Source: a virus. Taken from it: a stretch of 64,000 bases of DNA. The stretch lies in the IMG/VR virus record IMGVR_UViG_3300036818_000127, positions 45,418-109,417 of that record. One strand, 5' to 3'. The notes under the pieces were generated by a model. The model saw nothing but the letters and a program-made list of their open reading frames with translations, was not told where the DNA came from and did no database searches. Of the stretch, positions 1 through 64,000 are shown piece by piece (position 1 is the stretch's first letter; every line of letters begins with the position of its first letter). The position numbers were made by a program, and so were the translations under genes.

Positions 1-132
1 GTGGAAGCTGCCATACGAGGGGGAACCAATATCAAGACGCTCCAACAAGCGGGTGGCTGGTCAAGTCCCGCTATGCCACTGAGATACGCCGCAAAGGCTG
101 AAATTTCAAATGAAGGAGTAAAACTAGGATGA
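1..132 (+). CDS. Tyrosine recombinase/integrase, C-terminal fragment
   Basis: Reading frame 1 is open from the first base to a TGA at 130-132 and gives a 43-residue tail. It contains GGTNIKTLQQAGGWSS followed by AMPLRYA, which matches the end of the catalytic domain of phage-type integrases, where the active-site Tyr sits in a [RK]Y[AS] context (here RYA). These enzymes cut and rejoin DNA at attachment sites. The rest of the gene lies outside the window. The stop codon overlaps the ATG of the next gene (ATGA), so the two are probably translationally coupled. Confidence 0.7.
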   Translation: MEAAIRGGTNIKTLQQAGGWSSPAMPLRYAAKAEISNEGVKLG

Positions 133-470
133 ACCAACCAAATGATGACCGCTTCAAGAAGATAGAGGAACGCATTGACAAACTGGAACAAGAGAATACA
201 AAGAGCATAGAAGCTGAGCGGCTCCTGCTCCGGCTATCAAGGATGCATGACGTGAACGTAAAGGAACTGCTCGCCCTTTGCGGAAGGATCGATCTTGATA
301 CAGGAGATGCACGCGAGCGATTTGACGTGATTGAGAGGACTCTTTTCGATCATGGGAATAAGCTTGACAGAATAGAGGAACACCAGTTCAAGCAAGATGA
401 CAGGCTTGGCAGGATAGAGGAATTGCTTGTACAGTTGGTTACTAGACTACCACAGCCAGAGGGGGAATAG
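129..470 (+). CDS. Small coiled-coil protein
   Basis: The protein has 113 residues and is rich in Glu, Lys, Arg and Leu, with heptad-like repeats such as FKKIEERIDKLEQE at the start and DDRLGRIEELLVQLV at the end, so it should form a long coiled coil. No enzyme motif is visible. It starts inside the stop codon of the recombinase fragment and ends just before the sigma-factor promoter. A structural or adaptor role for the recombinase is possible, but no family is recognised. Confidence 0.6.
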   Translation: MNQPNDDRFKKIEERIDKLEQENTKSIEAERLLLRLSRMHDVNVKELLALCGRIDLDTGDARERFDVIERTLFDHGNKLDRIEEHQFKQDDRLGRIEELLVQLVTRLPQPEGE

Positions 471-475
471 GGAGA

Positions 476-504
476 TTGACAGACTATCTAGTCTAAAATA
501 TACT
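476..504 (+). promoter_or_regulatory. Sigma70-type promoter of the ECF sigma gene, with palindromic spacer
   Basis: TTGACA at 476-481 and TATACT at 499-504 are separated by exactly 17 bases. The spacer holds the inverted repeat AGACTA-TC-TAGTCT, which could be an operator. It is not the shared spacer found in the regulon promoters elsewhere in the window. Confidence 0.65.
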
Positions 505-544
505 TTTATTATCAAACAAAAGTACAGGTCCACCTAGCTCTTGT

Positions 545-570
545 TTTGCCGCCAGAGAGAAGGCGGCAAA
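545..570 (+). terminator. GC-rich hairpin in the 5' leader of the sigma gene
   Basis: TTTGCCGCC at 545-553 pairs perfectly with GGCGGCAAA at 562-570 across an 8-base loop and is followed by TTTCTT. It sits between the promoter and the sigma-factor start, so it may work as a terminator/attenuator rather than a simple gene end. Confidence 0.5.
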
Positions 571-588
571 TTTCTTGAAAGGACAGCA

Positions 589-1095
589 ATGATTGATGAA
601 TTCCTAGAAAATGCTAAAAATGGAGAGCATGAGGCGCTGAGTGAGATCTATCGGCATTTCTTTCCTAAGATATTTCATTTTATCCTAAAAAGGGTGGGTT
701 TTCATGAAACAGCAGAAGATCTCACCTCAGAGGTTTTTATTCAAATGCTCAAACATATCCGTCTATTTAAATCAGAAAATGCTATGGCGTTTCACAAGTG
801 GCTTTATCAGATTGCGAGGGCAGTGATAGCAGAGCATTACAGAAAAAGAAAAGATATACTCTCACTTGAACAGAATGATGAGAGCATCTTCGATGAAATC
901 GCCCAGCATGAGGCATGGCTGGATCTTGTCCAAGGAATCAACAAGCTCCAAGACTCGCACCGTCAACTCATTATCGACCGCTTTATTTTAGGGTATAATC
1001 AGGCAACCATCGCAAGGCTTACAGGAAAGAAAGAGGGTACAATTAGAGTAACTGAATATCGTGCAACACAAAATCTACGAAAATTGATACGTTGA
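589..1095 (+). CDS. ECF-type RNA polymerase sigma factor
   Basis: This 168-residue protein has the two-domain plan of extracytoplasmic-function sigma factors. Region 2 spans roughly residues 15-80 (ALSEIYRHFFPKIFHFIL, then AEDLTSEVFIQM and the aromatic-rich HKWLYQIARAVIAEHYR). Region 4 is the C-terminal helix-turn-helix (DRFILGYNQATIARLTG then KKEGTIRVTEYRA). The ATG at 589 follows GAAAGGACAGCA, a better start than the upstream TTG. It would direct RNA polymerase to its own promoter set; no anti-sigma gene is visible next to it. It has its own promoter with a palindromic spacer. Confidence 0.85.
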   Translation: MIDEFLENAKNGEHEALSEIYRHFFPKIFHFILKRVGFHETAEDLTSEVFIQMLKHIRLFKSENAMAFHKWLYQIARAVIAEHYRKRKDILSLEQNDESIFDEIAQHEAWLDLVQGINKLQDSHRQLIIDRFILGYNQATIARLTGKKEGTIRVTEYRATQNLRKLIR

Positions 1096-1216
1096 GAAGG
1101 CGGGTTTTATTTTTTTGTTTCAAGAGAAAGCCGCTCGCAGGCAAAGTTGCCAGTACCACGAGCGGCCATATTGTGATCTCCCCAGACACAATAATATCAG
1201 GATACATTATAGCATA

Positions 1217-1409
1217 CTACCTTTTTAGGATGTCCTCTGGGATAGAGAACAGGCCGAGCTGGCCCCGACAGTAGATCTCAGGGTCTATCGGTCGGGCATT
1301 TTCCAGGACAAGCCCATAAGGGCCACAGAACCAAGGATCATCACTCTCTGTCACAGCAGTCGCACCACACAAGCTCTCGTACAATTTTTTCACAGATATC
1401 GCACTTCAT
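1217..1409 (-). pseudogene. Small Cys-rich protein, probably frameshifted
   Basis: An ATG at 1409 overlaps the stop of the upstream gene (ATGA) and opens a 22-residue frame with CxxC and CxCC motifs (MKCDICEKIVRELVWCDCCD) that stops soon after. The +1 frame continues for about 42 protein-like residues (including DDPWFCGPYGLVLENA) to a TAG at 1217-1219. Together they look like one ~60-residue zinc-binding protein broken by a single-base shift. A separate GTG-started frame at 1393 would also be open, but it lacks a clear ribosome site. A sequencing error or programmed frameshift cannot be excluded. Confidence 0.4.
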
Positions 1410-1603
1410 AGTCCCTCACTTAGTACATTCTCTAGTACTAACTGTACTGCATTTTTCTTATCCCAGAGCTTCGCCAGCATACGGGCATGATCAGCTTTCT
1501 CTATAGCATCTGTCTCTTTTTGATAGAGACTCTCAACCCTCCTGATTTCATATTCATATACCCATAGCTGAGATCGAATAAGATCCTCTAATGAAAATGG
1601 CAT
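1406..1603 (-). CDS. Small helical protein of unknown function
   Basis: The start at 1603 (MPFSLEDLIRSQLWVYEYEI) is preferred because GGAGGA lies 8 bases upstream and the ATG overlaps the TAA of the preceding gene. The 65-residue product is predicted all-helical with many charged residues and no recognised motif. It is translationally coupled on both sides within the leftmost minus-strand operon. Confidence 0.55.
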   Translation of the reverse strand: MPFSLEDLIRSQLWVYEYEIRRVESLYQKETDAIEKADHARMLAKLWDKKNAVQLVLENVLSEGL

Positions 1604-1944
1604 TACTGTTTCCTCCATGCCAAGTCCCATTGTGTACTAAGAGTCTGCTTTACAAGATTATATGCATAGGGACTAGATCCGCCATAGACCCAGAACCTTG
1701 AAAAGTGTACTGGTACCCATCGGCCTTCTTCATGGTCCCGACCAGCTAAGAAGTTTACCTCTGTCCCATACTCATCTATATAGTGGTACTGAGCGGGGAG
1801 TAGATAGGTGGAACTAAATTTCCTAGCTGCTGCCTGGAAACTCAGATGGAATCCGAGAGTTTCCAGTAGTGCGGTCACCTCCCTGACTGGAGGACATGTT
1901 CCACAAAATGCATCCAGATTAGCAAGGGTTGCTGTTTTGATCAT
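1603..1944 (-). CDS. Unknown protein, 113 aa
   Basis: A strong AGGAGG lies 4 bases before the ATG at 1944. The product contains two Cys near the N terminus (FCGTCPPVREV) and several aromatic residues (LLPAQYHYIDEYG, HFSRFWVYGGSS), suggesting a compact alpha/beta fold. I do not recognise the family. It overlaps the next gene by one base. Confidence 0.6.
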   Translation of the reverse strand: MIKTATLANLDAFCGTCPPVREVTALLETLGFHLSFQAAARKFSSTYLLPAQYHYIDEYGTEVNFLAGRDHEEGRWVPVHFSRFWVYGGSSPYAYNLVKQTLSTQWDLAWRKQ

Positions 1945-1952
1945 GGTACCTC

Positions 1953-2345
1953 CTATTCATCTCCGTGATAATCAGTTTCGTTGTAACATTCATAAGCACT
2001 AGACAAGTCACGTTCCCATGCTGCCTCATTAGCATCTTTCATATCCGCCAATGATACAGGACTTTCTGCTAGTTGCTCTTCTATTCTATGAGTCAGATAG
2101 CCCATGAGAGCGGAGTCTATATGAAAATCATGTTGACTTCCATGCAACTCATCGTCCTCGAAGTCCTCTGGGGAACCATTATAGTCATTATAACTCTTCA
2201 TGAGGGCACGACGGTCTTCTAGGGCGGGCACCGATTTCGTCAGATCAAAATCATTGCAACCGTGATTACTAAAGCTATCTGAAGCAAGCTTTAGGAGTTC
2301 TATGAGAAGCTTCGCCTCAGCATCGGTAAGTGTAATGTTATGCAT
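1953..2345 (-). CDS. Acidic protein of unknown function, 130 aa
   Basis: The protein is strongly acidic, with a DFEDDEL stretch in the middle and YNETDYHGDE at the C terminus, and begins with a helix (LTDAEAKLLIELLKLA). No catalytic motif is visible. Spacing of 8 bases to the downstream gene places it in the operon running from 3850 to 1217. Confidence 0.6.
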   Translation of the reverse strand: MHNITLTDAEAKLLIELLKLASDSFSNHGCNDFDLTKSVPALEDRRALMKSYNDYNGSPEDFEDDELHGSQHDFHIDSALMGYLTHRIEEQLAESPVSLADMKDANEAAWERDLSSAYECYNETDYHGDE

Positions 2346-2348
2346 TGC

Positions 2349-2585
2349 TTACTCCTGCCTCTCAAAAGACCCTGTTTCAACAAAGCTTTGGAGGTATGGC
2401 AAAAGTGCTGCAACCTGCTCTCGCGAAAAGTGGGTAAAGGGCGCATGGAGGCTAATGTTGTCCTCTTCTCTTATCGCACACCGTAAAGAGTCTTTTTGTG
2501 CAACTATAGTGAATTTCTCATTATAGTTGGCTATAAAGGAAATGTACTGATCCCCAGTGGGGGAAACGCCTGTTTCAATGTTCAC
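2349..2585 (-). CDS. Unknown protein, 78 aa, GTG start
   Basis: The frame opens with GTG at 2585 and ends 3 bases before the next gene. The N-terminal half reads as beta strands (QYISFIANYNEKFTIVAQ) and the C-terminal half as a helix ending in LLPYLQSFVETGSFERQE. A GGGGC/GCCCC hairpin lies upstream between this gene and the 2662-3093 gene and may lower read-through. Confidence 0.5.
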   Translation of the reverse strand: MNIETGVSPTGDQYISFIANYNEKFTIVAQKDSLRCAIREEDNISLHAPFTHFSREQVAALLPYLQSFVETGSFERQE

Positions 2586-2661
2586 TTTGTTTCTCTTTTC
2601 TTGAGCCGTGATCTTTTTCTCCTGTGGGGCTTGTTAGGCCCCACTACTAACTAACTATCCT

Positions 2662-3093
2662 CTAGCTAAAATCAGAAGCACTGTAACGATGTATGGAAGT
2701 TGAACTTTCACATTCAAAACAGTAGTAAGTGTCATCTCCTGGAACCATATACATCCCGTGAGAATTGGATTGATTGTTCATATCATCATTCCACTCGTCC
2801 CAATTCATAGCATGCCCACATTCAAACAGAACAGTACGATTGCCGAGTGGATTGCTCTCCCAAAACCTCCTGACTATGAGTCTCCCCTCTTCTATGCGGT
2901 CTAGCTCATTAGCAGTAAGTCTCATGCTGCTTGAGGATATCTCGCCCCGACTATCAGCACATACAATATGGATACCCTCTCGGGTAATCTCTGCAATGGT
3001 GGAGCTGACCTCCATAGTGCTCGTATTAAGGCTTTCACGAAGCCTCAAATACAAGATGCCTCTTTCAAAACTGATGATATGTCTCTCGTTCAT
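2662..3093 (-). CDS. Unknown protein with C-terminal Cys/His cluster, 143 aa
   Basis: The N-terminal two thirds look like a beta-rich domain. The C-terminal third carries spaced metal-ligand-like residues (FECGHAMNWDEW, then YYCFECESS), suggesting a small zinc-binding module. No known family is recognised. Confidence 0.6.
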   Translation of the reverse strand: MNERHIISFERGILYLRLRESLNTSTMEVSSTIAEITREGIHIVCADSRGEISSSSMRLTANELDRIEEGRLIVRRFWESNPLGNRTVLFECGHAMNWDEWNDDMNNQSNSHGMYMVPGDDTYYCFECESSTSIHRYSASDFS

Positions 3094-3099
3094 TTGTTC

Positions 3100-3297
3100 C
3101 TACTTTCCTGTAAATTTCACATTATACACATGAGGGCTCAAGATATTGACCTTTTGCTCAAGCCCATCTCTATCTATGAAAACTACGATTTGAGTATCAT
3201 ATGCGCCAATCTTCACTTTTCCACCTAGAGAGAGGACTTTTCCACTCTCTTTGACATACCTTCCGGTCTGCGTGTATGATCCGTGTGTAATCCTCAT
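3100..3297 (-). CDS. Small beta-rich protein, 65 aa
   Basis: Alternating hydrophobic and charged residues (GGKVKIGAYDTQIVVFIDRD) indicate a small beta barrel or SH3-like fold. It lies 6 bases upstream of the 2662-3093 gene in the same operon. Function is unknown. Confidence 0.5.
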   Translation of the reverse strand: MRITHGSYTQTGRYVKESGKVLSLGGKVKIGAYDTQIVVFIDRDGLEQKVNILSPHVYNVKFTGK

Positions 3298-3311
3298 TTT
3301 AGTTGCTCCCC

Positions 3312-3524
3312 TTATGACTCTCGAAGTGCTACTTCAATAGTCATCAAAGACTGAACCTGATGGTAGAGGTCCATACTTTTTGTATGTGCTGCTACCCATC
3401 CATTTTTGTTGATTAAAGAGTCTGTTAGATCTCGCTGAAGATCTAATGCTTTGTTCAATGCTGAGATTGTATTGAGCAAGGACAATCTCCCTACTCCTAT
3501 TGATGAATCTATCCTATAAAACAT
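3312..3524 (-). CDS. Small helical protein, paralogue of 13657-13890
   Basis: The 70-residue product contains RLSLLNTISALNKALDLQ, then SLINKNG and HQVQSLMTIEVALRES. The same pattern (LASLLNSISILGKALEYQ, SLIENP, DQIQAMEIVAAGLQS) occurs in the gene at 13657-13890, so these are paralogues. Both sit in minus-strand operons read from the shared regulon promoter. No function is known. Confidence 0.6.
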   Translation of the reverse strand: MFYRIDSSIGVGRLSLLNTISALNKALDLQRDLTDSLINKNGWVAAHTKSMDLYHQVQSLMTIEVALRES

Positions 3525-3550
3525 TGATTTTTCCTTTACTGTTTCCTAAC

Positions 3551-3850
3551 TTACTGAATACGGGCAGAAAATCCGCGTTTCGCTGGGACATAGGTCAATG
3601 TCCATCCGCTTGAAGTAAAGAGATTTCTGATTGTCATATACTGACTTGCTGCTTCGCTAACTGTGAGATTGTATCTCTGAATGTAACTCTGATTTCCTCT
3701 CATAACCTCATGACAGATTGCTACCCAAGTGAGCCACTGCTGAAGATGTTTTTGACTCCAACTTCGTGTAAACTCTTTATGATCTTTTGCTACCTCATAC
3801 TCAAGCATTGATGTAACTGCTTCTTTGGTCCATGCTAATGGTGCTTTCAT
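3551..3850 (-). CDS. Unknown protein, 99 aa, first gene of operon
   Basis: This is the first gene after the regulon promoter at 3904-3932. It has a Trp-rich middle (WSQKHLQQWLTWVAICHEVM) and a basic C terminus (YVPAKRGFSARIQ). The 5' leader resembles those of the other regulon units. No family is recognised. Confidence 0.6.
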   Translation of the reverse strand: MKAPLAWTKEAVTSMLEYEVAKDHKEFTRSWSQKHLQQWLTWVAICHEVMRGNQSYIQRYNLTVSEAASQYMTIRNLFTSSGWTLTYVPAKRGFSARIQ

Positions 3851-3903
3851 TTTGTTTTTCCTTTGCTATTTAACTAACTTGATTAACTTCTTGATCTACT
3901 AGA

Positions 3904-3932
3904 AGTATATCATATCTTCCATAAACTGTCAA
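3904..3932 (-). promoter_or_regulatory. Regulon promoter copy 1
   Basis: On the minus strand TTGACA (3932-3927) and TATACT (3909-3904) flank the conserved 17-bp spacer GTTTATGGAAGATATGA. It reads the operon from 3850 down to 1217. Confidence 0.85.
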
Positions 3933-3947
3933 GGGTTTGAAGGGCAA

Positions 3948-3963
3948 TTTATGGAAGATATGC
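3948..3963 (+). promoter_or_regulatory. Extra operator-like copy without promoter boxes
   Basis: The core TTTATGGAAGATATGC recurs in the opposite orientation 15 bases upstream of the -35 box of promoter copy 1, without TTGACA or TATACT. A core kept free of promoter hexamers supports reading it as a protein-binding site. Confidence 0.55.
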
Positions 3964-3967
3964 TCTT

Positions 3968-6900
3968 TTACCATAAATTGGTTTGAACGGCTGCTGCTAC
4001 CTTTTTAGCTTTCCGTGTCCTCTTCAAGGCATCTCGCTTAGCCCTCAGAGCTGCCCAGGGGTCCTGAGTAAGTGCTACTGGTATGATTATCATGGGCTCA
4101 ACTGATCCCTTCAATGGCTCTGTGGTAATGTCTCCTGCAAGTGGTATCTCCATATCCTCCTGCTCAGGATCGGCATCGGCTGTGATGTATTCATTCCGTG
4201 CAAGGGCTGCTTCCTCAGATGCTTTGAATTGCCTCTGGAGTTCTTCGGCCTCGGCCATCAGGTCGGCTGTGTTATTTTTCCCGCTATCAAGGGCTTCCTT
4301 GACCTGTCGGGCAAGGGCAATTGAGAAGCTACTATCGCTGTCCCCTTCATCTACTCCAAAGGAGACAAGTCCCTCTCCTGGTAGCTGGCCCTCAACCATA
4401 AAGGCAGTTTCCATCTTCCGTGACATTAATAACAAGAGACGCTGCTCCATTGTCGGGTAGACTAATATGATGACCTTGGTGTGCTTTGTCTGCTTTGGTC
4501 TATGTATCCTTCTAAAGGATTGCCGCATCTGGGATGTCGATGTCGGGACCTCAGAACAGATAATCGTGTGGAAGTCTATTAGGTCGAGACCTACTTGGAC
4601 CAGGGCGCTATTGCAGATAAGAACATTGCATCCGTTCTCGACATGCTTCTTGAGTACTGCTTCCCTTCCTAATGTATTACCTGATCTCAGGATAGCAACC
4701 TGGGGGATGTTCCCATTGCGAGGGCGGACGTGAGTCTCTATCAGGGACTTATAGCGGGGCTGGATATCATGCTCCCCTGTATTTTCGCAGTAGATGATAA
4801 CCTTTCTGTCCTGCTCCAGCTCCCCTTGGATAATGTCAATTATCCTTTGCTCTTTGGGATAGATCTCTGACTCATCGAGCTTCCTAGCCGTTCCAAGAAT
4901 GTAGCCTGTCTTTTTGACTGAGCAGACAGTCTCTTCAAAGGGCATATTAGGGTAGCGCCTCAAACATTGGAACCAAGAACCTAATGCCCTCTTATCCCCT
5001 AGTACTAGCATTGCAGCTAACTCAGCAGTGATTGTACTCTCAAACGATTTATATGCTTCTTCCAGGGGTCCCGACATTGGAATGATGTCTACCTCTTCAG
5101 AGTAGGGAGGTAAGTACGGGGCCACATCTTTAAGCTCCAGGAAGGCAGATCGTTCAAACAAAGGCGGAAGGCCATTCGGTGAGAATGCGGCCATCTCATG
5201 TTCTTCTCCACGACCGCTGGACTTTTTCTTGCTTATAGCTCCATCTCCGCCGCTATCTAAGTCATCCTTCTTTTCCTTAATCACAGTTTTTCTGGCTCCG
5301 TACCGATCAACCCATTCCCTCATGCCATCATAAGAGAATTGCTGGCGGACATCTGGATTAATACTCCAGGCGAAGGGGAATAATGATGAGGCATACCCAT
5401 TACATAAGGTCCCCGTTAGACCTAAGTAGGATTCGCATGCTCCCATCAGGGAACGTCGGGCAAAGTCGAGGGCTGTCCCCTCCTTCCCTTGGTGGATCTC
5501 ATCGCTGATCAGGAGTTTGAAGAAACCTGAATGAAACTTTCTAATATAGTCGGCCACGCTGAACCGTCGAAAGCTGGTATCCTTGACAGTCTTAGGGAGA
5601 CTTCCAAGGCTGTCTGGAAGAGGGAGGGCAACTACTGCATCGCCACTTCTCAATACTGACTTAGGCTCAAAGTCCTTCCCTGTCGTGTACTGCCATAAGG
5701 GACCACCGCAGGAACCGCACCATCTCTTTTTGTGCTTTTTAGCACTGATCCACAATTCTTGTTCAGTGACGTAAGCTCCTTCATCCTCATCCATCTCTTC
5801 TTCTATTGAAGAGAGGGCTTTTCCATTTCGCTTCTTGCGTGCTATCTGATCCTTTTTTCTTTTGTAGTCAGGATTGCTTTTCATTAAGCGATCAATGCGT
5901 GCCTGATCCTTTACAGGAGCAAAACAGCTCGGGCAGCATGGTGTCAATCTAGGAAGTTTCGTTTCCTCGTCATGCTGTACTGCCACCTTTCCATTCGCAT
6001 CTAGTGTTCGCATTGGGGAAAGCCGATATGCCAACGTCCAGGCCATACTCAACTTGGCCGTCCCATTAGGGATAATGACTAGGTGACATGGCTTCTGAGG
6101 AAGTGGGCGACCATGCAATTTTGCTTCATCATATTGCTGCCGCCAGTCCTGGAGTTCATAGTCAATCCTTTTGATAACCCTCTCAATACATCCGACTGCC
6201 GACAGTTTCTCGCCTCTCCAGAATGGATCAAATTGCCTTAGCTCTCTTGACTTCTCAGGAGTATCAATTCTCTGAACAACAATCGCATGGACATTTGGGA
6301 TAGTATCCTCTGCCTCGCGTTTCCATTTGTACGCGATGATCTCTGGGACCATCACGACAGCTGGGGAAAGCTCAATCTTCTTAGCTGTTGAGGGAAGCAT
6401 GTCAGCACAGCCATTCAGGTCCATATCCCCTAAGAAGAGGGTGGATAGGGATAAGTAGGTCTTGCCAGTCGCCATCTCGGCGATCTCACCGACCCTATTC
6501 ATAGGAGCATGATCTTTCCCTCCGACCATTGCATTCACAATAGCAAGGATAAAGCCTTTCTGTCTACCGAGCGGTTGACGTAGCATCCGAGAGAAGGCGG
6601 CGTTGGCCCAGGGGACTTGAGACGGGCTGTGATAGAGCGGGGGATTGCTCTCTAACAGCTTCTCTGTTAGGGCTCCACCAAAGTTATCCAGGAAGGAACG
6701 AAGAGACATTGTTTCATGGGGAATGCTGAGCATCCCGACCATTGGCCCTGTTTCAATCCTGATAAGCTGACCGAGGGTATCACCTTCTGTCATATCGATA
6801 CACCAGAGGGATGACTCGAAGCTATCACGTTTCTCTGTGATGATATTCTCTTCATCTTCAGAGACCTTGGTCACTTTGCGCTTTCTTGAGAAGCCCTTTA

Positions 6901-7966
6901 CAACTACTGTACGGCCATCTTTACCTACAAGATAGGCCCCATTGACTATTCCAGCAGCAGCCATGATGGCCCGATGCCCATCTTTAAGTGGCTGGACGGG
7001 CCGACCAGAGGCATTGCCTCTATCTTGATCAGACGGCCAGTGAAGAGCCTTATATTGCAGTTTGCTATAGACCCCATTCGCTGGAAGGCTAGCACCCTGC
7101 GGAACTGCAAGGAGTGCAGCAGCCTCTTCTGGATCGAACCTGCTCGGAGACCAATACTTGATAGCAGATCTTGCTATGGGGATAGAATACTGTCCATATC
7201 CATCACTCCGTGAAGTCACAGCCTCGATGGGTGAAATGTCATCATGGGGGTTATCTGTTGTGCCAAGCTCAATGAGGACTTTCTCTGTAGACCGATCTGA
7301 TCGCTGGCCGAATCCCTTCTGGGCAATCACGACGACCTGATCAAACATCTCAAACATGGGGACAGGCTTCTCTTTGTTCTCTACCATCTCAGGCGTGGCA
7401 AAGGGAGTATCAGGGAACCGCAGCACCTTGATGTCGGTGTACCACTGAGAAAGATATGATGCCCCTTTCTCAACGATCCATTGTGGGACAATCCAAATCA
7501 GGACCCCGCCAGGACATAATTTCTTCGTAGTTCGTCTGAGGAAAGTCAATTCTAGCCGCTCGCCGCCGGACTCTTTGTCCCAATCATATGGCGGGTTTAC
7601 GAATGCCAACTGGAACCCGCCATCAAGAGAGTCCCCGCTAGAGATAAGAGACTGGAAGAATGATGCATGCAGGACATCATCTAGAACTTTCCTCGCAGCC
7701 TTTACCCGCGAGATATTGGGCTCGATGCCATGGGTGAGGACTTGAGGGAATGTGTGACAGTAGTGCCACATCTGCTGAATGTGCTCTCTGTATTCCTTGG
7801 CGAGAAGTTCTAAGGCTCTCCCCTTGCCTGCACATGGATCAAGAAACCTCATCTCTTGAGCATCCCCTGATGGGTAGCGGCAACTGAGGTATTGAGCTAT
7901 CATCGATATAACTGGCTCAGGGGTTGGGTAGTACAACCCTTTGACCTGTGATTCTGTCCTAGGCAT
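3968..7966 (-). CDS. DNA methyltransferase-helicase fusion, 1332 aa
   Basis: The N terminus is an adenine-methyltransferase-like domain, with an SAM-binding FLDPCAGKGRALE at about residues 41-53 and the catalytic-type NPPY at 124-127. A superfamily 2 helicase follows, with a Walker-A-like MATGKTYLS near residue 498, DEIH near 822, TGT just after it and the C-terminal QMRQSFRRIHRPKQ near 1150. Two CxxC pairs between about 677 and 755 look like an inserted zinc ribbon. Proteins of this architecture occur on phages and plasmids; DarB-like protection against restriction is a possible role, but this is inference. It is read from promoter copy 2 together with 7979-8338, 12 bases upstream. Confidence 0.8.
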   Translation of the reverse strand: MPRTESQVKGLYYPTPEPVISMIAQYLSCRYPSGDAQEMRFLDPCAGKGRALELLAKEYREHIQQMWHYCHTFPQVLTHGIEPNISRVKAARKVLDDVLHASFFQSLISSGDSLDGGFQLAFVNPPYDWDKESGGERLELTFLRRTTKKLCPGGVLIWIVPQWIVEKGASYLSQWYTDIKVLRFPDTPFATPEMVENKEKPVPMFEMFDQVVVIAQKGFGQRSDRSTEKVLIELGTTDNPHDDISPIEAVTSRSDGYGQYSIPIARSAIKYWSPSRFDPEEAAALLAVPQGASLPANGVYSKLQYKALHWPSDQDRGNASGRPVQPLKDGHRAIMAAAGIVNGAYLVGKDGRTVVVKGFSRKRKVTKVSEDEENIITEKRDSFESSLWCIDMTEGDTLGQLIRIETGPMVGMLSIPHETMSLRSFLDNFGGALTEKLLESNPPLYHSPSQVPWANAAFSRMLRQPLGRQKGFILAIVNAMVGGKDHAPMNRVGEIAEMATGKTYLSLSTLFLGDMDLNGCADMLPSTAKKIELSPAVVMVPEIIAYKWKREAEDTIPNVHAIVVQRIDTPEKSRELRQFDPFWRGEKLSAVGCIERVIKRIDYELQDWRQQYDEAKLHGRPLPQKPCHLVIIPNGTAKLSMAWTLAYRLSPMRTLDANGKVAVQHDEETKLPRLTPCCPSCFAPVKDQARIDRLMKSNPDYKRKKDQIARKKRNGKALSSIEEEMDEDEGAYVTEQELWISAKKHKKRWCGSCGGPLWQYTTGKDFEPKSVLRSGDAVVALPLPDSLGSLPKTVKDTSFRRFSVADYIRKFHSGFFKLLISDEIHQGKEGTALDFARRSLMGACESYLGLTGTLCNGYASSLFPFAWSINPDVRQQFSYDGMREWVDRYGARKTVIKEKKDDLDSGGDGAISKKKSSGRGEEHEMAAFSPNGLPPLFERSAFLELKDVAPYLPPYSEEVDIIPMSGPLEEAYKSFESTITAELAAMLVLGDKRALGSWFQCLRRYPNMPFEETVCSVKKTGYILGTARKLDESEIYPKEQRIIDIIQGELEQDRKVIIYCENTGEHDIQPRYKSLIETHVRPRNGNIPQVAILRSGNTLGREAVLKKHVENGCNVLICNSALVQVGLDLIDFHTIICSEVPTSTSQMRQSFRRIHRPKQTKHTKVIILVYPTMEQRLLLLMSRKMETAFMVEGQLPGEGLVSFGVDEGDSDSSFSIALARQVKEALDSGKNNTADLMAEAEELQRQFKASEEAALARNEYITADADPEQEDMEIPLAGDITTEPLKGSVEPMIIIPVALTQDPWAALRAKRDALKRTRKAKKVAAAVQTNLW

Positions 7967-7978
7967 GACTTATACTCC

Positions 7979-8338
7979 TTATTTCACGCTGTATGTGTTT
8001 GAAACTGCATCAAAGGAAAATACTACAAATGACTGACGTGAGAACCTGACTATTTTGCTTATATGTTCCTGATAATCACTACCTGTATCGCCATCCCGTT
8101 GGACCCTATCAAGTGTCTGGCAAAGCTCATTAAGAGCATTCTTGAGATCTTTTATGGACCTTGCATACCATTGACGAAACCCCTTTGTAGTCTCTGGGAA
8201 TGTACAATAGCCGCTCTCTACAAGGCTCTTGCGGATACTCTCAATTGCACTTGATATTTCTCTGTTTGATCCTTTTCCGTACTGCTTTTCTAAGGCATTG
8301 ATCTCTTTTACCAGTTTTGCAACTTCTGTTTTATTCAT
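7979..8338 (-). CDS. Unknown helical protein, 119 aa
   Basis: It is the first gene after regulon promoter copy 2 and lies 12 bases upstream of the methyltransferase-helicase. The sequence is mostly helical (MNKTEVAKLVKEINALEKQ, IKDLKNALNELCQTLDRV) with a short beta-like end. The gene pairing suggests a partner or antitoxin-like role, but nothing in the sequence proves it. Confidence 0.6.
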   Translation of the reverse strand: MNKTEVAKLVKEINALEKQYGKGSNREISSAIESIRKSLVESGYCTFPETTKGFRQWYARSIKDLKNALNELCQTLDRVQRDGDTGSDYQEHISKIVRFSRQSFVVFSFDAVSNTYSVK

Positions 8339-8388
8339 TTTTGCTTGCTCCTTTGATACTAACTTGACTAACTTCTTGATCTACTAGT

Positions 8389-8417
8389 AGTATAGCATAT
8401 CTTCCATAAACTGTCAA
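8389..8417 (-). promoter_or_regulatory. Regulon promoter copy 2
   Basis: Minus-strand TTGACA at 8417-8412, spacer GTTTATGGAAGATATGC and TATACT at 8394-8389. An ATTGCCCT element lies upstream of the -35 box. It reads 8338 through 3968. Confidence 0.85.
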
Positions 8418-8454
8418 GCATAAAAGAGGTATTTAGGGCAATGTTTGGAAATAA

Positions 8455-8488
8455 GAAAAACTGGAGCAAGTATCGAACCTGCTCCAGG
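8455..8488 (-). terminator. Intrinsic terminator after 8496-9272
   Basis: On the minus strand CTGGAGCA (8487-8480) pairs with TGCTCCAG (8468-8461) and is followed by TTTTTC. A sister copy of this hairpin with the same GGAGCA stem ends the plus-strand operon at 18449-18483. Confidence 0.8.
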
Positions 8489-8495
8489 ATGGGGG

Positions 8496-9272
8496 TTATG
8501 CGGCGACTTCTTCCCTGCTTCCCTCTCTGATGTATAATGAGAGGTCTTTCATTATCTTCTCAAGATCTGGGAAGCAGAGATAGGCGGAAGCTACTAGTGA
8601 GCTGGTTCCATCTGGAGTAAAGGCCCAGACTTCCAGTTCCTCTATCTCTGGGGTTTTAAGGGCACGATCCCAAAGGAATGGTGCCCACTCATCAATCAGG
8701 GGAAATGGACATCTCTTGTCCAAATAGGAGAGGTGAAGCTTGCTGGCCTCTTCTCCTGGAGGGACCATCATAAAAAAGATCGGTCGGCGATCAATCACGC
8801 GGGCCACCTTCTCCGACATCTCGCCTTCCTTTGAAGCCACCTGCCGTAGCTTCTTACTGCCCCCATCTTGGGGAGTAACCTTCTTGACCTTGATAGCCTG
8901 CTGGGGGTCCCAAAGAGAAATGGCGTTGCTTTCAACTAGGGCATGGATTGCCTTGTTGGTCCCAAATTCCGCAAAAGAGCAGGACCAACTTGGAGACATC
9001 CCAGGCATGCGCCCACTTCGATGCATGAGAGCAACTGGCCCGAGATCTTCGATATAGATCTCTCTAATGGATGGCTGGCTCACCAATCCTGCAAAGATAG
9101 CATTCAGGCTTGATCCACTACCCTTCGGGCCAAACATTGAGAGGTAGTATAGCTCGTGCCTTCGTGTATCATCCTGCATGGTTTGCCTCTCCTTAGAGAA
9201 GATAGCCATATTAATGTATGCTTGAAATTGTGCTGACCCTTTATCGAATAGGGTGATCTGACGTACTGACAT
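8496..9272 (-). CDS. Unknown protein, 258 aa
   Basis: AGGAGG lies 6 bases before the ATG at 9272. The protein contains a Gly/Ser-rich FGPKGSGSSLNAIFAG near residues 49-64 that resembles a nucleotide-binding loop but does not fit a strict Walker A. The rest is mixed alpha/beta (IDRRPIFFMMVPPGEE, VWAFTPDGTSSLVASAYL). It follows the annealing-protein gene by 47 bases and ends at a terminator, so a role in DNA replication or recombination is possible by context only. Confidence 0.6.
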   Translation of the reverse strand: MSVRQITLFDKGSAQFQAYINMAIFSKERQTMQDDTRRHELYYLSMFGPKGSGSSLNAIFAGLVSQPSIREIYIEDLGPVALMHRSGRMPGMSPSWSCSFAEFGTNKAIHALVESNAISLWDPQQAIKVKKVTPQDGGSKKLRQVASKEGEMSEKVARVIDRRPIFFMMVPPGEEASKLHLSYLDKRCPFPLIDEWAPFLWDRALKTPEIEELEVWAFTPDGTSSLVASAYLCFPDLEKIMKDLSLYIREGSREEVAA

Positions 9273-9319
9273 GTGGTACCTCCTAGGGGTATCCTGAGAT
9301 ACCCCATCACATAAAGCAT

Positions 9320-9961
9320 TTAAGCCCCTTTACGGTTCGCTTGCACTCTCTTATTTAGTTCCGCTATAAGCTTTACCATATCCCCAAAAGACAATCCTTC
9401 TAAATCAACATCAGGTAAATTAAGCATCTGATGCAGCTTTTTTACGCTCGCAATCTGTTGAACCGTAGCTGGTGCTTCTGGATCATAGGAGGGCTTGCGT
9501 TCTTGACGTTGAACAGGAGCATCGGCCAGCCGCTCGCCTTCCTCTAACTCATCGCCGCAAAACTGAGTTCCATAGCCTAGCCCGACTAGAGCCCTGCCGA
9601 TGGCACCTGTCTCTGCCTTCTCTAGGTAGTCAGGGAAGCAGGCCGCATTCTCGGTTTTAGTGCCTGTTGAGCTACCTCCCTTGCCGTCGGTAACTATTGC
9701 CCTAAAGACTGCAACTCCACGGGCTTTCTTGATAACCTTGTCATAGCGGCGCTTCTCATCATTCCAGACACTAACCTCAGTCTCACACTCTTCCGAGCGA
9801 TTGAGATCGAGTAACTCAGTCGTGATTGTGCCCTCTGGACATTGCTCTCTAAACCATACCAATCGCCACGCAACGGGGAGGTAGTCCTTGGGTCCCTGCT
9901 GAGACTTGAGCTGAATGATATGAGAATTAGGGTTGAACACTTTATCAATGGTAGTATTCAT
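9320..9961 (-). CDS. Putative single-strand DNA annealing protein, 213 aa
   Basis: The middle carries AVFRAIVTDGKGGSSTG, then EKAETGAIGRALVGLGYGT at about residues 115-133. A K/AETxAIGRALxxxGxGT signature is typical of phage and plasmid proteins grouped with Rad52/ERF-like single-strand annealing proteins. The C-terminal tail (about 145-213) looks like a flexible linker plus a short helical domain. The gene sits directly behind the large structured RNA at 9962-10440, whose end forms its ribosome binding site (AGAAAGGACGATATG). The family call rests on one motif. Confidence 0.5.
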   Translation of the reverse strand: MNTTIDKVFNPNSHIIQLKSQQGPKDYLPVAWRLVWFREQCPEGTITTELLDLNRSEECETEVSVWNDEKRRYDKVIKKARGVAVFRAIVTDGKGGSSTGTKTENAACFPDYLEKAETGAIGRALVGLGYGTQFCGDELEEGERLADAPVQRQERKPSYDPEAPATVQQIASVKKLHQMLNLPDVDLEGLSFGDMVKLIAELNKRVQANRKGA

Positions 9962-10440
9962 ATCGTCCTTTCTGGAGACCCATTCCCTTCAGGGATTGGG
10001 AGGAAAGAAACAGCCCGCAGGCTGGATCTATACTGTTCTGTTGCTAGTCCCTTGCGGGAGGGCCTTTTTAGGAGAAAGACCCAGAAAACTCTTGCTCGAT
10101 TGCGAGCCGCCGTGTCTAAGCACGGGTGATATGACCCTTCGAGATGGCAATACAGGCATAGGTCCGAGACCGTCTGCTTCGGCGTGGCAGGTAGTGGTTT
10201 AGACTAGGGTGGCATCCAAACATACTTTCGCTACTTCCACTAGCACATAAGCCTGTGGGTTCGCTATTTCTTAGCCCGTATCGCTGCTGCTTGTGCGGTG
10301 AGTTGCCTCTCCGACCAAGCCCTCTAGACAGGAACTTACGTTGCGCTAGCCGTTTCGCAAGCCCCTAGGATTTATCCAGGGGTTCTTGACTATTTTCTGA
10401 TCCTTCTCTTTGGGAGGGCTCTTTGACGAATCCTCCCGAC
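9962..10440 (-). ncRNA. Large structured leader RNA, copy A
   Basis: This ~480-base stretch has no convincing gene on either strand and many local inverted repeats, such as the minus-strand hairpins CCCTGGATAAATCCTAGGGG and CCCGCAAGGG. Its last ~110 bases on the minus strand match the end of a second element at 46995-47404. Shared pieces are the GCAA-loop hairpin, CCAGCCTGCGGGCT, TTCTTTCCTCCCAA, AAGGGAATGGGT and TCCAGAAAGGA, the last being the ribosome binding site of the gene that follows. I cannot assign it to a known RNA class. Confidence 0.6.
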
Positions 10441-10450
10441 AATATACTGC

Positions 10451-10867
10451 TTACTCTATTACTATTCCTTTTCCAGAGACCTCTTTCCCGATCCACTCAA
10501 AAGGTGTCTTGATCGAGAAGCCTTGAGTATCCGCGATGCCCCTGGAAAAGTAGAGAACCTTGTCATCAACTAGCCGCGTCACCTGCAGCCTCTGATTGAC
10601 AGGCAAACCATTTTTCCCATTTCGATAGCTAATCCACCGGATGTCCTCTACTTTATAGAGGATGCAGCCGACTTCTAGAATATCGCCGACTACTGCCTTG
10701 TAGATACTGCTGCAGGTCGGCTTTATTTTCTTCTGTCCTTTTGGGGCAATGATCATTAGTCCTGTGCCGCCGCATCCATAGCAGACAGTTCCATGCCTTA
10801 AGTTAAAACTGTATGATCCAGAGCCATGGCACCGTGTGCATTCTTTTGTGTTAATGGTAGCAATCAT
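10451..10867 (-). CDS. DnaJ-type zinc-finger protein, 138 aa
   Basis: The N terminus has CTRCHGSGSY and, 12 residues later, CYGCGGTG, two CxxCxGxG-type knuckles as in the DnaJ/Hsp40 cysteine-rich domain. There is no J domain. The C-terminal ~85 residues are beta-rich (VVGDILEVGCILYKVEDIRW) and unrecognised. It is read from regulon promoter copy 3 and lies just upstream of structured RNA copy A. Confidence 0.65.
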   Translation of the reverse strand: MIATINTKECTRCHGSGSYSFNLRHGTVCYGCGGTGLMIIAPKGQKKIKPTCSSIYKAVVGDILEVGCILYKVEDIRWISYRNGKNGLPVNQRLQVTRLVDDKVLYFSRGIADTQGFSIKTPFEWIGKEVSGKGIVIE

Positions 10868-10942
10868 TTTGTTTACTCCTTATGATATACTTCCTTCACT
10901 ATGGGAAGGTATGCTACTTATTTCTCTTGTTTACTAGTAGTA

Positions 10943-10971
10943 AGTATAGCATATCTTCCATAAACTGTCAA
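10943..10971 (-). promoter_or_regulatory. Regulon promoter copy 3
   Basis: Minus-strand TTGACA (10971-10966), spacer GTTTATGGAAGATATGC and TATACT (10948-10943). It reads 10451-10867 and possibly the structured RNA and 9961-8496 genes behind it. Confidence 0.85.
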
Positions 10972-11037
10972 GTGTTTTAGGATGGATATCAGGCAATATT
11001 TTATTCTTTCACAAAACTGATGCAGGAACATCACGCC

Positions 11038-11090
11038 TTGACAAGGATACTATAACCAGCTAAACTTATACTATATCTTCCATAAACAGT
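11038..11090 (+). promoter_or_regulatory. Promoter of the 257-aa regulator with an overlapping operator
   Basis: TTGACA at 11038-11043 and TAAACT at 11061-11066 are 17 bases apart. A variant of the regulon core (minus-strand TTTATGGAAGATATAGTATAA) covers about 11065-11088, that is the expected start site and leader. The hexamer in -35 position for that copy is degraded, so it looks like an operator for repression rather than a working minus-strand promoter. Confidence 0.55.
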
Positions 11091-11112
11091 CAGGAGAGAG
11101 AGAAAAAAACAT

Positions 11113-11886
11113 ATGCAAGAAGAAATAGTTACACCCATCCCCAAGGACCATCTAGCACTACTGTCAGGTATGTCCTTGTCATGGATACGCATACTCATTG
11201 ACAGAGGAAGCCTTCCAGCACTGAAGCTTGTCCAGGATGAAGAGACATTAGAGAGTATCCTCGTGCCTTATACTCCGCGTGTCAAAAAGGCAAAGCCCCA
11301 AAGTTTATTCATCGCACCGGATGTGGCTGCGGAATATGTCCAGATACATCGGACAACAGCACATCATATAAAGCAAGGGGAAATGGTTACTCCAGTGCCG
11401 CTTTCCCATCTTTCAAAGCGTGTAGGGATTGGAGTAGAATCGCTCTATAATGCTATCGATCACGGGAACCTCCAGGCAGTAGAGTTTGTTTTCGATGCAG
11501 ATCTACTCTCTTCAAGTCTAGTGCTGTATGTACCCAATTCAGAATCTAGACAGGGGAAAGCACTGTATGTTCTACCTGCTGAAGCAAAGCGATTTGTTGA
11601 AGCAAAACAGCAGCAGCATGCCAAGTTTCTAGCATCCAGGCACACTGAGCCCATGGATATAAATCCTGGATTTGAGCAAGAAGTCCTGAAAGCAGCGCAG
11701 GCTGTGAAGCAAGAACATCCGCAGGGGATAGTTGAGAGGAAGAAAGTCCAGGAGAGGATGACGGTGCCCTCTTATGGAAAGGAACAGATAAAAGCTATTA
11801 AATATATCATGGATCAGCACCTTAATGAGTTTCCGCCACCGAGACGTGGGCCTTATACATTCCTGGCAAAGAAGGAGGGAGAATAG
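11113..11886 (+). CDS. Putative DNA-binding regulator with duplicated HTH-like domain, 257 aa
   Basis: The protein has two similar halves. The first has TPIPKDHLALLSGMSLSWIR followed by ILIDRGSLPALKLVQD; the second has TPVPLSHLSKRVGIGVESLY followed by NAIDHGNLQAVEFVFD. Both resemble a MerR/excisionase-like helix-turn-helix, with a recognition helix ahead of a DxGxLxA turn. The C terminus (about 190-257) is basic. A variant of the shared operator lies across its own promoter, so negative self-control and control of the other copies is a reasonable hypothesis. Confidence 0.6.
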   Translation: MQEEIVTPIPKDHLALLSGMSLSWIRILIDRGSLPALKLVQDEETLESILVPYTPRVKKAKPQSLFIAPDVAAEYVQIHRTTAHHIKQGEMVTPVPLSHLSKRVGIGVESLYNAIDHGNLQAVEFVFDADLLSSSLVLYVPNSESRQGKALYVLPAEAKRFVEAKQQQHAKFLASRHTEPMDINPGFEQEVLKAAQAVKQEHPQGIVERKKVQERMTVPSYGKEQIKAIKYIMDQHLNEFPPPRRGPYTFLAKKEGE

Positions 11887-11887
11887 G

Positions 11888-12235
11888 ATGCCATTCTACG
11901 CCCCAGGTGGACTCAAAATTTACATCCAGGCTATTCTTCAAGAGGGCCTGGATTTTGAGACCGAGCTACCTATAAACTTCCCGCGAAACCTTGAGAGCCT
12001 AGAGGAGCTTCGCGTGATTCATTCTGCGATGATCAAGAAACAGAAAGAGGTCAGTAACCTCTATAACTACCTTATTCTCATTATCGACTCTCATAACCGA
12101 GGGGAGTATATCGGTTCTGTTATTGAGTATATACTTTCCACCAAGCATATCCAGGCAGTCAAGGAATATCTTGGAAAGCTTCAGCTCTGGACAAAAGAGC
12201 TAGAGGACAGAATTAGAATACTAAAGAGCATGTAA
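11888..12235 (+). CDS. Unknown helical protein, 115 aa
   Basis: The ATG at 11888 follows GGAGGGAGAATAGG and begins 2 bases after the regulator gene, so the two form an operon. The product is helical, with a coiled-coil-like stretch (LESLEELRVIHSAMIKKQKE) and a C-terminal KELEDRIRILKSM. Its 3' end overlaps the convergent protease gene by 15 bases. Confidence 0.6.
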   Translation: MPFYAPGGLKIYIQAILQEGLDFETELPINFPRNLESLEELRVIHSAMIKKQKEVSNLYNYLILIIDSHNRGEYIGSVIEYILSTKHIQAVKEYLGKLQLWTKELEDRIRILKSM

Positions 12236-12955
12236 ATCCTGCTGGAGTGCTGCCCAATTGATAGCATTAGGGGCCACTCCATTTGCAAAGAAGTCTAGAG
12301 AGAGTACCCCATAGGACTCATCGCAATACTGGCCCCAGAAGCTCCAGGTCATCTTTTTAAGAGCACCCCAGGTAACTACCGTCAGATAATGAGAGTCCCA
12401 GGCCACCACGTTGCAACAATGTCCGCCCCAACTTCCAGGGGCTCCTCTTCCATGTGGTCCACCGCTAGGCACAGCCCAAATAGCCTGACTCTCTGCTGAG
12501 ATGGGGAGGGCAAGCCCGATGTATACGCCGCCAAACAAGTAGACTGCTGCCTTGATATGAGTATGATTGGTCGGCTCTAAGGCTACATATGAATCAATCT
12601 TGCGGCCAGCGATTCCTGTATGCCTCCAATAATTGAGCACATCTAAGCAGTATGCGCCATTGTCATTGGCACCTGTCTGGGGGTTGTAGCCGCTAACATC
12701 GGAGTAGGCTTTAATGATGTCGCTATCTGAGGGGATGATCTCAGTACTGGCGTTAGCAGTCCATGCCTCTTCCATGTGAGCACTAGAAGAAATTGTGCAG
12801 CAGCCCAGACGGTCATTGGCGAGCATGTTCCAGGTCGAAACCTTTGGGCTCCAGTCCTTTTGAGCAGGGATTGGAGGTAATGCCTCGGGGCGAAGGTAGT
12901 TAGCAAGCTGAAGAGTTCGGTGGTCGTGTTTCGTTGGAAGTTTTCCAAGTTTCAT
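12221..12955 (-). CDS. Papain-like cysteine protease family protein, 244 aa
   Basis: The likely nucleophile region is NDRLGCCTISSSAHMEEAW near residues 47-65 and the His region is GGHCCNVVAWDSHYLTVVTWG near 175-195, the order seen in C1A papain-fold peptidases. A trailing MTWSFWGQYCDESYGVLSLD matches the end of that fold. There is no signal peptide, so it should be cytosolic. The start at 12955 is chosen because AAGGAG lies 8 bases upstream. The perfect 17-bp inverted repeat at 12976-13021 lies just ahead and may control it. Confidence 0.7.
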   Translation of the reverse strand: MKLGKLPTKHDHRTLQLANYLRPEALPPIPAQKDWSPKVSTWNMLANDRLGCCTISSSAHMEEAWTANASTEIIPSDSDIIKAYSDVSGYNPQTGANDNGAYCLDVLNYWRHTGIAGRKIDSYVALEPTNHTHIKAAVYLFGGVYIGLALPISAESQAIWAVPSGGPHGRGAPGSWGGHCCNVVAWDSHYLTVVTWGALKKMTWSFWGQYCDESYGVLSLDFFANGVAPNAINWAALQQDLHAL

Positions 12956-12975
12956 CAAAATTCTCCTTAGATACA

Positions 12976-13021
12976 ATGTTAGAACAAGTCATCCTAATTG
13001 TATCATGACTTGTTCTAACAT
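12976..13021 (-). promoter_or_regulatory. Perfect 17-bp inverted repeat upstream of the protease gene
   Basis: ATGTTAGAACAAGTCAT at 12976-12992 is repeated inverted without mismatch at 13005-13021 across 12 bases. There is no T-run, and the site lies between the protease gene and its upstream neighbour, so an operator is more likely than a terminator. Confidence 0.6.
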
Positions 13022-13043
13022 GTCAGGGAGAAGGGATAAGCGC

Positions 13044-13313
13044 CTATGACATTTCTTCGTAGGCTTGCCACGCCTGATCAACTTGGATGCGGAGCAGACC
13101 AATGGAATATTCTACTTTTGCAATTTTTCGATTGAAGGGCTCCCAGGCAGCGCAGATAGCCTGAACCTTCTCATCAACAGAACCCTTACAAGTAATTCTT
13201 GCTGTCCTTGCAGCATCCTCACCAGCGATTTGAAGCCTCTTCATTTCTTCTTTAGCCATGCTCAAGGACTTAAGTGCTGTCTGGTATGCATAATAAAGTG
13301 TTGTTACGTTCAT
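13044..13313 (-). CDS. Coiled-coil protein, 89 aa
   Basis: The product is helical throughout (YYAYQTALKSLSMAKEEMKR, EYSIGLLRIQVDQAWQAYEEM). It is the last gene of the minus-strand operon that begins near 14305. A GGGAAGGG/CCCTTCCC hairpin lies in the gap before it. No function is recognised. Confidence 0.55.
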   Translation of the reverse strand: MNVTTLYYAYQTALKSLSMAKEEMKRLQIAGEDAARTARITCKGSVDEKVQAICAAWEPFNRKIAKVEYSIGLLRIQVDQAWQAYEEMS

Positions 13314-13363
13314 TTTTGTTTTCTCCTAAGAAAGAGGGAAGGGAATACCCTTCCCAGATGATT

Positions 13364-13642
13364 TTACTGATGTCTACGCTCATCGTTGTAGAGGATATCT
13401 TCAAGCTCGGACTCATCATAGTCAACACCCGTCCTTAAATCATACACAACATCCTCATCCTTCTCTTCTTCTCTTCTCAGAGAAATTACTGATCTCTCAA
13501 GTCCTGACTTTACAAAGATGTTCCAGTACTCATCGCTACCTTCAACAAGAACGGTATCAAAAACATTTTCGCCACCTACAGCGATCTTTCGTAGTTGCCC
13601 TGCTACCAATTCAGCAGTTTCTTGTGTGTGTCGTTTTACCAT
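13364..13642 (-). CDS. Acidic unknown protein, 92 aa
   Basis: AAAGGAGAAAATATC precedes the ATG at 13642. The C-terminal half is strongly acidic (REEEKDEDVVYDLRTGVDYD, ESELEDILYNDERRH). No motif is recognised. It lies 14 bases after the 13657-13890 gene. Confidence 0.55.
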   Translation of the reverse strand: MVKRHTQETAELVAGQLRKIAVGGENVFDTVLVEGSDEYWNIFVKSGLERSVISLRREEEKDEDVVYDLRTGVDYDESELEDILYNDERRHQ

Positions 13643-13656
13643 GATATTTTCTCCTT

Positions 13657-13890
13657 TTATGATTGCAGTCCTGCTGCAACTATTTCCATAGCCTGGATTT
13701 GATCCCTAAGCTTACTAGCCTCTACATAGGCTTCGATATACGCATCGCCTGTTGGATTTTCGATGAGCGACTGCTTTATCTTATTTTGATACTCTAAAGC
13801 CTTCCCTAAAATGCTGATCGAGTTCAGCAAAGATGCTAGGCTATGCTCGCGGAATGCAAGGACTCCGCGCTGTAGGTCGTCATTTTTCAT
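13657..13890 (-). CDS. Small helical protein, paralogue of 3312-3524
   Basis: The start at 13890 (MKNDDLQRGVLAFREHSL) follows AAAGGAGAAAATACT; the upstream in-frame ATG lacks a ribosome site. The 77-residue product shares LLNSISILGKALEYQ and the following helix pattern with 3312-3524. Both lie in promoter-regulon operons, so they are probably a duplicated family. Confidence 0.6.
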   Translation of the reverse strand: MKNDDLQRGVLAFREHSLASLLNSISILGKALEYQNKIKQSLIENPTGDAYIEAYVEASKLRDQIQAMEIVAAGLQS

Positions 13891-13907
13891 AGTATTTTCT
13901 CCTTTAT

Positions 13908-14090
13908 TTACTGCTCTAAACAATTCAAACAAAGCTCACGATTTTCATGGGATCTATAATGAAGGCTGCATTTTGAACACTGGCGGGCTGCACCATGTAT
14001 TCTTATCTGCAATTCCTCTGCCTTGGCTGCTTCGCGCTCTTTCGCGGCTTTCCTCGATGCCCTCATGGCTTTCTGCACTGCGGGGGACAT
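13908..14090 (-). CDS. Small zinc-ribbon protein, start uncertain
   Basis: An Ala/Lys/Glu-rich basic helix (KAMRASRKAAKEREAAKAEE) is followed by CSKCSLHYRSHENRELCLNC, a CxxC-x13-CxxC zinc ribbon. The ATG at 14090 has no ribosome site. A typical AAGGAGTAAACAA leader lies 27-41 bases upstream and is in frame with a GTA codon where GTG or ATG would be expected, so the true start may have mutated. Confidence 0.5.
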   Translation of the reverse strand: MSPAVQKAMRASRKAAKEREAAKAEELQIRIHGAARQCSKCSLHYRSHENRELCLNCLEQ

Positions 14091-14155
14091 TGAGTTTTCT
14101 GCCGCTTTTGCCTGACGGGCTGTTACTTGTTTACTCCTTCATGTGTACTTGATAT

Positions 14156-14305
14156 TTACTGATTGTTTGATCTAGACAAATACATGTCTAGATATGCATC
14201 CATTGCATCGGACAACTCCTGCTGCAACTCTTCCAGTGTGAGCAGCCCCCATTCCCAAAGGTCCCAAGTGGTATAGGTGGTAACTGCATTATATGTAACT
14301 TCCAT
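14156..14305 (-). CDS. Short acidic protein, 49 aa
   Basis: AAGGAGTAAGCAATC precedes the ATG at 14305 and the frame runs 49 codons to TAA at 14156-14158. The product begins MEVTYNAVTTYTTWDLWEWG and continues LLTLEELQQELSDAMDAYL. It is the first gene after regulon promoter copy 5. Confidence 0.55.
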   Translation of the reverse strand: MEVTYNAVTTYTTWDLWEWGLLTLEELQQELSDAMDAYLDMYLSRSNNQ

Positions 14306-14355
14306 GATTGCTTACTCCTTGTTTACTAACTTGTTTAACTTCTTGATCTATAATA

Positions 14356-14384
14356 AGTATAGCATATCTTCCATAAACTGTCAA
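14356..14384 (-). promoter_or_regulatory. Regulon promoter copy 5 (minus)
   Basis: Minus-strand TTGACA (14384-14379), conserved spacer and TATACT (14361-14356). It is back to back with copy 6 at 14502-14530 across 117 bases, giving a divergent pair. Confidence 0.85.
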
Positions 14385-14501
14385 GCTTTTTATGGTGAAT
14401 ACTAGCCAGTTTCCTACTCCTATAGAATACTCACCTAAATGCATCAATTCTTCTTATTTTTAGCCTTCTATAGGAACAATTTTAAACTGGACCCAAAACC
14501 C

Positions 14502-14530
14502 TTGACAGTTTATGGAAGATATGCTATACT
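14502..14530 (+). promoter_or_regulatory. Regulon promoter copy 6 (plus)
   Basis: TTGACA at 14502-14507, spacer GTTTATGGAAGATATGC and TATACT at 14525-14530. The transcribed leader contains ATAGATCAAGAAGTTA, a segment shared with other copies. Confidence 0.85.
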
Positions 14531-14579
14531 TTCTATAGATCAAGAAGTTAAACAAGAAGTTCTAAAGGAGCAAACAATC

Positions 14580-14897
14580 ATGGCAACCAATAAAACCATC
14601 AAAGTCGGAGAGATGTCGGATACCGGAATACTTGTAACAGCAGCACGCGAATTTGCAAAAACATATGGGCAAGTGAAAGAGGATTGGGAAAAAGTTGAAA
14701 ACCTGTATACTTTCTATAAAAAGGAAATTGCAGACAAGCTTATAAAAGAGCAGCTGGGAGAGGACTATCTCCTAGATATTGAAGAGTGTAGAGAGTACCT
14801 TGCAGGTGAAGAAGAATGGGATGCAGAACAAAGGAATAGAGAAGCAGAAAAAATGTATCATTCAGTATATGAGTCTCTTGGAGTGATTGAAGGCTAG
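14580..14897 (+). CDS. Acidic helical protein, 105 aa
   Basis: The start at 14580 follows AAAGGAGCAAACAATC, the leader type shared by regulon genes. The product is charged and helical (FAKTYGQVKEDWEKVENLY, YLAGEEEWDAEQRNREAEK). No family is recognised. Confidence 0.65.
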   Translation: MATNKTIKVGEMSDTGILVTAAREFAKTYGQVKEDWEKVENLYTFYKKEIADKLIKEQLGEDYLLDIEECREYLAGEEEWDAEQRNREAEKMYHSVYESLGVIEG

Positions 14898-14903
14898 GTT
14901 AGT

Positions 14904-14955
14904 AGACCAGAGGTACTAGGGAAACTTAGTACCTGGGGCTTGCTAAGTGAGCAAG
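14904..14955 (+). repeat. 52-bp two-hairpin RNA element, copy 1
   Basis: This 52-base block is identical to 16170-16221. It can form AGGTACTA/TTAGTACCT and CTTGCT/AGCAAG hairpins in tandem, with ACCAG in front. Both copies lie 25-30 bases ahead of a start codon, so it is probably an untranslated regulatory element. Confidence 0.75.
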
Positions 14956-14980
14956 GATATCAAGAAGGGATTATACTTTT

Positions 14981-15262
14981 ATGACTGGTCATGATTTAGC
15001 ACAGGTTATCATTTGTATTCAGGAATGTAAGTCCCAGGGCATACGATGTGAGGTTACTCCCTCACTCGTCTTTGGGATGGCGAGTGTTATTGATCCAACA
15101 GTTACGATGGAGCAGTGCAAGGAAGCTATTGAAGTATCAGTACACGGCCATGAAGCAGAGTGGGACAAAAAGGTAGACGACGCTGAAAAAGCTGAGTATC
15201 AATCTTGGCTTGATAGAGGCGAGGCTGAATACGACAATACAAGCTGGTGGCGATACAGCTAG
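14981..15262 (+). CDS. Unknown protein, 93 aa
   Basis: The gene follows the 52-bp element directly. Its N-terminal half is hydrophobic and mixed alpha/beta (LAQVIICIQECKSQGIRCEV); the C-terminal half is acidic (DAEKAEYQSWLDRGEAEYD). No family is recognised. Confidence 0.55.
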   Translation: MTGHDLAQVIICIQECKSQGIRCEVTPSLVFGMASVIDPTVTMEQCKEAIEVSVHGHEAEWDKKVDDAEKAEYQSWLDRGEAEYDNTSWWRYS

Positions 15263-15279
15263 CAGACAACTGCACCAGG

Positions 15280-15321
15280 AGCAATTCTTAGTACAAAGGC
15301 TACCTCATACTAAGAATTGCT
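15280..15321 (+). terminator. 14-bp perfect hairpin between 15262 and 15356
   Basis: AGCAATTCTTAGTA at 15280-15293 pairs without mismatch with TACTAAGAATTGCT at 15308-15321. There is no T-run, so it may stabilise or process the transcript rather than end it. Confidence 0.55.
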
Positions 15322-15355
15322 AGGTAGGTAAGAACAAAAGAAAGAGAAGTCTTCG

Positions 15356-16129
15356 ATGAGTAATATCCCATACAAGCAATGCACAGGACCTTGCAGACAA
15401 GAATATCCTGCAACTACTGAATATTGGTATTCTGAAAAAAGGTCAAAGGATGGATTCAGAAACAGATGCAGAAAATGCATAAAATGGCATCAAAAAGAAT
15501 ACCAACAACAAACAGAAGTCCAGGAGCAAAAAAAAGATTATAACAAAGAGTACTATGGTAGACCAGAAGTTAAAGAACAGCGTAAGGAGTCCTTCAAGCA
15601 ATACAGCAAGGAGTATTATAGCCGTCCAAAAGTTAAAGAACAGCGTAAAAAATATTACAGCCGCCTAGAAGCAATAGAACAGCGCAAGGAGTATTATAGC
15701 CGTCCAAAAGTTAAACAACATAAAAAGGAGTACAACAATCGTCCAGAAGTACAAGAACGACATAAGGAGTTCTTTAAACAATACGGCAAAGAGTACCGTA
15801 ATCGTCCAGAAGTACAAGAACGTCTTCGTGTACATAGGATTAATCGTCGGGCACGCGAACATTCTGTTTTAGGAAAACATAGTCCTCAACAGATTAAAAA
15901 TCAACTTAGGCATCAAAAACATAAATGCTACTATTGTCATAAACGTTTACGGAGGACTAAGGGAAAGTATGTTTATCACATAGAACATACTTTCCCTTTA
16001 AGCAGGGTAGCAGGTACTACTATACCTGCTAACAGCATTGAGTACATAGTGTTAGCTTGCCCTGCTTGCAATTTAAACAAAGGAGACAAATTTCCATGGG
16101 AGTATCCAGAAGGGGGAAGACTACTATAA
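15356..16129 (+). CDS. HNH endonuclease with degenerate internal repeats, 257 aa
   Basis: The N terminus has a zinc-finger-like segment (CTGPCRQEYPATTEYWY then CRKCIKWHQKEY). Residues ~60-165 hold about seven degenerate copies of an R-P-x-V-K/Q-E-Q/R-x-K-E-Y-Y unit, a basic charged linker. The C terminus is a clear HNH domain: CYYCHKRL, then HIEHTFPLSR and LACPACNLNKGDK. Such proteins are often homing endonucleases that spread by cutting DNA. The gene lies between two identical 52-bp elements, which may have exchanged during its arrival. Confidence 0.85.
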   Translation: MSNIPYKQCTGPCRQEYPATTEYWYSEKRSKDGFRNRCRKCIKWHQKEYQQQTEVQEQKKDYNKEYYGRPEVKEQRKESFKQYSKEYYSRPKVKEQRKKYYSRLEAIEQRKEYYSRPKVKQHKKEYNNRPEVQERHKEFFKQYGKEYRNRPEVQERLRVHRINRRAREHSVLGKHSPQQIKNQLRHQKHKCYYCHKRLRRTKGKYVYHIEHTFPLSRVAGTTIPANSIEYIVLACPACNLNKGDKFPWEYPEGGRLL

Positions 16130-16169
16130 GGAAGATAACCAATAAATACAGAACAGGTAATCACTTATC

Positions 16170-16221
16170 AGACCAGAGGTACTAGGGAAACTTAGTACCT
16201 GGGGCTTGCTAAGTGAGCAAG
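16170..16221 (+). repeat. 52-bp two-hairpin RNA element, copy 2
   Basis: Identical to 14904-14955, including both hairpins. It ends 27 bases before the start of the DUF2786 gene. Confidence 0.75.
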
Positions 16222-16248
16222 ATTATCTTACTTAAAGGAGCACAACCC

Positions 16249-16911
16249 ATGGCAACCGATACCAAACTAGTTCTCTCAAAAATCAAGAAGTTGCTGGCGC
16301 TATCAACCTCCAGCAACCCTAATGAAGCGGCAGCGGCAGCGGCGAAAGCCCAGGAGCTGCTCATGCTCCACAATCTTAGCATGAGTCAGATCCAGACACA
16401 AGAGCCATCTAGCTATGAACAGACATTCTTAAATCTAGGTAGGAGTATCTGGAAGCGAGTGCTGCTTTCAGTTATTGCACGAAATAATTTCTGTGAAGTA
16501 GTCTATACTCCCTCCAAGGCGGAGTCTGCTCTCATTGGTGAGGCGCACAATCGTGAGGTGGTGACCTACCTCTATCACTATCTCATCGGGCAATTAGAGC
16601 CAATGGCAATAGACGCCTATCACCGATCTCTTTCATCTATGCATGCCAAGAGCTGGCTTGATGCCTTCTATATGGGAGCTGCCACAAGTATCGACCATCG
16701 ATTGGAGGAACAGCAACGAGAAATGGAAGCCGCATCAAATGCATGCAAGGCTCTTATTATCAGCAAGGATGCAGAGTTAAAATCTGCAATGCGACATTTC
16801 TACCCACAAACTAAGAATGGAAGCTCGAAGCGGATAAGAAGCAAAGATGGCTACTATTCAGGCCAGGAGGCAGGCAGAAAAGTAGCACTCAACCGAGGGA
16901 TTGAGGCATAG
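16249..16911 (+). CDS. DUF2786-family protein, 220 aa
   Basis: AAAGGAGCACAACCC precedes the ATG at 16249. The N terminus, VLSKIKKLLALSTSSNPNEA followed by AAAKAQELLMLHNLS, is the DUF2786 signature found on many phages and plasmids. The remaining ~150 residues match the usual alpha-helical partner domain. The function of the family is not known; a nucleic-acid role has been suggested from context in other genomes. Confidence 0.8.
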   Translation: MATDTKLVLSKIKKLLALSTSSNPNEAAAAAAKAQELLMLHNLSMSQIQTQEPSSYEQTFLNLGRSIWKRVLLSVIARNNFCEVVYTPSKAESALIGEAHNREVVTYLYHYLIGQLEPMAIDAYHRSLSSMHAKSWLDAFYMGAATSIDHRLEEQQREMEAASNACKALIISKDAELKSAMRHFYPQTKNGSSKRIRSKDGYYSGQEAGRKVALNRGIEA

Positions 16912-16917
16912 CAAGAA

Positions 16918-16964
16918 GGCGATAAGACTTCTAGGTCTTCAGAGCACTCATAATGCTCATCGCC
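16918..16964 (+). terminator. Three-way-junction-like RNA fold after the DUF2786 gene
   Basis: GGCGAT pairs with ATCGCC across the block, and inside it AAGAC/GTCTT and GAGCA/TGCTC hairpins sit side by side. It ends just before ATTTAAAATT and upstream of the next promoter, so it is probably a transcript end. Confidence 0.5.
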
Positions 16965-17003
16965 ATTTAAAATTATTCAACGGAATATTCACCCATAAGG
17001 GGC

Positions 17004-17032
17004 TTGACAGTTTATGGAAGATATGATATACT
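17004..17032 (+). promoter_or_regulatory. Regulon promoter copy 7
   Basis: TTGACA at 17004-17009, spacer GTTTATGGAAGATATGA and TATACT at 17027-17032, with AATATTCACCC upstream of the -35. It reads 17076-18409. Confidence 0.85.
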
Positions 17033-17075
17033 TACTAGTAGATAAGAGTACTACTAGTAAACAAGGAGATTTGAA

Positions 17076-17435
17076 ATGGCGATCAACTACTTCTATCAGT
17101 CAAGGGTGCTAAAGGAATTAGTCATAGATGAGGATGAAAAGGGCGTATTTATAACAATGCCCTCTGAAAGTGAAAAGGGTGTATTTCACATTGTTAGGTG
17201 TATAGAGGACGGCAGAGGAATGTATGTTGATAGATGCGACTGTACTGGCTACAAATACAAGAGATATTGCCAGCACTGCACGATTGTCTCAGAGTATTGG
17301 GAGGGCATCTACAAAAAGTCTTCTCCGGCCAAAGAAGAGAAGGTTGTTGGGCTGGAGGTAGTGGACAACAAATCAGAAGATTGGACAAAGGAAGCTCCAC
17401 TTGGAGGGACCAGAAAGTATAGCTTGCTTAGATAG
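17076..17435 (+). CDS. SWIM-type zinc finger protein, 119 aa
   Basis: Residues ~52-67, CDCTGYKYKRYCQHC, fit the SWIM pattern CxCxnCxH, preceded by a beta hairpin (GVFHIVRCIEDGRGMYVDR). SWIM domains bind zinc and often nucleic acid. The C-terminal ~40 residues are charged and likely disordered. It is the first gene of the copy 7 operon. Confidence 0.65.
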   Translation: MAINYFYQSRVLKELVIDEDEKGVFITMPSESEKGVFHIVRCIEDGRGMYVDRCDCTGYKYKRYCQHCTIVSEYWEGIYKKSSPAKEEKVVGLEVVDNKSEDWTKEAPLGGTRKYSLLR

Positions 17436-17464
17436 CAAGCTATAGAGGGAAAGGACACTTCAAA

Positions 17465-17833
17465 ATGAAACAGTTACTTGGAGTTGGGCTGCTTAGCTGG
17501 CCCCGATATGAGCGAATGTCAGGAAGGTACGGGCTAGTGGCCCTATTCCGGCCTGGAACTGAGGGTGAAGATGGTCTGCAAGGGTATCCCTTGAATACAG
17601 AGACCATCGCCCTCATAGTAGGAAATCGCGGTTCTCTTATTGCAGTCCTGGATGGTCAAGAGATTGACCTTGGTTCAGGCAAGCTATTTACTGAGTTTCA
17701 GTATGACATCATCTATGTCGGATTGAAGCCTGATGAGCCTAGAGAAGAGAACTGGCTCAACGTCGATAACCTCTACAAAGTAGATGGGATCATGCATCAC
17801 CGAACAATAGAGCTATACTTCCAACCAAGATAA
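17465..17833 (+). CDS. Beta-rich unknown protein, 122 aa
   Basis: The product reads as alternating beta strands (LNTETIALIVGNRGSLIAVL, FQYDIIYVGLKPDEP) without catalytic motifs. The leader GAAAGGACACTTCAAA precedes the ATG. It is the second gene of the copy 7 operon. Confidence 0.6.
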   Translation: MKQLLGVGLLSWPRYERMSGRYGLVALFRPGTEGEDGLQGYPLNTETIALIVGNRGSLIAVLDGQEIDLGSGKLFTEFQYDIIYVGLKPDEPREENWLNVDNLYKVDGIMHHRTIELYFQPR

Positions 17834-17867
17834 GCCATCTACTGAAAAATTGGAGCAGGGAAATTAC

Positions 17868-18080
17868 ATGTTCAAACACGTTATATGGCTTCTCACCATT
17901 GCAAAACGAGATGTAGCAAGAGAGTGGATCAAACACAATTTTGATGTATTCACGGACGAGGCTTTCGTCCTCTCGAAGATCTACACATTCTATACAGCCG
18001 CTTCTCTCAACGAGGAGCAAGTAGCCCAGATTTCAAACATCGTAGGGCTTGAAGAGCATTTCTTAAATGAAGAAATGTAA
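17868..18080 (+). CDS. Small helical protein, 70 aa
   Basis: The start at 17868 (MFKHVIWLLTIAKRDVAREW) follows GGAGCAGGGAAATTAC; the upstream TTG is less likely. The protein is helical with a hydrophobic N terminus and acidic end (VGLEEHFLNEEM). Confidence 0.55.
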   Translation: MFKHVIWLLTIAKRDVAREWIKHNFDVFTDEAFVLSKIYTFYTAASLNEEQVAQISNIVGLEEHFLNEEM

Positions 18081-18091
18081 AGGAGCAACAC

Positions 18092-18409
18092 ATGTACATT
18101 GATTATAACGGCAGGGAAATCGAGGACTTGGAAATGGAAAACATGAGACGAGATGCAAGAGAGGAGCAAAAACAGGAGCAACACTCCACTATGATGTGTA
18201 ATGATGGGACACAGTTAACGTTTTACACCTCAAACGGCTTTTTAGTCATAGCACGCCACGATGGTGAATTGCTACTTAGTAGTTATACCATCACACTTGC
18301 AACTGACGAGATCAATGAGCTTCAAGTATTCCTGGCAAGTCTGGTAGAGACTGATCCAGAAGAGTCGGACCTGGAATACAAAGAACTAGTTGATCTTGAA
18401 GGCGGATGA
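18092..18409 (+). CDS. Unknown protein, 105 aa
   Basis: AAAGGAGCAACACATG gives a strong start. The first 35 residues are a charged helix (MENMRRDAREEQKQEQ); the middle looks beta-stranded (LTFYTSNGFLVIARHDGELL); the end is acidic. It is the last gene before the terminator at 18449-18483. Confidence 0.6.
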   Translation: MYIDYNGREIEDLEMENMRRDAREEQKQEQHSTMMCNDGTQLTFYTSNGFLVIARHDGELLLSSYTITLATDEINELQVFLASLVETDPEESDLEYKELVDLEGG

Positions 18410-18448
18410 GCCTAAGAACTACCTAGAGAATTAGTAATCTATACATCA

Positions 18449-18483
18449 ACTGGAGCAGGCTTGCTACTTGCTCCAGTTTTTTG
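18449..18483 (+). terminator. Intrinsic terminator of the 17076-18409 operon
   Basis: ACTGGAGCA at 18449-18457 pairs with TGCTCCAGT at 18469-18477, followed by TTTTTTG. It shares its stem with the terminator at 8455-8488. Confidence 0.85.
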
Positions 18484-18522
18484 TTGCCTTCAAATATTGC
18501 CCTAAATACCCCTTATAGCTGC

Positions 18523-18551
18523 TTGACAGTTTATGGAAGATATGCTATACT
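18523..18551 (+). promoter_or_regulatory. Regulon promoter copy 8
   Basis: TTGACA at 18523-18528, conserved spacer and TATACT at 18546-18551, with AATATTGCCCT upstream. It reads 18600-20045. Confidence 0.85.
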
Positions 18552-18599
18552 TACAGTAGATCAAAAGTTAGTCAAGTTAGTATCAAAGGAGCAAATCAA

Positions 18600-18935
18600 A
18601 TGACAGTACTTACTACCCCAACTACTATTCAGCGCATGTGGGATACCAAAGTATCTCAGTGTCCACGAAACAAAACTACCATGATGGTAGCAATCCCCAG
18701 TCGTAACATCGCTAGCGGCGAGTATGTAAGCAGCTATGGATCTGGGCAGTCCCATAGTGATATCTTCTTCAAGTACATGAATTTCCGCAGGCAGCAGGAG
18801 GCGGAAATCACTACTCAGGTGGTGGTGGATAACATCATTATCACTGTCCACTATAAAGGAAAATTAGGGAAATATAACATGGAAGAAATCAATCTCTTCT
18901 GCCAGAAGGGGTTTATTAAGGATATATCCTACTAA
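18600..18935 (+). CDS. Unknown protein, 111 aa
   Basis: The ATG follows AAAGGAGCAAATCAA. The C-terminal half alternates beta strands (AEITTQVVVDNIIITVHYKG) and ends with EEINLFCQKGFIKDISY. No family is recognised. It is the first gene of the copy 8 operon. Confidence 0.6.
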   Translation: MTVLTTPTTIQRMWDTKVSQCPRNKTTMMVAIPSRNIASGEYVSSYGSGQSHSDIFFKYMNFRRQQEAEITTQVVVDNIIITVHYKGKLGKYNMEEINLFCQKGFIKDISY

Positions 18936-18981
18936 AATTAATGAGGGGAGATTCATTTCTCCCCTCAAAAGGAGAAACAAA

Positions 18982-19191
18982 GTGAAATATAAAGTAATGT
19001 TCAGCTCAGTCGATGGGGCTGGCTACATCAATCAAGAGAACCGAGCACCAGGGGCTCCTGAGATCCCAAAGAAGTGGGATACGAAGGCGGAAGCGCAAGC
19101 AGTTGCTGCCCAGCATAATGAAGACTGCAAAAAGGATAATAACCCTTGGGGGTATAGATACTCAGTAAAAGAAGATCGGTATATTAGGTAG
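18982..19191 (+). CDS. Small protein, 69 aa, GTG start
   Basis: AAAGGAGAAACAAA precedes GTG at 18982. The product ends in NPWGYRYSVKEDRYIR and has an Ala/Gln-rich helix (TKAEAQAVAAQHNEDCKK). This layout, strand-helix-strand, recalls small SHOCT- or DUF-type plasmid proteins, but no family is assigned. Confidence 0.5.
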   Translation: MKYKVMFSSVDGAGYINQENRAPGAPEIPKKWDTKAEAQAVAAQHNEDCKKDNNPWGYRYSVKEDRYIR

Positions 19192-19240
19192 TCGGGGAAC
19201 CACAAATTCCCCTAGTCCCGCAAGGGAAGGAGTATTTAAA

Positions 19241-19666
19241 ATGCCACGACGCGATAGAGAGCACAGAATGAGCTTATCTGAAGCCCAGCGTATTAGGACC
19301 CAGATGGTCCGAGACTCTGAGCAGATAGCGCGAGATCACAAAGAACAAGAGGAAAGAGAGCGAGAGCTAAAGGATTATGAGCTAGAGATTAGCATCTCTA
19401 CTCCCTATGACAGGATCGACGAAGAGATGGCCCGCTTCTATCCAAACATTTGCCCCGATCCCTACTGGTGCCTCGGCGCTGACAGCAACAACTATTATGA
19501 AGAGGATGAGGTACCAGAGGGCGGGTATATAGAGACTGAAGAGAGCATGCAGCAGATTGCGGAGGTGGGCAGCAAGGCCAATAAAGAATGGCAAGACCAC
19601 CTGGAGCAAATGAAAAAAGAGCCCTGGTTTAATGAGCTAGGGGATTTAGATGAGCACCCGTTCTAA
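19241..19666 (+). CDS. Highly charged protein, 141 aa
   Basis: The N-terminal ~50 residues form a charged helix (EQIARDHKEQEERERELKDY). An acidic middle (NNYYEEDEVPEGGYIETEE) and a helical C terminus follow. AAGGAGTATTTAAA precedes the ATG. No function is recognised. Confidence 0.6.
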   Translation: MPRRDREHRMSLSEAQRIRTQMVRDSEQIARDHKEQEERERELKDYELEISISTPYDRIDEEMARFYPNICPDPYWCLGADSNNYYEEDEVPEGGYIETEESMQQIAEVGSKANKEWQDHLEQMKKEPWFNELGDLDEHPF

Positions 19667-19688
19667 TTTTCAAGAAAGGCAAAAACTA

Positions 19689-20045
19689 ATGCTACACATG
19701 GACAGATACATTAATCCTGAGCATAAAGACATCAATGATTTCATTGAACTTGAAGGTGGGCTTATCGCTCATCGTTACGACATCATTTCGACCAGCCGTG
19801 TATGTTATGCAGTCTATGAGCGATCTGCACTATTCGCAGGCAAGCATACTAGCTTCTTGAGTAACGAAAAGTACGGAGTAATGGGAGATATTACAACCCG
19901 AGAGCTGCCAGCAGAACTGGAAGCCATGCGTCCTGGAAGTCAGGAGAGGTGCCATGCAGTTAATGCTTGGCATCGAGAGCTAGAGGCTTTAGCTGAAAAG
20001 TGCATTCGCAGTGCATTTTCAGAAGATTTTATAGTAGGGACCTAA
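19689..20045 (+). CDS. Unknown protein, 118 aa
   Basis: The start at 19689 has AGAAAGG 10 bases upstream; an earlier ATG at 19650 overlaps the previous gene and would add 13 residues. The sequence is mixed alpha/beta (DFIELEGGLIAHRYDIISTS, CHAVNAWHRELEALAEKC). It is the last gene before the terminator at 20065. Confidence 0.55.
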   Translation: MLHMDRYINPEHKDINDFIELEGGLIAHRYDIISTSRVCYAVYERSALFAGKHTSFLSNEKYGVMGDITTRELPAELEAMRPGSQERCHAVNAWHRELEALAEKCIRSAFSEDFIVGT

Positions 20046-20064
20046 CAACTCCCTTAGCACCGAA

Positions 20065-20106
20065 AGAGGGAAGATGAGCTGTTTTTCATCTTTCCTCTTC
20101 TTTTTG
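20065..20106 (+). terminator. Intrinsic terminator
   Basis: AGAGGGAAGATGA at 20065-20077 pairs with TCATCTTTCCTCT at 20086-20098 (one G-T pair) and is followed by TCTTTTTG. Confidence 0.8.
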
Positions 20107-20131
20107 TTTGGCTTTTTTAAACTACCCTTTC

Positions 20132-20305
20132 CTACTTCAATTTTTTTCTACTATTTCTAGATTTTTCTACAACTTTTTGGTTATAGAGCCCAGGAAGGGG
20201 GCATACACCTAAGAGAGGATAGATTACCCTAGTAGGCACTAAAACTTCCAAAATGGCACTACAGGCCCATCTGAAGCACATGCTGGTTTTGCCGCTCTTA
20301 TGCAT
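20132..20305 (-). CDS. Small ORF in the duplication, 57 aa
   Basis: The frame begins MHKSGKTSMCFRWACSAIL after GAGGAAAGGG and ends KSRNSRKKLK. The duplicate at 34670-34858 keeps the same frame open despite base changes. Several substitutions change amino acids in the middle, so selection for the protein is not proven. It is basic with a hydrophobic centre. Confidence 0.35.
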   Translation of the reverse strand: MHKSGKTSMCFRWACSAILEVLVPTRVIYPLLGVCPLPGLYNQKVVEKSRNSRKKLK

Positions 20306-20339
20306 CCCTTTCCTCTCAAAACAAGGTCAATTGTTCTAA
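20134..20339 (-). repeat. 206-bp inverted duplication, copy 1
   Basis: Read on the minus strand this block matches 34635-34840 over its whole length with scattered differences. It begins with the remnant of a gene end (LEQLTLF then stop) that is still the real end of the gene at 34452-34658. The source was therefore the 34.6-kb locus or a relative of it. The intergenic stretch 20046-20353 otherwise holds only the terminator above. Confidence 0.75.
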
Positions 20340-20353
20340 ATTCCCCCTCACCA

Positions 20354-21235
20354 TTAGGATACATTGATGCGCAGCATCCGGCCAGCTCCAGACTCAACCT
20401 TCGAGACCTTTAGATACTCCCGCTCAGAAAAGATATCTCCAGTTTGTTTGGCTGACAGGATTACCAGACCAACATTCTGGAGCTGCCGCATGATTCCAAC
20501 AATCTGGCTTGGTCGAACACTATGGCCGTGGAGAGCAAGAAGACTACTCACCTCATGTAGCGTTATGCCCAGACCTTCAGAGGGTAGCATATGAAAAATA
20601 GTTTCTGCCATCTTGCGTTGCCCAGCATTGCTGCCTAGTTGATATACATCAGCAGTAGGGGACAGCCCCCACTTCCCTAGAAAATGAACATCAAACTGAC
20701 AATCATCATCTCCCTTCTGCATACAGGCTATCTCTTGGACAGCAACCACCTCACTATACTTCTTACCTGCACCTTCAATGGCACCATAGAGGATAGGGCA
20801 GAGATGACGATGGCTATCATAGATGATGTGGATACCGAGCCCAGTGAGAGGTTCATATTGAAAAAGGGGTGGAACAATCTCTGATGAGGCATGATTTAGC
20901 TGCTGATGGGCCATGCGCATCGTGAGGAGAAGATCTCTTGCACTATGAATGCCCTCTAGGAGATGAGAGCAAACATGGCTAGTAAAATTATTTGTAATAA
21001 AGTATTCTCCATACAGATACAAGAGAATACTAGGTGCAACCCCAGTTACTTTTGATGTGGCAGTAACTCCCTTCAACAATACCTCATCAGGATAGGTGCG
21101 AGTAACCAGCGGGATGTCCGCACCTGTCCCTGCTATTGAACTTCGATATATTCCAAGTGCAACCTCGCCGTACCTATCTGCTAGAAACTTCTCCCAGGTC
21201 GCAAAAATAAGACCATGCACGTCTGCTACCTCCAT
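20354..21235 (-). CDS. H-NOX-like heme sensor with C-terminal winged-helix-like domain, 293 aa
   Basis: The N terminus (HGLIFATWEKFLADRYGEVA) and the LLEGIHSARDLL segment with His97 match the H-NOX fold, where that His binds heme iron. Residues 139-143, YDSHR, fit the YxSxR heme-propionate motif. CMQKGDDDCQFDVHF then ends the domain. Residues ~210-293 look like a winged helix (SSLLALHGHSVRPSQIVGIM), an unusual partner. H-NOX proteins sense NO or O2 and commonly act with a histidine kinase; one lies 65 bases upstream. The protein has no transmembrane segment. Confidence 0.7.
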   Translation of the reverse strand: MEVADVHGLIFATWEKFLADRYGEVALGIYRSSIAGTGADIPLVTRTYPDEVLLKGVTATSKVTGVAPSILLYLYGEYFITNNFTSHVCSHLLEGIHSARDLLLTMRMAHQQLNHASSEIVPPLFQYEPLTGLGIHIIYDSHRHLCPILYGAIEGAGKKYSEVVAVQEIACMQKGDDDCQFDVHFLGKWGLSPTADVYQLGSNAGQRKMAETIFHMLPSEGLGITLHEVSSLLALHGHSVRPSQIVGIMRQLQNVGLVILSAKQTGDIFSEREYLKVSKVESGAGRMLRINVS

Positions 21236-21300
21236 TGGCTCATACTGCTAACAAAAACTATGTTACACAGGAATTATACACTCCTGTGTAAGCTATAGTA

Positions 21301-22371
21301 TCAGAGGATGTCAATACCTAGCTGATTGCTAGCCATTGAAGGACAGAAGAGCGGCAACGTAAAATAGAAGCTACTCCCTTCTCCCTCTATCCCGCTCGAT
21401 TCAACCCAGATTTGTCCGCCCATGTTTTCTACCATGCGGCGGCAGTTGTACAGGCCAAGTCCCGTCCCGTCAACATGCCTTTCATCATGCAGTCGTGAGA
21501 ACTTCTGGAAAAGCTGACTGGCCTTCTCTGGGTCAATTCCATATCCTTGATCTTTAATGCAGACACAGGCGGCACCTTCATTGATGCCAATCTTAACAGA
21601 AATAGGCGTCCCTTTGGCTGCATACTTGAATGCATTATGTAAGAGGTTACGTAGCACACGCTGGACCTGCGTAATATCGGCTAGGACTTCTACTCCTGTC
21701 GGGATATGAAGATCAACAAGGGGATGTTCAAAGGTGTAAATATATCGAAGCAGTTCTTTTACCACTTGGTCAAGATGGAATGCTTCTAGCTGAGGCGGGG
21801 ACACATCATCGATGGCAGTCATAGCATCTCGAATATTTGAAGTAAGCCGAGCAACCTCATCACAGCTATAACTTGCCTGATCAAGAAACATTTGCTGCTC
21901 AGGAGCAGAGAGCTTTGCCCCATACTCTCTCAAAATACCGATTGACCCAATTGCCGTCGTCAATGGTGTCCTCATGTCATGATTGAGGTTTGCTAGGAAC
22001 TGGTCCTTGATCTGGTGAAACTCCTGTAGTCGGTCCATGGCAGATCGAAATGCTCCAATGGAGATAACGAGGATGAGGTCCGTGACTGTCCCTGAAATGA
22101 AAACGGCCAGGACATGAATAGACCATCCCTGATATACGGTGAGCAATACTATATGTATCCACAGTAGTCCCCACTCAAGAGCCAGTGCTTCTTTCCAGCT
22201 AAAGACCCAGCAGATGAACAATCCAAGGATCAGTAAAATAGAGGAAAAACCCCAATCGTGAAGAGAAATAATAAATGCTTCTTCTATGATAAATATGAAG
22301 ATCGCACTGAAGAAGCGAACACATATAGGCAATTGACGCAAATATAGAACATGATTTCTAATGGCGTCCAT
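21301..22371 (-). CDS. Membrane sensor histidine kinase, 356 aa
   Basis: Residues ~15-107 contain four to five hydrophobic segments (FFSAIFIFIIEEAFIISL, IHVLAVFISGTVTDLILVIS). The phospho-acceptor is His131 in FLANLNHDMRTPL. The ATPase domain has NLLHNAFKYAAKG, IKDQGYGIDPEKA and GTGLGLYNCRRMVENMGG. No response regulator is adjacent. It lies upstream of the H-NOX gene on the same strand, so the likely pathway is gas sensing passed to this kinase. Confidence 0.85.
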   Translation of the reverse strand: MDAIRNHVLYLRQLPICVRFFSAIFIFIIEEAFIISLHDWGFSSILLILGLFICWVFSWKEALALEWGLLWIHIVLLTVYQGWSIHVLAVFISGTVTDLILVISIGAFRSAMDRLQEFHQIKDQFLANLNHDMRTPLTTAIGSIGILREYGAKLSAPEQQMFLDQASYSCDEVARLTSNIRDAMTAIDDVSPPQLEAFHLDQVVKELLRYIYTFEHPLVDLHIPTGVEVLADITQVQRVLRNLLHNAFKYAAKGTPISVKIGINEGAACVCIKDQGYGIDPEKASQLFQKFSRLHDERHVDGTGLGLYNCRRMVENMGGQIWVESSGIEGEGSSFYFTLPLFCPSMASNQLGIDIL

Positions 22372-22587
22372 ACTACCTCCCTATTAAATTTCTTCTTGAA
22401 AAGTACCATTGTTCAGTATACTACAGATATGCAAATATAGAACTAATCTATGTATTGTTCAGCTTATCACTCCAGTTTTAATACTCCTATCTGCATCTAA
22501 AATCCCTTGATCATAAGTATACTATATATAGGCCCGAATTGGCCCTGTAGAAAGAGAGGCAATTCTTGTAGAGTAGCACCTATCGAC

Positions 22588-22824
22588 ATGAAGGATAGAT
22601 ACGTGCTAAAGATCCTTTTAGGCCAACGGATCAAGCAATTGCGAGAAGAGCGCCACATAACACAAGAAGACCTTGCTGACTTAATGAAAGTAGAGAGTGA
22701 TCGACAGGTCCGCAAGTGGGAAAGTGGAGAGAGATTTCCAAGTCCCACTCACCTTGTTGCGCTAACGAAAGTTTTTAAGATACGTGTCAGAGACCTCTTT
22801 GACTTCCCTGACTCGGACCTTTAG
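22588..22824 (+). CDS. XRE-family helix-turn-helix repressor-like protein, 78 aa
   Basis: LGQRIKQLREERHITQEDLA, then LMKVESDRQVRKWESGERFP and HLVALTKVFKIRVRDLFDF is a complete Cro/CI-type domain. The ATG at 22588 lacks a clear ribosome site, so the message may be nearly leaderless. It is divergent from the kinase gene and could control it. Confidence 0.7.
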   Translation: MKDRYVLKILLGQRIKQLREERHITQEDLADLMKVESDRQVRKWESGERFPSPTHLVALTKVFKIRVRDLFDFPDSDL

Positions 22825-22835
22825 ATGTGGCCCTA

Positions 22836-23477
22836 CTACTGCAACTCTTTAATTCCCTTAATATTTAATTTGTCAGTATCCCTATACCTACGAATTGCAG
22901 CAGGCAAGTTTGGCTCCGTCCTAGGTGACGCAAGGGAGGAATCAGCACTACGCGGTAGGCGTCTTGGGGTATGATTAAATGTGCTAAAGGCAGCAACTGC
23001 CTTATTGACTGCATCTGGAGGTTGGTGCCCAGACAGTGCCCATAGCGCCTGGTACATCTCTTCAGTAAACACAGGCATCTCTAGTCCCTTCCACTCAAAA
23101 TACCTCTTGATTTCCTCATTATTATAATGCTCTTCAATAACGGAAATCCAGATATACGTCTGGATATAGCTTGGTCTCTGGACCCCTATAATGACACGTG
23201 ATACTGCCTGCTGGAGCATCGAACTTTGCTCCTCTTTCGGAAGAGTCCCTTCTTCCAGCATCTGCTCATATCGTTCTTTCCCATACTTCCTAATCATCAT
23301 CTCATTATACATTGATTGCCCTTTATCTGCTAACCACGGCTGATTCATGCCAGCCGCCTCACAGAATTGGCGCATAAGAGTACCAAACCTCGGAATTGGC
23401 TTTCCATTGATTAATTCGTGCAGATACCGAGGACCTTGGCTTTTTGATGTATCATCGCTCACTTTAATCTCATCCAT
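22836..23477 (-). CDS. Unknown protein with possible XRE-like region, 213 aa
   Basis: The start at 23477 (MDEIKVSDDTSKSQGPRYLH) is chosen because the open frame further upstream overlaps the divergent gene at 23638. The protein contains LHELINGKPIPRFGTLMRQF followed by CEAAGMNQPWLADKGQSMYN, loosely like a repressor-type HTH, and a basic C terminus (PRRLPRSADSSLASPRTEPN). Confidence in the domain is low. Confidence 0.5.
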   Translation of the reverse strand: MDEIKVSDDTSKSQGPRYLHELINGKPIPRFGTLMRQFCEAAGMNQPWLADKGQSMYNEMMIRKYGKERYEQMLEEGTLPKEEQSSMLQQAVSRVIIGVQRPSYIQTYIWISVIEEHYNNEEIKRYFEWKGLEMPVFTEEMYQALWALSGHQPPDAVNKAVAAFSTFNHTPRRLPRSADSSLASPRTEPNLPAAIRRYRDTDKLNIKGIKELQ

Positions 23478-23637
23478 TTCAGTTGGTCTAAAATTCTCTT
23501 GACAATAGAACCACTTAAATACTACAATGCGGAAACTTACACAGATGGTCTGTGTAGGGTGGCTCACATACGTTGATGGAATTATAGCATAATCGTCAAC
23601 GGTGCGTCTATTTTGTCGTGGACTTTGTGGGGTTGTT

Positions 23638-24078
23638 ATGGTTACGTTTTTTGCCAAGCCCAAGCCGAGAATTGAAGATGATGATCTGCTCAGGGAAGTC
23701 ATCCGAGATATCTCAGGCACTACATACTTTGATCCGATCAGCGATCCGCCAACCCAGGAACTTCAGGCCATCTCGATAGGATTGCGTCACACGAACACAA
23801 CCCGATATCCTATCATCTCTAAAAGTCCTTGGCCGTTGGAACATATGTTTGCTGCTGTCTGTGCCCATATTCGACCACGAGCACCAGTCCCACGCTACAT
23901 CATACTCCCTGACGTGGCATACAGAAAACACCTGGAAGATGTCCTGACACCACGGCCTTTTGACGGTCTCTTTCTCTTTCAGATCTCAGGTATGAAGAGA
24001 CCCTTTCACATCTTAGTCTATAGAGATGTCGAACTGAATACAACCCTACCACCTAATGTTATTTTGTGTATCAGCTAA
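23638..24078 (+). CDS. Unknown protein, 146 aa, related to the next gene
   Basis: The start at 23638 (MVTFFAKPKPRIEDDDLLRE) follows GTGGGG. The core (PLEHMFAAVCAHIRPRAPVP, then RYIILPDVAYRKHLEDVLTP) and the end (PPNVILCIS) resemble the order in the following gene (YVLIIAAIIENRRY, LYVTSEILEQLSKDI, PKHTVWCAN), suggesting a tandem duplication. No function is recognised. Confidence 0.55.
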   Translation: MVTFFAKPKPRIEDDDLLREVIRDISGTTYFDPISDPPTQELQAISIGLRHTNTTRYPIISKSPWPLEHMFAAVCAHIRPRAPVPRYIILPDVAYRKHLEDVLTPRPFDGLFLFQISGMKRPFHILVYRDVELNTTLPPNVILCIS

Positions 24079-24097
24079 CGGAAAGGAAAGATTGGAG

Positions 24098-24517
24098 ATG
24101 TCTATACAGAGACCCGCGCCATTCAGTCACCTCGCAGAGCTAGAGAAGCTTGTAGAGAACAGGAATGAAAGGCCCACACGGGCCATGCCAGCAGTGACAG
24201 CAAAGAGACCTGCTCGTGCGCTTATTCCACCAGGATACTGCAACCCCACGCTGAGCCCCTATGTCTTGATCATTGCGGCCATCATTGAAAACAGACGATA
24301 CATGTATGGACCAGTCCTTCCGAAAGCCCTCTATGTTACGAGCGAGATCCTGGAGCAACTATCAAAGGACATAATGCATTGCACAGGCCAGGATTTTAAT
24401 GGGCATTCAATTCCATTTACCCTATTTGATGGGAAAATAGTACACATCCCTGTATTCTCCGCAAGGAAAGGGGATGGTGTTACTGTTCCGAAACATACAG
24501 TATGGTGTGCAAACTGA
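24098..24517 (+). CDS. Unknown protein, 139 aa, relative of 23638-24078
   Basis: The start at 24098 (MSIQRPAPFSHLAELEKLVE) is preferred over an upstream ATG inside the preceding gene. The product shares the strand-helix-strand order of its neighbour. The pair opens a plus-strand operon of about a dozen small genes reaching 27904. Confidence 0.55.
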   Translation: MSIQRPAPFSHLAELEKLVENRNERPTRAMPAVTAKRPARALIPPGYCNPTLSPYVLIIAAIIENRRYMYGPVLPKALYVTSEILEQLSKDIMHCTGQDFNGHSIPFTLFDGKIVHIPVFSARKGDGVTVPKHTVWCAN

Positions 24518-24535
24518 TACAGAAAGAGGTAAAAA

Positions 24536-24688
24536 GTGCCTTGGTATTTTATAGCACTCTGCTCCTTTTTTATAGCTATTATACTAACTAATGCATGCAT
24601 ATGTATCTTTCATCCTTTTATAGAATACATGAGGGATGAGCTTGACATACAACAATTATTGCATGAGTGGAAGGATAGGGACTTATGA
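24536..24688 (+). CDS. Small single-pass membrane protein, 50 aa
   Basis: GAGGTAAAAA precedes GTG at 24536. The N terminus is a membrane segment (PWYFIALCSFFIAIILTNA) followed by a charged C-terminal helix (LDIQQLLHEWKDRDL). The stop overlaps the start of the next small gene (ATGA). Confidence 0.6.
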   Translation: MPWYFIALCSFFIAIILTNACICIFHPFIEYMRDELDIQQLLHEWKDRDL

Positions 24689-24765
24689 GGGAGATTTTGA
24701 GCATTCTCTTCGTTACAGCAATCTTTGCTGCTATCACTACAGCATGCATGATCTTGGTACATTAG
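24685..24765 (+). CDS. Very short membrane peptide, 26 aa
   Basis: The ATG overlaps the stop of the preceding gene and the frame encodes MREILSILFVTAIFAAITTA followed by CMILVH, almost entirely one membrane span. Coupling to the membrane gene before it supports translation, but the gene is very short. Confidence 0.45.
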   Translation: MREILSILFVTAIFAAITTACMILVH

Positions 24766-24784
24766 GAAAGGGAAATAGCACAGG

Positions 24785-25105
24785 ATGCTAGAACAGAAAA
24801 CAAGACAAGAACCAAATCTGTACAGGCCGACAGCATTGCGTATTTATTTACGGCTAGTTAGGCACATTGACTATGTACAGAGGTATCCATGCAACTACTG
24901 CTATGCTCGTGGGACTTCTCTTATCATTCAGGGAGATGCAGAGGCGCACATCCAAGAGATTGCAGGAAGAGACTTTGACCACATTCATTTCGAGACAGTC
25001 GTAAGGGACTTGGAACATTTCGGACTTATCATACATAGCAATATTCGGATGGGACTGCATGAGCTTGCACTCCTGTATAGCATGAGAGGAATGAGACATG
25101 GATGA
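24785..25105 (+). CDS. Unknown protein with CxxC, 106 aa
   Basis: The middle has RYPCNYCYARGTSLIIQGD, a possible metal or redox pair, followed by a helical C terminus. It overlaps the next gene by 8 bases. The opening LEQKTRQEPNLYRPTALRIY and the helical content would fit a small winged-helix protein. Confidence 0.5.
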   Translation: MLEQKTRQEPNLYRPTALRIYLRLVRHIDYVQRYPCNYCYARGTSLIIQGDAEAHIQEIAGRDFDHIHFETVVRDLEHFGLIIHSNIRMGLHELALLYSMRGMRHG

Positions 25106-25451
25106 GACCACTACCCAGCAAGAGAACAGCAACCTCTGCCAACAGTGCGGAGGGACGAGGCGCATCGTCTACACCATGGGATTTGAAGAGGGAAGACCCC
25201 GAGATCTACGAGCTGATCCTCCCACATTCCTTAAATTATGCCCAGGACATCCTGCCCAGACAGAAGATTCACAAGAAGAAACGCTAAGCAATGAGCAACG
25301 CTACTCTATCCTGAAGCTCAAACAGCGCATCGTTGACCACTTTCTTGCAGAAATAGAGGCATTCTATACAGTCCACCCAGGTCTACGAATAACATGGGAT
25401 TTTACTATAGATGCGTTCACCAGAGAAGAAAAGGGAGAAAAGGATAGCTAA
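25098..25451 (+). CDS. Small zinc-binding protein, 117 aa
   Basis: CQQCGGTRRIVYTMGF near the N terminus, followed by LKLCPGH about 20 residues later, forms a likely CxxC...C/H zinc site. The C-terminal half is helical with a strand (LRITWDFTIDAFTREEKGEK). The ATG overlaps the preceding gene. Confidence 0.55.
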   Translation: MDETTTQQENSNLCQQCGGTRRIVYTMGFEEGRPRDLRADPPTFLKLCPGHPAQTEDSQEETLSNEQRYSILKLKQRIVDHFLAEIEAFYTVHPGLRITWDFTIDAFTREEKGEKDS

Positions 25452-25825
25452 TGCAGCAGTTTACGAAAATGCCGCAGCACAATACCCACCCTAACTATGG
25501 AGACAATTTCCATATTAAGGATGAAACAACAGATACATCCATGCATTCTATGTCTGATTGGAAGCCACAGCAGCAGCCTATAGCACCTTATCCTGAGAAT
25601 TGGCACAAGCAAAATGCTGCATGGCAACCGCCCTATCCAGAGCACTGGAATAAGCAGGATACAAGTCCCATGCATCGGATTATTCTCCCTAGCATAAAGC
25701 ATTACCCAATCTTGCCGCCTGCGCCTACCCTAGTCGGCTATCTCGTTATCTGGGCATGCTGTGGGTATACCGTATTTATTATTTTCTGCCAGCTACTTCG
25801 AGCGTTTCCACAGGCTATCAAGTAG
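25451..25825 (+). CDS. Membrane-anchored protein with short repeats, 124 aa
   Basis: Two copies of a PYPExWxKQ repeat (PYPENWHKQNAAWQ, PYPEHWNKQD) lie in a Pro/Gln/His-rich region. A single membrane segment sits near the C terminus (LVGYLVIWACCGYTVFIIFC). The start overlaps the stop of the previous gene by one base. The N-terminal part would face the opposite side of the membrane from the short C-terminal tail. Confidence 0.55.
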   Translation: MQQFTKMPQHNTHPNYGDNFHIKDETTDTSMHSMSDWKPQQQPIAPYPENWHKQNAAWQPPYPEHWNKQDTSPMHRIILPSIKHYPILPPAPTLVGYLVIWACCGYTVFIIFCQLLRAFPQAIK

Positions 25826-25837
25826 AAAGGATATTTC

Positions 25838-26194
25838 ATGAGTAACAATGATATAACAGCAAGGTGCCATGCTGCACTCAATAGACTATCTAAATGGAAG
25901 TCAGTTTTTACAGGCTGGCAATTAGGGACGGTTCCGCTCGGGTATGCTCCAGGTGATGCTGTGCGAGACCACCGAGAGACAACGCTCTTACTGCGAGCAG
26001 AAAATTCAACACTCCTTGGACTATGCATTCGCAAGGGACTCTTTACAGAGGATGAGTACCACCTAGCTCTTGCTAAGGAAGCAGAACAGCTTTCAAAGGA
26101 CTATGAGAAGAAGTTTCCAGGGATGAAGGCAACAGACATTGGAATGCAATTCAACGCACAAGCAGTAGAGACGATGAAGGACTGGTTGCCGTAA
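25838..26194 (+). CDS. Helical unknown protein, 118 aa
   Basis: AAAGGATATTTC precedes the ATG. The protein contains TLLLRAENSTLLGLCIRKG then LFTEDEYHLALAKEAEQL, which resembles small phage/plasmid proteins with an EDEY-type motif but cannot be named. It ends one base before the next gene. Confidence 0.55.
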   Translation: MSNNDITARCHAALNRLSKWKSVFTGWQLGTVPLGYAPGDAVRDHRETTLLLRAENSTLLGLCIRKGLFTEDEYHLALAKEAEQLSKDYEKKFPGMKATDIGMQFNAQAVETMKDWLP

Positions 26195-26195
26195 G

Positions 26196-26480
26196 ATGCT
26201 ATTCGATAAAGACAAGAAGGTCGTGATTGAGTATGAAGCTATCCGTGCTGCTATTGTGCTCGATGCCATCATGACCCGCATGGAAACCGTCATAGAGGAC
26301 ACATCGATAGAGGGTGTCTGCAAATATCTCATCCTAAGAGATTTAGGACAGGAGATAGTTGATCAGCTCGTGCCAAGGGGCGAGCAAGAAGCATTTCTAC
26401 GAGAGCTACTTCAAAATGAAACAATACTCTCCGCATTGAGGAAAGAAAGAGGGGAGAAAGGTGGAACATCTCAAGATTGA
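26196..26480 (+). CDS. Helical unknown protein, 94 aa
   Basis: It starts immediately after the previous stop and overlaps the next gene by 20 bases. The product is helical (YEAIRAAIVLDAIMTRMETV, QEAFLRELLQNETILSALRK) with no recognised motif. Confidence 0.5.
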   Translation: MLFDKDKKVVIEYEAIRAAIVLDAIMTRMETVIEDTSIEGVCKYLILRDLGQEIVDQLVPRGEQEAFLRELLQNETILSALRKERGEKGGTSQD

Positions 26481-26850
26481 AATCAATGAGCAGTTCGCAC
26501 GGAAAAAGAACATATTTGACCTTGGGGACGGCATGAGCATCATCATCACCCCACTTGAGCTTGACGAGCATTATTGGATCTATCGCGTCAAGCTCTTTGA
26601 AGATCAGGCAATTATTGCTTTTCCCAAGTTCTCTACCGTCGCCATCGGTTTCGCCCAGGAGGCTGACTGGAATACCAATCTTCCTTATAGGTGCAATGCA
26701 GAGATGATCTACAGCCATATCAAGCATAACAAGAAGTATAAGGAGATCACAGACGGTGATTGTTTAGCAGCAATCAAGCTTATCCAGCGAACTATAGCGG
26801 CTATAGGAGAAGCAAAGGAGCACTATGAGCACAAAGATCCAGGTTATTAA
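26461..26850 (+). CDS. Unknown protein, 129 aa, GTG start
   Basis: GAGGGGAGAAAG lies just before GTG at 26461. The protein begins with strands (IFDLGDGMSIIITPLELDEH) and ends with a helix (AAIKLIQRTIAAIGEAKEHY). It overlaps both neighbours, so translation of the run 26196-27466 is probably coupled. Confidence 0.5.
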   Translation: MEHLKIEINEQFARKKNIFDLGDGMSIIITPLELDEHYWIYRVKLFEDQAIIAFPKFSTVAIGFAQEADWNTNLPYRCNAEMIYSHIKHNKKYKEITDGDCLAAIKLIQRTIAAIGEAKEHYEHKDPGY

Positions 26851-27466
26851 TCCCTTCTGGCAAGAAGTCCAAGCAAATCTTGCAGTTGCCCGTGAGTATG
26901 ACTACAGGTGGGTTATCAGCAACTCAGAACTGCGAGATAAGTGTTGCAGGATGTATGCCTGGGCTATTCCTGATCCTATGTCTGTCATCTTTGTTGCTCA
27001 ACAGCTTGGCCCGCGAGCTATTGAGATGGGGGCTGGCACTGGCTACTGGAGCTGGCAGATTTCCCAGCTCGGGGTTGATATCCTGGCCTATGACAAAGCA
27101 CCTCCGGACAAGATCCCAAATGACTTCTTTGCTCCCTATTCGGAGGTCCCATCCAAGAGCCTAGTCAAAACATGGCACCCTGTCCAGCTAGGAAGCATTG
27201 AAGTCCTGGCTGAGCATACTGATCGAACATTGCTTCTCTGTTGGCCGCCCTATGCAACTGATTTTGCACATCAGTGCCTCAAAGCCTACCAAGGCAATCG
27301 ACTTGTCTTCATCGGCGAAGGGTGCGGTGGGTGTACTGGAGATGATAATTTCTTTGCACTTCTAGACAGGGAGTGGGAAGAAGTAGCAGAGCATAGCATA
27401 CAGCAATGGAGATATATCCATGATGGCATCACAGTCTATGAGAGGGGAAAAGAAGAAAATGAGTAG
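26825..27466 (+). CDS. SAM-dependent methyltransferase-like protein, 213 aa
   Basis: AIEMGAGTGYWSWQISQLG at about residues 61-79 is the glycine-rich SAM loop, followed by the acidic strand end VDILAYDK. LLLCWPPYATDFA near 138-150 takes the place of the catalytic motif IV. YQGNRLVFIGEGCGGCTGDD then follows, a combination seen in uncharacterised bacterial methyltransferase-like proteins. The substrate is unknown; the PPY motif allows a nucleic-acid amino group but does not prove it. Confidence 0.65.
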   Translation: MSTKIQVINPFWQEVQANLAVAREYDYRWVISNSELRDKCCRMYAWAIPDPMSVIFVAQQLGPRAIEMGAGTGYWSWQISQLGVDILAYDKAPPDKIPNDFFAPYSEVPSKSLVKTWHPVQLGSIEVLAEHTDRTLLLCWPPYATDFAHQCLKAYQGNRLVFIGEGCGGCTGDDNFFALLDREWEEVAEHSIQQWRYIHDGITVYERGKEENE

Positions 27467-27647
27467 TTATTGGATCGATGTAGCAGGAAAAGCTATTGTG
27501 GCTATAGGGTTTGTTTTCTGCGGAATTGGGGTACTATACAATGTTACTAAGTTGTTCATTGCATTAGTCCTAGAGGCTGTAGAAGGTACTGAAGAGGAAC
27601 CATGCCACGACGACGAAAAAAAGGATATATTCGCGGGAAGCCGCTAA
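27459..27647 (+). CDS. Small membrane protein, 62 aa
   Basis: The ATG at 27459 overlaps the methyltransferase end. One long hydrophobic stretch (AIVAIGFVFCGIGVLYNVTK, then LFIALVLEAVEG) may span the membrane once or twice. The acidic C terminus overlaps the start of the next gene. Confidence 0.5.
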   Translation: MSSYWIDVAGKAIVAIGFVFCGIGVLYNVTKLFIALVLEAVEGTEEEPCHDDEKKDIFAGSR

Positions 27648-27904
27648 GCGAACGGGAAAAAGAAACAGTTGGATTGCTCGCACTTGGCCTGGAATATTCC
27701 CAGATTGCGAGAAGTATGCATGTTAGTACAAATACTATCAAAAATCACCTGTGGAGCATCCGGTGTAAGACGGGTATCCAGAGTCGAACACTCCTAGCAT
27801 TTTATGCCTATGCAAGCGGGATCGTGAGCAAAGATGAGATCAAAGGAGCAATGAGGTGGGAACGGAGGCTCAATCCTCTTGTGAGGAAAGAGAAGGAAGG
27901 GTGA
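27602..27904 (+). CDS. LuxR-type helix-turn-helix protein, 100 aa
   Basis: PLSEREKETVGLLALGLEYS, then QIARSMHVSTNTIKNHLWSI is a textbook LuxR/GerE DNA-binding domain without a receiver or sensing domain. It ends the plus-strand operon. A second solo LuxR-type protein lies at 34851-35336. Confidence 0.75.
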   Translation: MPRRRKKGYIRGKPLSEREKETVGLLALGLEYSQIARSMHVSTNTIKNHLWSIRCKTGIQSRTLLAFYAYASGIVSKDEIKGAMRWERRLNPLVRKEKEG

Positions 27905-28058
27905 CGAGAACAGCAATCGGACCATTATCATCACCCAGGTCCCTTGAGCACATTCAAAGATCATAGTGTGTGGATAGTAGCCATAGTATAACAAACTCAT
28001 GTATCGAAATCAAGATGTCAAGCGGGGCTAATCCCAAAGTACTAGAAGGAGCAAAGTG

Positions 28059-28550
28059 ATGTATACAAATCTTTACACAAGAATAGCAATATCTAGGCAT
28101 TGCATAAAGCAAGTAGAAACTGGTCATATTAAGGCATCTAACCTATTGCAATTTTTGCAATTCTGTAGTATAATAGAATTATTAGAAACGTTGTACATAC
28201 TAGATAGACCAGAAGAAAGGGAAAGAGATGGCGATAAACATGCAAGAAAAACTCTATACTCCAGAAGAGATTGGAGAGATGTTCCGAGTCTCGCCGGATA
28301 CTGTCATGCGGCTGCTGAGAGAGAAAAAGATGAAGGGTACCAAGTTTGGGGGACAGTGGCGTGTTGCCGAGAAGGACCTAGAAGCATATGTAGCAAAACA
28401 AGTCAACATTCAGGAAGAGGGTCAACAAGAGAACAAATAAAAAGAGCCGGAAAAATCCGGCATGTTACAACAAAAAGGTTATTAGCAACATTCAGTTTAT
28501 CCCCTAGACGGTCGGCAAAACTTATAAGGGATGAACCTGGGGGTACTTGA
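28059..28550 (+). CDS. Possible truncated XRE-like protein; downstream part doubtful
   Basis: AGAAGGAGCAAAGTG precedes the ATG. Only the first ~50 residues look real: ISRHCIKQVETGHIKASNLL followed by a Leu-rich helix resembles the second half of an XRE domain. The rest overlaps the clear gene at 28228-28440 in another frame and has a shadow-like composition. A frameshift or decay is likely. Confidence 0.3.
   Translation: MYTNLYTRIAISRHCIKQVETGHIKASNLLQFLQFCSIIELLETLYILDRPEERERDGDKHARKTLYSRRDWRDVPSLAGYCHAAAEREKDEGYQVWGTVACCREGPRSICSKTSQHSGRGSTREQIKRAGKIRHVTTKRLLATFSLSPRRSAKLIRDEPGGT
28228..28440 (+). CDS. Excisionase-family HTH protein, 70 aa
   Basis: LYTPEEIGEMFRVSPDTVMR then LLREKKMKGTKFGGQWRV is the HTH_17/excisionase pattern, with a following KDLEAYVAK. 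Such proteins bind DNA as recombination directionality or replication accessory factors. The gene lies just upstream of the replication module, so either role fits. Confidence 0.8.
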   Translation: MAINMQEKLYTPEEIGEMFRVSPDTVMRLLREKKMKGTKFGGQWRVAEKDLEAYVAKQVNIQEEGQQENK

Positions 28551-28695
28551 CGCCCCGATGATCTTAGTATAACCACTCCATCCTAAAAAAGCAATGGTTT
28601 TACACAAGAAATCATCGGACTGCAAGAAAGAAAGAAAGTGTGTTTATGCATCTTAATCTCATAATGTATCAAAGTAGCATGAGAGGGTATAGTCA
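28441..28695 (+). other. Intergenic region upstream of the replication helicase
   Basis: It begins with a GCCGG/CCGGC hairpin at about 28446-28462, probably ending the excisionase transcript. CCCCTAG pairs with CTGGGGG further on, and GATGAT near 28557 with ATCATC near 28612. No gene is supported. The helicase start is preceded by GAGAGGGTATAGTCA. Confidence 0.4.
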
Positions 28696-30066
28696 ATGGC
28701 TATAGGCAAGGATATGTCATCACCTTATGAAAACGCACCAATTATTGAACAGGCCATGCAGTGGATTCTTGATGATTTGCTCTCAAAGAATAGACAGCCC
28801 TCACCAGAAGACCTGGAAGCAATCCCACAAGGTGAGGGGACAGAGATCATTCAAGCGATCAGTGAGGCATTTGAAAAAAACCGAGAGATTGGTGCCCACA
28901 AGGTCTGGAATGCGCTGTGCAAAGACATTGATGAGAGGAATAAAGCAGCTAGCAAGAAGGGCAACTGGCTCAAAGAACTAAAAGCACGACCCGTCCCTCC
29001 AAGGGACGGGGATGAGACAGCAAGCCCGCCTGTAAAGGAACGTCAGTACCCACTACAGCCGCTTAGCTACTTCAAAAACAAGCCCAAGCGAGATTGGGGA
29101 GTTGATCAGATCATATTCAATCGCGGCTCATCGATTTTCATTGGAGACAGTGGGAGTGGAAAATCTACATTTGTACTGAACATGTTCCTAAGTCGCGCAT
29201 GTGATGTCTACTTCATTAGTCGTCCGACCAAACCAGCTTTTCTCGTCTGGATTGCAGGAGAGAGTGCCGATGAACTCTATCCTAGAGTGAAAGCCTTTTT
29301 AGCATGCCACAATATCCCAGAAGATGAACTAAAGAACTTCCTTGCATTAGATGGGCGCATGCCATTTAACAATGTTACTGAAGTCTTAACCTTCATAGAA
29401 GAAGTAAAAGAGCAGCTAGCAGAAATAGAAGTAACACCAGAAACACATTCCATTGTCTTCGTATTTGATACCTATGCAAAGTGTACGCCAGGGTCAGATG
29501 AGAACAATACCCAGGAAACAAAAATCATTACAGAGTCAATTGACTCCATTGTTAGAGAGTTTCAGTCACACGTAGCAATCATCCACCACGTAAATGCACA
29601 AGGTAAAATAAGAGGTAACGGTGCATTTAAAGCTTCTGTAGATACTGTCTGGCTCGTGACCAAAGACGGCGCAAATATGAAGCTTCACTGTGAAAAAATG
29701 CGAGGGACACGGGAGCCTGATGACTTCACGGTAGAGGTTCGCTCTATCCTTATCGATGAGAGTGCTATCAGTGCCCCTGATAGCACGGCACCTGTCATCT
29801 TTCCTAGCAATGCAAGTGCTGAGAGCTTTATCCCCAAAGCACAGATGCAGATGTTACACCTTCTTAACTCAAAATCACAACTCACAAGCGGGGAGTGGCA
29901 GAAACTTTGTGAAGATGAGCACACTATCTCACGTCCTACATTCCACAGACACTTGAAGCTTCTCTTAAAAGAAGAACTTATTAATGGTCCTGCTGAAGAA
30001 GATAAAGAACAAGGCAAGAAAGTATATTACTCTTTATCCCCGAAAGGAGTCTTACTGCTTGGATAA
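28696..30066 (+). CDS. RepA-type replicative helicase/RecA-fold ATPase, 456 aa
   Basis: A RecA-like core starts near residue 140. Walker A is GDSGSGKST at 150-158, Walker B is HSIVFVFDTYAK near 255-266, and HVAIIHHVNAQGKIRGNGAF follows as the sensor/arginine region. This matches hexameric RepA-type plasmid helicases (RSF1010 family). The C-terminal ~90 residues form a winged helix (LTSGEWQKLCEDEHTISRPT then FHRHLKLLLKEELI). It lies directly before the iteron/hairpin region and the primase gene, the usual order of a plasmid replication module. Confidence 0.8.
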   Translation: MAIGKDMSSPYENAPIIEQAMQWILDDLLSKNRQPSPEDLEAIPQGEGTEIIQAISEAFEKNREIGAHKVWNALCKDIDERNKAASKKGNWLKELKARPVPPRDGDETASPPVKERQYPLQPLSYFKNKPKRDWGVDQIIFNRGSSIFIGDSGSGKSTFVLNMFLSRACDVYFISRPTKPAFLVWIAGESADELYPRVKAFLACHNIPEDELKNFLALDGRMPFNNVTEVLTFIEEVKEQLAEIEVTPETHSIVFVFDTYAKCTPGSDENNTQETKIITESIDSIVREFQSHVAIIHHVNAQGKIRGNGAFKASVDTVWLVTKDGANMKLHCEKMRGTREPDDFTVEVRSILIDESAISAPDSTAPVIFPSNASAESFIPKAQMQMLHLLNSKSQLTSGEWQKLCEDEHTISRPTFHRHLKLLLKEELINGPAEEDKEQGKKVYYSLSPKGVLLLG

Positions 30067-30434
30067 TCTAGTATTAGTAGTCTCATTGTGGGATTTAGGA
30101 GTGAGACTAGTTTTCCGAAGCAATCAATATATGCATGGGGCTGGATGTCGTGTATTTTCGGTAACAGTAAATAAAAAGAGTATGGGCATAACTGTTAAAT
30201 CAAGTATAAAGGGTAGTAATGTACATGGAAAACTAGTCTCACTAGTATCAAAGTGGTCTCATGATACTAGTGAGACTGGCACCTACAAAACTAGTCTCAC
30301 TAGTATCACTACTACTAAGTAGTGATACTAGTGAGACTAGTTGGTCGGCAAGCTCAAATGAACAGAAAAACTAAGCTAAATTTGATTTTGAGAGTGAAAC
30401 TAGTGAGACTAGTTTGTGAGAGAGGCAAAGACAG
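30067..30434 (+). other. Probable replication origin with ACTAGTGAGACTAGT iterons
   Basis: The 368-base gap between helicase and primase contains at least six copies or near-copies of ACTAGTGAGACTAGT or its reverse, at about 30096, 30231, 30262, 30289, 30325 and 30401. Some are paired into hairpins. AT-rich stretches (GTAAATAAAAAGAGTATG, TTAAATCAAGTATAAAG) lie between them. Iterons plus hairpins next to helicase and primase genes are typical of RSF1010-like origins, where hairpins serve as priming sites. Confidence 0.65.
30289..30342 (+). repeat. 24-bp perfect inverted repeat in the origin
   Basis: The arms at 30289-30312 and 30319-30342 are perfect complements with a TACTAA loop. Each arm contains an iteron plus TATCACTAC. 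It could be a single-strand initiation site for the adjacent primase. A weaker pair lies at 30231-30250 and 30262-30277. Confidence 0.75.
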
Positions 30435-31664
30435 ATGGAATCTAATCTTCTTGCAGAGATGCAAAATGATGGGTACAGCGGAAAGCGTAAGGCAACAACG
30501 AGAGGTGGGGAATGGCATGGACCTTGTATCTTGCCAGGGTGCAGCGGACTCGGCAAGGATAGATTAAGGGTACAGCCTAATCACGGACCCTATGGGTTTT
30601 TTGAATGCAGAGTGTGTAGCGAGAGCGGCTCACTAGTGGACTACCTAATACTCAAGAGGGGACATACTAAGCACCAAGCCCTTGTACAGGCAGGTTGGAA
30701 GCCCAAGGATGGGAGTGAGCCGCAATTTCTTCTCCCTAAAAATGTGCTCACTGGTGATGCCTACCTAAGACATTTAGCGCCGCCTCTAGTATGGCAGGCA
30801 CAGGCAAAGGTCTTTGTTGAATACTGCACTAGTGTCCTCTGGGGGGATAAAGGACAACAAGCATTAGACTATCTGCGGGGACGTGGGCTAACAGACGAGA
30901 TCATCAAGATGGCACAGATAGGATACAATCCTGCAAGGTTACGCCAGTCGGCGGAAAAGTGGGGGCGCAAAGAGCATGGATTTCTGGCGGCAGGTATTAC
31001 GATCCCATGGTTTGTCGGGGAAGGTGAATTGTGGAGGGTGACTATCCGCGATGAGAAGATAGCAGATGGCGAGGGGCGCTACAAGCAAATAGCAGGCAGC
31101 TCTAATGGGCTCTATCTCTCTTTTACCCTCAGCTATGATCGACCCGTGGTATTAGTGGAAGGGGAAATCGATGCACTTTCTATTGCTCAGGAGTGTGGAC
31201 ATGATGTTTCAGTATGCGCAACTGGAGGAACCATCGGGAGTCACTCAGCTAGATGCCTCGGCGCACTTGCAGGGAAGGACCTTGTACTCATTGCATTTGA
31301 TGCTGAGGAAAGAGGCGATAAAGCATCAGATTGGTGGCTCAACCGACTAGAGAATGCGCAGCGGCTCCGACCGTTCTGGAAGGATGCCAATCAGATGTTG
31401 CAGGAGGGTGTGGACTTGCTAGAGGATTGGATACTGCCGAGACTTGAGTCTATTCTCTATGGTCCTAGTCCTATACCTACTCCCGAGAGCAGTGATGTAT
31501 GCAAAGGATGTGGGTGTCCTTTCCCGTCATTTGAGGGCTGGGAACCTGAGAATATTCCAATGGATGATGTTATGAACTTTGACCCTGAAGATGGTGAAAT
31601 GTACTGTGAAAAATGTAGGCCAGGCCTTTTTGAACAAGTATGCGAATTAGCACAAGCATCATAA
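30435..31664 (+). CDS. DnaG-like primase with zinc finger and TOPRIM domain, 409 aa
   Basis: The N terminus carries a zinc finger with Cys31, Cys36, Cys58 and Cys61 (CILPGC...CRVC) followed by GSLVDYLILKRGHTKHQAL. The TOPRIM domain has VVLVEGEIDALS near residues 236-247 and LVLIAFDAEERGDKASDWW near 286-304, with the acidic residues needed for metal binding. A second CxxC pair near 356-395 (CKGCGCPF, CEKC) ends the protein. It should make RNA primers at the adjacent origin. Confidence 0.8.
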   Translation: MESNLLAEMQNDGYSGKRKATTRGGEWHGPCILPGCSGLGKDRLRVQPNHGPYGFFECRVCSESGSLVDYLILKRGHTKHQALVQAGWKPKDGSEPQFLLPKNVLTGDAYLRHLAPPLVWQAQAKVFVEYCTSVLWGDKGQQALDYLRGRGLTDEIIKMAQIGYNPARLRQSAEKWGRKEHGFLAAGITIPWFVGEGELWRVTIRDEKIADGEGRYKQIAGSSNGLYLSFTLSYDRPVVLVEGEIDALSIAQECGHDVSVCATGGTIGSHSARCLGALAGKDLVLIAFDAEERGDKASDWWLNRLENAQRLRPFWKDANQMLQEGVDLLEDWILPRLESILYGPSPIPTPESSDVCKGCGCPFPSFEGWEPENIPMDDVMNFDPEDGEMYCEKCRPGLFEQVCELAQAS

Positions 31665-31676
31665 GGAAAGAGCAAG

Positions 31677-32012
31677 ATGAGCAAACGAAAGAATTTACAC
31701 CTTCTTAGGGTTGGAAAGATAAAACAATCCTTTACAGGGTTGATTGAGAGTATCTCTGATCAAGACCGCTTATGGTTTGAGCAACATCCTAGTAAAGATC
31801 AGTATGTGCGTGATTATAAGGCTGGAGAGTTTAAAGATCAGACACCCCCTATGAATACACAAGTTCTAGTCACAAAAGTTAGTGCAGATGTAAGAGTCCG
31901 CACAGTTATCCCCTATGATGTTGCGGATTTATCTCAGTCAGGTATGTACATATTCATACCTGAGGTAGAAGAAATAAGAGATAAGATGGGCCATATAAAG
32001 TTTGAAGAGTAG
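31677..32012 (+). CDS. Unknown protein, 111 aa
   Basis: GGAAAGAGCAAG precedes the ATG, 13 bases after the primase. The product has an acidic middle and beta-like stretches (NTQVLVTKVSADVRVRTVIP, SGMYIFIPEVEEI). No family is recognised; the context suggests replication. Confidence 0.55.
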   Translation: MSKRKNLHLLRVGKIKQSFTGLIESISDQDRLWFEQHPSKDQYVRDYKAGEFKDQTPPMNTQVLVTKVSADVRVRTVIPYDVADLSQSGMYIFIPEVEEIRDKMGHIKFEE

Positions 32013-32041
32013 CGTGTCATATAGCCAAAGGATACAAGGAA

Positions 32042-32344
32042 TTGATAACAAGAGAGCAAGCACTTAGTGCACTAGCGCAACACTATGATTTATCGTTAAT
32101 GTATGAATTAGAACCAAGTAGGACAGAGTTTCTAGTTGATTTAGCATTTGAGTGTATTGCAATGGAAGAGTCAAAACAGTCTGCTCTTGAAGGTCTCAAG
32201 ATGTATGCAACTCGACTCGTTGGCCGAAATGCTATATGCCCAGAGCTTCGGACAGCCGCATATGAGAGATTACTATATAGCTATCTCGACTGGTTGTTAT
32301 CACCTTCAGAGTTGGAGGGTATAGGTCAGGAGCAAGCCTCCTAG
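32042..32344 (+). CDS. Helical unknown protein, 100 aa, TTG start
   Basis: AAAGGATACAAGGAA lies before TTG at 32042. The protein is helical and acidic (FLVDLAFECIAMEESKQSAL, YLDWLLSPSELEGIGQEQ). It is the last gene before regulon promoter copy 9. Confidence 0.5.
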   Translation: MITREQALSALAQHYDLSLMYELEPSRTEFLVDLAFECIAMEESKQSALEGLKMYATRLVGRNAICPELRTAAYERLLYSYLDWLLSPSELEGIGQEQAS

Positions 32345-32368
32345 TGGAAATGTGTAGAGTATAGCTGC

Positions 32369-32397
32369 TTGACAGTTTATGGAAGATATGCTATACT
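32369..32397 (+). promoter_or_regulatory. Regulon promoter copy 9
   Basis: TTGACA at 32369-32374, conserved spacer and TATACT at 32392-32397. It reads the DNA polymerase gene and the genes behind it. Confidence 0.85.
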
Positions 32398-32426
32398 TAA
32401 AAGAGAGATAAGAGAAAGGACTTCTG

Positions 32427-34442
32427 ATGATAACAAAAAAAGAGAAAGACCTCGAAAAACTGGCACTATGGAATAACCCGATGAGAGCAGCTTTTGAGCC
32501 ACGAACAGAACGTCATATTGTGGCGGCCCCCTCGAATGTCGAGACTACTGAAGAAGCTGTCAACCCTGCTGACCATCCTGTTATAGAATCGCACTCTTCT
32601 GTATGTGTCTCAACTCCAGAGCAGGTCCATGATATTGCACAGCAACTTCAAGGCAATGCTACCTATGTTATGGACCTGGAGACGACAGGGTTAAACCCTC
32701 GACAGAACAAGATCATTACCATAGCATTCGGTACTCCTGATCAGGTCTACATTATTGATGTGAGAAGGTTTCATTCAGCTTCAGAGAGTCTTCGAACTCT
32801 CTGGTGCGAGGCATTGCAGAGGCTCTTTCACCGAGAGGATATTGTGTGGGCTGGGCATAACCTGAAGTTCGACTGGTCTTTCGTGGCTGTCCAGTTCGGG
32901 GTACGGATGAGGCGGGTGTATGACACGATGATAGTAGAGAAGCTAATTCACAATGGCGCGAGGGTTTCTGCATCCCTCAAGAATGCCGCCGCTCGCTATG
33001 GTATTGCTGTCTCGAAGGAAGAGGTCAACTACTTCATTGGTCTGGACCAACGCCCGAAAGAGTGGTCAGCGCCAATCCCTCCTGCCCAGATCACCTATAT
33101 TGAACAGGACATCATTGTCCCCCACCAGCTTATAGCTTCCCAGCAGGTAGAAATAGATAGGCAGTCTTTGGGCCAAGTTATTGAACTTGAGAATGCTGCC
33201 CTCCCAGCAATAGCTTCTATTGAAGTCAATGGGCTACTAGTGGATGTTGCAAGGTGGCGCCATATCCTGGAGGCAAAGCTGGCCAGGAAAGAAAAGTTAG
33301 AAGGGGAATTGAAATCCGTCTTATCAAATGCTCTTGCAGATAAGGCAGAGCAGGATACTGACGGTAAACTTTTTTCAGTACGTCCCGACATCCATATCAA
33401 CCTAGGCTCGCGCGATCAGCTTCTCTCAGCACTGGCATGCCTTGGTGTACGGGTAGATGATACGAAAGCCGAGAGCCTAGAGGAAGTAAAGGGTCAACAT
33501 GATTCTGTGGGCCAGCTATTAGACTGGAAGAACCTTGAAAAGTTCATTACTGCTTTCGGAGACTCTGTTCTCGGGAAAGTTGAAGAGGATAGCCGCATCC
33601 ATGCCACCTTTGAACAGCTAGGAGCAGTGTCTGGTCGGATCATCTGCCGAGATCCAAACCTCCAGCAGATACCTAAGTCCAACAATCATGATGAGGATAT
33701 CCGTAGTTGCTTCGTGGCCCCATCTGGATACAAGTTCTTAGTAGCGGACCTCTCTAACATCGAACTGCGCATCCTGGCCGAGGTATCTGGTGACCCTACC
33801 ATGCTCCGCTTCTTTGATGAAGGAAAGGACCTTCATGCAGAAACAGCGAGGCTTATGTTCAAGCTTGGCCCTGATGTTGATACCAAGAAGCACTTGATCA
33901 ATGGGGTAAAGGCTAGGGATATTGCTAAGACCATCAACTTTGGGATTGCCTATGGTATGGGTCCTGGAGGGCTGGCGGCACGTATCGGAGTTGATCCCGA
34001 TGCAGCTAAGAAGCTTCTCTCAACATACAAAGAGACATACAAGGGAGTAGTCACATACCTAGACCAGTCATCACGGGAGGCAATTAATCAGAAGTATGTC
34101 ACCTCCCTCTCCGGCAGGCGCAGGACCTTTCTCCCAGAAACTCTTGCTGATAGGCAGTCACGCGGAGAGGCAGAGCGAGCTGCAAGAAACCACCCGATCC
34201 AGGGAGCCAATGCCGATATCCTTAAACGAGCATTGGCACTACTCTCTGAACAATTGCCAGAAGACGTGCATATAGTGCTTACTGTACATGATGAAATTTG
34301 TTTAGAGGCACCAGATATTAAAGTAGAGGAAGCAACCAACATCTTAAAAGAGTGCATGATGCAGGCATGTAGGAAGTTTTTACACAGGGTAGAGATACCA
34401 GAGATTGACGTATTAGTAGCAGGATACTGGATCAAGGGTTAA
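32427..34442 (+). CDS. polA: Family A DNA polymerase with 3'-5' exonuclease, 671 aa
   Basis: The exonuclease domain has Asp83 and Glu85 in VMDLETTGLNP, GHNLKFDW near 147-154 and YIEQDIIVPHQ near 222. The polymerase domain has motif A FLVADLSNIELRILAEVSGD, motif B RDIAKTINFGIAYGMG and motif C VLTVHDEICLE. It is shorter than chromosomal Pol I because the 5'-3' exonuclease domain is missing, as in phage and plasmid enzymes. Proofreading and synthesis residues all appear intact. It belongs to the replication module but is under the shared regulon promoter. Confidence 0.92.
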   Translation: MITKKEKDLEKLALWNNPMRAAFEPRTERHIVAAPSNVETTEEAVNPADHPVIESHSSVCVSTPEQVHDIAQQLQGNATYVMDLETTGLNPRQNKIITIAFGTPDQVYIIDVRRFHSASESLRTLWCEALQRLFHREDIVWAGHNLKFDWSFVAVQFGVRMRRVYDTMIVEKLIHNGARVSASLKNAAARYGIAVSKEEVNYFIGLDQRPKEWSAPIPPAQITYIEQDIIVPHQLIASQQVEIDRQSLGQVIELENAALPAIASIEVNGLLVDVARWRHILEAKLARKEKLEGELKSVLSNALADKAEQDTDGKLFSVRPDIHINLGSRDQLLSALACLGVRVDDTKAESLEEVKGQHDSVGQLLDWKNLEKFITAFGDSVLGKVEEDSRIHATFEQLGAVSGRIICRDPNLQQIPKSNNHDEDIRSCFVAPSGYKFLVADLSNIELRILAEVSGDPTMLRFFDEGKDLHAETARLMFKLGPDVDTKKHLINGVKARDIAKTINFGIAYGMGPGGLAARIGVDPDAAKKLLSTYKETYKGVVTYLDQSSREAINQKYVTSLSGRRRTFLPETLADRQSRGEAERAARNHPIQGANADILKRALALLSEQLPEDVHIVLTVHDEICLEAPDIKVEEATNILKECMMQACRKFLHRVEIPEIDVLVAGYWIKG

Positions 34443-34451
34443 GTAGTAGAA

Positions 34452-34658
34452 ATGATCATTGAAGTCTTACGCGCACCAAAAAGAGTACTGTATCATCAGG
34501 AATGCTATGTAGAGCAGAAAGATGATACAGTATATGGTGTACTAAGACTTCGTGATGGGGGTAAGTGTGTAGCCTGCGGGAAGGTCATAGCAGCCGGCCC
34601 ACATTCTCGTAGGGAGGAAGAAATCCCCGCCAAGTTAGAACAATTGACCTTGTTTTGA
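34452..34658 (+). CDS. Small zinc-binding protein, 68 aa
   Basis: It has HQECYVEQKDDTVYG followed by CVACGKVIAAGPHS, so His/Cys and CxxC ligands suggest one zinc site. It starts 9 bases after the polymerase. Its last codons, LEQLTLF, are copied into the duplication at 20.3 kb. Confidence 0.55.
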   Translation: MIIEVLRAPKRVLYHQECYVEQKDDTVYGVLRLRDGGKCVACGKVIAAGPHSRREEEIPAKLEQLTLF

Positions 34659-34840
34659 GAGGAAAAGAGATGCATAAGAGCGGCAAAACCAGCATGTGCT
34701 TCAGATGGGCCTGTAGTGCCATTCTGGTGGTTTTATGGTCAAGTAGGGTAATCTATCCTTATCTGGGTGTATGGCCCACTCCTGGACTCTACAACCAAAA
34801 AGTTGTAGAAAAATCTAGAAATAGTAGAAGGAAATTGAAG
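34635..34840 (+). repeat. 206-bp duplication, copy 2
   Basis: This is the plus-strand counterpart of 20134-20339. It covers the end of the preceding gene, the small ORF at 34670 and the leader AAAAAGTTGTAGA ... AGTAGAAGGAAATTGAAG. A third, partial copy of the leader lies at 52729-52764. Confidence 0.75.
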
Positions 34841-34858
34841 GAAGGTGGCAATGACTAA
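34670..34858 (+). CDS. Small ORF in the duplication, 62 aa
   Basis: It follows GAGAGGAAAAGAG and encodes MHKSGKTSMCFRWACSAILV then a hydrophobic middle and the basic tail KSRNSRRKLKEGGND. The frame is also open in copy 1. Its end overlaps the start of the LuxR-type gene, so it may be a translated leader. Confidence 0.35.
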   Translation: MHKSGKTSMCFRWACSAILVVLWSSRVIYPYLGVWPTPGLYNQKVVEKSRNSRRKLKEGGND

Positions 34859-35336
34859 TAGTCAATTATCAGGGCGTGAAACTGAGGTACTGCAACTTGT
34901 AGCGCAAGGTCGTGATGACGATGACATTGCTAAGATCCTTGTGCTTAGCGCAAACACAGTACGGGCACATCTAATGAATATCCGAAAAAAGCTTGGATAC
35001 AAAAAGTGTTCGCATAAAGAAGCTGGATCAATACGCGTGAGATTGACTATCTATGCATTAGAATCTGGCATAGTGAAGCTGGAGGGAATTTCCATGGAAA
35101 AGAACTATACACCAGAAGAAGAGCAGCGTATTCGAGAACTAGTACAACAGATAGAAATGAACTTCAATGCCTTTGGTCCGATGCTCGAAGAGTTATTTAC
35201 CATCTATGAAGGCTATGAAGAGCATCATGTAAAGACACTGCAATTATTGCTAGAAGCGATGAATGAGGTAAACTTCGTAGAGATACAGCGAGGCATTAAA
35301 AAAAAGGAGAATTCGCAAGATGACCGTTTATGTTGA
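34851..35336 (+). CDS. LuxR-type helix-turn-helix protein, 161 aa
   Basis: The start at 34851 follows GAAGGAAGGTGGCA. LSGRETEVLQLVAQGRDDDD then IAKILVLSANTVRAHLMNIR is a LuxR/GerE DNA-binding domain. A helical C-terminal extension of ~85 residues (IRELVQQIEMNFNAFGPMLE) may mediate dimerisation. It resembles 27602-27904 in the DNA-binding part. Confidence 0.75.
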   Translation: MTNSQLSGRETEVLQLVAQGRDDDDIAKILVLSANTVRAHLMNIRKKLGYKKCSHKEAGSIRVRLTIYALESGIVKLEGISMEKNYTPEEEQRIRELVQQIEMNFNAFGPMLEELFTIYEGYEEHHVKTLQLLLEAMNEVNFVEIQRGIKKKENSQDDRLC

Positions 35337-35637
35337 TGAACTGATGAGCTGTCTGCCTACTAGAAAATGGCCCTACAAGAAAGCATGCCATATGCGAGCA
35401 GACACAGAAGATGAATTGCATACCTTTGCTGCAAAGATAGGATTGAAGAGAGAATGGTATCAGAACCATCACCGAAATCCTGTTATGTGGCATTATGACC
35501 TTAATGCAGGGAAGCGAAAGGAGGCCATACAAAAGGGAGCCAGGGCTATCACGTGGCGTGAAATGGCGGCGATGATTACTGGAAAACCTCCATACAATCC
35601 AGATCTAGAGACAAAAGAGAAAGGGGGAACTCCGTGA
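35320..35637 (+). CDS. DUF4031-like protein, 105 aa
   Basis: MTVYVDELMSCLPTRKWPYK then ACHMRADTEDELHTFAAKIG and LKREWYQNHHRNPVMWHYDL resembles the short DUF4031-type proteins common on plasmids and phages, which begin VYVDE and have a conserved W-Q-x-H-H-Y region. The function of that family is unknown. It overlaps the LuxR gene and the next gene. Confidence 0.6.
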   Translation: MTVYVDELMSCLPTRKWPYKKACHMRADTEDELHTFAAKIGLKREWYQNHHRNPVMWHYDLNAGKRKEAIQKGARAITWREMAAMITGKPPYNPDLETKEKGGTP

Positions 35638-36047
35638 CACCAGCAGCAGTTATTGCTCGCATCAAAAAGTCAGGACTGCTCAATATCAGCTACATGCGAT
35701 ACAATCCGCCGCTTGTTGTAGATGATGTGGCATATCAGTGCTCATTTGGAGTAAGTCTCCATGTCGAAAAGAAATTTGGCACGAGAATCCAATGTGATGC
35801 GATCCTCGTAGAAGCTCTAGGATCGATGTCAGGGCGTCAAGCCCAGCAGAAGATAGACGTATGCAAGAACCGCATGGAAACGGCAGCTATGACCGATCAG
35901 GGCTCTCTTAACTATGGTGTAAGAGAGAAGGTCAGTAGTCCTGCTGGGAAGGCGGTAAAGAAAGCCGACCCAACTGAGGTTCAATTGAAGAAGATGCGGA
36001 AGCGCGGCCAGCAACTTGCTAAGACAATCCAGTATCCTGCGAGATGA
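35634..36047 (+). CDS. Unknown protein, 137 aa, GTG start
   Basis: GAAAGGGGGAACTCC precedes GTG at 35634, overlapping the previous stop. The N-terminal half is mixed alpha/beta; the C terminus is strongly basic (QLKKMRKRGQQLAKTIQYPA), so nucleic-acid binding is possible. Confidence 0.55.
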   Translation: MTPAAVIARIKKSGLLNISYMRYNPPLVVDDVAYQCSFGVSLHVEKKFGTRIQCDAILVEALGSMSGRQAQQKIDVCKNRMETAAMTDQGSLNYGVREKVSSPAGKAVKKADPTEVQLKKMRKRGQQLAKTIQYPAR

Positions 36048-36059
36048 AAGAGGTGAGAT

Positions 36060-36338
36060 ATGAGCGAACAAAACAAGCCACTTTTGATGAATAGCCGTCT
36101 TGAAATCCCATTTGGCATTCCCGATCATAAAGGAGATGTCGTCCTATCAAGAAAAGCGGCAGAGGAATTAGTACAGAGGTTCAAAGAAACAAGGGAGATA
36201 GACATCGAGCATGGCGGGACGTTCAAAATACTGAATGTTTTTCTTGAGTACAACCTCAATGACCAGGACATAGGTGAGATCGTGGTGTCTGGAGAGTTCC
36301 CGATCATGCTGCCGAGGGTTGACGAAGGGGAGTTCTAA
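36060..36338 (+). CDS. Unknown protein, 92 aa
   Basis: AAGAGGTGAGAT precedes the ATG. It contains VLSRKAAEELVQRFKETREI and an acidic DQDIGEIVVSGEFPIMLP. It is the last gene before the terminator at 36348-36385. Confidence 0.55.
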   Translation: MSEQNKPLLMNSRLEIPFGIPDHKGDVVLSRKAAEELVQRFKETREIDIEHGGTFKILNVFLEYNLNDQDIGEIVVSGEFPIMLPRVDEGEF

Positions 36339-36347
36339 TGGTGAGGC

Positions 36348-36385
36348 AAAAAGGAGGGATAGCATCTAAACTATCCCTCCTTTTT
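36348..36385. terminator. Bidirectional terminator between the replication operon and array 1
   Basis: AAAAAGGAGGGATAG at 36348-36362 pairs perfectly with its complement at 36371-36385, so a T-run follows on either strand. It ends the plus operon and, on the minus strand, would end transcripts that cross array 1. Confidence 0.85.
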
Positions 36386-36396
36386 ATGCATCAAAA

Positions 36397-36656
36397 ATTG
36401 CAGTACCCTCAAGGCGGGTCGATGGATTGCAACTCGACAGGAATGCGCGGCCAGGTCTCTAGCATGATCAATTGCAGTACCCTCAAGGCGGGTCGATGGA
36501 TTGCAACTGGAATATCCTCTCCAGTAGATATCAACATACATCGGATTGCAGTACCCTCAAGGCGGGTCGATGGATTGCAACTTAGAAAGTCATTCGAGAG
36601 ACACTTCCCTGATTTTGTATTGCAGTACCCTCAAGGCGGGTCGATGGATTGCAACT
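36397..36656 (-). CRISPR. CRISPR array 1: four 38-bp repeats, three 36-nt spacers
   Basis: Identical 38-bp repeats begin at 36397, 36471, 36545 and 36619 (period 74). On the plus strand each starts ATTGCAGTACCC and ends GGATTGCAACT. Spacers occupy 36435-36470, 36509-36544 and 36583-36618 and differ from one another. Read on the minus strand the repeat starts AGTTGCAATCC, contains a GACCC...GGGT stem and ends TACTGCAAT, the more usual CRISPR direction. It would then be co-transcribed behind 36827-37201 and end at the 36348 terminator. No cas genes are nearby. Confidence 0.85.
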
Positions 36657-36826
36657 GCCGCAGCATATAAATCTTGAAAGACCCTACCACTCAACTTTTA
36701 TCGCATGAGCCCTCTCTTGATCTTCTCAGCGCGGTGATTTCTTTTGTTTTGCTAAGGAAAAGCATACCAGATCTGTCAAGTTTCGCAAATTGGTTTTTGT
36801 TAAAATATGGCGTCGATTTGCGAGGA
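36657..36826. other. Gap between array 1 and the next gene
   Basis: No gene or repeat is supported here. The stretch is AT-rich near 36775-36815 and could hold the leader side of array 1 if the array is read from the minus strand. Confidence 0.3.
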
Positions 36827-37201
36827 TCAATATCCCCTATGTTCCTTGTATTCTAGATACTGCCTCTTAACCTCATTGACTATGTTTTGTTTGACCTCAT
36901 CATCAGTTACATTTTTCTCTCTAATGATCTTTTCTGTCATTACTTTTACTTCTATTTGCCCCAAAGCATCAAGGTCACTAAACCCCCACTTTACAGCATA
37001 ATCGCTAAAAACCTGCTCCCGCTCCTGTTTTTCCTTTGCGAAGACATTTTCTGAAGGCATAGTAGCCTTTTTTGTCTGGATGATCTTATTGTATGTCATC
37101 ACCTCAATTTTATCAAGACGCTGTTCTACTCCCGTCAGACGGTCTTCCTGTTCTACAGCCTTGTACCCTTGAAGATAGCGATATTCTTCTTCGTGATCCA
37201 T
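36827..37201 (-). CDS. Charged helical protein, 124 aa
   Basis: The start at 37201 (MDHEEEYRYLQGYKAVEQED) follows AAAGGAGAAAACT. The protein is a long charged helix (RLTGVEQRLDKIEVMTYNKI, EVKVMTEKIIREKNVTDDEV) like the coiled-coil protein at 129-470. It sits between the two arrays and upstream of array 1 on the minus strand. It has no resemblance to a known Cas protein. Confidence 0.6.
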   Translation of the reverse strand: MDHEEEYRYLQGYKAVEQEDRLTGVEQRLDKIEVMTYNKIIQTKKATMPSENVFAKEKQEREQVFSDYAVKWGFSDLDALGQIEVKVMTEKIIREKNVTDDEVKQNIVNEVKRQYLEYKEHRGY

Positions 37202-37304
37202 AGTTTTCTCCTTTGTGTATACAAAAAACCCACAGAACCCTAGTATACTCCCACTGATCAACATCGAAATTCTTGGCAGTGAGTTCTGAGGGTAGGGTAA
37301 AAAG

Positions 37305-37336
37305 AAAGAGGGATAGTGTAGATGCTATCCCTCTTT
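37305..37336 (-). terminator. Terminator after array 2
   Basis: AAAGAGGGATAG at 37305-37316 pairs perfectly with CTATCCCTCTTT at 37325-37336. On the minus strand TTTCTTTTTACCC follows. The hairpin is a close relative of the one flanking array 1. Confidence 0.75.
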
Positions 37337-37337
37337 A

Positions 37338-37586
37338 AATATACCCTCAGATGGATCGATGGAAATGAAAAGTATTAGTCACCTAATTCAGTTGCAGTAT
37401 CCTCAGATGGATCGAAAAGTAAATCTGAACTATCGACTAAAGTAGTTGCAGTACCCTACCAACGGGTCGAATTGGTTAAAGTAGAGAGTATACCCCTATA
37501 CAGTTGCAGTACCCTCTAACGGGTCTAAGTGCAGAAAGCGAGTATCAAACATATGAATACCGTTGCAGTATCCTAGCTCGGATCAA
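37338..37586 (-). CRISPR. CRISPR-like array 2 with covarying ~23-bp hairpin repeats
   Basis: Five units recur every 54-59 bases, with plus-strand anchors GTTGCAGTA at 37391, 37445, 37503 and 37562 and a degraded first unit near 37340. On the minus strand each repeat is GAYCC, a 6-7 base variable loop, GGRT and the tail ACTGCAAC. The stem changes in step: GACCC with GGGT, GATCC with GGAT. Spacers of 31-36 bases are unrelated. The minus-strand distal unit is degraded, as is common at the end of CRISPR arrays. It lies behind the 37631 gene. Confidence 0.65.
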
Positions 37587-37630
37587 CAGAGCTAGGATAC
37601 CAGCACTCCCTCTATCTGTCAAGTCGGATT

Positions 37631-37927
37631 CTATAGTTCCTCTTCATAGGCAGTTCGCAATGGCTGCAATGACTCCTCATACTGAGAACGTAATTCCTGC
37701 TCAGCATCCTCTCGTGTCTTGAATGGCCCTTGGTCTTCTCCCTCGGAATAGAGGCCATCCTTAGTCCCTCGCTGGTAGCCGTACCATCCATCATCCTGCT
37801 GAAATGTCACCATCTCAATCCCGTCTTGCCCACCACCCCAGCTTAGCGGACCAGGGATACCTACAGGGGCTTTCTCACTCAGTTGAACAATTTCTAAGGT
37901 CTGCTTTCTCATCTCTTCATTTGCCAT
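37631..37927 (-). CDS. Unknown protein, 98 aa
   Basis: It contains a Gly-rich segment (KAPVGIPGPLSWGGGQDGIE) and a charged helical C terminus (EDQGPFKTREDAEQELRSQY). It is the last gene of the operon from promoter copy 10, with array 2 directly downstream. Confidence 0.55.
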   Translation of the reverse strand: MANEEMRKQTLEIVQLSEKAPVGIPGPLSWGGGQDGIEMVTFQQDDGWYGYQRGTKDGLYSEGEDQGPFKTREDAEQELRSQYEESLQPLRTAYEEEL

Positions 37928-37978
37928 GATTCTTTTCGCTTTCTTTCTAAAACTAAAACTACCTAGCTACTATTCTAC

Positions 37979-38326
37979 TCAGGAATCCCGCAGGGAATGC
38001 GGTTTTTTCTGTGACTTTTTGTTTCCCTCTTCGATGCGTACTCCATCCTCATCGAAGAGGTCCCAGGGATATGTATTTTCAGAGACACTAAGAGGTGTAG
38101 GTTTGAGCATCGATACGTTTCGCTCATGCCATGCTTTTGCCTTTGCGATATCCTCTTCTGTGGCAGGTGCTAAATCCTCGCTCTCGTATTCATAGGTACC
38201 GCCTGTGTGCAGCAAGGTTGCGAAGATCTTCTTATCCTGGATACGCTCTACTCTAGCGCAAACAGTACCACCAATAGCATCAACGATTTTAACAATTCGT
38301 CCGATTTGATAGGTTATTTCTGACAT
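37979..38326 (-). CDS. Unknown protein, 115 aa
   Basis: AGGAGG lies 5 bases before the ATG and overlaps the stop codon region of the 29-residue gene upstream. The first half is beta-rich (QIGRIVKIVDAIGGTVCARV, KIFATLLHTGGTYEYE), suggesting a small barrel; the C terminus is basic. Confidence 0.55.
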   Translation of the reverse strand: MSEITYQIGRIVKIVDAIGGTVCARVERIQDKKIFATLLHTGGTYEYESEDLAPATEEDIAKAKAWHERNVSMLKPTPLSVSENTYPWDLFDEDGVRIEEGNKKSQKKPHSLRDS

Positions 38327-38327
38327 G

Positions 38328-38417
38328 TTACCTCCTATATCTTATGCAATCGATAATCTCAAACAGTATAAATACTCCTACTACAGCAAGAGCAGCTATC
38401 GTCCCTAATTGTCCCAT
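38328..38417 (-). CDS. Very short membrane protein, 29 aa
   Basis: GAGGAGATAGCACAA precedes the ATG at 38417. The peptide MGQLGTIAALAVVGVFILFE then IIDCIRYRR is one membrane span with a basic cytosolic end. Its last codons contain the ribosome site of the next gene. Confidence 0.55.
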   Translation of the reverse strand: MGQLGTIAALAVVGVFILFEIIDCIRYRR

Positions 38418-38484
38418 TTGTGCTATCTCCTCTGCAAAACTGTCTAGGAATATTCCAAAAATATTCCTGGACCAATTCCCAAGC

Positions 38485-38889
38485 TCATCCAATATCCGTC
38501 AGCAGATCATCGAAGTAGCGGAAATGGGTACCGAGCCTTTGGAGTATTTCCTGATCACCTTCGACCTCTTGGTAGAGATCATACTCTGGACTGTCGAGCA
38601 TATCAAGCACTCGTTGTGGACAGGAAGTATGTAGTTGTTCAGTTTGCTTCTGGCAAAGCCTGTACCGACATCCAAGTTTTGGATGTTTCTCTACAACTCC
38701 AGCATCAATTAGCTCTTTGAGGGCATCATCATACTGTGTCCCTGGGATGCGACAGTCAAGCTGCCCTCTATCAACTCCAAGCTTATCGCAGATCGTCCAC
38801 CCTGCAATATAGGAGCCTTTCGGTGGCATCGTACTTGAGACGATAACCCCTAACATGTTCTGGGCAATAGGACTAAATTGTTCGCTCAT
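38485..38889 (-). CDS. Winged-helix-like protein, 134 aa
   Basis: A region around residues 35-75 (LGVDRGQLDCRIPGTQYDDA then LKELIDAGVVEKHPKLGCRY) has the helix-helix-wing order of a winged helix. The C terminus is acidic and helical. It overlaps the preceding gene by 4 bases. Confidence 0.5.
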   Translation of the reverse strand: MSEQFSPIAQNMLGVIVSSTMPPKGSYIAGWTICDKLGVDRGQLDCRIPGTQYDDALKELIDAGVVEKHPKLGCRYRLCQKQTEQLHTSCPQRVLDMLDSPEYDLYQEVEGDQEILQRLGTHFRYFDDLLTDIG

Positions 38890-39125
38890 TTCTGGAAAAC
38901 CCTTTCTTGTAGTGATAGAGCAGCAAAGAGACCCTCTGCCTCTTCAATAATTATCTGCTGGAATTCCGACGATTCCCCTGCTTCATCGCAGGTAGCGCGA
39001 AAATCAGTGCCTATATCAAAGAAGTGCATCGTTGCTGGCGATTGGCGCATCCAGATTGGATACCTAGAAAGATCTTCTTTAGGCACTTCTTTACCTAAAA
39101 GATCGATAAGATTATTGTCACTCAT
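38886..39125 (-). CDS. Unknown protein, 79 aa
   Basis: The start at 39125 (MSDNNLIDLLGKEVPKEDLS) follows AAAGGAAAAGGA; the longer frame upstream overlaps another gene and looks unrelated in composition. The end is helical and acidic. Confidence 0.5.
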   Translation of the reverse strand: MSDNNLIDLLGKEVPKEDLSRYPIWMRQSPATMHFFDIGTDFRATCDEAGESSEFQQIIIEEAEGLFAALSLQERVFQK

Positions 39126-39144
39126 TCCTTTTCCTTTATACCTT

Positions 39145-39531
39145 CTACCTGCATTCAGCTTCCTTGCTCTGTGCAATAGATATAGCCTTTTGCACCTTTT
39201 TATTAAGGGTACGGTATCGGCTAACTTCCTTTTGCCATGTTTTAACGGGCCAAGCTTCTTTACTCCCCTTGGTTGATTGAATAGAGGGTATGAGGCCGCT
39301 ATGCATTTGAGCATATAAAGCTCGGATATGCTCAGGAGCATAACCAATACTGCCAAAATACTTATCATGGTCACCGATGATCTCGAATGCTTGCAATGCT
39401 AGGACTTCATATTCCTGTTCACATTTGCCAAATTCATCTATGGCATCTACAATCTCTTCATATGCATATCGTGTCAATCCTGCTGCAAGAAATCGAGCAT
39501 GAACATCTCTCTCAGGGACCTGTACGGCCAT
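39145..39531 (-). CDS. Helical protein, 128 aa, first gene of operon
   Basis: AAAGAGGAAACTAA precedes the ATG. It is helical with an acidic middle and basic C terminus (KTWQKEVSRYRTLNKKVQKA). It lies directly behind promoter copy 10. Confidence 0.55.
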   Translation of the reverse strand: MAVQVPERDVHARFLAAGLTRYAYEEIVDAIDEFGKCEQEYEVLALQAFEIIGDHDKYFGSIGYAPEHIRALYAQMHSGLIPSIQSTKGSKEAWPVKTWQKEVSRYRTLNKKVQKAISIAQSKEAECR

Positions 39532-39575
39532 TTAGTTTCCTCTTTCTTTACTAGTAGCCTTCTTGATCTATCCTA

Positions 39576-39604
39576 GGTATAGCATATCTTCCATAAACTG
39601 TCAA
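39576..39604 (-). promoter_or_regulatory. Regulon promoter copy 10 (minus)
   Basis: Minus-strand TTGACA (39604-39599), conserved spacer and TATACC (39581-39576), the only copy with a changed -10 box. It is back to back with copy 11 across about 108 bases. Confidence 0.8.
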
Positions 39605-39712
39605 TACTTTTCACTATGAATATTCCCTCATTTCAAAATATCCCTAAAACTGCCTATAGCATACCAGGCAGGTCCAGTTTTGTGTAGCACTAAATATTCA
39701 CCCTCAAACCTA

Positions 39713-39741
39713 TTGACAGTTTATGGAAGATATGCTATACT
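39713..39741 (+). promoter_or_regulatory. Regulon promoter copy 11 (plus)
   Basis: TTGACA at 39713-39718, conserved spacer and TATACT at 39736-39741, with AATATTCACCC upstream of the -35. Confidence 0.85.
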
Positions 39742-39786
39742 TAGGATAGATAAGAGAGTACTACTAGTAAAGAAAGAGGAAACCAA

Positions 39787-40164
39787 ATGACACAGTTACT
39801 TACCGAGCAAGAAGTTGAAGTCATGAGTGAAGAGCTTAAAATTATCGCCCTTATCTTCACCGAAGACTATTGGGGAAAAGATCCAGAAAAAACAAAGTGG
39901 TATGAAAGCGATCCCGAATATAAGGGGTACATCGCCCAGCATGCTGAAATATATCGAACACTCCTACATGATGGCAATAGAAAGGAAGAGATTAGAAGGG
40001 AGAATAAAAGGAAAGAAAAGAGAGAAAGTAGAAAAGAGTATATAAAAGGTATTCATGCCCTAGGCTTGACAGTTGCAGAGGTTGAGCATCCATACAGTCA
40101 GGCAGCGAGGGATGCCTCTCTAAGGAGAGAAATCCGAAGCGAAGCATATGCAAACAGGTACTAA
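39787..40164 (+). CDS. Charged helical protein, 125 aa
   Basis: The middle is extremely basic (KEEIRRENKRKEKRESRKEY), flanked by acidic helices. AAAGAGGAAACCAA precedes the ATG. It is the first gene behind promoter copy 11. It may bind nucleic acid by charge; no family is recognised. Confidence 0.6.
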   Translation: MTQLLTEQEVEVMSEELKIIALIFTEDYWGKDPEKTKWYESDPEYKGYIAQHAEIYRTLLHDGNRKEEIRRENKRKEKRESRKEYIKGIHALGLTVAEVEHPYSQAARDASLRREIRSEAYANRY

Positions 40165-40191
40165 AATTAGTACCTAGAAAGGAGCAACAAA

Positions 40192-40401
40192 ATGCCACAG
40201 AAACAGAAAAACCCTCTTATAGGTGAAAACATTCTTTTCATTAGCGCAGCACTTCACAAAGGATGCGTAAATGATAAGGAAGAGGGTATTGAGATTTGGA
40301 CAGCAGATGGAGAGTACCTTGTATGTGTAGATAATATTGTAACACATGTTGTGAGTGACCGTAGGGATGCATTGGCTTACTACGGTGAGTACTTCGGATA
40401 A
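40192..40401 (+). CDS. Small protein, 69 aa
   Basis: AAAGGAGCAACAAA precedes the ATG. The product is beta-like in the second half (EGIEIWTADGEYLVCVDNIV). Function is unknown. Confidence 0.5.
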   Translation: MPQKQKNPLIGENILFISAALHKGCVNDKEEGIEIWTADGEYLVCVDNIVTHVVSDRRDALAYYGEYFG

Positions 40402-40412
40402 GGAGGTAGATC

Positions 40413-40613
40413 TTGAGAAAGCTACAAGTAAGTACTGAGTACCAGTACAAGTCTAACGGGAAAGAGTACTACAAGGTTTACATGAGTAGGGCTGATGGAT
40501 CAATGGTAAAAGGCACTCGAACACTTGGTGCCTTTACTGGATCAAAATTGAAGCAAGTCCAGAAGGATATGCAAGATAACATCAACCGTGGCGCTTGGAG
40601 CAATAGGGAGTAA
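40413..40613 (+). CDS. Small basic protein, 66 aa, TTG start
   Basis: GGAGGTAGATC precedes TTG at 40413. The sequence (YQYKSNGKEYYKVYMSRADG) has the strand-turn-strand look of a small DNA-binding or integrase arm-type domain, but the match is weak. Confidence 0.45.
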   Translation: MRKLQVSTEYQYKSNGKEYYKVYMSRADGSMVKGTRTLGAFTGSKLKQVQKDMQDNINRGAWSNRE

Positions 40614-40686
40614 GGAGTTTTGTTCTTATCTATCCCTTATCTGCTATAATTCTATATAATTTCCATATCTCGAACTGATTCTGGGA

Positions 40687-40770
40687 ATGCTTACACCGCA
40701 AGAACGGGCACAGTTCGAGAGTGAGTTACAAGTCAGCATCAATCACTGGCTTGCTAAGAAGGCGATGTAA
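40687..40770 (+). CDS. Micro-ORF, 27 aa
   Basis: The frame MLTPQERAQFESELQVSINH then WLAKKAM ends with TAATATG, so its stop nearly overlaps the next start. There is no clear ribosome site. It could be a leader peptide. Confidence 0.3.
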   Translation: MLTPQERAQFESELQVSINHWLAKKAM

Positions 40771-40771
40771 T

Positions 40772-40984
40772 ATGCTGAATGACAGAGAAGAAGTTACGCC
40801 AGCAAAGGCATTAGATTATATCCTCCTTCTCATGGATCGAGTAAGGAAAGCACTTGACCTTCCTCAGCCTGAACGAATGATGGTCCTAGCAATCATGAAT
40901 GACTGGATGAAAGAGGCTGTTGCGATGCTTGAAGCAGCAGTAGAACAGGAGAATAGTGATAGAGATGATAGCGCAAAATCGTGA
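40772..40984 (+). CDS. Helical protein, 70 aa
   Basis: The start at 40772 follows GAAGGCGATGTAAT. The sequence is helical (AKALDYILLLMDRVRKALDL, AIMNDWMKEAVAMLEAAV). It overlaps the next gene. Confidence 0.5.
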   Translation: MLNDREEVTPAKALDYILLLMDRVRKALDLPQPERMMVLAIMNDWMKEAVAMLEAAVEQENSDRDDSAKS

Positions 40985-41258
40985 AGAAGGTGGAAGGCTT
41001 GTTCGGCTGGCTTGGATACGCTGGGCCAAGCAGCAGCCTGACCCCAAGTTTTCCTGGCTCGTTGAGTGGGATGATCCTCGATTTCCAGAGGCAGACAGGG
41101 AGGCTGATCGACAGATTTGGGATGCAATTGTTGCCCCATACAATGAATCAGTTGTAGCTCTCATAGCTGAGAATCAGCAGCTACGAAAGGACCTTGATAA
41201 AGCAATAGAAGCTCAGTATAGGCTAGAAAGATTGCTAGAGGAAAAGGATCAAGCATGA
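40965..41258 (+). CDS. Helical protein with coiled-coil end, 97 aa
   Basis: The ATG at 40965 is inside the previous gene; a GTG at 40956 is an alternative. The C terminus (LIAENQQLRKDLDKAIEAQY) is a coiled coil. It overlaps the next gene by 4 bases. Confidence 0.5.
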   Translation: MIAQNREEGGRLVRLAWIRWAKQQPDPKFSWLVEWDDPRFPEADREADRQIWDAIVAPYNESVVALIAENQQLRKDLDKAIEAQYRLERLLEEKDQA

Positions 41259-41440
41259 GAGATGAGATAATCCTTGCACTAGCAGGGTCTCTTGTGCTAG
41301 CAGCTCTCTCAATGCTAGCACTTTTCTCGCCAAAAGTGCAAAGCTACAAGTATATTAATCAGTGTTTAGTAGCAATGATAGTCTATATTATCATTGCTAC
41401 TTTTGTCATGGTTTATGCATGGTATACAGTAAAAGCCTAA
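41255..41440 (+). CDS. Two-pass membrane protein, 61 aa
   Basis: Two hydrophobic segments (IILALAGSLVLAALSMLALF and CLVAMIVYIIIATFVMVYAW) flank a short polar loop (SPKVQSYKYINQ). Small size and two spans recall phage holins, but no lysis gene is adjacent. Confidence 0.6.
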   Translation: MRDEIILALAGSLVLAALSMLALFSPKVQSYKYINQCLVAMIVYIIIATFVMVYAWYTVKA

Positions 41441-41458
41441 AGAGTAGGGAGGATAAAA

Positions 41459-41746
41459 ATGGATTGCTCTTGTGCCACTTGGTGTGGAAGTCCTTGTTAT
41501 TATCTGAAACTAGGAGACATAAAAGAACTGCCTGAACTTGCTGCGTCAATCCACATGCGCCACGTGATCCTGTGGACAAATGGCATGTGTATGGTATTTG
41601 ATGATAGGGGTGAGCAGATGCCGTATTACCAAGGCAGATTTGATAATAGGGCACAGCGCATCAATAATGTATTTCGTGGCGAGTGGGAGTATGGAGACTG
41701 GAATAGGGGTATCTTGAGTGGTGTGCCATTAGAGCTAAAGGCATAA
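41459..41746 (+). CDS. Cys-rich small protein, 95 aa
   Basis: The N terminus MDCSCATWCGSPCYYLKLGD has five Cys in 12 residues and is likely a metal site. Aromatic residues follow throughout (RINNVFRGEWEYGDWNRGIL). It is the last gene before the terminator at 41756. Confidence 0.55.
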   Translation: MDCSCATWCGSPCYYLKLGDIKELPELAASIHMRHVILWTNGMCMVFDDRGEQMPYYQGRFDNRAQRINNVFRGEWEYGDWNRGILSGVPLELKA

Positions 41747-41755
41747 GTCTATCTA

Positions 41756-41806
41756 GAGAAGAAACTGCTAATCTTGCAATGGAGATTAGCAGTTTCTTCG
41801 TTTTTG
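41756..41806 (+). terminator. Intrinsic terminator
   Basis: AAGAAACTGCTAATC at 41759-41773 pairs perfectly with its complement at 41784-41798 and is followed by CGTTTTTG. Confidence 0.85.
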
Positions 41807-41859
41807 GCACACTTGTTCGTTGACTTGCTGATGAGGTAATGGTAGGTTGATGAGTAGAT

Positions 41860-41885
41860 GCGTGCACGCATGCATGCATACTTTA
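41860..41885 (+). promoter_or_regulatory. Candidate partition site repeats (GCATGCATGCATAC)
   Basis: GCGTGCACGCATGCATGCAT followed by ACTT lies just before parA. Related blocks are at 42866-42883 (GCACGCATGCATGCGTAC) inside the next gene and 43316-43330 (GCATGCATGCATACT) right after it. The recurrence of this palindromic motif around parA and its partner suggests centromere or operator sites. Confidence 0.5.
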
Positions 41886-41901
41886 ATAGATGGAGGATTA
41901 A

Positions 41902-42726
41902 ATGCCTGTTAAAAAAAGAACAAGAGTATGGACGTTCCTAATCCGCAAAGGGGGTTCGGGCAAAACAACATCTGCTGTGAACTTTGCGACAATACTTGCA
42001 TGTATGCATAATCGCAAAGTCTGCTTAATCGACTTAGATCCACAGGGTAATTCCACTACCCACCTTGGGATTAACCCAGAGATACTTCCTACCTCAGTAA
42101 ATACCCTCTTTACAGAGATTGGAGTTGACCCCCATTCTGTCGTGCAGCCTGTTTTGTTTACCGTCAGCAACAAGGGCTATTCAATTGGTGTCATTCCTGC
42201 CAAGCGGGACCTAGATGAGACTGACCTCAGTATGAAGGCAACGCAGGTAGGGTTACTCAAGCCAATCATCGATGCACTCTCTGAAGATTGTGATGATATC
42301 GTGATTGATACGCGACCCACGCGGAGCATGCTGACTATTAGTGCTCTCATTCCAGCTACCCATGCCATCATCCCTATGGAAGCTGGCGTTTTTGCCCTAG
42401 ATGCGCTCAAGGACACTGAGCAGGATATCAATAATGTGAGGCAAGGGCTTAATCCAGGATTGAAGCTCGTAGGTATTCTACCGACGCGGGTACGTGAGAG
42501 CACAAATCTATCTAGGGTTATCTTAGGAGAGGCTGCGAAGGGATTTGATCATCTACTCATGCGCTACCAAGAGAAGGGAGAATCGCGGTTACTCCTGATC
42601 CATGATAGCGTTCGTCTCGGTGAAGCTCCAGCCTATGGACTTCCTGGAATAGCCTACGACCCCAAGAGTCCAGCTGTGCAGGATTACATCAAGTTCACGG
42701 AGGTACTCCATGCCCAAGAAACCTGA
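41902..42726 (+). CDS. parA: ParA-type partition ATPase, 274 aa
   Basis: KGGSGKTT at residues 16-23 is the deviant Walker A motif. VCLIDLDPQGNSTTHLGI (Walker A' region) and DIVIDTRPTRSMLTISALI (Walker B region, DTRP where DTPP is usual) follow. ParA proteins use ATP and non-specific DNA to segregate low-copy plasmids. It overlaps the next gene by 17 bases, the usual parAB coupling. Confidence 0.88.
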   Translation: MPVKKRTRVWTFLIRKGGSGKTTSAVNFATILACMHNRKVCLIDLDPQGNSTTHLGINPEILPTSVNTLFTEIGVDPHSVVQPVLFTVSNKGYSIGVIPAKRDLDETDLSMKATQVGLLKPIIDALSEDCDDIVIDTRPTRSMLTISALIPATHAIIPMEAGVFALDALKDTEQDINNVRQGLNPGLKLVGILPTRVRESTNLSRVILGEAAKGFDHLLMRYQEKGESRLLLIHDSVRLGEAPAYGLPGIAYDPKSPAVQDYIKFTEVLHAQET

Positions 42727-43315
42727 CCTCAGTAAGGCATTCGGCGAGCGATTTAAGACAGAGGAGAAAGTAGACGTGCAGGACCCTATAGCTGCTGCCA
42801 TGCAGGCAACAAAGGATGCAGAGAAGGATGCAATCCTTCTGGCTGGGTTGCCTGAAAACAAGGATGCACGCATGCATGCGTACACGTCAGATGTGATACC
42901 TGAAAGCATGAATGTATCCATAAATGAAGGCCCGCCAGCAGGGAGGCAGGCAAGAAGGAAAGTACCTACGCCAGCACGTGAGCAAGCAAGCAAGACTGAA
43001 AGCAAACCTACACGGAAGCCTGCTAACCAACAGGAAAGCAAGGATGAAAACGAGCAAGCAGACATAGATAAAGGAGTACTAGTAGACATGCTGTATGATC
43101 AGATCCAGCAGAAGAAACACTTATCTAATGGATCATTTCGCTATCGAGCAGATGAGCTGGAGAAGCTAGAGGCTATCTATCGGGACCTTGATAGGGCAAA
43201 GCCTGGTCGCATTAGCAAGAATGATATTGCGCGGCTGGCACTTATCGCCTTCTATGAGGACTATGAGCAGAATGGGGATGAGAGCATACTGGCACAGGTA
43301 TTTAAACGCATGTAA
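42710..43315 (+). CDS. Probable partition adaptor (ParB-role protein), 201 aa
   Basis: The position directly behind and overlapping parA indicates the centromere-binding partner. The protein is not a standard ParB: there is no ParB nuclease-like domain. It has a disordered basic middle (TPAREQASKTESKPTRKPAN) and a C-terminal helical domain (RYRADELEKLEAIYRDLDRA, RISKNDIARLALIAFYEDYE) like ribbon-helix-helix or HTH adaptors of type Ib systems. Confidence 0.6.
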   Translation: MPKKPDLSKAFGERFKTEEKVDVQDPIAAAMQATKDAEKDAILLAGLPENKDARMHAYTSDVIPESMNVSINEGPPAGRQARRKVPTPAREQASKTESKPTRKPANQQESKDENEQADIDKGVLVDMLYDQIQQKKHLSNGSFRYRADELEKLEAIYRDLDRAKPGRISKNDIARLALIAFYEDYEQNGDESILAQVFKRM

Positions 43316-43349
43316 GCATGCATGCATACTAGAAAGGGTACTAACCTAC

Positions 43350-43604
43350 ATGAATATCCTCCAATTTGGTATTGACCTGGGCCATACCATTGCCCACACT
43401 GATTGCCCAAATCCTAATGACCTCCGTGAGAAAGCACGGAAGATCATCGAAGCTCTTGGGCTCACCTTGAATGTTGATGAAGATCCTACATTCTTAATTG
43501 GGCTGGGCGTTGGACTTGCAGATCGACATAGGGAACCACTCGGTGAGGTTGCGCTAGATCTGATGGGAGAGTCTGGGCTACAAAATGGAGATGACTCTCT
43601 TTAG
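43350..43604 (+). CDS. Unknown protein, 84 aa
   Basis: The start at 43350 (MNILQFGIDLGHTIAHTDCP) follows AGAAAGGGTACTAACCTAC. It is helical with an acidic end and lies directly behind the partition genes. Confidence 0.5.
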   Translation: MNILQFGIDLGHTIAHTDCPNPNDLREKARKIIEALGLTLNVDEDPTFLIGLGVGLADRHREPLGEVALDLMGESGLQNGDDSL

Positions 43605-43617
43605 AAAGGAAGTATGT

Positions 43618-43890
43618 ATGCCAGAACTTATTCGTACCAAGTGTAATACAGGCCAACTGGTTATCACTGACAAAGCCATTCGTCTTGAGACCAAATGGAT
43701 AGGACAGTCAACACGTATGCTAGCTCGTGAAAGGATTATTGGTGTCGATATTATGCCCTATCCGAAAGTGCTTGGACTTGGTGGAAAGAAGGCAGACTTG
43801 ACGTTCTACGGACAGGGAAATGAAACCATTAAAGTTCAGATTGTTGATATTAAAGTTGCGAGGCAGATCGTAGAATTGCTTGGGTACTGA
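43618..43890 (+). CDS. PH-like domain protein, 90 aa
   Basis: The start at 43618 (MPELIRTKCNTGQLVITDKA) follows GAAAGGAAGTATGT. The succession of short strands and a C-terminal helix (KVQIVDIKVARQIVELLGY) fits a bacterial PH-like fold (STRMLARERIIGVDIM is a typical piece). Function is unknown. Confidence 0.5.
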   Translation: MPELIRTKCNTGQLVITDKAIRLETKWIGQSTRMLARERIIGVDIMPYPKVLGLGGKKADLTFYGQGNETIKVQIVDIKVARQIVELLGY

Positions 43891-44019
43891 GGTAGGGGAC
43901 AGACAGGCTTGCAGTAAGCCCTATCCTTGTTGTAGAGTATGAGGGATGCCTATCGTGAATAGTTTTTTGAAAGGAGAGAGTCATTATTTGATCTGAGGGG
44001 AAACAGAGTTTCGTTGATC

Positions 44020-44058
44020 AAGCCTGGAAGAAACCCATCTCTTCCAGGCTTCGCTTTT
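44020..44058 (+). terminator. Intrinsic terminator
   Basis: AAGCCTGGAAGA at 44020-44031 pairs perfectly with TCTTCCAGGCTT at 44040-44051, followed by CGCTTTTG. Confidence 0.85.
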
Positions 44059-44085
44059 GTTATGGGTGCTGGGCTTGCCACTCTC

Positions 44086-44718
44086 TTAGAGCTTGTTTAC
44101 AGGGCTGTTGACCATGGCATCATACTTTACTCCATCAAGGATACCAAGTTCGCGCTGAGGATCATAACGACCAGCTCTTGCAATTCCATGATCATCCGTG
44201 TAAGAAATTAATATCCGTGTTCCTCTAGGCTCTACACCATTTATCTTATATGGTGGGTATGACCCACTGCTTATGTAGTCACCAGGAATTACCTGACTTG
44301 CTAGTTTCATGATCAAGCAAGCCTCTACTAGCCTCAAAGTCTCTTCTCTTTTCTGAGTGTCTTTGCCTATGGATACAACGTGAGAAGTAGGCGGTGCAAG
44401 CATGCTAACCGGATTGCAAGGAGTTAGTTGGATATTGAGTAGCTGACATCCTTGATCGAGATAATACTGCACCCAATACTTCTCACGTGTATATGCGGCA
44501 TTCTTGCCATCATACACAATCTCTATGATCTCAAAAAGAGGTTCTAGTTCTAAAGCGGCAAGTTCCCGCATCCACGCATCTTTGCCCTGGTTAGTCCCAT
44601 CTAAAATCTTGTGCCGATCAAACCTTGCATTAGGATTATTTGTCATCCCAACATACCTTGTGCACAGGACTATATCTGAGTTACGGGGGTCTTTCCATCG
44701 GTAGATGAAGTGTATCAT
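44086..44718 (-). CDS. GIY-YIG nuclease-domain protein, 210 aa
   Basis: FIYRWKDP near the start and TRYVGMTNNPNARFDRH near residues 20-36 form the GIY-YIG core, and REKYWVQYYLDQGCQLLNIQ supplies the Glu and Asn-rich end. These domains cut DNA in mobile introns or intervening genes. The ~95-residue C-terminal extension is unrecognised. It lies 23 bases behind the acetyltransferase gene on the same strand. Confidence 0.75.
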   Translation of the reverse strand: MIHFIYRWKDPRNSDIVLCTRYVGMTNNPNARFDRHKILDGTNQGKDAWMRELAALELEPLFEIIEIVYDGKNAAYTREKYWVQYYLDQGCQLLNIQLTPCNPVSMLAPPTSHVVSIGKDTQKREETLRLVEACLIMKLASQVIPGDYISSGSYPPYKINGVEPRGTRILISYTDDHGIARAGRYDPQRELGILDGVKYDAMVNSPVNKL

Positions 44719-44741
44719 GTGTTTCTCCTGCTCTATGTCTG

Positions 44742-45554
44742 CTAGGCTTGCGCTTCTCGCAGAGCATCTTTATGATCCATTGCAAAATCTAATCCTGACA
44801 TCTTTACATCAATGATAAAGTTGATATTCCCGCCTCCAGGTTCGATTTCAGTAAATCCAATGTGGCGCATTAGTCCGATCCCGTCTTTTGTATCAGATCT
44901 TGCTGCTAGCATGTTAACAGGTATGCCTCTTTGCCCGAGATTGACAATGTGTCTAAACATTCCTCGAATAAGGATACTTCCCCATTTTCTTCTATTTGCT
45001 TTTGCTAACCCGATATCATTAGATGCCAAACCAAGCAACCATAAGTTAGCAGCCTTGCCTGTCTCAAAGGGAAGTACATCTTCAACATCAATCACTCCAA
45101 AGTTTTGACTTCTGTCCAGTTTAAGTAACCACCACATCTTCTCTTCTGTAATATTCAGGATGAAAATGCATCCTCTTACTTTTCCGCGACTATGTACGAC
45201 AAAACATGATTCTGGATTTCTCTCCAGCCAAGCATTTCTTTTTGCTGAAGTATCATCCCCTCCCCATATTTTTCTAAGCAAGGCAACAATTTCAGGCATA
45301 TCCTCTGGAGTTGCGGGGCGGAAAAGAGTAGGAAGGGCTTGATCTTCTGATTTCCGTTTCTCATCATTCCACTCTTTGATGAGCTTGTCGATATCATCTA
45401 TCTTGTAGAAACCTTGCTTCTCTCCAGGTTCTACAAGACGCTCAATTTTCCCCTCTTTAACAAGGCCGCGAAGCCTACTATCATTGATGTTTCCAAGTTT
45501 TCTTAGGGCTACGGCGGCTCTGCAATAGCCTTTGGGAGGTAGTCCTCTAGTCAT
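44742..45554 (-). CDS. GNAT acetyltransferase with N-terminal HTH-like domain, 270 aa
   Basis: Residues ~15-60 (AVALRKLGNINDSRLRGLVK, then IERLVEPGEKQGFYKIDDID) resemble a MerR-like domain. From residue 77, LFRPATPEDMPEIVALLRKI followed by the acceptor-binding strands and NMLAARSDTKDGIGLMRHIG then FTEIEPG fits a GNAT fold. The substrate is unknown. It is divergent from the XRE gene at 45741. Confidence 0.65.
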   Translation of the reverse strand: MTRGLPPKGYCRAAVALRKLGNINDSRLRGLVKEGKIERLVEPGEKQGFYKIDDIDKLIKEWNDEKRKSEDQALPTLFRPATPEDMPEIVALLRKIWGGDDTSAKRNAWLERNPESCFVVHSRGKVRGCIFILNITEEKMWWLLKLDRSQNFGVIDVEDVLPFETGKAANLWLLGLASNDIGLAKANRRKWGSILIRGMFRHIVNLGQRGIPVNMLAARSDTKDGIGLMRHIGFTEIEPGGGNINFIIDVKMSGLDFAMDHKDALREAQA

Positions 45555-45652
45555 TAGTGTGGCCGATCCTTTCTATGTATTAGCCCAATTGTACTTTAAA
45601 ATTTGCAAGAAAGCAATCAATGAAGACTTGAAAAAATGAAAGATTGAAACCC

Positions 45653-45681
45653 TTGACAAACCTGATCCTATAAAGTATAAT
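45653..45681 (+). promoter_or_regulatory. Consensus sigma70-type promoter
   Basis: TTGACA at 45653-45658 and TATAAT at 45676-45681 are separated by 17 bases of unrelated sequence. It reads the XRE gene. Confidence 0.8.
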
Positions 45682-45740
45682 AATTTTGTAGTTAAGGATT
45701 TTAAATAAAAGTCTTGTTTGAAAGTAAGGAGGCGATTTGT

Positions 45741-45971
45741 ATGGCAGTTGTAATGAACAGCCAGTTGCTCCTGCTTAGGAAGCAGTTGAAAGTATCAAGA
45801 GAAAAATTAGCACGGAGGACTGAATCGGTATCTTCTGGAACAATCAGAAATGCTGAGGAAGGTAAAAGGATAGTGGTCTCGAATGCTAATCAGATACACC
45901 AAGCAATAAATGAGCTGCTTCAAGAAGCTGGCATGCAAAAAGTGGACACTTTAGGTTTATCTTTGTACTAA
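45741..45971 (+). CDS. XRE-like HTH protein, 76 aa
   Basis: AAGGAGGCGATTTGT precedes the ATG at 45741. LLLLRKQLKVSREKLARRTE then SVSSGTIRNAEEGKRIVVSN is a Cro/CI-type domain. It may control itself and the divergent acetyltransferase/GIY-YIG operon. Confidence 0.7.
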   Translation: MAVVMNSQLLLLRKQLKVSREKLARRTESVSSGTIRNAEEGKRIVVSNANQIHQAINELLQEAGMQKVDTLGLSLY

Positions 45972-46146
45972 TGTTCTTGTTAGCTAGTAGGCATAGTTCT
46001 ACTGAGTAGTGAATATTTACAACTGAATAGTGCAGCTCTCAGCAGTCCTACTAAGGTATATCCCTACAATGCTCGACCCAGTTAGCAGCGAGACACGACT
46101 TGTCCTGGTGAAAAGGTTCGGATTAAGAGAGAGAAGCACAAAACAT

Positions 46147-46243
46147 GGGGATGATTGGTTTGACAAGCATGAACAGGGCCAACCGTGTCACGGCGCTATC
46201 TAGAATTGCTTGACGGGGAGTTCAATTCTCTCCCATCTCCACC
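46147..46243 (+). ncRNA. tRNA-like RNA resembling the tRNA domain of tmRNA or a Y-RNA
   Basis: GGGGATG at 46147-46153 pairs with CATCTCC at 46234-46240 (one G-U), followed by ACC. A T-arm-like hairpin has GGGGAG, the loop TTCAATT and CTCTCC. The stretch after the 5' strand, ATTGGTTTGACAA, recalls the conserved GGTTCGAC start of tmRNA, and CAAGCA pairs with TGCTTG. At ~97 bases it is too short for a normal tmRNA. The frame from GCC near 46179 (ANRVTALSRIA, stop) may be coincidence. YrlA-type Y RNAs have similar tRNA mimicry. The rest of 45972-46294 shows nothing else. Confidence 0.45.
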
Positions 46244-46294
46244 GATGACAATGTTATGTCATCAATACTTATAGTGAGCAGAAAGGTACAATAT

Positions 46295-46504
46295 ATGCCT
46301 GCCAATTATTCTGAATATTCTGCTGAGGTACGTATTGCAGCTCGTGGCCTTGCAGATGGCAAATTCAATGTGGCATTCTCGCAAGACCCCAATGCCTTTA
46401 CATTAGCTGAAGCTGAGTATGATCGTCTCATGCAGGATTATATTCAGCACGGCGAAAACTCTGATCTGGCTAAGGCTGCCAGAGAGAGAAATATCGAATT
46501 GTAG
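46295..46504 (+). CDS. Unknown protein, 69 aa
   Basis: AGAAAGGTACAATAT precedes the ATG at 46295. The sequence (NYSEYSAEVRIAARGLADGK) is mixed with a helical acidic end. Function is unknown. Confidence 0.5.
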   Translation: MPANYSEYSAEVRIAARGLADGKFNVAFSQDPNAFTLAEAEYDRLMQDYIQHGENSDLAKAARERNIEL

Positions 46505-46539
46505 TGCATCATTTAGTAACAAAGCATCCAGGAGCATTA

Positions 46540-46671
46540 ATGTATCCTAAAATACACAAGCGTATCTTTTACGCCATTCTCGTAGCTTTTGTATGTGAGA
46601 TGGCTGGACGTACAGGTAGGGTTGTATCTGTAGTTTCTCGTTTAGGTAGTATCGTCAAAAGTAGAGTGTAG
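46540..46671 (+). CDS. Small basic hydrophobic protein, 43 aa
   Basis: CCAGGAGCATTA precedes the ATG at 46540. The peptide has a short hydrophobic stretch (IFYAILVAFVCEMAG) followed by a basic, Val/Ser-rich tail. It ends ten bases before a terminator. Confidence 0.45.
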   Translation: MYPKIHKRIFYAILVAFVCEMAGRTGRVVSVVSRLGSIVKSRV

Positions 46672-46681
46672 TGTAAGACGG

Positions 46682-46729
46682 CCTGCTCATTGCCAAAGGA
46701 GTCCAAGCCGGAGCAATGAGCAGGTTTTT
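46682..46729 (+). terminator. Intrinsic terminator
   Basis: CCTGCTCATTGC at 46682-46693 pairs perfectly with GCAATGAGCAGG at 46713-46724, followed by TTTTTC. Confidence 0.85.
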
Positions 46730-46784
46730 CACCCATACAAGTATAGGCTATTCCTAGAATACCACAGCCCGGAAAGGACTTCTT

Positions 46785-46994
46785 ATGAAGTGCCACATAT
46801 GCCTGCGAGAGCAAGGCATCATCCCATCTCAACATGACAATGACCAGCACACCCTATGTGATGAGCATAGAAATGAGGCAGCATCAACCTTTTATGTCGG
46901 CAAGCTTGCAAGAGAGCAGGCAGGTCGCTTATATGCAGGACATCACGATCTGAATAGGCTACTTCGATTGGTGGGTAGACAGTCAGGGACCTGA
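46785..46994 (+). CDS. Small zinc-finger protein, 69 aa
   Basis: MKCHICLREQGIIPSQHDND then QHTLCDEHR gives a CxxC...CxxH zinc site. The C terminus is a basic helix. GGAAAGGACTTCTT precedes the ATG. It is the last gene before structured RNA copy B. Confidence 0.6.
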   Translation: MKCHICLREQGIIPSQHDNDQHTLCDEHRNEAASTFYVGKLAREQAGRLYAGHHDLNRLLRLVGRQSGT

Positions 46995-47404
46995 TCCCTT
47001 AAAAGGGATGGGCTTGTAGAGATGGGGGTAGTTTTTGCCCGTCTTCTCTCTAGCTTCACCTGACCAGACCCAGCCAGGGCTGTTCCTAGAAGGCTCATAG
47101 AGAGCGGGAAACAGCTATCGGGCTACGTTAGAGGCGAAATTAGGTACCATAGGATGCGAGGGCCAGTCCGATGCTCTACGGTTGCAGGTTAAACAGGTTT
47201 ACGAGGGTTAGTGCCAGTGCTTGCAACGACAAACCGCTTTCTAACTTCGTCGAGGCCCCCATTACCTGGGAAACCAGTGGGGTTTAGCCGTTCCGTCATA
47301 AAACGGCTCCCCGCAAGGGGATTACTCCTAAACTAATCCAGCCTGCGGGCTACTTCTTTCCTCCCAACCACTAAAAGGGAATGGGTTTCCAGAAAGGATA
47401 ACTG
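46995..47404 (+). ncRNA. Large structured leader RNA, copy B
   Basis: This ~410-base gene-free stretch is rich in local pairing (CATTACCTGGGAAACCAGTG, CCCCGCAAGGGG). Its last ~110 bases match copy A at 9962-10440, including the GCAA-loop hairpin, CCAGCCTGCGGGCT, TTCTTTCCTCCCAA and AGAAAGGA just before a start codon. The 5' parts are much less alike. Two copies upstream of unrelated genes and on opposite strands argue for a functional RNA rather than a shared gene remnant. Confidence 0.6.
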
Positions 47405-47539
47405 ATGAGAAAGTTTTTAGCATGGGTCATCCATAGATTATCAGATAGGTGCGGTACTTGTGACTACTACGAATGTTCATATTGTTCTGCATGCCATAAT
47501 CCTGATTGCTCATCGTATAGGGAGTGCTTTTACCGATGA
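47405..47539 (+). CDS. Cys-rich small protein, 44 aa
   Basis: The ribosome site AGAAAGGA is the last piece of structured RNA copy B. The product has seven Cys (CGTCDYYECSYCSACHNPDC and one later) and a short amphipathic start, so it probably binds zinc. Its stop overlaps the next ATG. Confidence 0.55.
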   Translation: MRKFLAWVIHRLSDRCGTCDYYECSYCSACHNPDCSSYRECFYR

Positions 47540-47739
47540 GCCAACAACAAGAGCCTCTCCAAGAGGGGGATACCGTTGAGGTTTTCGGAGATCGCCGCAC
47601 GTGGCTTAACGGCCTTCAAGGGAGGGTCTTTGATATTATCGGAGACCGCATACACATCTACTTTGAAGGTGCGATCGCTGCTGAGAAGCAGGTAGTTGTC
47701 CTTCGCAAGAATGTCAGGAAGGTAAAACGTGAACTTTGA
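47536..47739 (+). CDS. Small SH3/KOW-like protein, 67 aa
   Basis: The start at 47536 (MSQQQEPLQEGDTVEVFGDR) overlaps the previous stop. EGDTVEVFGDRRTWLNGLQG then RVFDIIGDRIHIYFEG is the strand pattern of a KOW or SH3-like barrel, which often binds RNA or ribosomes. Confidence 0.55.
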   Translation: MSQQQEPLQEGDTVEVFGDRRTWLNGLQGRVFDIIGDRIHIYFEGAIAAEKQVVVLRKNVRKVKREL

Positions 47740-48007
47740 GCTAATGACAAATGATGAGATTAGGGATCTCATCATTGATACCATCGATGCAGGGGAATAT
47801 CGGAAGCGCCAGGAATTATGGGCACCGTTGATGCTAGATGAAATGCCTCCGCTGCCTCAACATATAAACAAGGCAATGGAAAGGCGCGAGCAGATTGGGA
47901 ACATCGCTCGCGGGATCTACCGTCAGACGGGGATTACCCCGACAAATGAGGATATTCAGAAAGCTGTAGCGCGTGGCATGGCATTGATTGAAAAGCTAGA
48001 GAGGTAG
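47729..48007 (+). CDS. Helical protein, 92 aa, GTG start
   Basis: AGGAAGGTAAAAC precedes GTG at 47729. The protein is helical and charged (NDEIRDLIIDTIDAGEYRKR, PTNEDIQKAVARGMALIEKL). It overlaps its upstream neighbour by 11 bases. Confidence 0.5.
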   Translation: MNFELMTNDEIRDLIIDTIDAGEYRKRQELWAPLMLDEMPPLPQHINKAMERREQIGNIARGIYRQTGITPTNEDIQKAVARGMALIEKLER

Positions 48008-48011
48008 CAGA

Positions 48012-48227
48012 ATGGGAAAAGAGATATTCCCTACTATGAATGAAATCCCCCAAAGCATGCAGGACACGCTGGAAATAGCATGCAAGGCTATCGAGTGGGA
48101 CGAGAAGGAAGTGACATCGGAGGCTGTAGCGCAGCATATACGTCAGCACTTGTGGCACCGTGAGCAACCACTTCCTTCCCTTATTAAGGTTTTTGTAGAC
48201 AATTGGCATAGCCCAGCAACTATATAG
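48012..48227 (+). CDS. Helical protein, 71 aa
   Basis: GAGAGGTAGCAGA precedes the ATG. The product is acidic and helical (IPQSMQDTLEIACKAIEWDE). No motif is recognised. Confidence 0.5.
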   Translation: MGKEIFPTMNEIPQSMQDTLEIACKAIEWDEKEVTSEAVAQHIRQHLWHREQPLPSLIKVFVDNWHSPATI

Positions 48228-48246
48228 AACAATAGGAGAATTGAAC

Positions 48247-48954
48247 ATGAGCGCAAAGTTTCGGAATGTCGGCCCTGAGTCGGCAATGCCTGGAGGAGGC
48301 TCTGAGAATGGTCATTTTGACCCACGAGCCACCCACAAATTTACTGTAGATGAAGAGGAGGGCACCCTGGACAACATGGCCTATGAGGGTGCTGCTGCCC
48401 AAAATCCGATGGTGAAACTGGTCATCGGATTTGCTCAGGTCATATGGGGATGTATCTCGAACTGTATTCAGGTTGCCACATCCAGTATGGCATGGCTGTC
48501 TATGATCACGGCACAGCCTGCATTTAATAACATCCCTGACTTTCTCATGTCTCCGTTTGCATGGAAAGTCACAATTGCACTTGTGATGGGCATTGCACCT
48601 CAAGTGTTGTTGCATATGCACAGCCAGCCTATCACGGATACCTGGATGCGACTGAAAAACATGCAGAATTTTCGGGTTAAGGCATTCAGTAGCAAGATAG
48701 AAGTCAAGAAGGTGCTTAATGCGCGAGCATTCCTGGGCTATGTTGGTCTCGGAGCGGATGTAGTGAGTGATGCCACATTCGTCAATCTCTTCACGGAAAA
48801 CATTCTTGCGATCATCTTCTGGATGTTTGTCCTTACTGGATGCAGCACCATCTGTATGTACGACGGTGCGAATAAGGTATGGGGCGCATTCGAGGATTAC
48901 AGGGATTATAAGCATTATCATAATATGCATGATCCTAAGAAGGAGAAGCAATAA
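48247..48954 (+). CDS. Multi-pass membrane protein, 235 aa
   Basis: The start at 48247 follows AGGAGAATTGAAC. After ~55 polar residues there are at least three hydrophobic segments: VKLVIGFAQVIWGCISNCIQ, VTIALVMGIAPQVLLHM and ILAIIFWMFVLTGCSTICM. The C terminus is charged (YRDYKHYHNMHDPKKEKQ). It ends one base before the HerA-type ATPase gene, so the two may form a membrane complex for DNA or protein export. Confidence 0.65.
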   Translation: MSAKFRNVGPESAMPGGGSENGHFDPRATHKFTVDEEEGTLDNMAYEGAAAQNPMVKLVIGFAQVIWGCISNCIQVATSSMAWLSMITAQPAFNNIPDFLMSPFAWKVTIALVMGIAPQVLLHMHSQPITDTWMRLKNMQNFRVKAFSSKIEVKKVLNARAFLGYVGLGADVVSDATFVNLFTENILAIIFWMFVLTGCSTICMYDGANKVWGAFEDYRDYKHYHNMHDPKKEKQ

Positions 48955-48955
48955 G

Positions 48956-50704
48956 ATGCATCAAGGAGGCTCAACTAAATCATACATCTCTTTCGGTTTG
49001 TTTGTTTTACTTGTTGGTATTCTGTCCTCTGTTTTTGCAAGAAAGGGGACAAATGCCGTTGCTTGGCTCGTGATTGTGATACTTGCAGTTGTGTTTATTA
49101 CACCAATTGTTTTCAAACACACGAGAAAACACTGGAATAGAGCGATCACGAGTAGGCCTTCTAAGCTTGATTTTGCTTTGGCCCCAAGCGGCCATAGGCG
49201 TGCTCGCTACCTAGAGACCAATGAAGAGTACGCTGCACAAACAGTTGTTATCCCGACTCCAAACAGGCCCTTAATCCCTGATACGGTTGAAGTCCCTGAT
49301 CAGAGAACACTTGCTGCTGCTTACCAGTCTACGGTATCGGCTCCATACTCTCGTAGCAAGCAACTCTATGAAATGACCCAAGGTGGTAGTCCTAGTCCGT
49401 CGAGGGCAATGGTCCCTGTAAAATCCCAATCTGTCGAATCTATTCAACAGAGGGATAACCCTAAGCTGCATCTTGCGCCGAACTGTACACCTTATATTGA
49501 CGATATTCTTGGACATGCCATTCTCGGCGTCGGAATGAGAGGAAGTGGAAAAAGCTCACTAGCCGCACTAATCATCGAGGAAGTATGCCAGCATCACATT
49601 CCTGCGCTCGTGTGTGATCCAGAAGAAGAGTACGTCACATTACCATCAGTCCTTCGAGAACGGTGTGTGATCGCTGGCCCCCCGACCTGGGGTGAAAAGT
49701 GGCGATATCAAGATCTATATTGGGAAGTTACCGAAGAAAATGCGGCAGAGGTTGGGTACCTGATCTTAGATGAAGGATGGCAAGTTGTTCTGCAAGTCGG
49801 TGCATATGAAACACTTGAGCTTGCAGCAACAATCATGGTCAGTGTGATTAAAGGGATGTTTGCATGGGCAGATGATCATGATCCATGCAAACGGGTGCCT
49901 TGCCTTATCTTCCTGGATGAGGCGCAGTACTTCCTTCCACAGAATGAAACAGTCTCTTCTATTGCAAAAGAAGAAGCAAATAGCTTGCTCAAGATTTTTA
50001 TGGATGTGAATGCGCGTGGGCGCAAACGTGGGCTGACTCCAGCCATCTTCACACAGCGAATAGCGCAAGTCAGGAAAGAAGTCATTGCTGGCTCGGAGAT
50101 TTACTTTCTCGGCAGGCAGACTATGGACAATGATGTCAACCGATATATAGACATTGTAGGAAAAGGAAAACTTGATCCTTCAGTAGTGCAGACATTGCCA
50201 CAAGGAGACTTTGCGGTGTTTGAAGGTGGCGAAGTGTTCATTACCCATATGAACAAACGAAAATCAGAGCACCGGAGCAATACCCCCAAGCATGCACAAG
50301 CTATTGAGAGGTATGCAAACAAGCCAGTTGCCACGAAAAAGTTTCGCTCGGTCCAGACGACATTGCTTGATGAGTATGAAGGCACTGATCCCAGGGATGA
50401 AGACATTAACGAGAATGAAGGCTATCCCTTCTCTCCAAGTAGAGACACTGGTACAGGTGAAAACAAAATCAGCGGACAACCGAAGACACCCGATCTTATT
50501 GTGCTAGGCAAGGACCCCATATCAGGTAACCCTGTGCACACGACCAGACAAGGATTTAATGTTGCTGTCAAGCTACGCAAGGCAGGGACCTTCAAAGGCT
50601 ACCGAGATCTCATGGAACCATTTGATCTCTCTGAGCACCATGCGAAGGCGCTAAACAAATTAGTCCTAGTAGAACTTGGGCTGCGAGACAGCGAGAGTGA
50701 TTGA
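48956..50704 (+). CDS. HerA/TraD-like membrane-anchored ATPase, 582 aa
   Basis: Two membrane segments lie at the N terminus (ISFGLFVLLVGILSSVFA, AVAWLVIVILAVVFITPIVF). The motor domain has Walker A GVGMRGSGKSS near residues 188-198, VCDPEEEY shortly after, Walker B CLIFLDEAQYF near 315-325 and the sensor ARGRKRGLTPAIFTQR. This is the HerA/FtsK/VirD4 family that pumps DNA. The start at 48956 is used because the longer frame overlaps the previous gene. The C terminus has a winged-helix-like region. It is probably the coupling or DNA-transfer ATPase of the element. Confidence 0.78.
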   Translation: MHQGGSTKSYISFGLFVLLVGILSSVFARKGTNAVAWLVIVILAVVFITPIVFKHTRKHWNRAITSRPSKLDFALAPSGHRRARYLETNEEYAAQTVVIPTPNRPLIPDTVEVPDQRTLAAAYQSTVSAPYSRSKQLYEMTQGGSPSPSRAMVPVKSQSVESIQQRDNPKLHLAPNCTPYIDDILGHAILGVGMRGSGKSSLAALIIEEVCQHHIPALVCDPEEEYVTLPSVLRERCVIAGPPTWGEKWRYQDLYWEVTEENAAEVGYLILDEGWQVVLQVGAYETLELAATIMVSVIKGMFAWADDHDPCKRVPCLIFLDEAQYFLPQNETVSSIAKEEANSLLKIFMDVNARGRKRGLTPAIFTQRIAQVRKEVIAGSEIYFLGRQTMDNDVNRYIDIVGKGKLDPSVVQTLPQGDFAVFEGGEVFITHMNKRKSEHRSNTPKHAQAIERYANKPVATKKFRSVQTTLLDEYEGTDPRDEDINENEGYPFSPSRDTGTGENKISGQPKTPDLIVLGKDPISGNPVHTTRQGFNVAVKLRKAGTFKGYRDLMEPFDLSEHHAKALNKLVLVELGLRDSESD

Positions 50705-50805
50705 GGAAGAGAGTGAGGGACAGACCCCTAAGCTCAGGGACAGGGGGTGGGTATCGGCTCTCGCAGTCTCTCACTAGAAGACACCGATTAGAAAAGGAAA
50801 AGACA

Positions 50806-51114
50806 ATGCCAACAAGACGACCAAGTCAGCCACGACATGAGGAACAGAAGACACTCACACTCTGGGGACATAGAGGATGGCACAATCCAGATACTAGGGA
50901 CTATAACACAGGTTCAATTAATCGCGGCCACATCCATCTTAATAAGGCCATACAAGACATTGCTAATCAAGTGACTGTCCATAGTGTAAGTCATTCAAGT
51001 ATTGTTATCCCTTTAGAGGGTAGCAATGTCCAGCTACTCTATATGTCGGCTACCATTTTGTATTCTGGCGATTGGGATACGAGTGATGGTACGGTTTTTG
51101 AAGTCCAAATGTAG
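50806..51114 (+). CDS. Unknown protein, 102 aa
   Basis: The start at 50806 (MPTRRPSQPRHEEQKTLTLW) follows AAAAGGAAAAGACA. The N terminus is polar, the C-terminal half beta-rich (SIVIPLEGSNVQLLYMSATI). The 100 bases in front of it hold no gene. Confidence 0.5.
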   Translation: MPTRRPSQPRHEEQKTLTLWGHRGWHNPDTRDYNTGSINRGHIHLNKAIQDIANQVTVHSVSHSSIVIPLEGSNVQLLYMSATILYSGDWDTSDGTVFEVQM

Positions 51115-51115
51115 A

Positions 51116-51159
51116 TCAGACTTTGGGAGACTTTCAAACCAATGTCTCCCAAAGTCTGA
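51116..51159 (+). terminator. 15-bp perfect hairpin after 50806-51114
   Basis: TCAGACTTTGGGAGA at 51116-51130 pairs without mismatch with its complement at 51145-51159. It lacks a T-run; ACAAAACTTCC direct repeats lie shortly downstream. Confidence 0.6.
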
Positions 51160-51277
51160 CGATGTCGAGCCACTATCTCTCAACGAAAAGTGATGTCTTT
51201 CCCCGCAGACATTCACACAAAACTTCCACAAAACTTCCACAAAATCCCGACAAAAAGTCAGGGAGAAAGGCACAAAC

Positions 51278-52426
51278 ATGTTCGGTTTTTCTCGAAAAAA
51301 AGAGGGCAAAAAAGTCGATGAAAAGCAGCATCAAAACATGAATAGTTTCATCGCAAAAGCCCACCGTTTACAGCGAAAAAGTATCGGTTTAATCGTTGCT
51401 TCAGGCGGCGTTTTAGCCTTCATACTTTCCTTCCTTTTGATCGTTGCTGGTATTGTTATGACGGCGCTGATTCATCCGCCGACAGACAACATTATCGGGC
51501 TGATCCTCTACATCATTGTCCTGATATTTGCCTCTTTGATGATCGGCATTTTGATCGAGCGACTTACAGCTACAAACAGCACAAAACTTCGATTAATGGG
51601 AGAAGCTGTTGAGGAAGCTGAAGCAAGATTTTCCCAGATCAAAGGACCCCCCGCAGCGGCGGCAACGGCAGAATATGAGAAGCAAAAAATAGCTGCCCAA
51701 AAAGGCAAGCGGGTGATTATCTTTTTGATCACTCTGGGCACTAGTTTATCGATGCTTTGTGAGTCATTTTGCATCCACTTCTTATTCACTTCTTGGGACC
51801 TGTATGTAGGATGGATTGCAAGTTTTTTCCTCTCGGGATTAGTATCCTACACGCTGATTTCCTCAGAGCTTCACAAGAAGCATGAGGCTGCGATAATCCT
51901 TGACTCTCTTGATACAGACAATTTCTTGGGAGTGGCAGCTCATGCCACAATCAAGGATAGGGTCCATGAGAGGATGCTTACACAGTCTACCGTCAAAGTG
52001 GATGAAATCGCCAACTCAGCAGTCATGCTCCAGGCAATCGATCAGGCGGTAATTCAGCATGTCGATGAGGTCATGCACGGTGGAGGCGAGATTGTCGAAC
52101 GGATCACAGATGAGCGCGAGCAGAGACGCCTTGCAGAAGTGCAAGAGCGTGAGCGGACACGCCAGCAGCTTACCATCATCCATGGTGGGCGTGGAGATGA
52201 GGACACATCAACCTCTACTGTTGTTGCTTCCTTTGATAACCCGAAACCAGTGAAGAGTAAGAACCACCAGGAGATTGAAGAGTTGTATCGCAAGTTCGGT
52301 GAGGTCCACTTCTCTTCACGGACAAAGAACAGGTTATCCAGCCGAATGAACGTGACCGTTCGGCACATTGACCGGATACTCAATCAGATCAAGGAAGAGA
52401 TGAAATCATCTCAGAGGGAAGCATGA
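51278..52426 (+). CDS. Four-helix membrane protein with coiled-coil C terminus, 382 aa
   Basis: Hydrophobic segments lie near residues 38-63 (IVASGGVLAFILSFLLIVAG), 72-92 (IIGLILYIIVLIFASLMIGI), 147-170 and 180-195. Between the pairs is a helical cytosolic stretch (AEARFSQIKGPPAAAATAEY). The long C terminus contains charged coiled coils (EREQRRLAEVQERERTRQ in part) and a winged-helix-like end (NVTVRHIDRILNQIKEEMKS). It could be a transfer-complex scaffold; no family is recognised. Confidence 0.6.
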   Translation: MFGFSRKKEGKKVDEKQHQNMNSFIAKAHRLQRKSIGLIVASGGVLAFILSFLLIVAGIVMTALIHPPTDNIIGLILYIIVLIFASLMIGILIERLTATNSTKLRLMGEAVEEAEARFSQIKGPPAAAATAEYEKQKIAAQKGKRVIIFLITLGTSLSMLCESFCIHFLFTSWDLYVGWIASFFLSGLVSYTLISSELHKKHEAAIILDSLDTDNFLGVAAHATIKDRVHERMLTQSTVKVDEIANSAVMLQAIDQAVIQHVDEVMHGGGEIVERITDEREQRRLAEVQERERTRQQLTIIHGGRGDEDTSTSTVVASFDNPKPVKSKNHQEIEELYRKFGEVHFSSRTKNRLSSRMNVTVRHIDRILNQIKEEMKSSQREA

Positions 52427-52599
52427 ACAACACAGTACTGGTGTACCTCTTTTTGCTTGCCATTGGAGCATGGGTAACTAGCCTGCGGCTTCTCATAAGG
52501 AGTATCCGGCGAGGGGATTTTAGCAGGAACATGCTCATCCTCATCCTGTTCATGCAGATCTCATCCTATGGTCTATCTGCACTACTTTTCTTTCGCTAG
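52423..52599 (+). CDS. Two-pass membrane protein, 58 aa
   Basis: The ATG overlaps the stop of the previous gene (ATGA). Two hydrophobic segments (VLVYLFLLAIGAWVTSLRLL and MLILILFMQISSYGLSALLF) flank a basic loop (RSIRRGDFSR). It belongs to the membrane module. Confidence 0.6.
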   Translation: MNNTVLVYLFLLAIGAWVTSLRLLIRSIRRGDFSRNMLILILFMQISSYGLSALLFFR

Positions 52600-52728
52600 A
52601 AACGGGCAATTCCAGCATATGCTTCACAATGCTCTACAATCCCATTCTGGTAGAGCATACGGCTAGTAGTACTATCTATCCCCGCAAGCCTGTAAGGGAC
52701 CCTGACGGGGTACATAAACAAAAAGTTG

Positions 52729-52764
52729 TAGAGTTTTCTACAAATAGTAGAAGGAAATTCAATC
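52729..52764 (+). promoter_or_regulatory. Leader element related to the 206-bp duplication
   Basis: AAAAAGTTGTAGA followed by AGTAGAAGGAAATTCAATC repeats the end of the duplications at 20 and 34.6 kb, with a stem TTGTAGA/TCTACAA. It supplies the ribosome site of the next gene, as it does for 34851-35336. Confidence 0.5.
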
Positions 52765-52863
52765 ATGATTGATTTGTCTCTCTCTCTCCTGTCTTTGGTG
52801 ATAGCTATCATTGTCCCTCTAGCCCTCTTTGCAGCTGGAAGCTTCATAGGAGGTAGGTTGTGA
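52765..52863 (+). CDS. Very short membrane protein, 32 aa
   Basis: GAAGGAAATTCAATC precedes the ATG. MIDLSLSLLSLVIAIIVPLA then LFAAGSFIGGRL is a single membrane span. The end carries the ribosome site (ATAGGAGGTAGGTT) of the lipoprotein gene that overlaps it. Confidence 0.6.
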   Translation: MIDLSLSLLSLVIAIIVPLALFAAGSFIGGRL

Positions 52864-53528
52864 AGAGGGCTGTTGCTGTCCTAGGATTGTTTCTTATCGT
52901 GCTCATACTTAGTGGATGTGGTGACATGACCACCGGACTTAATTACCTCGCAACAGGTGACACATCGATGCCTTCATCTGGTCTAAGTAGTTTTTCCCTC
53001 TCCTTTCCCAGCTTTGGATCGGGACCTAGTAACACACAATCATCCTCACAACCCCCACCGTCCACGGGTGATTCAGTAGTCGGAGGTCCCTCACTCAGTG
53101 CCGACTTCATCAACCAAGTACTCTCTACTGCGGGGTCGCCAGCAGTAGGCACAGGTGATACCTTCTATTCAATGTCGTCCAAGTACAACATCGATGATGC
53201 CTGGGCGCTGGCCTTCTTCAAGCATGAGAGTACTTATGGGCACTATGGAGTAGCTAATTCCAGTCTTTCTATAGGGAACATCCGATGTGTGTATAAGGGG
53301 TATGAGGACCTTGGCCCATGGTGCCAGGACAACTTCACGCACTGGCCGTCCTGGCAAGCTGGGATAGAGGCATGGTATCGTTTAATCCGTAATGTGTATG
53401 TCAACTCGTGGGGATACTCCACTATCGAAAGCATCATTCCACACTATGCACCTAATGCCGACCACAATAACGAGGCAGTCTATATCTCGTCTGTTGAGGG
53501 CTCGGTAGCAGGATGGAGACAATCATGA
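52860..53528 (+). CDS. Lipoprotein peptidoglycan hydrolase (glucosaminidase-like), 222 aa
   Basis: A lipoprotein signal (AVAVLGLFLIVLILSGCG) has the lipobox LSGC with Cys near residue 20. A Ser/Pro-rich linker follows (PSNTQSSSQPPPSTGDS). From residue ~95, YNIDDAWALAFFKHESTYG then NSSLSIGNIRC and SWQAGIEAWYRLI fit the GH73/lysozyme-like fold with catalytic Glu in KHES. Such enzymes open the wall for secretion or conjugation machinery, which fits its place behind the HerA-type ATPase and membrane proteins. Confidence 0.75.
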   Translation: MKRAVAVLGLFLIVLILSGCGDMTTGLNYLATGDTSMPSSGLSSFSLSFPSFGSGPSNTQSSSQPPPSTGDSVVGGPSLSADFINQVLSTAGSPAVGTGDTFYSMSSKYNIDDAWALAFFKHESTYGHYGVANSSLSIGNIRCVYKGYEDLGPWCQDNFTHWPSWQAGIEAWYRLIRNVYVNSWGYSTIESIIPHYAPNADHNNEAVYISSVEGSVAGWRQS

Positions 53529-53746
53529 CACCACATCCAACGTGTCAACGTACATTTTCCGTTATAGAGTATCTTCACAGTAAAGGTAAGGATAGCTCAA
53601 CAGAGGCTTTATTGAAGATATTGCCATATCGTGAAAAAGACATACTAGCATATATCCTGAAACTGGTACATGATGGATGTATTGAGATGGATGACAATCG
53701 TATGTGGTACCCAAGTAAACAAGTTGGAGAAACGGATGAATCATGA
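53525..53746 (+). CDS. Winged-helix-like small protein, 73 aa
   Basis: The ATG at 53525 overlaps the lipoprotein stop; GGATGGAG lies upstream. The sequence (STEALLKILPYREKDILAYI then LKLVHDGCIEMDDNRMWYPS) has helix-turn-helix-wing order and may bind DNA. Confidence 0.5.
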   Translation: MTPHPTCQRTFSVIEYLHSKGKDSSTEALLKILPYREKDILAYILKLVHDGCIEMDDNRMWYPSKQVGETDES

Positions 53747-54122
53747 AGACTATCTTACCTTCTTAGAGAGAAGAAGGAAATTGAGCAATTCACATCTTTA
53801 TCCAGATGAGCTGCTTACTGTGCCGCTAGAAGCATTCCTAGAAGATGTCACGTATGAAGTTATTGAGCCGACGGTCCTCAAGATAACCTTTACTGAGGAT
53901 GAAGAGGACCACAAGCTCTGGTGTATGTACTATATGCTTTCAGTTCTTTTTAGAGCATATGGAACAGGGCCAGCCAAGTGTGGATGTTATGGCACGCTTG
54001 GCCCTGACTATCAGAGCTATGGATTCCGCAGTCAAGATGATCTAGAGAGAGCGCGGTCGATCTTTCATTTTCCAGAGGGCTTCATTGCAGGTCCACCGAT
54101 CTATATCGGTCCACAGCCATAA
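53736..54122 (+). CDS. Unknown protein, 128 aa
   Basis: The start at 53736 follows TTGGAGAAACGG inside the previous gene. The protein contains TYEVIEPTVLKITFTEDEED then HKLWCMYYMLSVLFRAYGTG, and a Cys/Gly-rich CGCYGTLGP. No family is recognised. Confidence 0.55.
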   Translation: MNHEDYLTFLERRRKLSNSHLYPDELLTVPLEAFLEDVTYEVIEPTVLKITFTEDEEDHKLWCMYYMLSVLFRAYGTGPAKCGCYGTLGPDYQSYGFRSQDDLERARSIFHFPEGFIAGPPIYIGPQP

Positions 54123-54139
54123 GAGGGGAGGGGAATACT

Positions 54140-54337
54140 TTGATTAGATTATTAGTAGGAATGCTGGCCGGACTTGGGTTCGCACTCCAGTACAACAGAC
54201 AGTATGCCTTCGTTGCGCTCGGAATTATCGGCTTTATCCTGCTTGTCTTTCTCGTTGAGAGATGGATAAGCGGCGGGAGCCGGACACCAGATTATGACCA
54301 GCCTACAAAGAGGCTCACACTTAGAAGGAGAAACTGA
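54140..54337 (+). CDS. Membrane protein, 65 aa, TTG start
   Basis: GAGGGGAGGGGAATACT precedes TTG at 54140. Two hydrophobic segments (IRLLVGMLAGLGFALQY and YAFVALGIIGFILLVFLV) are followed by a basic tail (PTKRLTLRRRN). Confidence 0.55.
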   Translation: MIRLLVGMLAGLGFALQYNRQYAFVALGIIGFILLVFLVERWISGGSRTPDYDQPTKRLTLRRRN

Positions 54338-54539
54338 CATAAAACGATATCAGGATATTATTGCAGCATCTTCACGTGACAACCGTGAGGCTAGGAGGAT
54401 TGCAAGTGGATTGTGTGAGAAAGAGTATCCTCCAGGACGAGGATACCTCGGTCACTTCTCGGTCGCAGGTCTGGTCCATGAAGGACCAAGGCGTGGTTCT
54501 GACGGTGAGTTCTACAACCTCATCATAGAACCTGTATAG
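54294..54539 (+). CDS. Small protein, start uncertain
   Basis: The frame is open from ATG at 54294, which has no ribosome site and lies inside the previous gene. AGAAGGAGAAACTGAC sits directly before an in-frame ATA at 54339, where an ATG would be expected. The conserved-looking part (IKRYQDIIAASSRDNREARR and beyond) starts there. The real start may be that ATA or a lost ATG. Confidence 0.4.
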   Translation: MTSLQRGSHLEGETDIKRYQDIIAASSRDNREARRIASGLCEKEYPPGRGYLGHFSVAGLVHEGPRRGSDGEFYNLIIEPV

Positions 54540-54549
54540 TCTAGGACCC

Positions 54550-54578
54550 TTGACAGGTAGCAATGGTTATGCTATGCT
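54550..54578 (+). promoter_or_regulatory. Promoter of array 3, overlapped by a palindrome
   Basis: TTGACA at 54550-54555 and TATGCT at 54573-54578 are 17 bases apart. ACAGGTAGC at 54552-54560 is repeated inverted as GCTACCTGT at 54575-54583, covering both promoter boxes, so a repressor could block it. Transcription would start at the first repeat of array 3. Confidence 0.7.
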
Positions 54579-54584
54579 ACCTGT

Positions 54585-54775
54585 ACAGCCCGTCTGGGAT
54601 TGAAAATCTCTGATCTCTACTACTCCGATAGGAGCCTATACATCCCGCTAGCGGGATTGAAACATTTCATCAATTGGTCAGAAATGACCAAGTTAAAACG
54701 GCGTGCCGTCTTGAAACACCTGCCAGTCTCCTTTTGACTGGCAGTCTTTTTGTACCCGATTAGAAGGATTGAAAC
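54585..54775 (+). CRISPR. CRISPR-like array 3: hairpins with a TTGAAAC tail
   Basis: Four units carry the tail (A/C)TTGAAA(A/C) at 54599, 54656, 54710 and 54768, spacing 57, 54 and 58. The hairpins in front differ in sequence but keep a stem: CCCGTCTGGG, ATCCCGCTAGCGGGAT, ACGGCGTGCCGT; the fourth, ACCCGATTAGAAGG, is weak. Spacers of 33-36 bases also contain small hairpins (CTCCGATAGGAG, TTGGTCAGAAATGACCAA). A promoter starts exactly at unit 1 and a terminator follows unit 3. ATTGAAAC is a common CRISPR repeat end. The fourth unit may simply be a ribosome site. Confidence 0.55.
54720..54751 (+). terminator. Intrinsic terminator inside array 3
   Basis: CTGCCAGTC at 54720-54728 pairs with GACTGGCAG at 54736-54744, followed by TCTTTTT. 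It would limit the array transcript to about 165 bases. Confidence 0.8.
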
Positions 54776-55339
54776 ATGTATTGCACAAAAATTGACATCT
54801 TTCGGTGTCCAAAGTATCCCCTCGTACTCGGTGCGATCTATGAAAAGATCGCTGAGCATCCCCGACTTCCAGATCTTCGCACGATTCAGAAGAGTGCGAA
54901 GGAAGATGTAACATGGCCGGATAGGTCATACAACCGTCTGGAGGTCTACTACCTTGATAATTTAGTAGAGGCCAATCGTCGTGAACTCTTCCAATTGCGA
55001 TTTAGCACAGCCCCTAATTCACGTGAGCTGACTTCACTCTTTCTTTCAATTGAAGAGAGTCAGGTAGTCAGTATTTCTATTCAGTTCCCTGGAAAGACGG
55101 GGCAAATGGCTGCTAGTCACGTGATTGGCGCAATCAAAAGCACCGTGCATGAGCTGAAGATTAGCCCAGATGATCTCTATCTAGAGGTCCAAGCTTTCCC
55201 TGAACAAGGGAGTGCGAGCTATATCAGTGAGCATAGGCTATCGGCTTTTGTCTGGATTAATGGACTTGATCGCTACCTCCATGTCCGCGAAGATCCGCAA
55301 GGTGTCCGCATGGTTCGGACAGGTAAGATCAAGCTCTAA
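54776..55339 (+). CDS. Unknown protein, 187 aa
   Basis: GAAGGATTGAAAC, the last array 3 unit, doubles as the ribosome site. The protein is mixed alpha/beta (NRRELFQLRFSTAPNSRELT, VVSISIQFPGKTGQ) with a beta-rich end (AFVWINGLDRYLHVREDP). No family is recognised. Its tie to array 3 makes it a candidate partner, by position only. Confidence 0.55.
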   Translation: MYCTKIDIFRCPKYPLVLGAIYEKIAEHPRLPDLRTIQKSAKEDVTWPDRSYNRLEVYYLDNLVEANRRELFQLRFSTAPNSRELTSLFLSIEESQVVSISIQFPGKTGQMAASHVIGAIKSTVHELKISPDDLYLEVQAFPEQGSASYISEHRLSAFVWINGLDRYLHVREDPQGVRMVRTGKIKL

Positions 55340-55357
55340 CTTTAAAAGGAGTAGTCA

Positions 55358-55642
55358 ATGCCAGATGAGATAACGGCAACCATTCAATGTGAGAACTGTC
55401 ATCGTCTTGCAATGAATGAAACTGCTATATCAGATGGATCTAAAATCAAGATCCGCTCAGATCAGTGCAGCCATTGCTACATTACTGGCTCTCTTGTTGT
55501 GAAAATATCTGTGTCACAACAAGAGAGCCACTTGGAGCATGAGAATGATTTGTCTCCAGAAGAGATTGCGGAGGAATGTGCAATCATTCACCCTAACCTG
55601 ACACATGAAGAGTATGAGATTTCCAGAAAGGGAACAACATGA
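55358..55642 (+). CDS. Zinc-ribbon protein with a THEEY module, 94 aa
   Basis: CENCHRLAMNETAISDGSKI and the later CSHC form a zinc ribbon. The C-terminal IAEECAIIHPNLTHEEYEIS then RKG recurs at the N terminus of 56704-57087 (LEAECAMLYPGLTHEEYGAS, KKG). That shared module is of unknown function. Confidence 0.55.
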   Translation: MPDEITATIQCENCHRLAMNETAISDGSKIKIRSDQCSHCYITGSLVVKISVSQQESHLEHENDLSPEEIAEECAIIHPNLTHEEYEISRKGTT

Positions 55643-56190
55643 CAATAGGAATTGACATTTCAGTATATGAATTATTTCTCACTGATTTGGATGGAACTTT
55701 AGTGCTGCCAGTCCGTGGAAAGACCTTCCCTGAAACAGTAGGTGATCGCCGGATTATGTCAGACAGGCATTCAGTACTTGATGAGCTGCATGCACAAGGT
55801 AAAAAGGTCTGCATCATCACCAACCAGGGTGGCCGTGCCTGGGATATCTTCAGCAATACTGAGTTTGAAGCATGGATGGATCAGTTCTGTGCCCGCTATA
55901 ACATTGATGGGTATCAGGTCTGCTATCATGATACGGGTAAGGCGTCTCAGTTATATCCTGAGAAAATTGTCCTAGGTCTCGGCGGTCCTGATCTTACTCC
56001 TGACGGATTTGAACGGCGCAAGCCTGGACCTGGAATGTTGATCCAGGCAATGCAACATTTCGGGGTTTCAAAGGAACGAACATTAATGATCGGTGACAGG
56101 CATGAGGATGAGGGCGCTGCTGCTGCTGCGGGCGTACTCTATGTTCCTGCTTGGAAGTTTTTCGGAGACCCCGAGCCAAGTCCTTTCTAG
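55639..56190 (+). CDS. HAD-superfamily phosphatase (polynucleotide 3'-phosphatase-like), 183 aa
   Basis: FLTDLDGTLVLP at about residues 13-24 is motif I, CIITNQGG near 57-64 is motif II, RKPGPGMLIQAM near 120 is the Lys region and LMIGDRHEDEGAAAAAGV near 140 is motif III. The TNQGG and RKPxPGM pair is typical of histidinol-phosphatase and polynucleotide kinase/phosphatase-type HAD enzymes. It may repair 3'-phosphate ends or act on small phosphates. The start overlaps the previous stop. Confidence 0.75.
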   Translation: MTIGIDISVYELFLTDLDGTLVLPVRGKTFPETVGDRRIMSDRHSVLDELHAQGKKVCIITNQGGRAWDIFSNTEFEAWMDQFCARYNIDGYQVCYHDTGKASQLYPEKIVLGLGGPDLTPDGFERRKPGPGMLIQAMQHFGVSKERTLMIGDRHEDEGAAAAAGVLYVPAWKFFGDPEPSPF

Positions 56191-56202
56191 GGAGGAAACT
56201 AA

Positions 56203-56243
56203 AGCCCTTTAGAGATTAGATAAAAACTGGTCTCTAAAGGGCT
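56203..56243 (+). terminator. 13-bp perfect hairpin abutting promoter copy 12
   Basis: AGCCCTTTAGAGA at 56203-56215 pairs perfectly with TCTCTAAAGGGCT at 56231-56243, whose last base is the first of the -35 box. It probably ends the upstream operon, although no long T-run follows. Confidence 0.6.
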
Positions 56244-56271
56244 TGACAGTTTATGGAAGATATGCTATACT
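56243..56271 (+). promoter_or_regulatory. Regulon promoter copy 12
   Basis: TTGACA at 56243-56248, conserved spacer and TATACT at 56266-56271. It reads 56307 onward, possibly to 58588. Confidence 0.85.
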
Positions 56272-56306
56272 TAGGATAGATAAGAAACACACGGAGGAAT
56301 CGAGAA

Positions 56307-56702
56307 ATGAAACAAGTCACTTTCTGGGACATCACCGACTTAGACCGCAACGAGGTCTACTACCATGCGGTACATGGCAACGTGTTCGGAATGCTTCAGA
56401 ACCAAGCTGAAGACGGTGAGATTATTCTCTGGGGTCGCAATGAGGATGAGGATAAAGAGTGGAGAGAGCGAGGAAAGGGCGAAGTTTCATGCAGTTCCTT
56501 CGATACAATGCAGGTGTCAATCGACAATTTCTTCGATGAGAATGGGATGATTTTCATCCTGGCAGGTGAGAACCCACGCCAGTACAAAGAGTATGAATAT
56601 CTCATCACCACTCCAGAGTGGAAGATTGTCGGGGGACTTCGCCCAACTGAAGACCCAGAAGTGTTTCAGTTGTACACAATAGAAGAAATGGTGGGATTGT
56701 AG
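56307..56702 (+). CDS. Unknown protein, 131 aa
   Basis: GGAGGAATCGAGAA precedes the ATG. It is mixed alpha/beta with an acidic middle (EDGEIILWGRNEDEDKEWRE). No family is recognised. It is the first gene behind promoter copy 12. Confidence 0.55.
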   Translation: MKQVTFWDITDLDRNEVYYHAVHGNVFGMLQNQAEDGEIILWGRNEDEDKEWRERGKGEVSCSSFDTMQVSIDNFFDENGMIFILAGENPRQYKEYEYLITTPEWKIVGGLRPTEDPEVFQLYTIEEMVGL

Positions 56703-56703
56703 T

Positions 56704-57087
56704 ATGCCTGGATCGTTACGCCTACCTCCTGAGCTAGAGGCAGAATGCGCCATGCTCTATCCAGGACTCACACATGAGGAATATGGGGCATCGAAGAAAG
56801 GACTAAAAAACGTGGAAAACATCACTATCACAGCGGACGTTGTAAAAATCATGAGAGGCCATCATCAGGACCTCGTTCAGGATGGTAATACTATCTCGTT
56901 CAAGGTAAAGGATAAAGCCCAATTTGGCCCAATCAGAGCTTGGTACTACCTCTTACCTGATAATACAATTGTAGAGCATATTGACCCACCCAAAGCACTG
57001 CCTGGGCTAATATCGACAATCCAGAGCTTTCTAGGGATGTTCTGGAAAGAGCTTCAGCAAATAGAAGCAAAGAGAGTATCCAAGTAG
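56704..57087 (+). CDS. Unknown protein with a THEEY module, 127 aa
   Basis: The N terminus (LEAECAMLYPGLTHEEYGAS) matches the C terminus of 55358-55642. After it comes a beta-rich domain (QDGNTISFKVKDKAQFGPIR). The two genes may share a partner-binding segment. Confidence 0.55.
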   Translation: MPGSLRLPPELEAECAMLYPGLTHEEYGASKKGLKNVENITITADVVKIMRGHHQDLVQDGNTISFKVKDKAQFGPIRAWYYLLPDNTIVEHIDPPKALPGLISTIQSFLGMFWKELQQIEAKRVSK

Positions 57088-57113
57088 CCGAGGGCAATCT
57101 CAGAAAGGACGAT

Positions 57114-57335
57114 ATGAAACATTGGATAGCGACAGACCCAAAGGATGAGGAATGTTTGAAGTTCCTCTTGCAGCATCCTCTCCTCAACAACGAGGACTGC
57201 TACGATTTTGAGCAGGAATCGGAGAAGGGCAACATTACCCTCTACTTCGCGACCAAACAGCCTCTTGATGAGGAAGATCAGCATAATCTCGGTAGCCCGA
57301 AAGGCGTACTTAATTTCAGTTTCAACGAAGAGTAG
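57114..57335 (+). CDS. Small acidic protein, 73 aa
   Basis: AGAAAGGACGATATG gives the start. The product is acidic (LDEEDQHNLGSPKGVLNFSF). The same AGAAAGGAC leader ends structured RNA copy A, though the rest of that RNA is absent here. Confidence 0.5.
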   Translation: MKHWIATDPKDEECLKFLLQHPLLNNEDCYDFEQESEKGNITLYFATKQPLDEEDQHNLGSPKGVLNFSFNEE

Positions 57336-57417
57336 CCACCAGACGGGTGGCAGGACCAACAGTAGTCAGCACGCCTGATGTTCAGGCAGTGCTCTAGCAC
57401 AAGAAAGGGAACAGAAA

Positions 57418-57606
57418 ATGGCATGTAAAGAAATCGGGTGTAATACCCAGTGGACATTTGCAGACGGGCTATGTGAGGTCTGCTACTTCCGTAAGCAAAA
57501 CAGCAGCAGTACTACAAAGAAGCCCAGAAGCGGGCATACGATGCAGACGCTTGAAAGCGTCTATCATGGCAACTCGGATGTACGCAAGGTGCGTCTTGAG
57601 AAGTAG
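57418..57606 (+). CDS. Small Cys-rich protein, 62 aa
   Basis: MACKEIGCNTQWTFADGLCE then VCYF gives a C-x4-C...CxxC zinc site. A basic tail follows. The 82-base gap before it contains CCACC/GGTGG and GCCTGA/TCAGGC hairpins. Confidence 0.5.
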   Translation: MACKEIGCNTQWTFADGLCEVCYFRKQNSSSTTKKPRSGHTMQTLESVYHGNSDVRKVRLEK

Positions 57607-57623
57607 TAGTCCCCCAAATTGAA

Positions 57624-57654
57624 GAGGACTCGAGCCATACACGCACGAGTCCTC
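57624..57654 (+). promoter_or_regulatory. Intercistronic hairpin before 57747
   Basis: GAGGACTC at 57624-57631 pairs with GAGTCCTC at 57647-57654. It is followed at 57672 by TGTGGGCTGTAGTGAGTTGA, which recurs almost exactly at 58286 after the hairpin there. Confidence 0.5.
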
Positions 57655-57746
57655 CAGCTTCACGGCTCAATGTGTGGGCTGTAGTGAGTTGATATAGCAC
57701 AAAATCGTGAGGGCCACGGTCCTCTAGTCGAGAAAGAAGGTATCAC

Positions 57747-57944
57747 ATGAGACAGGAAAGAATTAGAAAAGAGCATCCAGCCAGTGAGACTGCAAAGCAT
57801 GAAGGCGTCCCCTGCAGCCATGAAGAGCTGTATAATTATGCTCAGCAAGAGATAGCGCAGCATAGCGCACAAGCCGCTGAGAGCGCCCGTCGTCTCCAAG
57901 AGTGGGATGATGAGCAGCATCGAATTGCACGGGAGTCAAAATGA
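57747..57944 (+). CDS. Small charged protein, 65 aa
   Basis: GAAGGTATCAC precedes the ATG. The product is charged and helical (CSHEELYNYAQQEIAQHSAQ, ESARRLQEWDDEQHRIARES). It overlaps the next gene by 4 bases. Confidence 0.5.
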   Translation: MRQERIRKEHPASETAKHEGVPCSHEELYNYAQQEIAQHSAQAAESARRLQEWDDEQHRIARESK

Positions 57945-58234
57945 GCTGGAACATTAGTCGTGCGAAGGCTTTTCTTCCCACTCTGTTAGGTATTCATGAT
58001 CAGCATCCCGATTTCTTCGATGCTGATCTCACCTACAACAATGTGAGGTCTCGTCTGCAAGCAGCGGGATGGGACTTCATCACAAAGCCCCTATTCTGGG
58101 ATTCGGGAGTGGAAAAAGACCAATATAAGTATCTCGTAAATGAACAGCCCCATGCAGACATCCTCGTGATGAATTTGCACGGCTACCACGATCTAGAAGG
58201 CGTAGATGCATGGCTAAGAGGTAGAGGAAAGTAG
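57941..58234 (+). CDS. Unknown protein, 97 aa
   Basis: It is mixed alpha/beta (ILVMNLHGYHDLEGVDAWLR near the end). No motif is recognised. It is followed directly by a long hairpin. Confidence 0.5.
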   Translation: MSWNISRAKAFLPTLLGIHDQHPDFFDADLTYNNVRSRLQAAGWDFITKPLFWDSGVEKDQYKYLVNEQPHADILVMNLHGYHDLEGVDAWLRGRGK

Positions 58235-58294
58235 CCCACCGCACAAACACTCAACCGGCTTCCACCACGGAGCCGGTTGAGTGTTGTGTGGGCT
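58233..58294 (+). promoter_or_regulatory. Long intercistronic hairpin with a conserved loop
   Basis: AGCCCAC pairs with GTGGGCT at the base and ACTCAACCGGCT pairs with AGCCGGTTGAGT higher up, leaving the loop TCCACCACGG. The terminator at 58607 has the same loop (TCCACAACGG) on a different stem. Confidence 0.65.
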
Positions 58295-58342
58295 GTGGTG
58301 AGTTGATATAGTTAGGGCATAAGCCCTAGAAAGAGAAAGTAA

Positions 58343-58588
58343 ATGAAGCATTCAACAAGTTTAAATTTCTTCGATGGCACAGCAGATCGAGCTGCTGAAA
58401 TTATCCGTAAGGATTTCCCAGGTGTCGAGGTGAGCACAGACAAGCATGGTAATCTCGATATCGAGCATAATTTCTACATCGGGCGTCATCTCAACGATAA
58501 ATATAATCCCTGTCCAAGTATCGGCAGTCGGCCTGTGCATCCTGCTTTTGAAAATTGTAGTGTGACGTTCCACGACGAAGAGAATTAG
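58343..58588 (+). CDS. Unknown protein, 81 aa
   Basis: AGAAAGAGAAAGTAA precedes the ATG. The protein has a mixed fold with a His-rich C terminus. It ends the plus-strand run. Confidence 0.5.
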   Translation: MKHSTSLNFFDGTADRAAEIIRKDFPGVEVSTDKHGNLDIEHNFYIGRHLNDKYNPCPSIGSRPVHPAFENCSVTFHDEEN

Positions 58589-58606
58589 CCCACACAACAA
58601 TAATCA

Positions 58607-58642
58607 AGCCTGCTTCCACAACGGAAAGCAGGCTCTTTTTTT
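58607..58642 (+). terminator. Intrinsic terminator with the shared TCCACMACGG loop
   Basis: AGCCTGCTT at 58607-58615 pairs with AAGCAGGCT at 58626-58634, followed by CTTTTTTTA. The loop TCCACAACGGA matches the hairpin at 58233-58294. Confidence 0.8.
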
Positions 58643-58667
58643 ATACCCACAAATGGCTCAATACTTC

Positions 58668-58958
58668 CTACTTTTTCATCTTTACATACAACCTCATCCA
58701 ATATCTTCTACTCTGTTCAATTAGCTCATCTTTCCTTGACTCAACATCTTCGAGCTGCTTTGGGTGGATCTTCCAACGTCCACCACGCCCTCTACTATTG
58801 AGCTTCCTTTCCCTGTCTGCCTGTAACCATCCCTTTCTACACCAAGTACATGCAGTCGCCAGTGATACGTGATATATCTCGCTTACTTGTCTTGTTGTGT
58901 AGTAGTCATGTTCTACACGTAAATTACTAAGAGTCTGCTGATGATACTCTGTTGCCAT
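58668..58958 (-). CDS. MerR/excisionase-like HTH protein, 96 aa
   Basis: YYTTRQVSEIYHVSLATACT then WCRKGWLQADRERKLNSRGR and GGRWKIHPKQLE is the HTH_17-type fold with its wing. A helical basic C terminus follows. It is probably a regulator or recombination accessory factor. Confidence 0.7.
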   Translation of the reverse strand: MATEYHQQTLSNLRVEHDYYTTRQVSEIYHVSLATACTWCRKGWLQADRERKLNSRGRGGRWKIHPKQLEDVESRKDELIEQSRRYWMRLYVKMKK

Positions 58959-59227
58959 AGTGCGGTCCTCCTTCTAAAATAGCTTTACATCTATAAGACG
59001 ATAGAAAGATACAAAAATAACACAGACCATATGTTCTAATAGTATTGCCATCTATGTTATACAAGAAGTTCCTTTGCAGACTACTTGACATGAGAGATAT
59101 AATGCTATCTATGCATCTATTTAGAGGTATGAAATAGGAGCTGGCTAGGCCAATACCTAACTCATACTATGATACTCATTCCTTGTCTCTTACTTGTTTA
59201 CCTCGCTTTGCTGTTATGCGGTTCTGT
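58959..59227. other. Intergenic region with a possible short transcript
   Basis: No gene is supported. TTGACA at 59085-59090 lies near TATAAT at 59098-59103, but the 7-base spacing is wrong for a promoter. A short hydrophobic frame from 59169 runs into the terminator below and is not accepted. Confidence 0.3.
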
Positions 59228-59268
59228 AAAAAGAGGCTTACTCATTGGGGGAGTAAGCCTCTTTTTTT
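59228..59268. terminator. Bidirectional intrinsic terminator
   Basis: AAAAAGAGGCTTACTC at 59228-59243 pairs perf­ectly with its complement starting GAGTAAGCC at 59251, with T-runs on both strands. It ends the minus-strand gene 59268-59594. Confidence 0.85.
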
Positions 59269-59594
59269 TACGCATTGTATCTCTCTCTACTTGGGAGAAG
59301 CACATATCCATAATCTTGCACGCAATATACATAAAAGCCGGTCCATATGATTTTGCGTCGAATACGGTTGATATGCTTTTCCATCATTACCCTCGCATTC
59401 CTGTCAGCATCGCGGTTATAGACAATGCGTGCAAGATCATCATAAGTAACCGGAGTGCCATTCCTCAGGGGATAGATCAATCGGTACTCAGTCGGCGTGA
59501 AAGGTATGCCTCTACCCTCTGAGACAAGCGCATACCTTTGACTGCTCCACGGTACTCCCTTGGCCCCAGCGAGCTTCTTAAACTCTATTTGCAT
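59268..59594 (-). CDS. OmpR/PhoB-type winged-helix protein, 108 aa
   Basis: FTPTEYRLIYPLRNGTPVTY, then DDLARIVYNRDADRNARVMM, EKHINRIRRKI and CVQDYGYVLL form the complete C-terminal DNA-binding domain of OmpR-family regulators. There is no receiver domain. It lies 12 bases downstream of the TnpB-like nuclease gene on the same strand, so both may be one transcript. Confidence 0.75.
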   Translation of the reverse strand: MQIEFKKLAGAKGVPWSSQRYALVSEGRGIPFTPTEYRLIYPLRNGTPVTYDDLARIVYNRDADRNARVMMEKHINRIRRKIIWTGFYVYCVQDYGYVLLPSRERYNA

Positions 59595-59606
59595 CTTCTT
59601 CTTTAC

Positions 59607-61298
59607 TCATGCTTTAAATCCTCGTGCAAACTCTTCCCATGTTGTCCGCTCTGCTTCTGGTATCTCCTTTTGCTTCTGCTTCGATCTGAGCTGTAAGAAG
59701 GGAAGCTTGCGCACAATATTGATACCACTCTGCTGTCCTACATCTGTTGTGTACCCACATTCAATGCAATGAAAGAGGTTCTTATCTTCTTTGTCGAAGT
59801 TCTCTTTGCTCACACAGCCACATTGCGAACAAGTGGAAGCCGTGTAAGCACTGCTGACTTTACGGAGTGGTGTTAGACCAGCAATGTCTAGTTTGGTCGC
59901 TAGGAGGTCCTGGAGCTTCTGATATTGCCTTCTCTGGAGTATACGGTTGAAGGCTTTCCCCTTCCCTCCAACACGCTTTTTCGGGGCAATGTAGCTTAGA
60001 TCTTCTACGATCACCTGGGACTGATGTGTACGGGCCATCTCGACAATACTATTAGCTACTTGGTGGACATGGCGGTCTGCAATCCGTGCGCGTCTCCTAT
60101 CCCCTTTCGTTGTTTTTCCCTTTTTCTGCTTGATAGCTATATTCTTTTCAATCGCACCAATTAATCCGTTTAATTCATCGGTACTAACATTGAAAGTTTC
60201 AATGACTTCCTTCCCGTCCAGGGAAACGACAGCCCCAGATGCTAAATAAGAAATAGATCGGTCAATACCTAGGTAGGTCGCTGGCTTTATTCGCTCAGGT
60301 CTGGGGAACTGGAAGGCGACATGGAGCTGGTACTTATCTCCATATTTCATCAGTTTAGCAGACACAGGCCAAGCAGGCTTTACACTAGTATCGCCTGACC
60401 TCTGCGGAAGGAAGGCATGTTTAGTAAAACGTAGCATGTTCTCATGCCACCTTCCCATTTCTAGAGGGACAAGAATGGAGCGAGTCCCATTTCCAAAGGA
60501 CCTGACCTCCTGATACCTGCCCATTCCAAGATGGTAATCCCCCAAGATAGTGTGAGTACTTGTACTGTACCGCTTCAGTCCTGTTTTATGTTCCTGGAAA
60601 CCTTTGTTCCGCATGTAAATATTCTCAGGTTCACGGATATCGATGTATTGTCCATCTATATCGATCCTTCTTCCATGATTGGACAATTCTCCGATAACAT
60701 ACAGTCTCACATAGAATGTGCGCGTCTCTGGATTGTAGAAAATACGGAATCCCTGATCAGGCATGCTATTCCCGAAAGATAAGGGCACCAGCCCTCGCTG
60801 TCGTGTGCGGAGCAGTTGGTCGCGGAGTGTATTCTCTTCTTCTAGGTCATCTGAGATAGTCCGCAGACCTTCTAGTGCGGCCTCTCGCTTTGCATCACGG
60901 TTATCTTCTTCAACCCTGTTAGGGTAGGATGGCTTCTGCTTTTCTGTCAATGACAGTTCAGCGAAACTCAAGAGGGTGCTAGCAATATCTGACTTCATCG
61001 ATGCACGCAGCCGGGCCTCTAGAGGTTCAAGTAACTGGTCCAGATCTGGTATCTTGTTCGTTCGGAAAAGAGCAGTTTCTAATGTCCTAGCATTCGTTAG
61101 CTCTTCTCCATTGCTCTCGCGTACTGCAAATACAGCCATTGCATGCAATTCCTCTGCTGTATAGCTAGAGAAGAAATCAAGGATTGATGTGTAGGCTCTT
61201 GTGTAATTCTGCAATGCCTCATCAAGCACTGCTCTGATGTGTTTCGTGGGGTTGTGGATGGTGAACACTGCTGTTCGGTGAATGTGTTTTCCTGGCAT
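59607..61298 (-). CDS. TnpB/Cas12-like RuvC nuclease, 563 aa
   Basis: The RuvC parts are intact: Asp346 in YLGIDRSISYL, Glu432 in VIVEDLSYIAPKK, and Asp519 in GYTTDVGQQSGINI. A zinc finger (Cys490, Cys493, Cys511, Cys514) sits between motifs II and III, as in TnpB and Cas12. The protein is longer than most TnpBs (about 350-450 aa) because of ~150 extra residues before residue 340. No TnpA transposase and no obvious IS200/IS605 ends are seen. GAAGGAGGGCATGCC precedes the ATG. A structured RNA candidate and the TGCAAC array are read away from it. TnpB and Cas12 proteins cut DNA with a guide RNA. Confidence 0.8.
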   Translation of the reverse strand: MPGKHIHRTAVFTIHNPTKHIRAVLDEALQNYTRAYTSILDFFSSYTAEELHAMAVFAVRESNGEELTNARTLETALFRTNKIPDLDQLLEPLEARLRASMKSDIASTLLSFAELSLTEKQKPSYPNRVEEDNRDAKREAALEGLRTISDDLEEENTLRDQLLRTRQRGLVPLSFGNSMPDQGFRIFYNPETRTFYVRLYVIGELSNHGRRIDIDGQYIDIREPENIYMRNKGFQEHKTGLKRYSTSTHTILGDYHLGMGRYQEVRSFGNGTRSILVPLEMGRWHENMLRFTKHAFLPQRSGDTSVKPAWPVSAKLMKYGDKYQLHVAFQFPRPERIKPATYLGIDRSISYLASGAVVSLDGKEVIETFNVSTDELNGLIGAIEKNIAIKQKKGKTTKGDRRRARIADRHVHQVANSIVEMARTHQSQVIVEDLSYIAPKKRVGGKGKAFNRILQRRQYQKLQDLLATKLDIAGLTPLRKVSSAYTASTCSQCGCVSKENFDKEDKNLFHCIECGYTTDVGQQSGINIVRKLPFLQLRSKQKQKEIPEAERTTWEEFARGFKA

Positions 61299-61386
61299 GG
61301 CATGCCCTCCTTCAATCTGGTTAGCATCTATAATACCCTATCTTTTACGTCGGAACATGAAAAATTGTTCATAATTGGATTAGGTA

Positions 61387-61415
61387 TTGACAACTTGATT
61401 AGCGGCTATTATACT
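61387..61415 (+). promoter_or_regulatory. Strong promoter reading toward the TGCAAC array
   Basis: TTGACA at 61387-61392 and TATACT at 61410-61415 are separated by exactly 17 bases (ACTTGATTAGCGGCTAT), unrelated to the regulon spacer. It lies 89 bases from the nuclease start and points the other way. Confidence 0.75.
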
Positions 61416-61421
61416 CTGCTC

Positions 61422-61735
61422 TGTAATCTTCGGATTGCTTGGGCTCGTGAGCTACGGCTCGGTAGTTGCAGGCCCAATCCCTGGGAGAGTGCCGTATGAC
61501 TTCTGATTCCCTGTTGAGGGATAAGAAGCGAGTCATGGTCATATAGGGTACATTCGTGTGCCTTGTGACTATGCCTTCTCTGATTCCCGATATCGGGAAA
61601 AGGAAGCTTGACACCTTCTGGAGAGAACAACGCCACAAAACCGGAAACGGTACTCGCTTCGCGGTGGCTCCCTTTGGGCCAACTCTCATGTGCAGCACGA
61701 TGAATGAGCAGGGGATGTTGCAACTCTGCTAATCT
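61422..61735 (+). ncRNA. Structured RNA candidate between the nuclease and the array
   Basis: No gene fits this stretch. It folds locally well: TTGGGC/GCCCAA around GAGCTACGGCTC, the palindrome TTCCCGATATCGGGAA inside a larger CCTTC/GGAAG pairing, and CGCCAC/GTGGC around CCGGAAACGG. It contains GTAGTTGCAGG near 61462, whose GTTGCA is the reverse complement of the array motif TGCAAC, and ATGTTGCAAC near 61716. A guide scaffold or tracr-like role is possible. It starts at the promoter above. Confidence 0.5.
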
Positions 61736-61793
61736 ACTGATGCTTTGATGGGATACACTGCTACAGCCTGGCAGTGGGACGGCTCACTCTCAT

Positions 61794-61905
61794 GTTGCAT
61801 TAGAACTTGTTGAGACGCTCCTTTACAACTGAAGGAATGAAGCCTTTCAGTATTTGTTGCATTATGCTGAAATGCGGTTCTACCTGCTCATAGCTAGTTG
61901 TTGCA
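61794..61905 (-). repeat. Inverted-orientation copies of the array motif
   Basis: GTTGCA occurs at 61794, 61856 and 61900, spaced 62 and 44 bases. These are the reverse complement of TGCAAC, which takes over from 62026 onward. The orientation switch marks the start of the main array. Confidence 0.5.
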
Positions 61906-62025
61906 TAGTTGATGAGCAGGTAGGTGTCTATAAGAGAGTCTGTGCAGCTATGTAAGAGGATATATAGCGCAGCATTGCTTGTAACCAATAAGGATAGATG
62001 ACAACATAGAGTATAGGCTGTCGAC

Positions 62026-64000
62026 TGCAACCCGTTACTTGATATGTCAGAGTGTAACTTAGATGGATCTATGCAACCACGGGCTTTTATTTGCAATTGC
62101 AGCAAGCAATATGGCAAGATGCAACAAATGGACAATTTATATGATCCTGCAACCATCAGACAGGGCTACAGCCTGCTCGCTAACCATGCAACCTTGGGAG
62201 AGTTCTGATCGCAATACTGAAGTAGTAGGTGATAATTGCAAGAGGCTGACTGGAAGAGGGAGGGCGCAGCTAGTGCAACCTCAAGCAGTATCAGGGATGC
62301 AACTGATGTGATTGGAGAGGAATGCAGCAACTAGGCACTCCCATCGAGATGCAATACTGGCGATCTATCCATGTAACCATCTTCGTCGGTCCTGCATGCA
62401 ACGTTCTTGACCCTTACTGCAACAAGCAGTTCGCAATCGCAACTTGTATGGTTTAGGCTAGTATTATCCATGTAACTATTGAACGCTGTCCGGCAATGAT
62501 GAGCAACGGTGAAAGGCAAAGTCTAGTGTGCTGCAACTATCTTATAGTCTAGACTAAATGCAATGAATATCAAGGTAAGCCTCGCAACCATTTCAATGCA
62601 ACTAAGAGAAGTATAGGTAGTATAGTGCAACTCACAAATGACGGCAACATCAAGAAGTCACAGTATGCAACCAAGCTACGCGGGACCTTGCAACAACGGG
62701 CAATAGCTATATGCAACAAGAATGTCATATTGGACAGTGCAACAACGAGTAGAAGATTTGCATGCAGCACAAATGAAATACTACATAGCAACATATGGAC
62801 CAGCGATCAAGGGAACTGCAACAAGAGGGCGTTGTCTGGAGGATGTAACACAAGGAGCTAGATAGCGATTGCAACTTTCATAGAGTCACGCAACTGTAGT
62901 AGATGCAATGGTACAAGCTCGTTCACAACTAACATGACACTGCAACAAGCAAGAGACACTGCAACAAAAAGGATATAGGGACAATTGCAATAATCTACGA
63001 TGGCCCCATGCAACCTGATAGAGGAAGATATTCAATAATTGTAACTGAAACCTCCGCAACTATAGAATATGCATTCTAGACTAAGAATTATGCAACTAGT
63101 TGGTTGCTAAGGCATAATGCAGCTATCAGCGGCTAGATATGCAACTTACTTTCAACACACTCTTGCAACATCCATCTCGACATCTCAATTCTATCAATGC
63201 AGCGACTTTGATGTTCCTTACATGCAATGAGTAGAGAAAATGCAACAGCAAAAGAGTGAAGAACGCAACTATCATTGACCAGCTATGCAACTATGGTTCT
63301 CATATCATAATAGTTTATACGCAACTTCTGTAGAGGCATCATGCAACATGTATTGAAAGCATTGCAACCTCATCTGACAGCATCCTGATGCAACATGATT
63401 TCTCTTTGTACATGCATCTCGCAACAACTGGCAATGACATCTACAACGGTAGAGGAATGGGGCATAGCATGCAACTCAGGCAAGTTATCACTGCAACATG
63501 GGGAAGTCTTGCGATATCAATGCAACCAGTGTTCACATACGTGGAAGGAATGCAACATGTTCAATAATATGCAGCCTCAATGGATTTTATGCAACTATTA
63601 GGTAAATAGAGAGCTATGCAACTGATTAACCCTATTCACTCAATATGCAACAAATAGGTGGTACTGCAACACTGATGAGGGTTTTGCATCATCATACCCA
63701 AGATGCAACTATGGCTTTTTGAGGCAACTACGAACATGTCAAATATATGTAACGATCAAGAGAGAACCTAGTGCAACCATGGGCGGGCATGCAATGAGTA
63801 GACATAGCAACAACTGAGTGCAACATTCTTGATCGAGAGAAATGCAACATAAGGGTTATCATAGCAATAGCCAAGCATGAATGATGCAACCATGACAGAG
63901 CAAGCAACACACATGTGGTACATTGCAGCATTGGAAAGCAACTAGAGGGGAAATAAGCAGCAGGTAAACGGAATAATAGATGCAACAATATCTGTAGGAC
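62026..64000 (+). repeat. TGCAAC quasi-periodic array, runs off the window
   Basis: By hand count GCAAC occurs 58 times on the plus strand in under 2 kb, usually as ATGCAAC, TTGCAAC or (A/G)TGCAAC, while the reverse complement is almost absent. Adding one-base variants (GCAAT, GTAAC, GCAGC) fills most gaps, and steps are mostly 15-30 bases, commonly 22-26; four steps in a row at 62644-62713 are exactly 23. The intervening segments, typically 16-21 bases, look unrelated to each other. No credible gene is present. It has the layout of a guide array with a minimal repeat; an array of protein-binding sites is the alternative. Confidence 0.8.

Follow-up and report, generated by a model that had tools for sequence, protein, structure and literature searches.

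Several arrays of short repeated elements lie on a single viral genome, and the question they raise is whether they belong to one RNA-guided system and, if so, which protein they would serve. The window analysed here, a stretch of 64,000 nucleotides, is part of a tailed-phage genome that is circular and complete (109,290 bp, with a 127-bp terminal repeat), and not of a plasmid, as an initial annotation had assumed. That annotation listed four arrays: 1, 2, 3 and the terminal array T. The series on the genome is larger: a further array, L, lies outside the window at 31.4-32.9 kb of the contig, and a probable effector gene adjoins array T (Table 1), both previously unlisted. Neither the adaptation gene Cas1 nor Cas6 was found in the phage genome; many type V-F loci also lack Cas1. 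A ParA gene is present in the genome, and array L is located near terminase genes.

Table 1. Features of the array loci in the window
Feature	Position	Strand	Description
Terminator-like inverted repeat and T-run 3' of array 1	36348..36388	-	read from sequence; missing from terminator scan
Array 1	36397..36656	-	four 38-bp repeats, three 36-nt spacers, handle TGCAAT
Terminator-like site, array 2	37305..37336	-	sequence scan
Array 2	37340..37588	-	five hairpin units, covarying stems; handle ACTGCAAC in 4/5
Promoter-like site, array 2	37594..37622	-	TTGACA-17-TATCCT
Promoter-like site, array 3	54550..54578	+	TTGACA-17-TATGCT
Array 3	54589..54717 (approx.)	+	three units: hairpin, (A/C)TTGAAA(A/C), guide-like stretch
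Terminator-like site, array 3	54720..54744	+	sequence scan
Small winged-helix (Trans_reg_C-like) gene	59268..59594	-	directly downstream of effector; E 1e-5, 26.0 bits vs cut-off 26.2
Probable effector, 563 aa	59607..61298	-	RuvC/zinc-finger type V (Cas12f/TnpB/CasX-like), profile matches
Promoter-like site, leader and array T	61387..61415	+	TTGACA-17-TATACT, 11/12
Leader T, tracrRNA candidate	61416..61692	+	homologous to array L and G002 leaders; UNCG hairpins, covarying stems
Anti-handle GTAGTTGCA	61462..61470	+	complementary to TGCAAC; unpaired in covarying fold
Strongly folding stretch ahead of array T	61700..61990	+	z -4.3; GTTGCA in hairpin loops
Array T	62026..64000, on across circular junction to contig position ~640	+	TGCAAC-only units, ~98 in all

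Arrays on the phage genome and their handles

Array 1 carries the conventional 38-bp repeat ascribed to it, in four identical minus-strand copies (36397-36434, 36471-36508, 36545-36582 and 36619-36656; period 74) ending in ...GGGTACTGCAAT, and the terminator-like sequence that follows it is about the same as that of array 2. The hairpin and handle attributed to array 2 were likewise found, and its stems covary among the copies (GACCC/GGGT, GATCC/GGAT). The annotated reduction of the terminal array to TGCAAC alone is borne out by the counts, with 52 exact copies in 2.5 kb, where none of 200 dinucleotide shuffles gave more than 6; array L holds 26 against a shuffle maximum of 4. Array T does not stop at the contig edge: the two ends of the contig share 127 bp, and the array runs on across them to a total length of ~3 kb. 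The reverse complement GTTGCA has no copy on the array strand of arrays T and L, nor of the TGCAAC-only arrays in two related phage contigs, G002 and G003.

Handles in the TGCAAC-only arrays follow one another at a median of 23-26 nt, without a reading-frame period, each unit being composed of the 6-nt handle and a putative guide of ~13-21 nt (about 17 typically) and irregular in length. A collagen-like coding origin of array T was rejected, its spacing being no multiple of 3. Within array L the units pass by degrees from full 36-nt repeats to TGCAAC alone, and degenerate handles (TGCAGC, TGTAAC, CGCAAC) stand beside full repeats; ahead of array T, a unit near 61712 in the strongly folding stretch resembles a full repeat end, GGGGATGTTGCAAC. 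Identical 25-40-nt repeats with constant spacers occur only in array 1 and, roughly, at the start of L and in a small G002 array, while 6-nt handles at irregular spacing make up T, the greater part of L, the array of G003 and the main one of G002. The tandem-repeat scan of the window did not list array T, an Rfam search of the array region gave 0 matches, and any lack of structure in the array RNA was a small effect only.

Given the common handle, the hairpin common to arrays 1 and 2, the gradation within L and the anti-handles in the leaders described below, arrays 1, 2, L and T are best read as one lineage, and by their sequences they look like one system with repeats from 38 nt to 6 nt. The earlier proposal of a single lineage built on a spacer-plus-short-handle logic is thus well supported for these four arrays, whereas array 3 probably falls outside the lineage. 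Its further suggestion that repeat parts were shed does not fit erosion in place, which would leave handles about 72-74 nt apart; with a median of 23-26 nt, the short units must instead have arisen in compact form or been trimmed to it.

Leader RNAs and the candidate effector

Promoter-like and terminator-like sequences flank each of the large arrays, T and L. Both begin with a promoter-like site followed by a leader, the two leaders being homologous and covarying, and a third homologous leader precedes full-repeat CRISPR units in the relative G002. All 15 pairs of the leader core are 100% paired in 3/3 sequences and five have changed on both sides, compared with 0 two-sided changes when the partner was slid by 1-3 columns as a control. 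A conserved leader motif, GTAGTT(G/A)CA, is the complement of the TGCAAC handle; the anti-handle of leader L, GTTACA, has one mismatch to it. A candidate tracrRNA with a predicted anti-repeat therefore lies between the effector gene and array T. A second repeat:anti-repeat pairing, sought between the leaders and the full repeats, was no better than in shuffles, and the whole-leader folds of L and G002 were not above shuffles in stability. An exact scan for the leader motif returned 0 matches, and a degenerate leader pattern found only G002 among the viral contigs.

The probable effector gene is adjacent to array T and divergent from it. Its product exceeds the cut-off of the Pfam Cas12f1-like_TNB profile (35 bits, cut-off 26.3) and matches PADLOC Cas12f at E 1.6e-21, having the RuvC and TNB zinc finger of a type V effector, but it belongs to no named Cas12 subtype at the subtype cut-offs (Cas12f2 69 bits vs 450, CasX 59 vs 200, guided_TnpB 71 vs 100). 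Two RuvC acids, D346 and E432, are present and the third is replaced by Gly521, at which the catalytic Asp falls in both CasX and TnpB alignments; the N and A beside it in the motif are lost too. As the third acid is missing, the effector more likely blocks transcription than cuts, and it may bind DNA without cutting and so repress. The winged-helix gene is a possible operon partner. Single-sequence scans of viral and genome contigs for relatives of the effector found none, and an AlphaFold model of it (pLDDT 35) was set aside.

Relatives, guides and the proposed system

Similar TGCAAC-only arrays are carried by G002 (37 copies vs a shuffle maximum of 6) and G003 (16 vs 4), on whose short contigs the effector was not found; a complete relative, G001, has neither array nor effector. 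Between G002 and G003 the handles differ by 5% mismatch with 0 gaps and the guides by 10% with 20 gap columns, and array turnover between relatives is fast. In T and L as well as in G002 and G003, the guide ACTGATGAGGGTTTTG and close variants of it recur 3' of the handle, and cross-unit guide pairs at <=3 mismatches, full repeats excluded, number 6 against 0.24 expected; since 16-mers upstream of the handle give nearly as many near-identical pairs as those downstream, this sharing is weak evidence. Searches of the phage itself, of its relatives and of the phage collection gave no target for any guide. A triple-TGCAAC scan of viral contigs returned mostly collagen-like coding repeats (GGTGCAAC), and the densest matches inspected were coding or simple repeats. 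In Salinibacter phages, a distant effector homologue has its own array with the handle TGAAAG, and two copies of CTTTCA, a number reached in <=0.1% of shuffles, lie between gene and array, suggesting that handle and anti-handle changed together; the repeat there, an ACCC..GGGT hairpin plus handle, resembles arrays 1 and 2.

Handle enrichment and polarity, promoter-like and terminator-like sites, leader homology and covariation, complementarity, gene linkage and arrays in relatives are established at the level of sequence. We consider it probable that arrays 1, 2, L and T and the effector form one CRISPR-like system of type V, borne by the phage, with the arrays encoding its guides; that a single trans-acting effector serves them is plausible, with the neighbouring Cas12f-like protein as candidate. 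Transcription, processing, binding, DNA targeting and silencing, as we infer them, would run as follows. Each array would be transcribed as a precursor, and leaders T and L would act as tracrRNA, the unpaired leader segment GUAGUUGCA pairing with the UGCAAC handle ahead of any guide; this would create, immediately before the guide, the pseudoknot strand required by Cas12 and TnpB. With the remaining scaffold supplied in trans by the leader, a unit could shrink to the 6-nt handle and its ~13-21-nt guide. The 563-aa protein would bind the dual RNA and be directed to complementary DNA, where blocking of transcription is more likely than cutting.

The fullest form of this proposal, in which the repeat is reduced to a 6-nt pseudoknot strand, one tracrRNA acts in trans on >100 guides in ~4.5 kb and a nuclease-dead Cas12 silences many host or rival genes, is tentative and a little short of an even call. 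Were it true, the minimal repeat of a type V array would be no more than the pseudoknot strand that Cas12 guide RNAs have in common, a single genome would hold a natural gradation of repeats between 38 and 6 nt, and array L, with full repeats and 6-nt units on one transcript, would show the transition. It would also bear on the relation between single-guide TnpB RNAs and CRISPR arrays; a phage that could address >100 sites through a small effector, perhaps a non-cutting one, would exert phage-host control at a new level and offer a compact multiplex tool. Such arrays would escape repeat-finders set for repeats of >=20 nt.

A compatible variant takes the guides as real and has the effector still cutting rival phage or host DNA, with another acid, such as D519, substituting for the lost one. 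D519 is two residues from the lost position and the other two acids are intact, yet the alignment of the catalytic Asp at Gly521 and the loss of the adjacent N and A make this unlikely. Alternatively, the handles could be decoys, an RNA anti-CRISPR titrating a host's type V tracrRNA or effector, with the intervening sequence as filler. Solitary phage repeat units do inhibit CRISPR, type V-A included (PMC10651486), and a decoy would tolerate irregular unit length, fast turnover and guides for which no target was found; however, the phage's own effector and at least two anti-handle leaders would be titrated too, some guides recur, and >100 units seems beyond need, so that we regard decoys as distinctly unlikely. 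Still less probable is a role for TGCAAC as a DNA-level binding site, for partition, packaging, replication control or as a winged-helix operator: the ParA gene, the proximity of L to terminase genes, the single orientation of the copies and the Trans_reg_C-like gene adjoining the effector would suit it, but promoter-like and terminator-like sequences enclose L and T, the handle is common to full-repeat units with covarying RNA hairpins, its complement sits in the leader's covarying RNA fold, and the spacing is irregular, not helical. That the arrays are decayed and non-functional, with TGCAAC left by chance or recency, is scarcely credible, for although full repeats stand alongside degenerate handles, the spacing is not that of in-place decay, G002 and G003 differ less in the handle than in the guides, and the promoter-like and terminator-like sites are intact.

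Comparison with known systems and the probably separate array 3

Guide RNAs of TnpB and Cas12 have a pseudoknot just before the guide, formed in Cas12f by repeat:anti-repeat 1, and the TnpB guide is 16 nt long (PMC10097598); in Cas12f loci the tracrRNA lies between the gene for the effector and the array (PMC8548392). The guide-array system proposed here resembles Cas12f1 (type V-F) in its compact RuvC/zinc-finger effector, in the candidate tracrRNA between gene and array, and in a handle directly 5' of the guide that is complementary to the tracrRNA. The Un1Cas12f1 repeat starts with GUUGCA and ends with UGCAAC. Unlike Cas12f1, the phage system has mostly 6-nt repeats, irregular 13-21-nt guides and >100 of them, no Cas1, a missing third RuvC acid and a Cas12f2 score of 69 vs 450 bits. 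With TnpB-omegaRNA (OMEGA) it shares the RuvC and TNB fold, the short guide and, as predicted here, the pseudoknot 5' of it (PMC10097598), but OMEGA uses one fused omegaRNA in place of many arrayed guides and a separate leader; no transposon ends were seen.

Cas12m (type V-M) and TldR, nuclease-dead relatives, are type V/TnpB proteins of mobile elements that bind DNA and silence without cutting (PMC11013384, PMC11656645, PMC13418256). The phage protein, as a putative non-cutting type V-like protein on a mobile element, would resemble them. Cas12m works with ordinary CRISPR arrays and TldR with a single guide, whereas a long array of 6-nt handles is found here. TIGR-Tas is also found on phages, its guides standing in tandem arrays that have short repeats and end in a terminator, and is built of two alternating 8-12-nt repeats, 9-nt spacers and a Nop-domain protein (PMC12045711); it was rejected, as PF01798 (Nop) had 0 matches in the genome and a single 6-nt motif recurs at a median of 24 nt. 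VIPR, also phage-encoded programmable RNAs, has RAMP proteins and GGY/NN tandem motifs (PMC13142463) and was rejected, GGY/NN being absent from the arrays, whose top k-mers are TGCAAC and its flanks. Phage mini-arrays and Racrs are likewise virus-borne repeat units under phage promoters, from which T and L differ, as from solitary repeat units, by a leader of their own, an effector nearby and a great number of units. The phage arrays would be unusually stripped-down CRISPR-type arrays.

Array 3 is probably a lineage separate from arrays 1, 2, L and T. Since its handle differs and cannot pair with the anti-handle, array 3 most likely works with a different partner. Its hairpins and its 8-nt handle ATTGAAAC, of a kind typical of type I/III crRNAs, occur in a phage without Cas6, and array 3 may be a phage mini-array or Racr-type element. 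The hairpin-plus-handle structure assigned to it stands for three true units; the fourth handle copy (54768-54775), which has no real hairpin, lies past the terminator and immediately 5' of an ATG.

The phage genome and array T

The element, initially taken for a plasmid, is instead a tailed phage, as indicated by its genes for terminase, portal, head protease and major head protein. The virus record (109,417 bp, of which the window covers positions 45418-109417) has 127 identical bases at both ends, and the genome is thus a circle of 109,290 bp. All four arrays first described (1, 2, 3 and the terminal array T) are present; array T does not end at the window edge and runs on across the circular junction to contig position ~640, after which there is probably a short hairpin whose tail is rich in T.

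In 2.5 kb of array T, the handle TGCAAC, a short tag 5' of each guide, occurs 52 times in exact form, and 200 dinucleotide shuffles gave at most 6; GTTGCA has 0 copies in the same 2.5 kb. The one-letter variants TGCAGC, CGCAAC, TGTAAC and AGCAAC likewise exceed expectation, and when they are counted the array has ~98 units with a median spacing of 24 nt. No codon period was found in the unit spacing, and the stretches between handles are A-rich (0.35 versus 0.27 genome-wide).

Array L, the leader RNA and the anti-handle

A graded repeat series, proposed initially for separate arrays, is found within a single one, array L, which lies in the same genome outside the window. In its own direction, a TATAAT-type promoter is followed by the leader, a putative tracrRNA-like RNA also found upstream of array T, then by four or five full GTTGCAAGGGTCTAGTCGCTGGGGGATGATTGCAAC-type repeats separated by spacers of ~34 nt, hairpin-plus-handle units, ~25 TGCAAC-only units and a terminator-like end, so that array L looks like a transcription unit. 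This end, an inverted repeat CCCACTTTC..GAAAGTGGG followed by TTTTT, was read from the sequence, its long loop having kept it out of the terminator scan listing.

Leaders T and L align well from the promoter through CTCCCTT, and a third copy, in the related phage contig G002, precedes CRISPR units whose full repeats end in GGGATCTATGCAAC. In these three leaders, all that the data contain, the 5' core forms three helices (15 pairs) that are 100% paired in 3/3 sequences, with five pairs changed on both sides, two of them with three pair types; when the partner was slid by 1-3 columns as a control, at most 56% were paired and 0 double changes were seen. UNCG loops cap two of the leader hairpins. 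When entire sequences were folded, leader T and the stretch 61700-61990 were the only ones to do better than shuffles. Conserved between the helices and unpaired in the covarying fold is GTAGTT(G/A)CA, the complement of (C)TGCAAC and hence named the anti-handle. That of leader L, GTTACA, has one mismatch to TGCAAC and is perfectly complementary to the variant TGTAAC. The search for a second repeat:anti-repeat pairing did not demonstrate one.

A distant homologue of the probable effector, the Cas12f/TnpB-like protein beside array T, gives what appears from sequence to be an independent test of this pairing. This Salinibacter-phage protein (24-29% identity over the length) adjoins a CRISPR array with repeat end ACCCTTTGGGGTGCTGAAAG and handle TGAAAG, and CTTTCA occurs twice between gene and array, which at most 0.1% of shuffles match, indicating that handle and anti-handle changed together. 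As in arrays 1 and 2, an ACCC..GGGT hairpin stands 5' of the handle.

The assignment of all arrays to one lineage holds in part. The hairpins of arrays 1 and 2 covary between units, and the leader anti-handle is a fit for the TGCAA(T/C) handle of both, indicating that both probably belong to the same system as T and L. Array 2 is bracketed by a promoter-like and a terminator-like site of its own, and array 1 ends in an inverted repeat almost identical to the terminator-like one of array 2. Array 3 falls outside, as its handle (A/C)TTGAAA(A/C) does not fit the anti-handle; it consists of three hairpins whose paired stems differ, set between a promoter-like site of its own and a terminator-like site. 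The 8-nt handle normally found on type I/III crRNAs is ATTGAAAC, as in array 3, which makes a mini-array or an anti-CRISPR RNA for a host system the more likely reading here.

The effector and a proposed mechanism

The effector contains a Cas12f1-like TNB zinc finger above cut-off and weakly resembles guided TnpB, Cas12f2 and CasX; its best PADLOC match is Cas12f (E 1.6e-21), and it scores below every subtype cut-off. A winged-helix gene comes after it. Searches of the genome for Cas1, Nop and Cas6 gave no match. When the effector is aligned to CasX and TnpB, RuvC acids fall at D346 and E432. At the third site, where active relatives have Asp, it has Gly521 (codon GGA), and the usual N and A of this motif (CGYTTDVGQQSGINI) are lost too. 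We infer that the effector is nuclease-dead or weak, with D519, two residues away, leaving the alternative of a retained nuclease. The lost acid suggests a silencing role, as in Cas12m and TldR.

In Cas12 guide RNAs and omegaRNA a pseudoknot precedes the guide, formed in Cas12f by repeat:anti-repeat 1, and the TnpB guide is 16 nt (TnpB structure paper, PMC10097598). In the mechanism we prefer, the leader would supply all of the scaffold but the pseudoknot strand, which would be the handle; the unit is what would remain, a 6 nt handle plus a ~17 nt guide, together 23-24 nt. That full repeats simply eroded, the shedding of parts first envisaged, is unlikely because spacing shrank together with the repeats; the short units may have arisen either via full-repeat loss or via compact units added by another process.

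Related contigs and other features

Terminase scans yielded three related contigs (83-85% identity). G002 and G003 carry TGCAAC-only arrays, each ending at a strong terminator-like hairpin. Between them, 6/114 aligned handle positions differ with 0 gaps, versus 46/475 non-handle positions, where there are also 20 gap columns. Entire units have been exchanged as well. The effector was not seen in these two fragments (19 and 8 kb), and both array and effector are absent from G001, a relative of 91 kb that is complete. T, L, G002 and G003 have one guide in common, ACTGATGAGGGTTTTG with close variants, located 3' of the handle; as an upstream-side control also found some common stretches, we rate guide sharing as weak support. 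The guides matched no target when the phage, its relatives and the phage collection were searched.

Coordinates of features in the window and elsewhere
Feature	Position	Strand	Remark
Array L	contig 32.9 to 31.4 kb, outside window	minus	second large array
Effector, 563 aa	59607-61298	minus	adjoins array T, divergent from it
Promoter-like site of leader T			TTGACA-17-TATACT, 11/12
HEARO RNA	46982-47265	plus	102.9 bits, omegaRNA type of IscB
Haem-NO-binding (HNOB/V4R) protein	20354-22371	minus	adjoins histidine kinase
Palindrome-like ACTAGTGAGACTAGT repeats	30229-30417		clustered between or within short ORFs
39/78-bp tandem repeat	15606-15758		within an ORF
Single-unit RNA	L149 6000-6200	minus	promoter-like site, one TGCAAC, G003-array guide, terminator-like hairpin
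GTCGTACAC/GTGTACGAC copies	L149 ~9800-10400		many, right before G002 array
TnsA-type-looking gene and repeats GAAAAGTTATGTGAGAAA (G001)	L153 ~16090-16600, L154 437-628		short, transposon-end-like repeats

The GTCGTACAC/GTGTACGAC copies look like operator sites, and AGATATGCTATACT is a promoter-like element at >8 genome sites in G000 that also stands before the G002 array. The G001 gene and repeats represent a possible Tn7-like insertion. The HEARO RNA has no large IscB-like ORF listed beside it and is apparently an orphan.

Follow-up and report, generated by a model that had tools for sequence, protein, structure and literature searches.

Repeats of class 1 CRISPR systems that are processed by Cas6 share a common layout, a hairpin followed by an 8-nt 3' tail. 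Three kinds of described elements come closest to the phage locus studied here: Racr RNAs, virus-borne mini-CRISPR arrays, and CreA antitoxin RNAs. Racr RNAs are repeat mimics located downstream of promoters without cas genes; those reported are solitary units, and one of them, RacrIF1, occupies Cas6f and Cas7f (PMC10651486). The census of Racr candidates kept only matches without other partial repeats nearby (PMC10651486). The RNA anti-CRISPRs known from the open-licence literature mimic one repeat type and not several. For CreA, degenerate repeats were reported to resist recombination (PMC9458426), and leader-repeat hairpins were reported for Cas13 arrays (PMC13187072).

Here, we describe two repeat arrays in a 109,417-base viral contig (G000:C1), the final part of which (C1:45418-109417) is the window, i.e. 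the whole 64-kb stretch of DNA analyzed. The upstream one, termed array 2, very probably imitates CRISPR repeats of the host lineage, judging by its hairpins and tails. The end of the contig is a 127-base direct repeat of its start, so the phage genome is complete and probably circular. Among the products of its open reading frames are plausible proteins of tail, capsid, portal, and terminase, named by eye. By its sequence the phage is probably a bacteriophage of Ktedonobacteria-type hosts (a class of soil bacteria), its own host being absent from the genome collections compared. Neither a Cas6 nor a RAMP protein was found in the phage genome, a search of the phage collection by DNA polymerase homology gave distant matches only, and no relatives were found for a flanking 145-aa open reading frame. 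Elsewhere the contig contains a HEARO (IscB-associated) RNA (window 46982-47265, plus strand, E = 4.5e-20), with no IscB gene noticed adjoining it, and two families of interspersed repeats: one of about 50-150 bp in at least 10 places (e.g. C1:49290-49350, 53762-53904, 59729-59803, 63867-64011, 84976-85172, and 101652-101703) and another of about 200 bp (C1:3322, 19478, 38408, 65550, 80050, and 98014).

Array 2 occupies positions 37343-37584 on the minus strand, which confirms the repeats noticed in a preliminary description of this DNA. Its features are as follows, in the direction of reading; the E-values are those of the host-only covariance model R1 described below.

37594-37622, minus strand: predicted promoter of array 2, TTGACA-17-TATCCT with a TG extension, 10/12 in a consensus scan
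37568-37600, minus strand: 12-bp perfect inverted repeat, GTATCCTAGCTC/GAGCTAGGATAC, upstream arm overlapping the -10 box, other arm in unit 1
37562-37584, minus strand: unit 1, GATCC GAGCTA GGAT ACTGCAAC, T-A stem, E = 2.8e-4
37526-37561, minus strand: insert 1, 36 nt, from sequence; protospacer not found
37503-37525, minus strand: unit 2, GACCC GTTAGA GGGT ACTGCAAC, C-G stem, E = 4.6e-7
37469-37502, minus strand: insert 2, 34 nt, from sequence
37445-37468, minus strand: unit 3, GACCC GTTGGTA GGGT ACTGCAAC, C-G stem, E = 5e-5
37414-37444, minus strand: insert 3, 31 nt, from sequence
37391-37413, minus strand: unit 4, GATCC ATCTGA GGAT ACTGCAAC, T-A stem, E = 4.4e-5
37358-37390, minus strand: insert 4, 33 nt, its 3' end retaining TCCATC of the array-1 repeat
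37343-37357, minus strand: unit 5, GATCC ATCTGA GGGT, hairpin without tail, missed by the covariance model
37305-37336, minus strand: predicted intrinsic terminator of array 2, a 12-bp stem followed by a T run

Units 1-4 have the form GA(C/T)CC-loop-GG(G/A)T-ACTGCAAC, a 4-bp hairpin with an 8-nt tail. The spacing of five units every 54-59 bases given in the preliminary description is correct (59, 58, 54, and 56), but the tail, said there to be kept throughout, is present in units 1-4 only; unit 5 has ATATTTAA in its place and a T.G wobble in its stem (ATCC/GGGT). The exchange of stem bases was likewise found as claimed, units 1 and 4 having the stem ATCC/GGAT and units 2 and 3 the stem ACCC/GGGT. 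All units are without the 5' half of the host repeat, and the inserts are AT-rich (29-36% GC vs 45% in the window). The unit motif has 8 matches in the window, whereas 60 dinucleotide-shuffled sequences had 0.0 on average, so its occurrence is not due to chance. Two folding results count against the mechanism proposed below: in isolation the 4-bp hairpins are weak, and most units adopt other pairings when the complete transcript is folded to minimum energy. A search of Rfam gave no match to either array. The 12-bp inverted repeat was matched by none of 5000 dinucleotide shuffles of the leader; it may be an operator if transcription starts at the predicted promoter, in which case the left arm is untranscribed, or a leader-repeat hairpin if transcription begins further upstream.

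The second array and two small genes complete the locus.

37631-37927, minus strand: gene of a 98-aa protein (motif EGEDQGP), directly upstream of array 2
36827-37201, minus strand: gene of a 124-aa helical protein between the arrays, with ribosome-binding site AAGGAG and ATG at 37201
36397-36656, minus strand: array 1, four identical 38-nt repeats AGTTGCAATCCATCGACCCGCCTTGAGGGTACTGCAAT and three 36-nt spacers, period 74
36348-36385, minus strand: predicted intrinsic terminator of array 1, AAAAAGGAGGGATAG...CTATCCCTCCTTTTT, from sequence and folds

Array 1 lies 740 bp from array 2 on the same strand. Neither it nor the terminators behind both arrays were mentioned in the preliminary description. 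The two arrays are tied together by the final unit of array 2, which retains TCCATCGA of the array-1 repeat. Provisionally, until a host with this repeat is found, we name array 1 a virus-borne mini-CRISPR array. No copy of its repeat was found in plasmids, and a strict pattern of the full repeat had no match in 84,980 species; a looser pattern gave 17 single matches, approximately the number expected by chance, and was used only for reaching a Chloroflexota genome. The promoter of array 2 directly follows the stop codon of the 98-aa protein gene. For this protein, no significant family or fold match was obtained (predicted structure with mean pLDDT of 73.5), and its gene was not found in 47 Ktedonobacteria genomes. 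No homologue was found for the 124-aa protein (mean pLDDT 58), a possible anti-CRISPR if judged only by the position of its gene.

A pattern scan of 400 Chloroflexota genomes revealed arrays with the phage-type hairpin and tail, the best genome being G353 of the class Ktedonobacteria. Covariance model R1, with a 4-bp stem, was built from 18 chromosomal repeats only, from Ktedonobacteria plus one other Chloroflexota repeat. Applied to the whole phage genome (110 kb), it assigned E = 5.5e-7 to each array-1 repeat and 4.6e-7 to 2.8e-4 to the full units of array 2, values that are rough owing to short calibration; the next-best match had E = 0.7, and below this value there were only the 4+4 array units. 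Matches to R1 occur in 38 of the 47 Ktedonobacteria genomes, several of which have more than 80. Across hairpin and tag, array 1 agrees with a G353 repeat at 21 of 22 positions, units 2-4 of array 2 match their nearest host units at 19 of 21-22 positions and unit 1 at 18 of 21, and the loop of unit 2 is the same as in a G353 chromosomal repeat. In the genomes checked, cas genes of three types (I, III-B, and III-D) adjoin the modeled repeats: in G341, the repeat GTAGCAGGGGCTTCGATCCGACTGAGGATACTGCAAG adjoins the type III-B genes for Cas10/Cmr2, Cmr3, and Csx14, and the repeat GTAGCAGAGGCTTCGATCCGTCTCAGGATACTGCAAG adjoins the type I genes for Cas1, Cas3, and Cas7, while the repeat GTTGCAGCCCTACGACCCGCAGCAAGGGTACTGAAAG of another Chloroflexota genome, G170, adjoins a type III-D locus encoding Csx10, Csx7, Csx19-like, and CARF proteins. 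Cas6 is present in six of the seven Chloroflexota genomes tested. With a 3' hairpin and an 8-nt handle, the units of array 2 have the layout of this Cas6-processed class 1 family (I / III-B / III-D). One position counts against the host mimicry account, namely the last tag base: array 2 has C there and array 1 has T. This base is G in the chromosomal array repeats read (ACTGCAAG/ACTGAAAG) and C, T, or A, never G, in the phage units.

Single units with the same hairpin and tag were also observed in Ktedonobacteria chromosomes (L049:6091, L050:9593 on the minus strand, and L140:1429). Their stems are preceded by pyrimidine-rich sequences that resemble one another, e.g. CTTTCTTTCGATCC, and one of these units lies in a 5' leader, that of an acyl-CoA dehydrogenase-like gene; such units are possible crRNA-like regulators.

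The paired C-G/T-A exchange had been interpreted as compensating evolution inside one array, an interpretation not supported by comparison with the host genomes, as each stem form corresponds to a repeat class that exists in the hosts. The T-A class is found in arrays of G341, G359, and others, and the C-G class in G353, G170, and G101. All 18 chromosomal clusters of at least three units are purely T-A or purely C-G, single intermediates aside, whereas array 2 mixes the classes, with two units of each, and the array of a second phage (L105, see below) is mixed too. Since host arrays are pure and phage arrays mixed, the apparent covariation in array 2 is mainly the presence of two repeat classes in one transcript. 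Just one of the four base pairs changes on both sides within array 2, and units 4 and 5 have an identical 5' stem and loop, so the stem changes are not five independent events; statistically, the swap is one covarying pair. The accompanying statement that repeats of one array are normally identical also needs care, as two long chromosomal arrays of G353 are strongly divergent. These arrays (L047:9900-12600 and L048:6930-10050, with at least 20 and at least 38 units) have a common leader GCGCGTCCAAAATGGGAAATCA and a conserved hairpin and tail, and cas genes were not recognised within several kb of them.

Evidence for selection on pairing comes from the repeat family as a whole. In 23 distinct units from the two phages and several genomes, all 92 of 92 stem cells pair: one base pair (6-18) is C-G in 12 units, U-A in 9, and U-G in 2, another is A-U or G-U, and two are invariant. 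The covariation score of these units exceeds all 500 shuffles and the signal disappears when the partner is slid by 1-3 columns, the alignment including related sequences and the shuffle counts not being equivalent to probabilities. Among 47 distinct units, which include many G353 repeats, each pair is formed in 44-46, and the association at pair 2 (counts 31, 2, 3, and 10) has a Fisher p = 4e-6, uncorrected for relatedness. Because both pairing and covariation hold over the 23 and the 47 units, we consider the stem to be under a pairing constraint across the family. Together with the class 1 Cas6-repeat layout, complete pairing and covariation support the earlier proposal that the array would be recognized by structure plus tail. 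The two observations named in the preliminary description as counter-evidence were absent from units 1-4: their stems stay paired, without unpaired changes, and the promoter- and terminator-like sequences point away from decayed copies without a transcript.

When viral contigs were scanned with repeat patterns, a single additional array came to light, belonging to one phage that is represented by two contigs (L105/L109/L128). A truncated unit comes first in it, then two complete copies of the repeat GTTACAATGCCATCGATCCGTTTGAGGATACTGCAAA at a distance of 73 nt, then a unit of the C-G class, GCCCGTGAGAGGGTACTGCAAC, and finally an intrinsic terminator; R1 finds its units with E = 5e-7 and 9e-6. 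A promoter-like sequence, TTGACA-17-TATTCT, is in the same position as in array 2. The protein encoded upstream is a homologue of the 98-aa protein (44% identity over 84 aa, E = 1e-17), relatives of which were found among the viral contigs only in the two contigs of this phage. The lysins of the L105 phage and the window phage are 43% identical. A mixed array behind a predicted strong promoter is thus kept in two related phages with different sequences.

On balance, we lean toward array 2 producing a Cas6-dependent crRNA-like RNA, most likely a multi-type RNA anti-CRISPR decoy, and a decoy action of this RNA is, in itself, rated slightly above even. In the proposed mechanism, the strong predicted promoter would give a transcript of about 280 nt stopping at the terminator. 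Host Cas6 would bind each hairpin and cut after it, releasing four RNAs of 59, 58, 54, and 56 nt, each with the 8-nt 5' tag ACTGCAAC, a middle part of 31-36 nt, and a 3' hairpin, that of unit 5 closing the 3' end of the last processed RNA. As both host stem classes are present, one transcript could load Cas6 and effector subunits of more than one system (type I, type III). The RNAs would be 15-20 nt shorter than host crRNAs (host units are 72-75 nt), because the 5' repeat half is missing; RNAs of this kind might end up in shortened or defective complexes, or might do no more than keep Cas6 and backbone subunits busy, and the decoy would thus sequester host Cas6 and effector subunits, tying up or redirecting the immunity of the host. 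Units that differ from one another and lack the 5' half would, moreover, be poor targets for recombination and for the acquisition of spacers. Transcription, Cas6 cleavage, and a decoy rather than a guide function are all inferred from sequence. More tentatively, and rated somewhat below even, at least two phages may use a polyvalent RNA anti-CRISPR in which several repeat classes simultaneously jam type I and III systems belonging to different hosts. If true, a tandem transcript mixing stem classes would amount to an RNA inhibitor of broad range encoded by a single gene. The units would, in addition, be natural minimal Cas6 substrates (a hairpin with an 8-nt tail and without the 5' half) for type I/III systems of Ktedonobacteria, with directly testable specificity.

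The phage also encodes a nuclease-like protein of its own.

59607-61298, minus strand: Cas12f/Cas12e/TnpB-like protein of 563 aa (PADLOC Cas12f, 1.6e-21; CasX structures, 1.5e-9)

No close relatives of this protein were found in viral contigs, nor was the presumed guide scaffold located beside its gene, searched there as a pattern. A ladder of TGCAAC copies lies beside the gene (window 61983-64000, plus strand, and over the circular junction to C1:650), with 52 copies in 2.5 kb vs none on the other strand; a second ladder (L016:11420-12920, minus strand) has 31 copies in 1.5 kb vs one on the other strand. In both, the bare 6-mers are mostly 19-30 nt apart. The structured leaders that precede the two ladders resemble each other (84% by blastn over 68 nt), and GTTGCA sites occur within or behind each leader. 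The first units of the second ladder are about 27 nt long and end in ATTGCAAC, shrinking to TGCAAC before a terminator. By their arrangement, the ladders look like guide arrays in which the repeat has almost vanished. The arrays described here were initially considered to belong to this Cas12-like protein, an idea dropped once the host repeats appeared.

Four other explanations of array 2 were weighed. It could be a mini-CRISPR array that produces guides, with which host Cas proteins attack or repress a target unwanted by the phage, for instance a plasmid, a gene of the host, or a phage competitor. The neighboring array 1 is a textbook mini-array, virus mini-arrays against related viruses are known (PMC6858448), the 31-36 nt inserts are long enough for guiding, and the four units with a closing fifth hairpin, which ends the last insert like a terminal repeat, look built for complete guide RNAs. 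However, no convincing protospacer for any insert was found in the phage itself, the few related phage loci, or the host loci compared, a small search space, and the inserts are AT-rich and the repeats differ from one another. We regard guide production as possible, though less likely than a decoy action. That array 2 is a decayed, functionless copy of a former normal CRISPR array would agree with the loss of the 5' repeat halves and of one tail and with the TCCATC of an older repeat retained in unit 5. Decay is nevertheless highly improbable, since stem pairing and the 8-nt tail were spared in four units while the remainder changed, the 10/12 promoter and the terminator still flank the array, and a related phage has the same design in a different sequence.

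More improbable still is the reading in which array 2 serves the Cas12f/Cas12e-like nuclease of the phage (59607-61298), whose presumed guide loci use TGCAAC. A TGCAAC end is indeed shared, and the phage has two other TGCAAC-rich loci, one of them beside the nuclease gene, but hairpin and tag are nearly the same, base by base, as in host class 1 repeats, the inserts of 31-36 nt differ from the ladder spacing of 19-30 nt, and about 22 kb separate the arrays from the gene of the nuclease. The least probable explanation is a CreA-like regulator, the crRNA-like RNAs of which would steer host Cascade by partial pairing to repress a promoter of toxin or cas genes. CreA genes have divergent repeats that retain the nucleotides for Cas6 processing (PMC8501985), and solitary units of the same repeat family exist in host chromosomes (L049, L050, L140). 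Of the linked cas operon and toxin RNA of CreTA systems, however, neither was noticed here (no Cas6/RAMP in the phage and no readily recognisable toxin near the arrays), and there are four inserts instead of one.

The decoy interpretation can finally be placed among the known systems. With the type I and III arrays of Ktedonobacteria/Chloroflexota (G341, G353, G170), array 2 shares the hairpin, the loop closure, and the ACTGNAA tag, whereas these chromosomal arrays have full repeats of 36-37 nt spaced by 72-75 nt, one stem class per array, and mostly many more units. Virus-borne mini-CRISPR arrays (PMC6858448), which array 1 resembles in its few spacers, host-like repeats, and absence of cas genes, have one or two spacers behind host-like leaders, while the repeats of array 2 are non-identical, truncated, and of two classes; array 2 was not assigned to this group because its repeats are neither identical nor complete. 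In CreA antitoxin RNAs (PMC8501985, PMC9458426), as in array 2, repeats diverge yet keep the requirements of Cas6 processing and the 8-nt 5' handle, but CreA is paired with a toxin RNA, is linked to a CRISPR-Cas locus of the host, and carries a single guide, unlike a phage locus with four inserts. By analogy, array 2 would work most like a Racr: it is phage-encoded and intergenic, with a promoter directly upstream and no cas genes nearby, and it mimics repeats including the Cas6 hairpin, matching those of the host lineage (R1 E-values of 4.6e-7 to 2.8e-4), the phage's own host not being among the genomes. It differs in having five tandem units instead of one, two classes per transcript, and no 5' repeat half. 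Since Racrs are defined as solitary and array 2 is tandem, it was not classified as a Racr; a census that kept only unaccompanied units would filter out this design, and the mixed tandem loci suggest that such elements are missed by published censuses.
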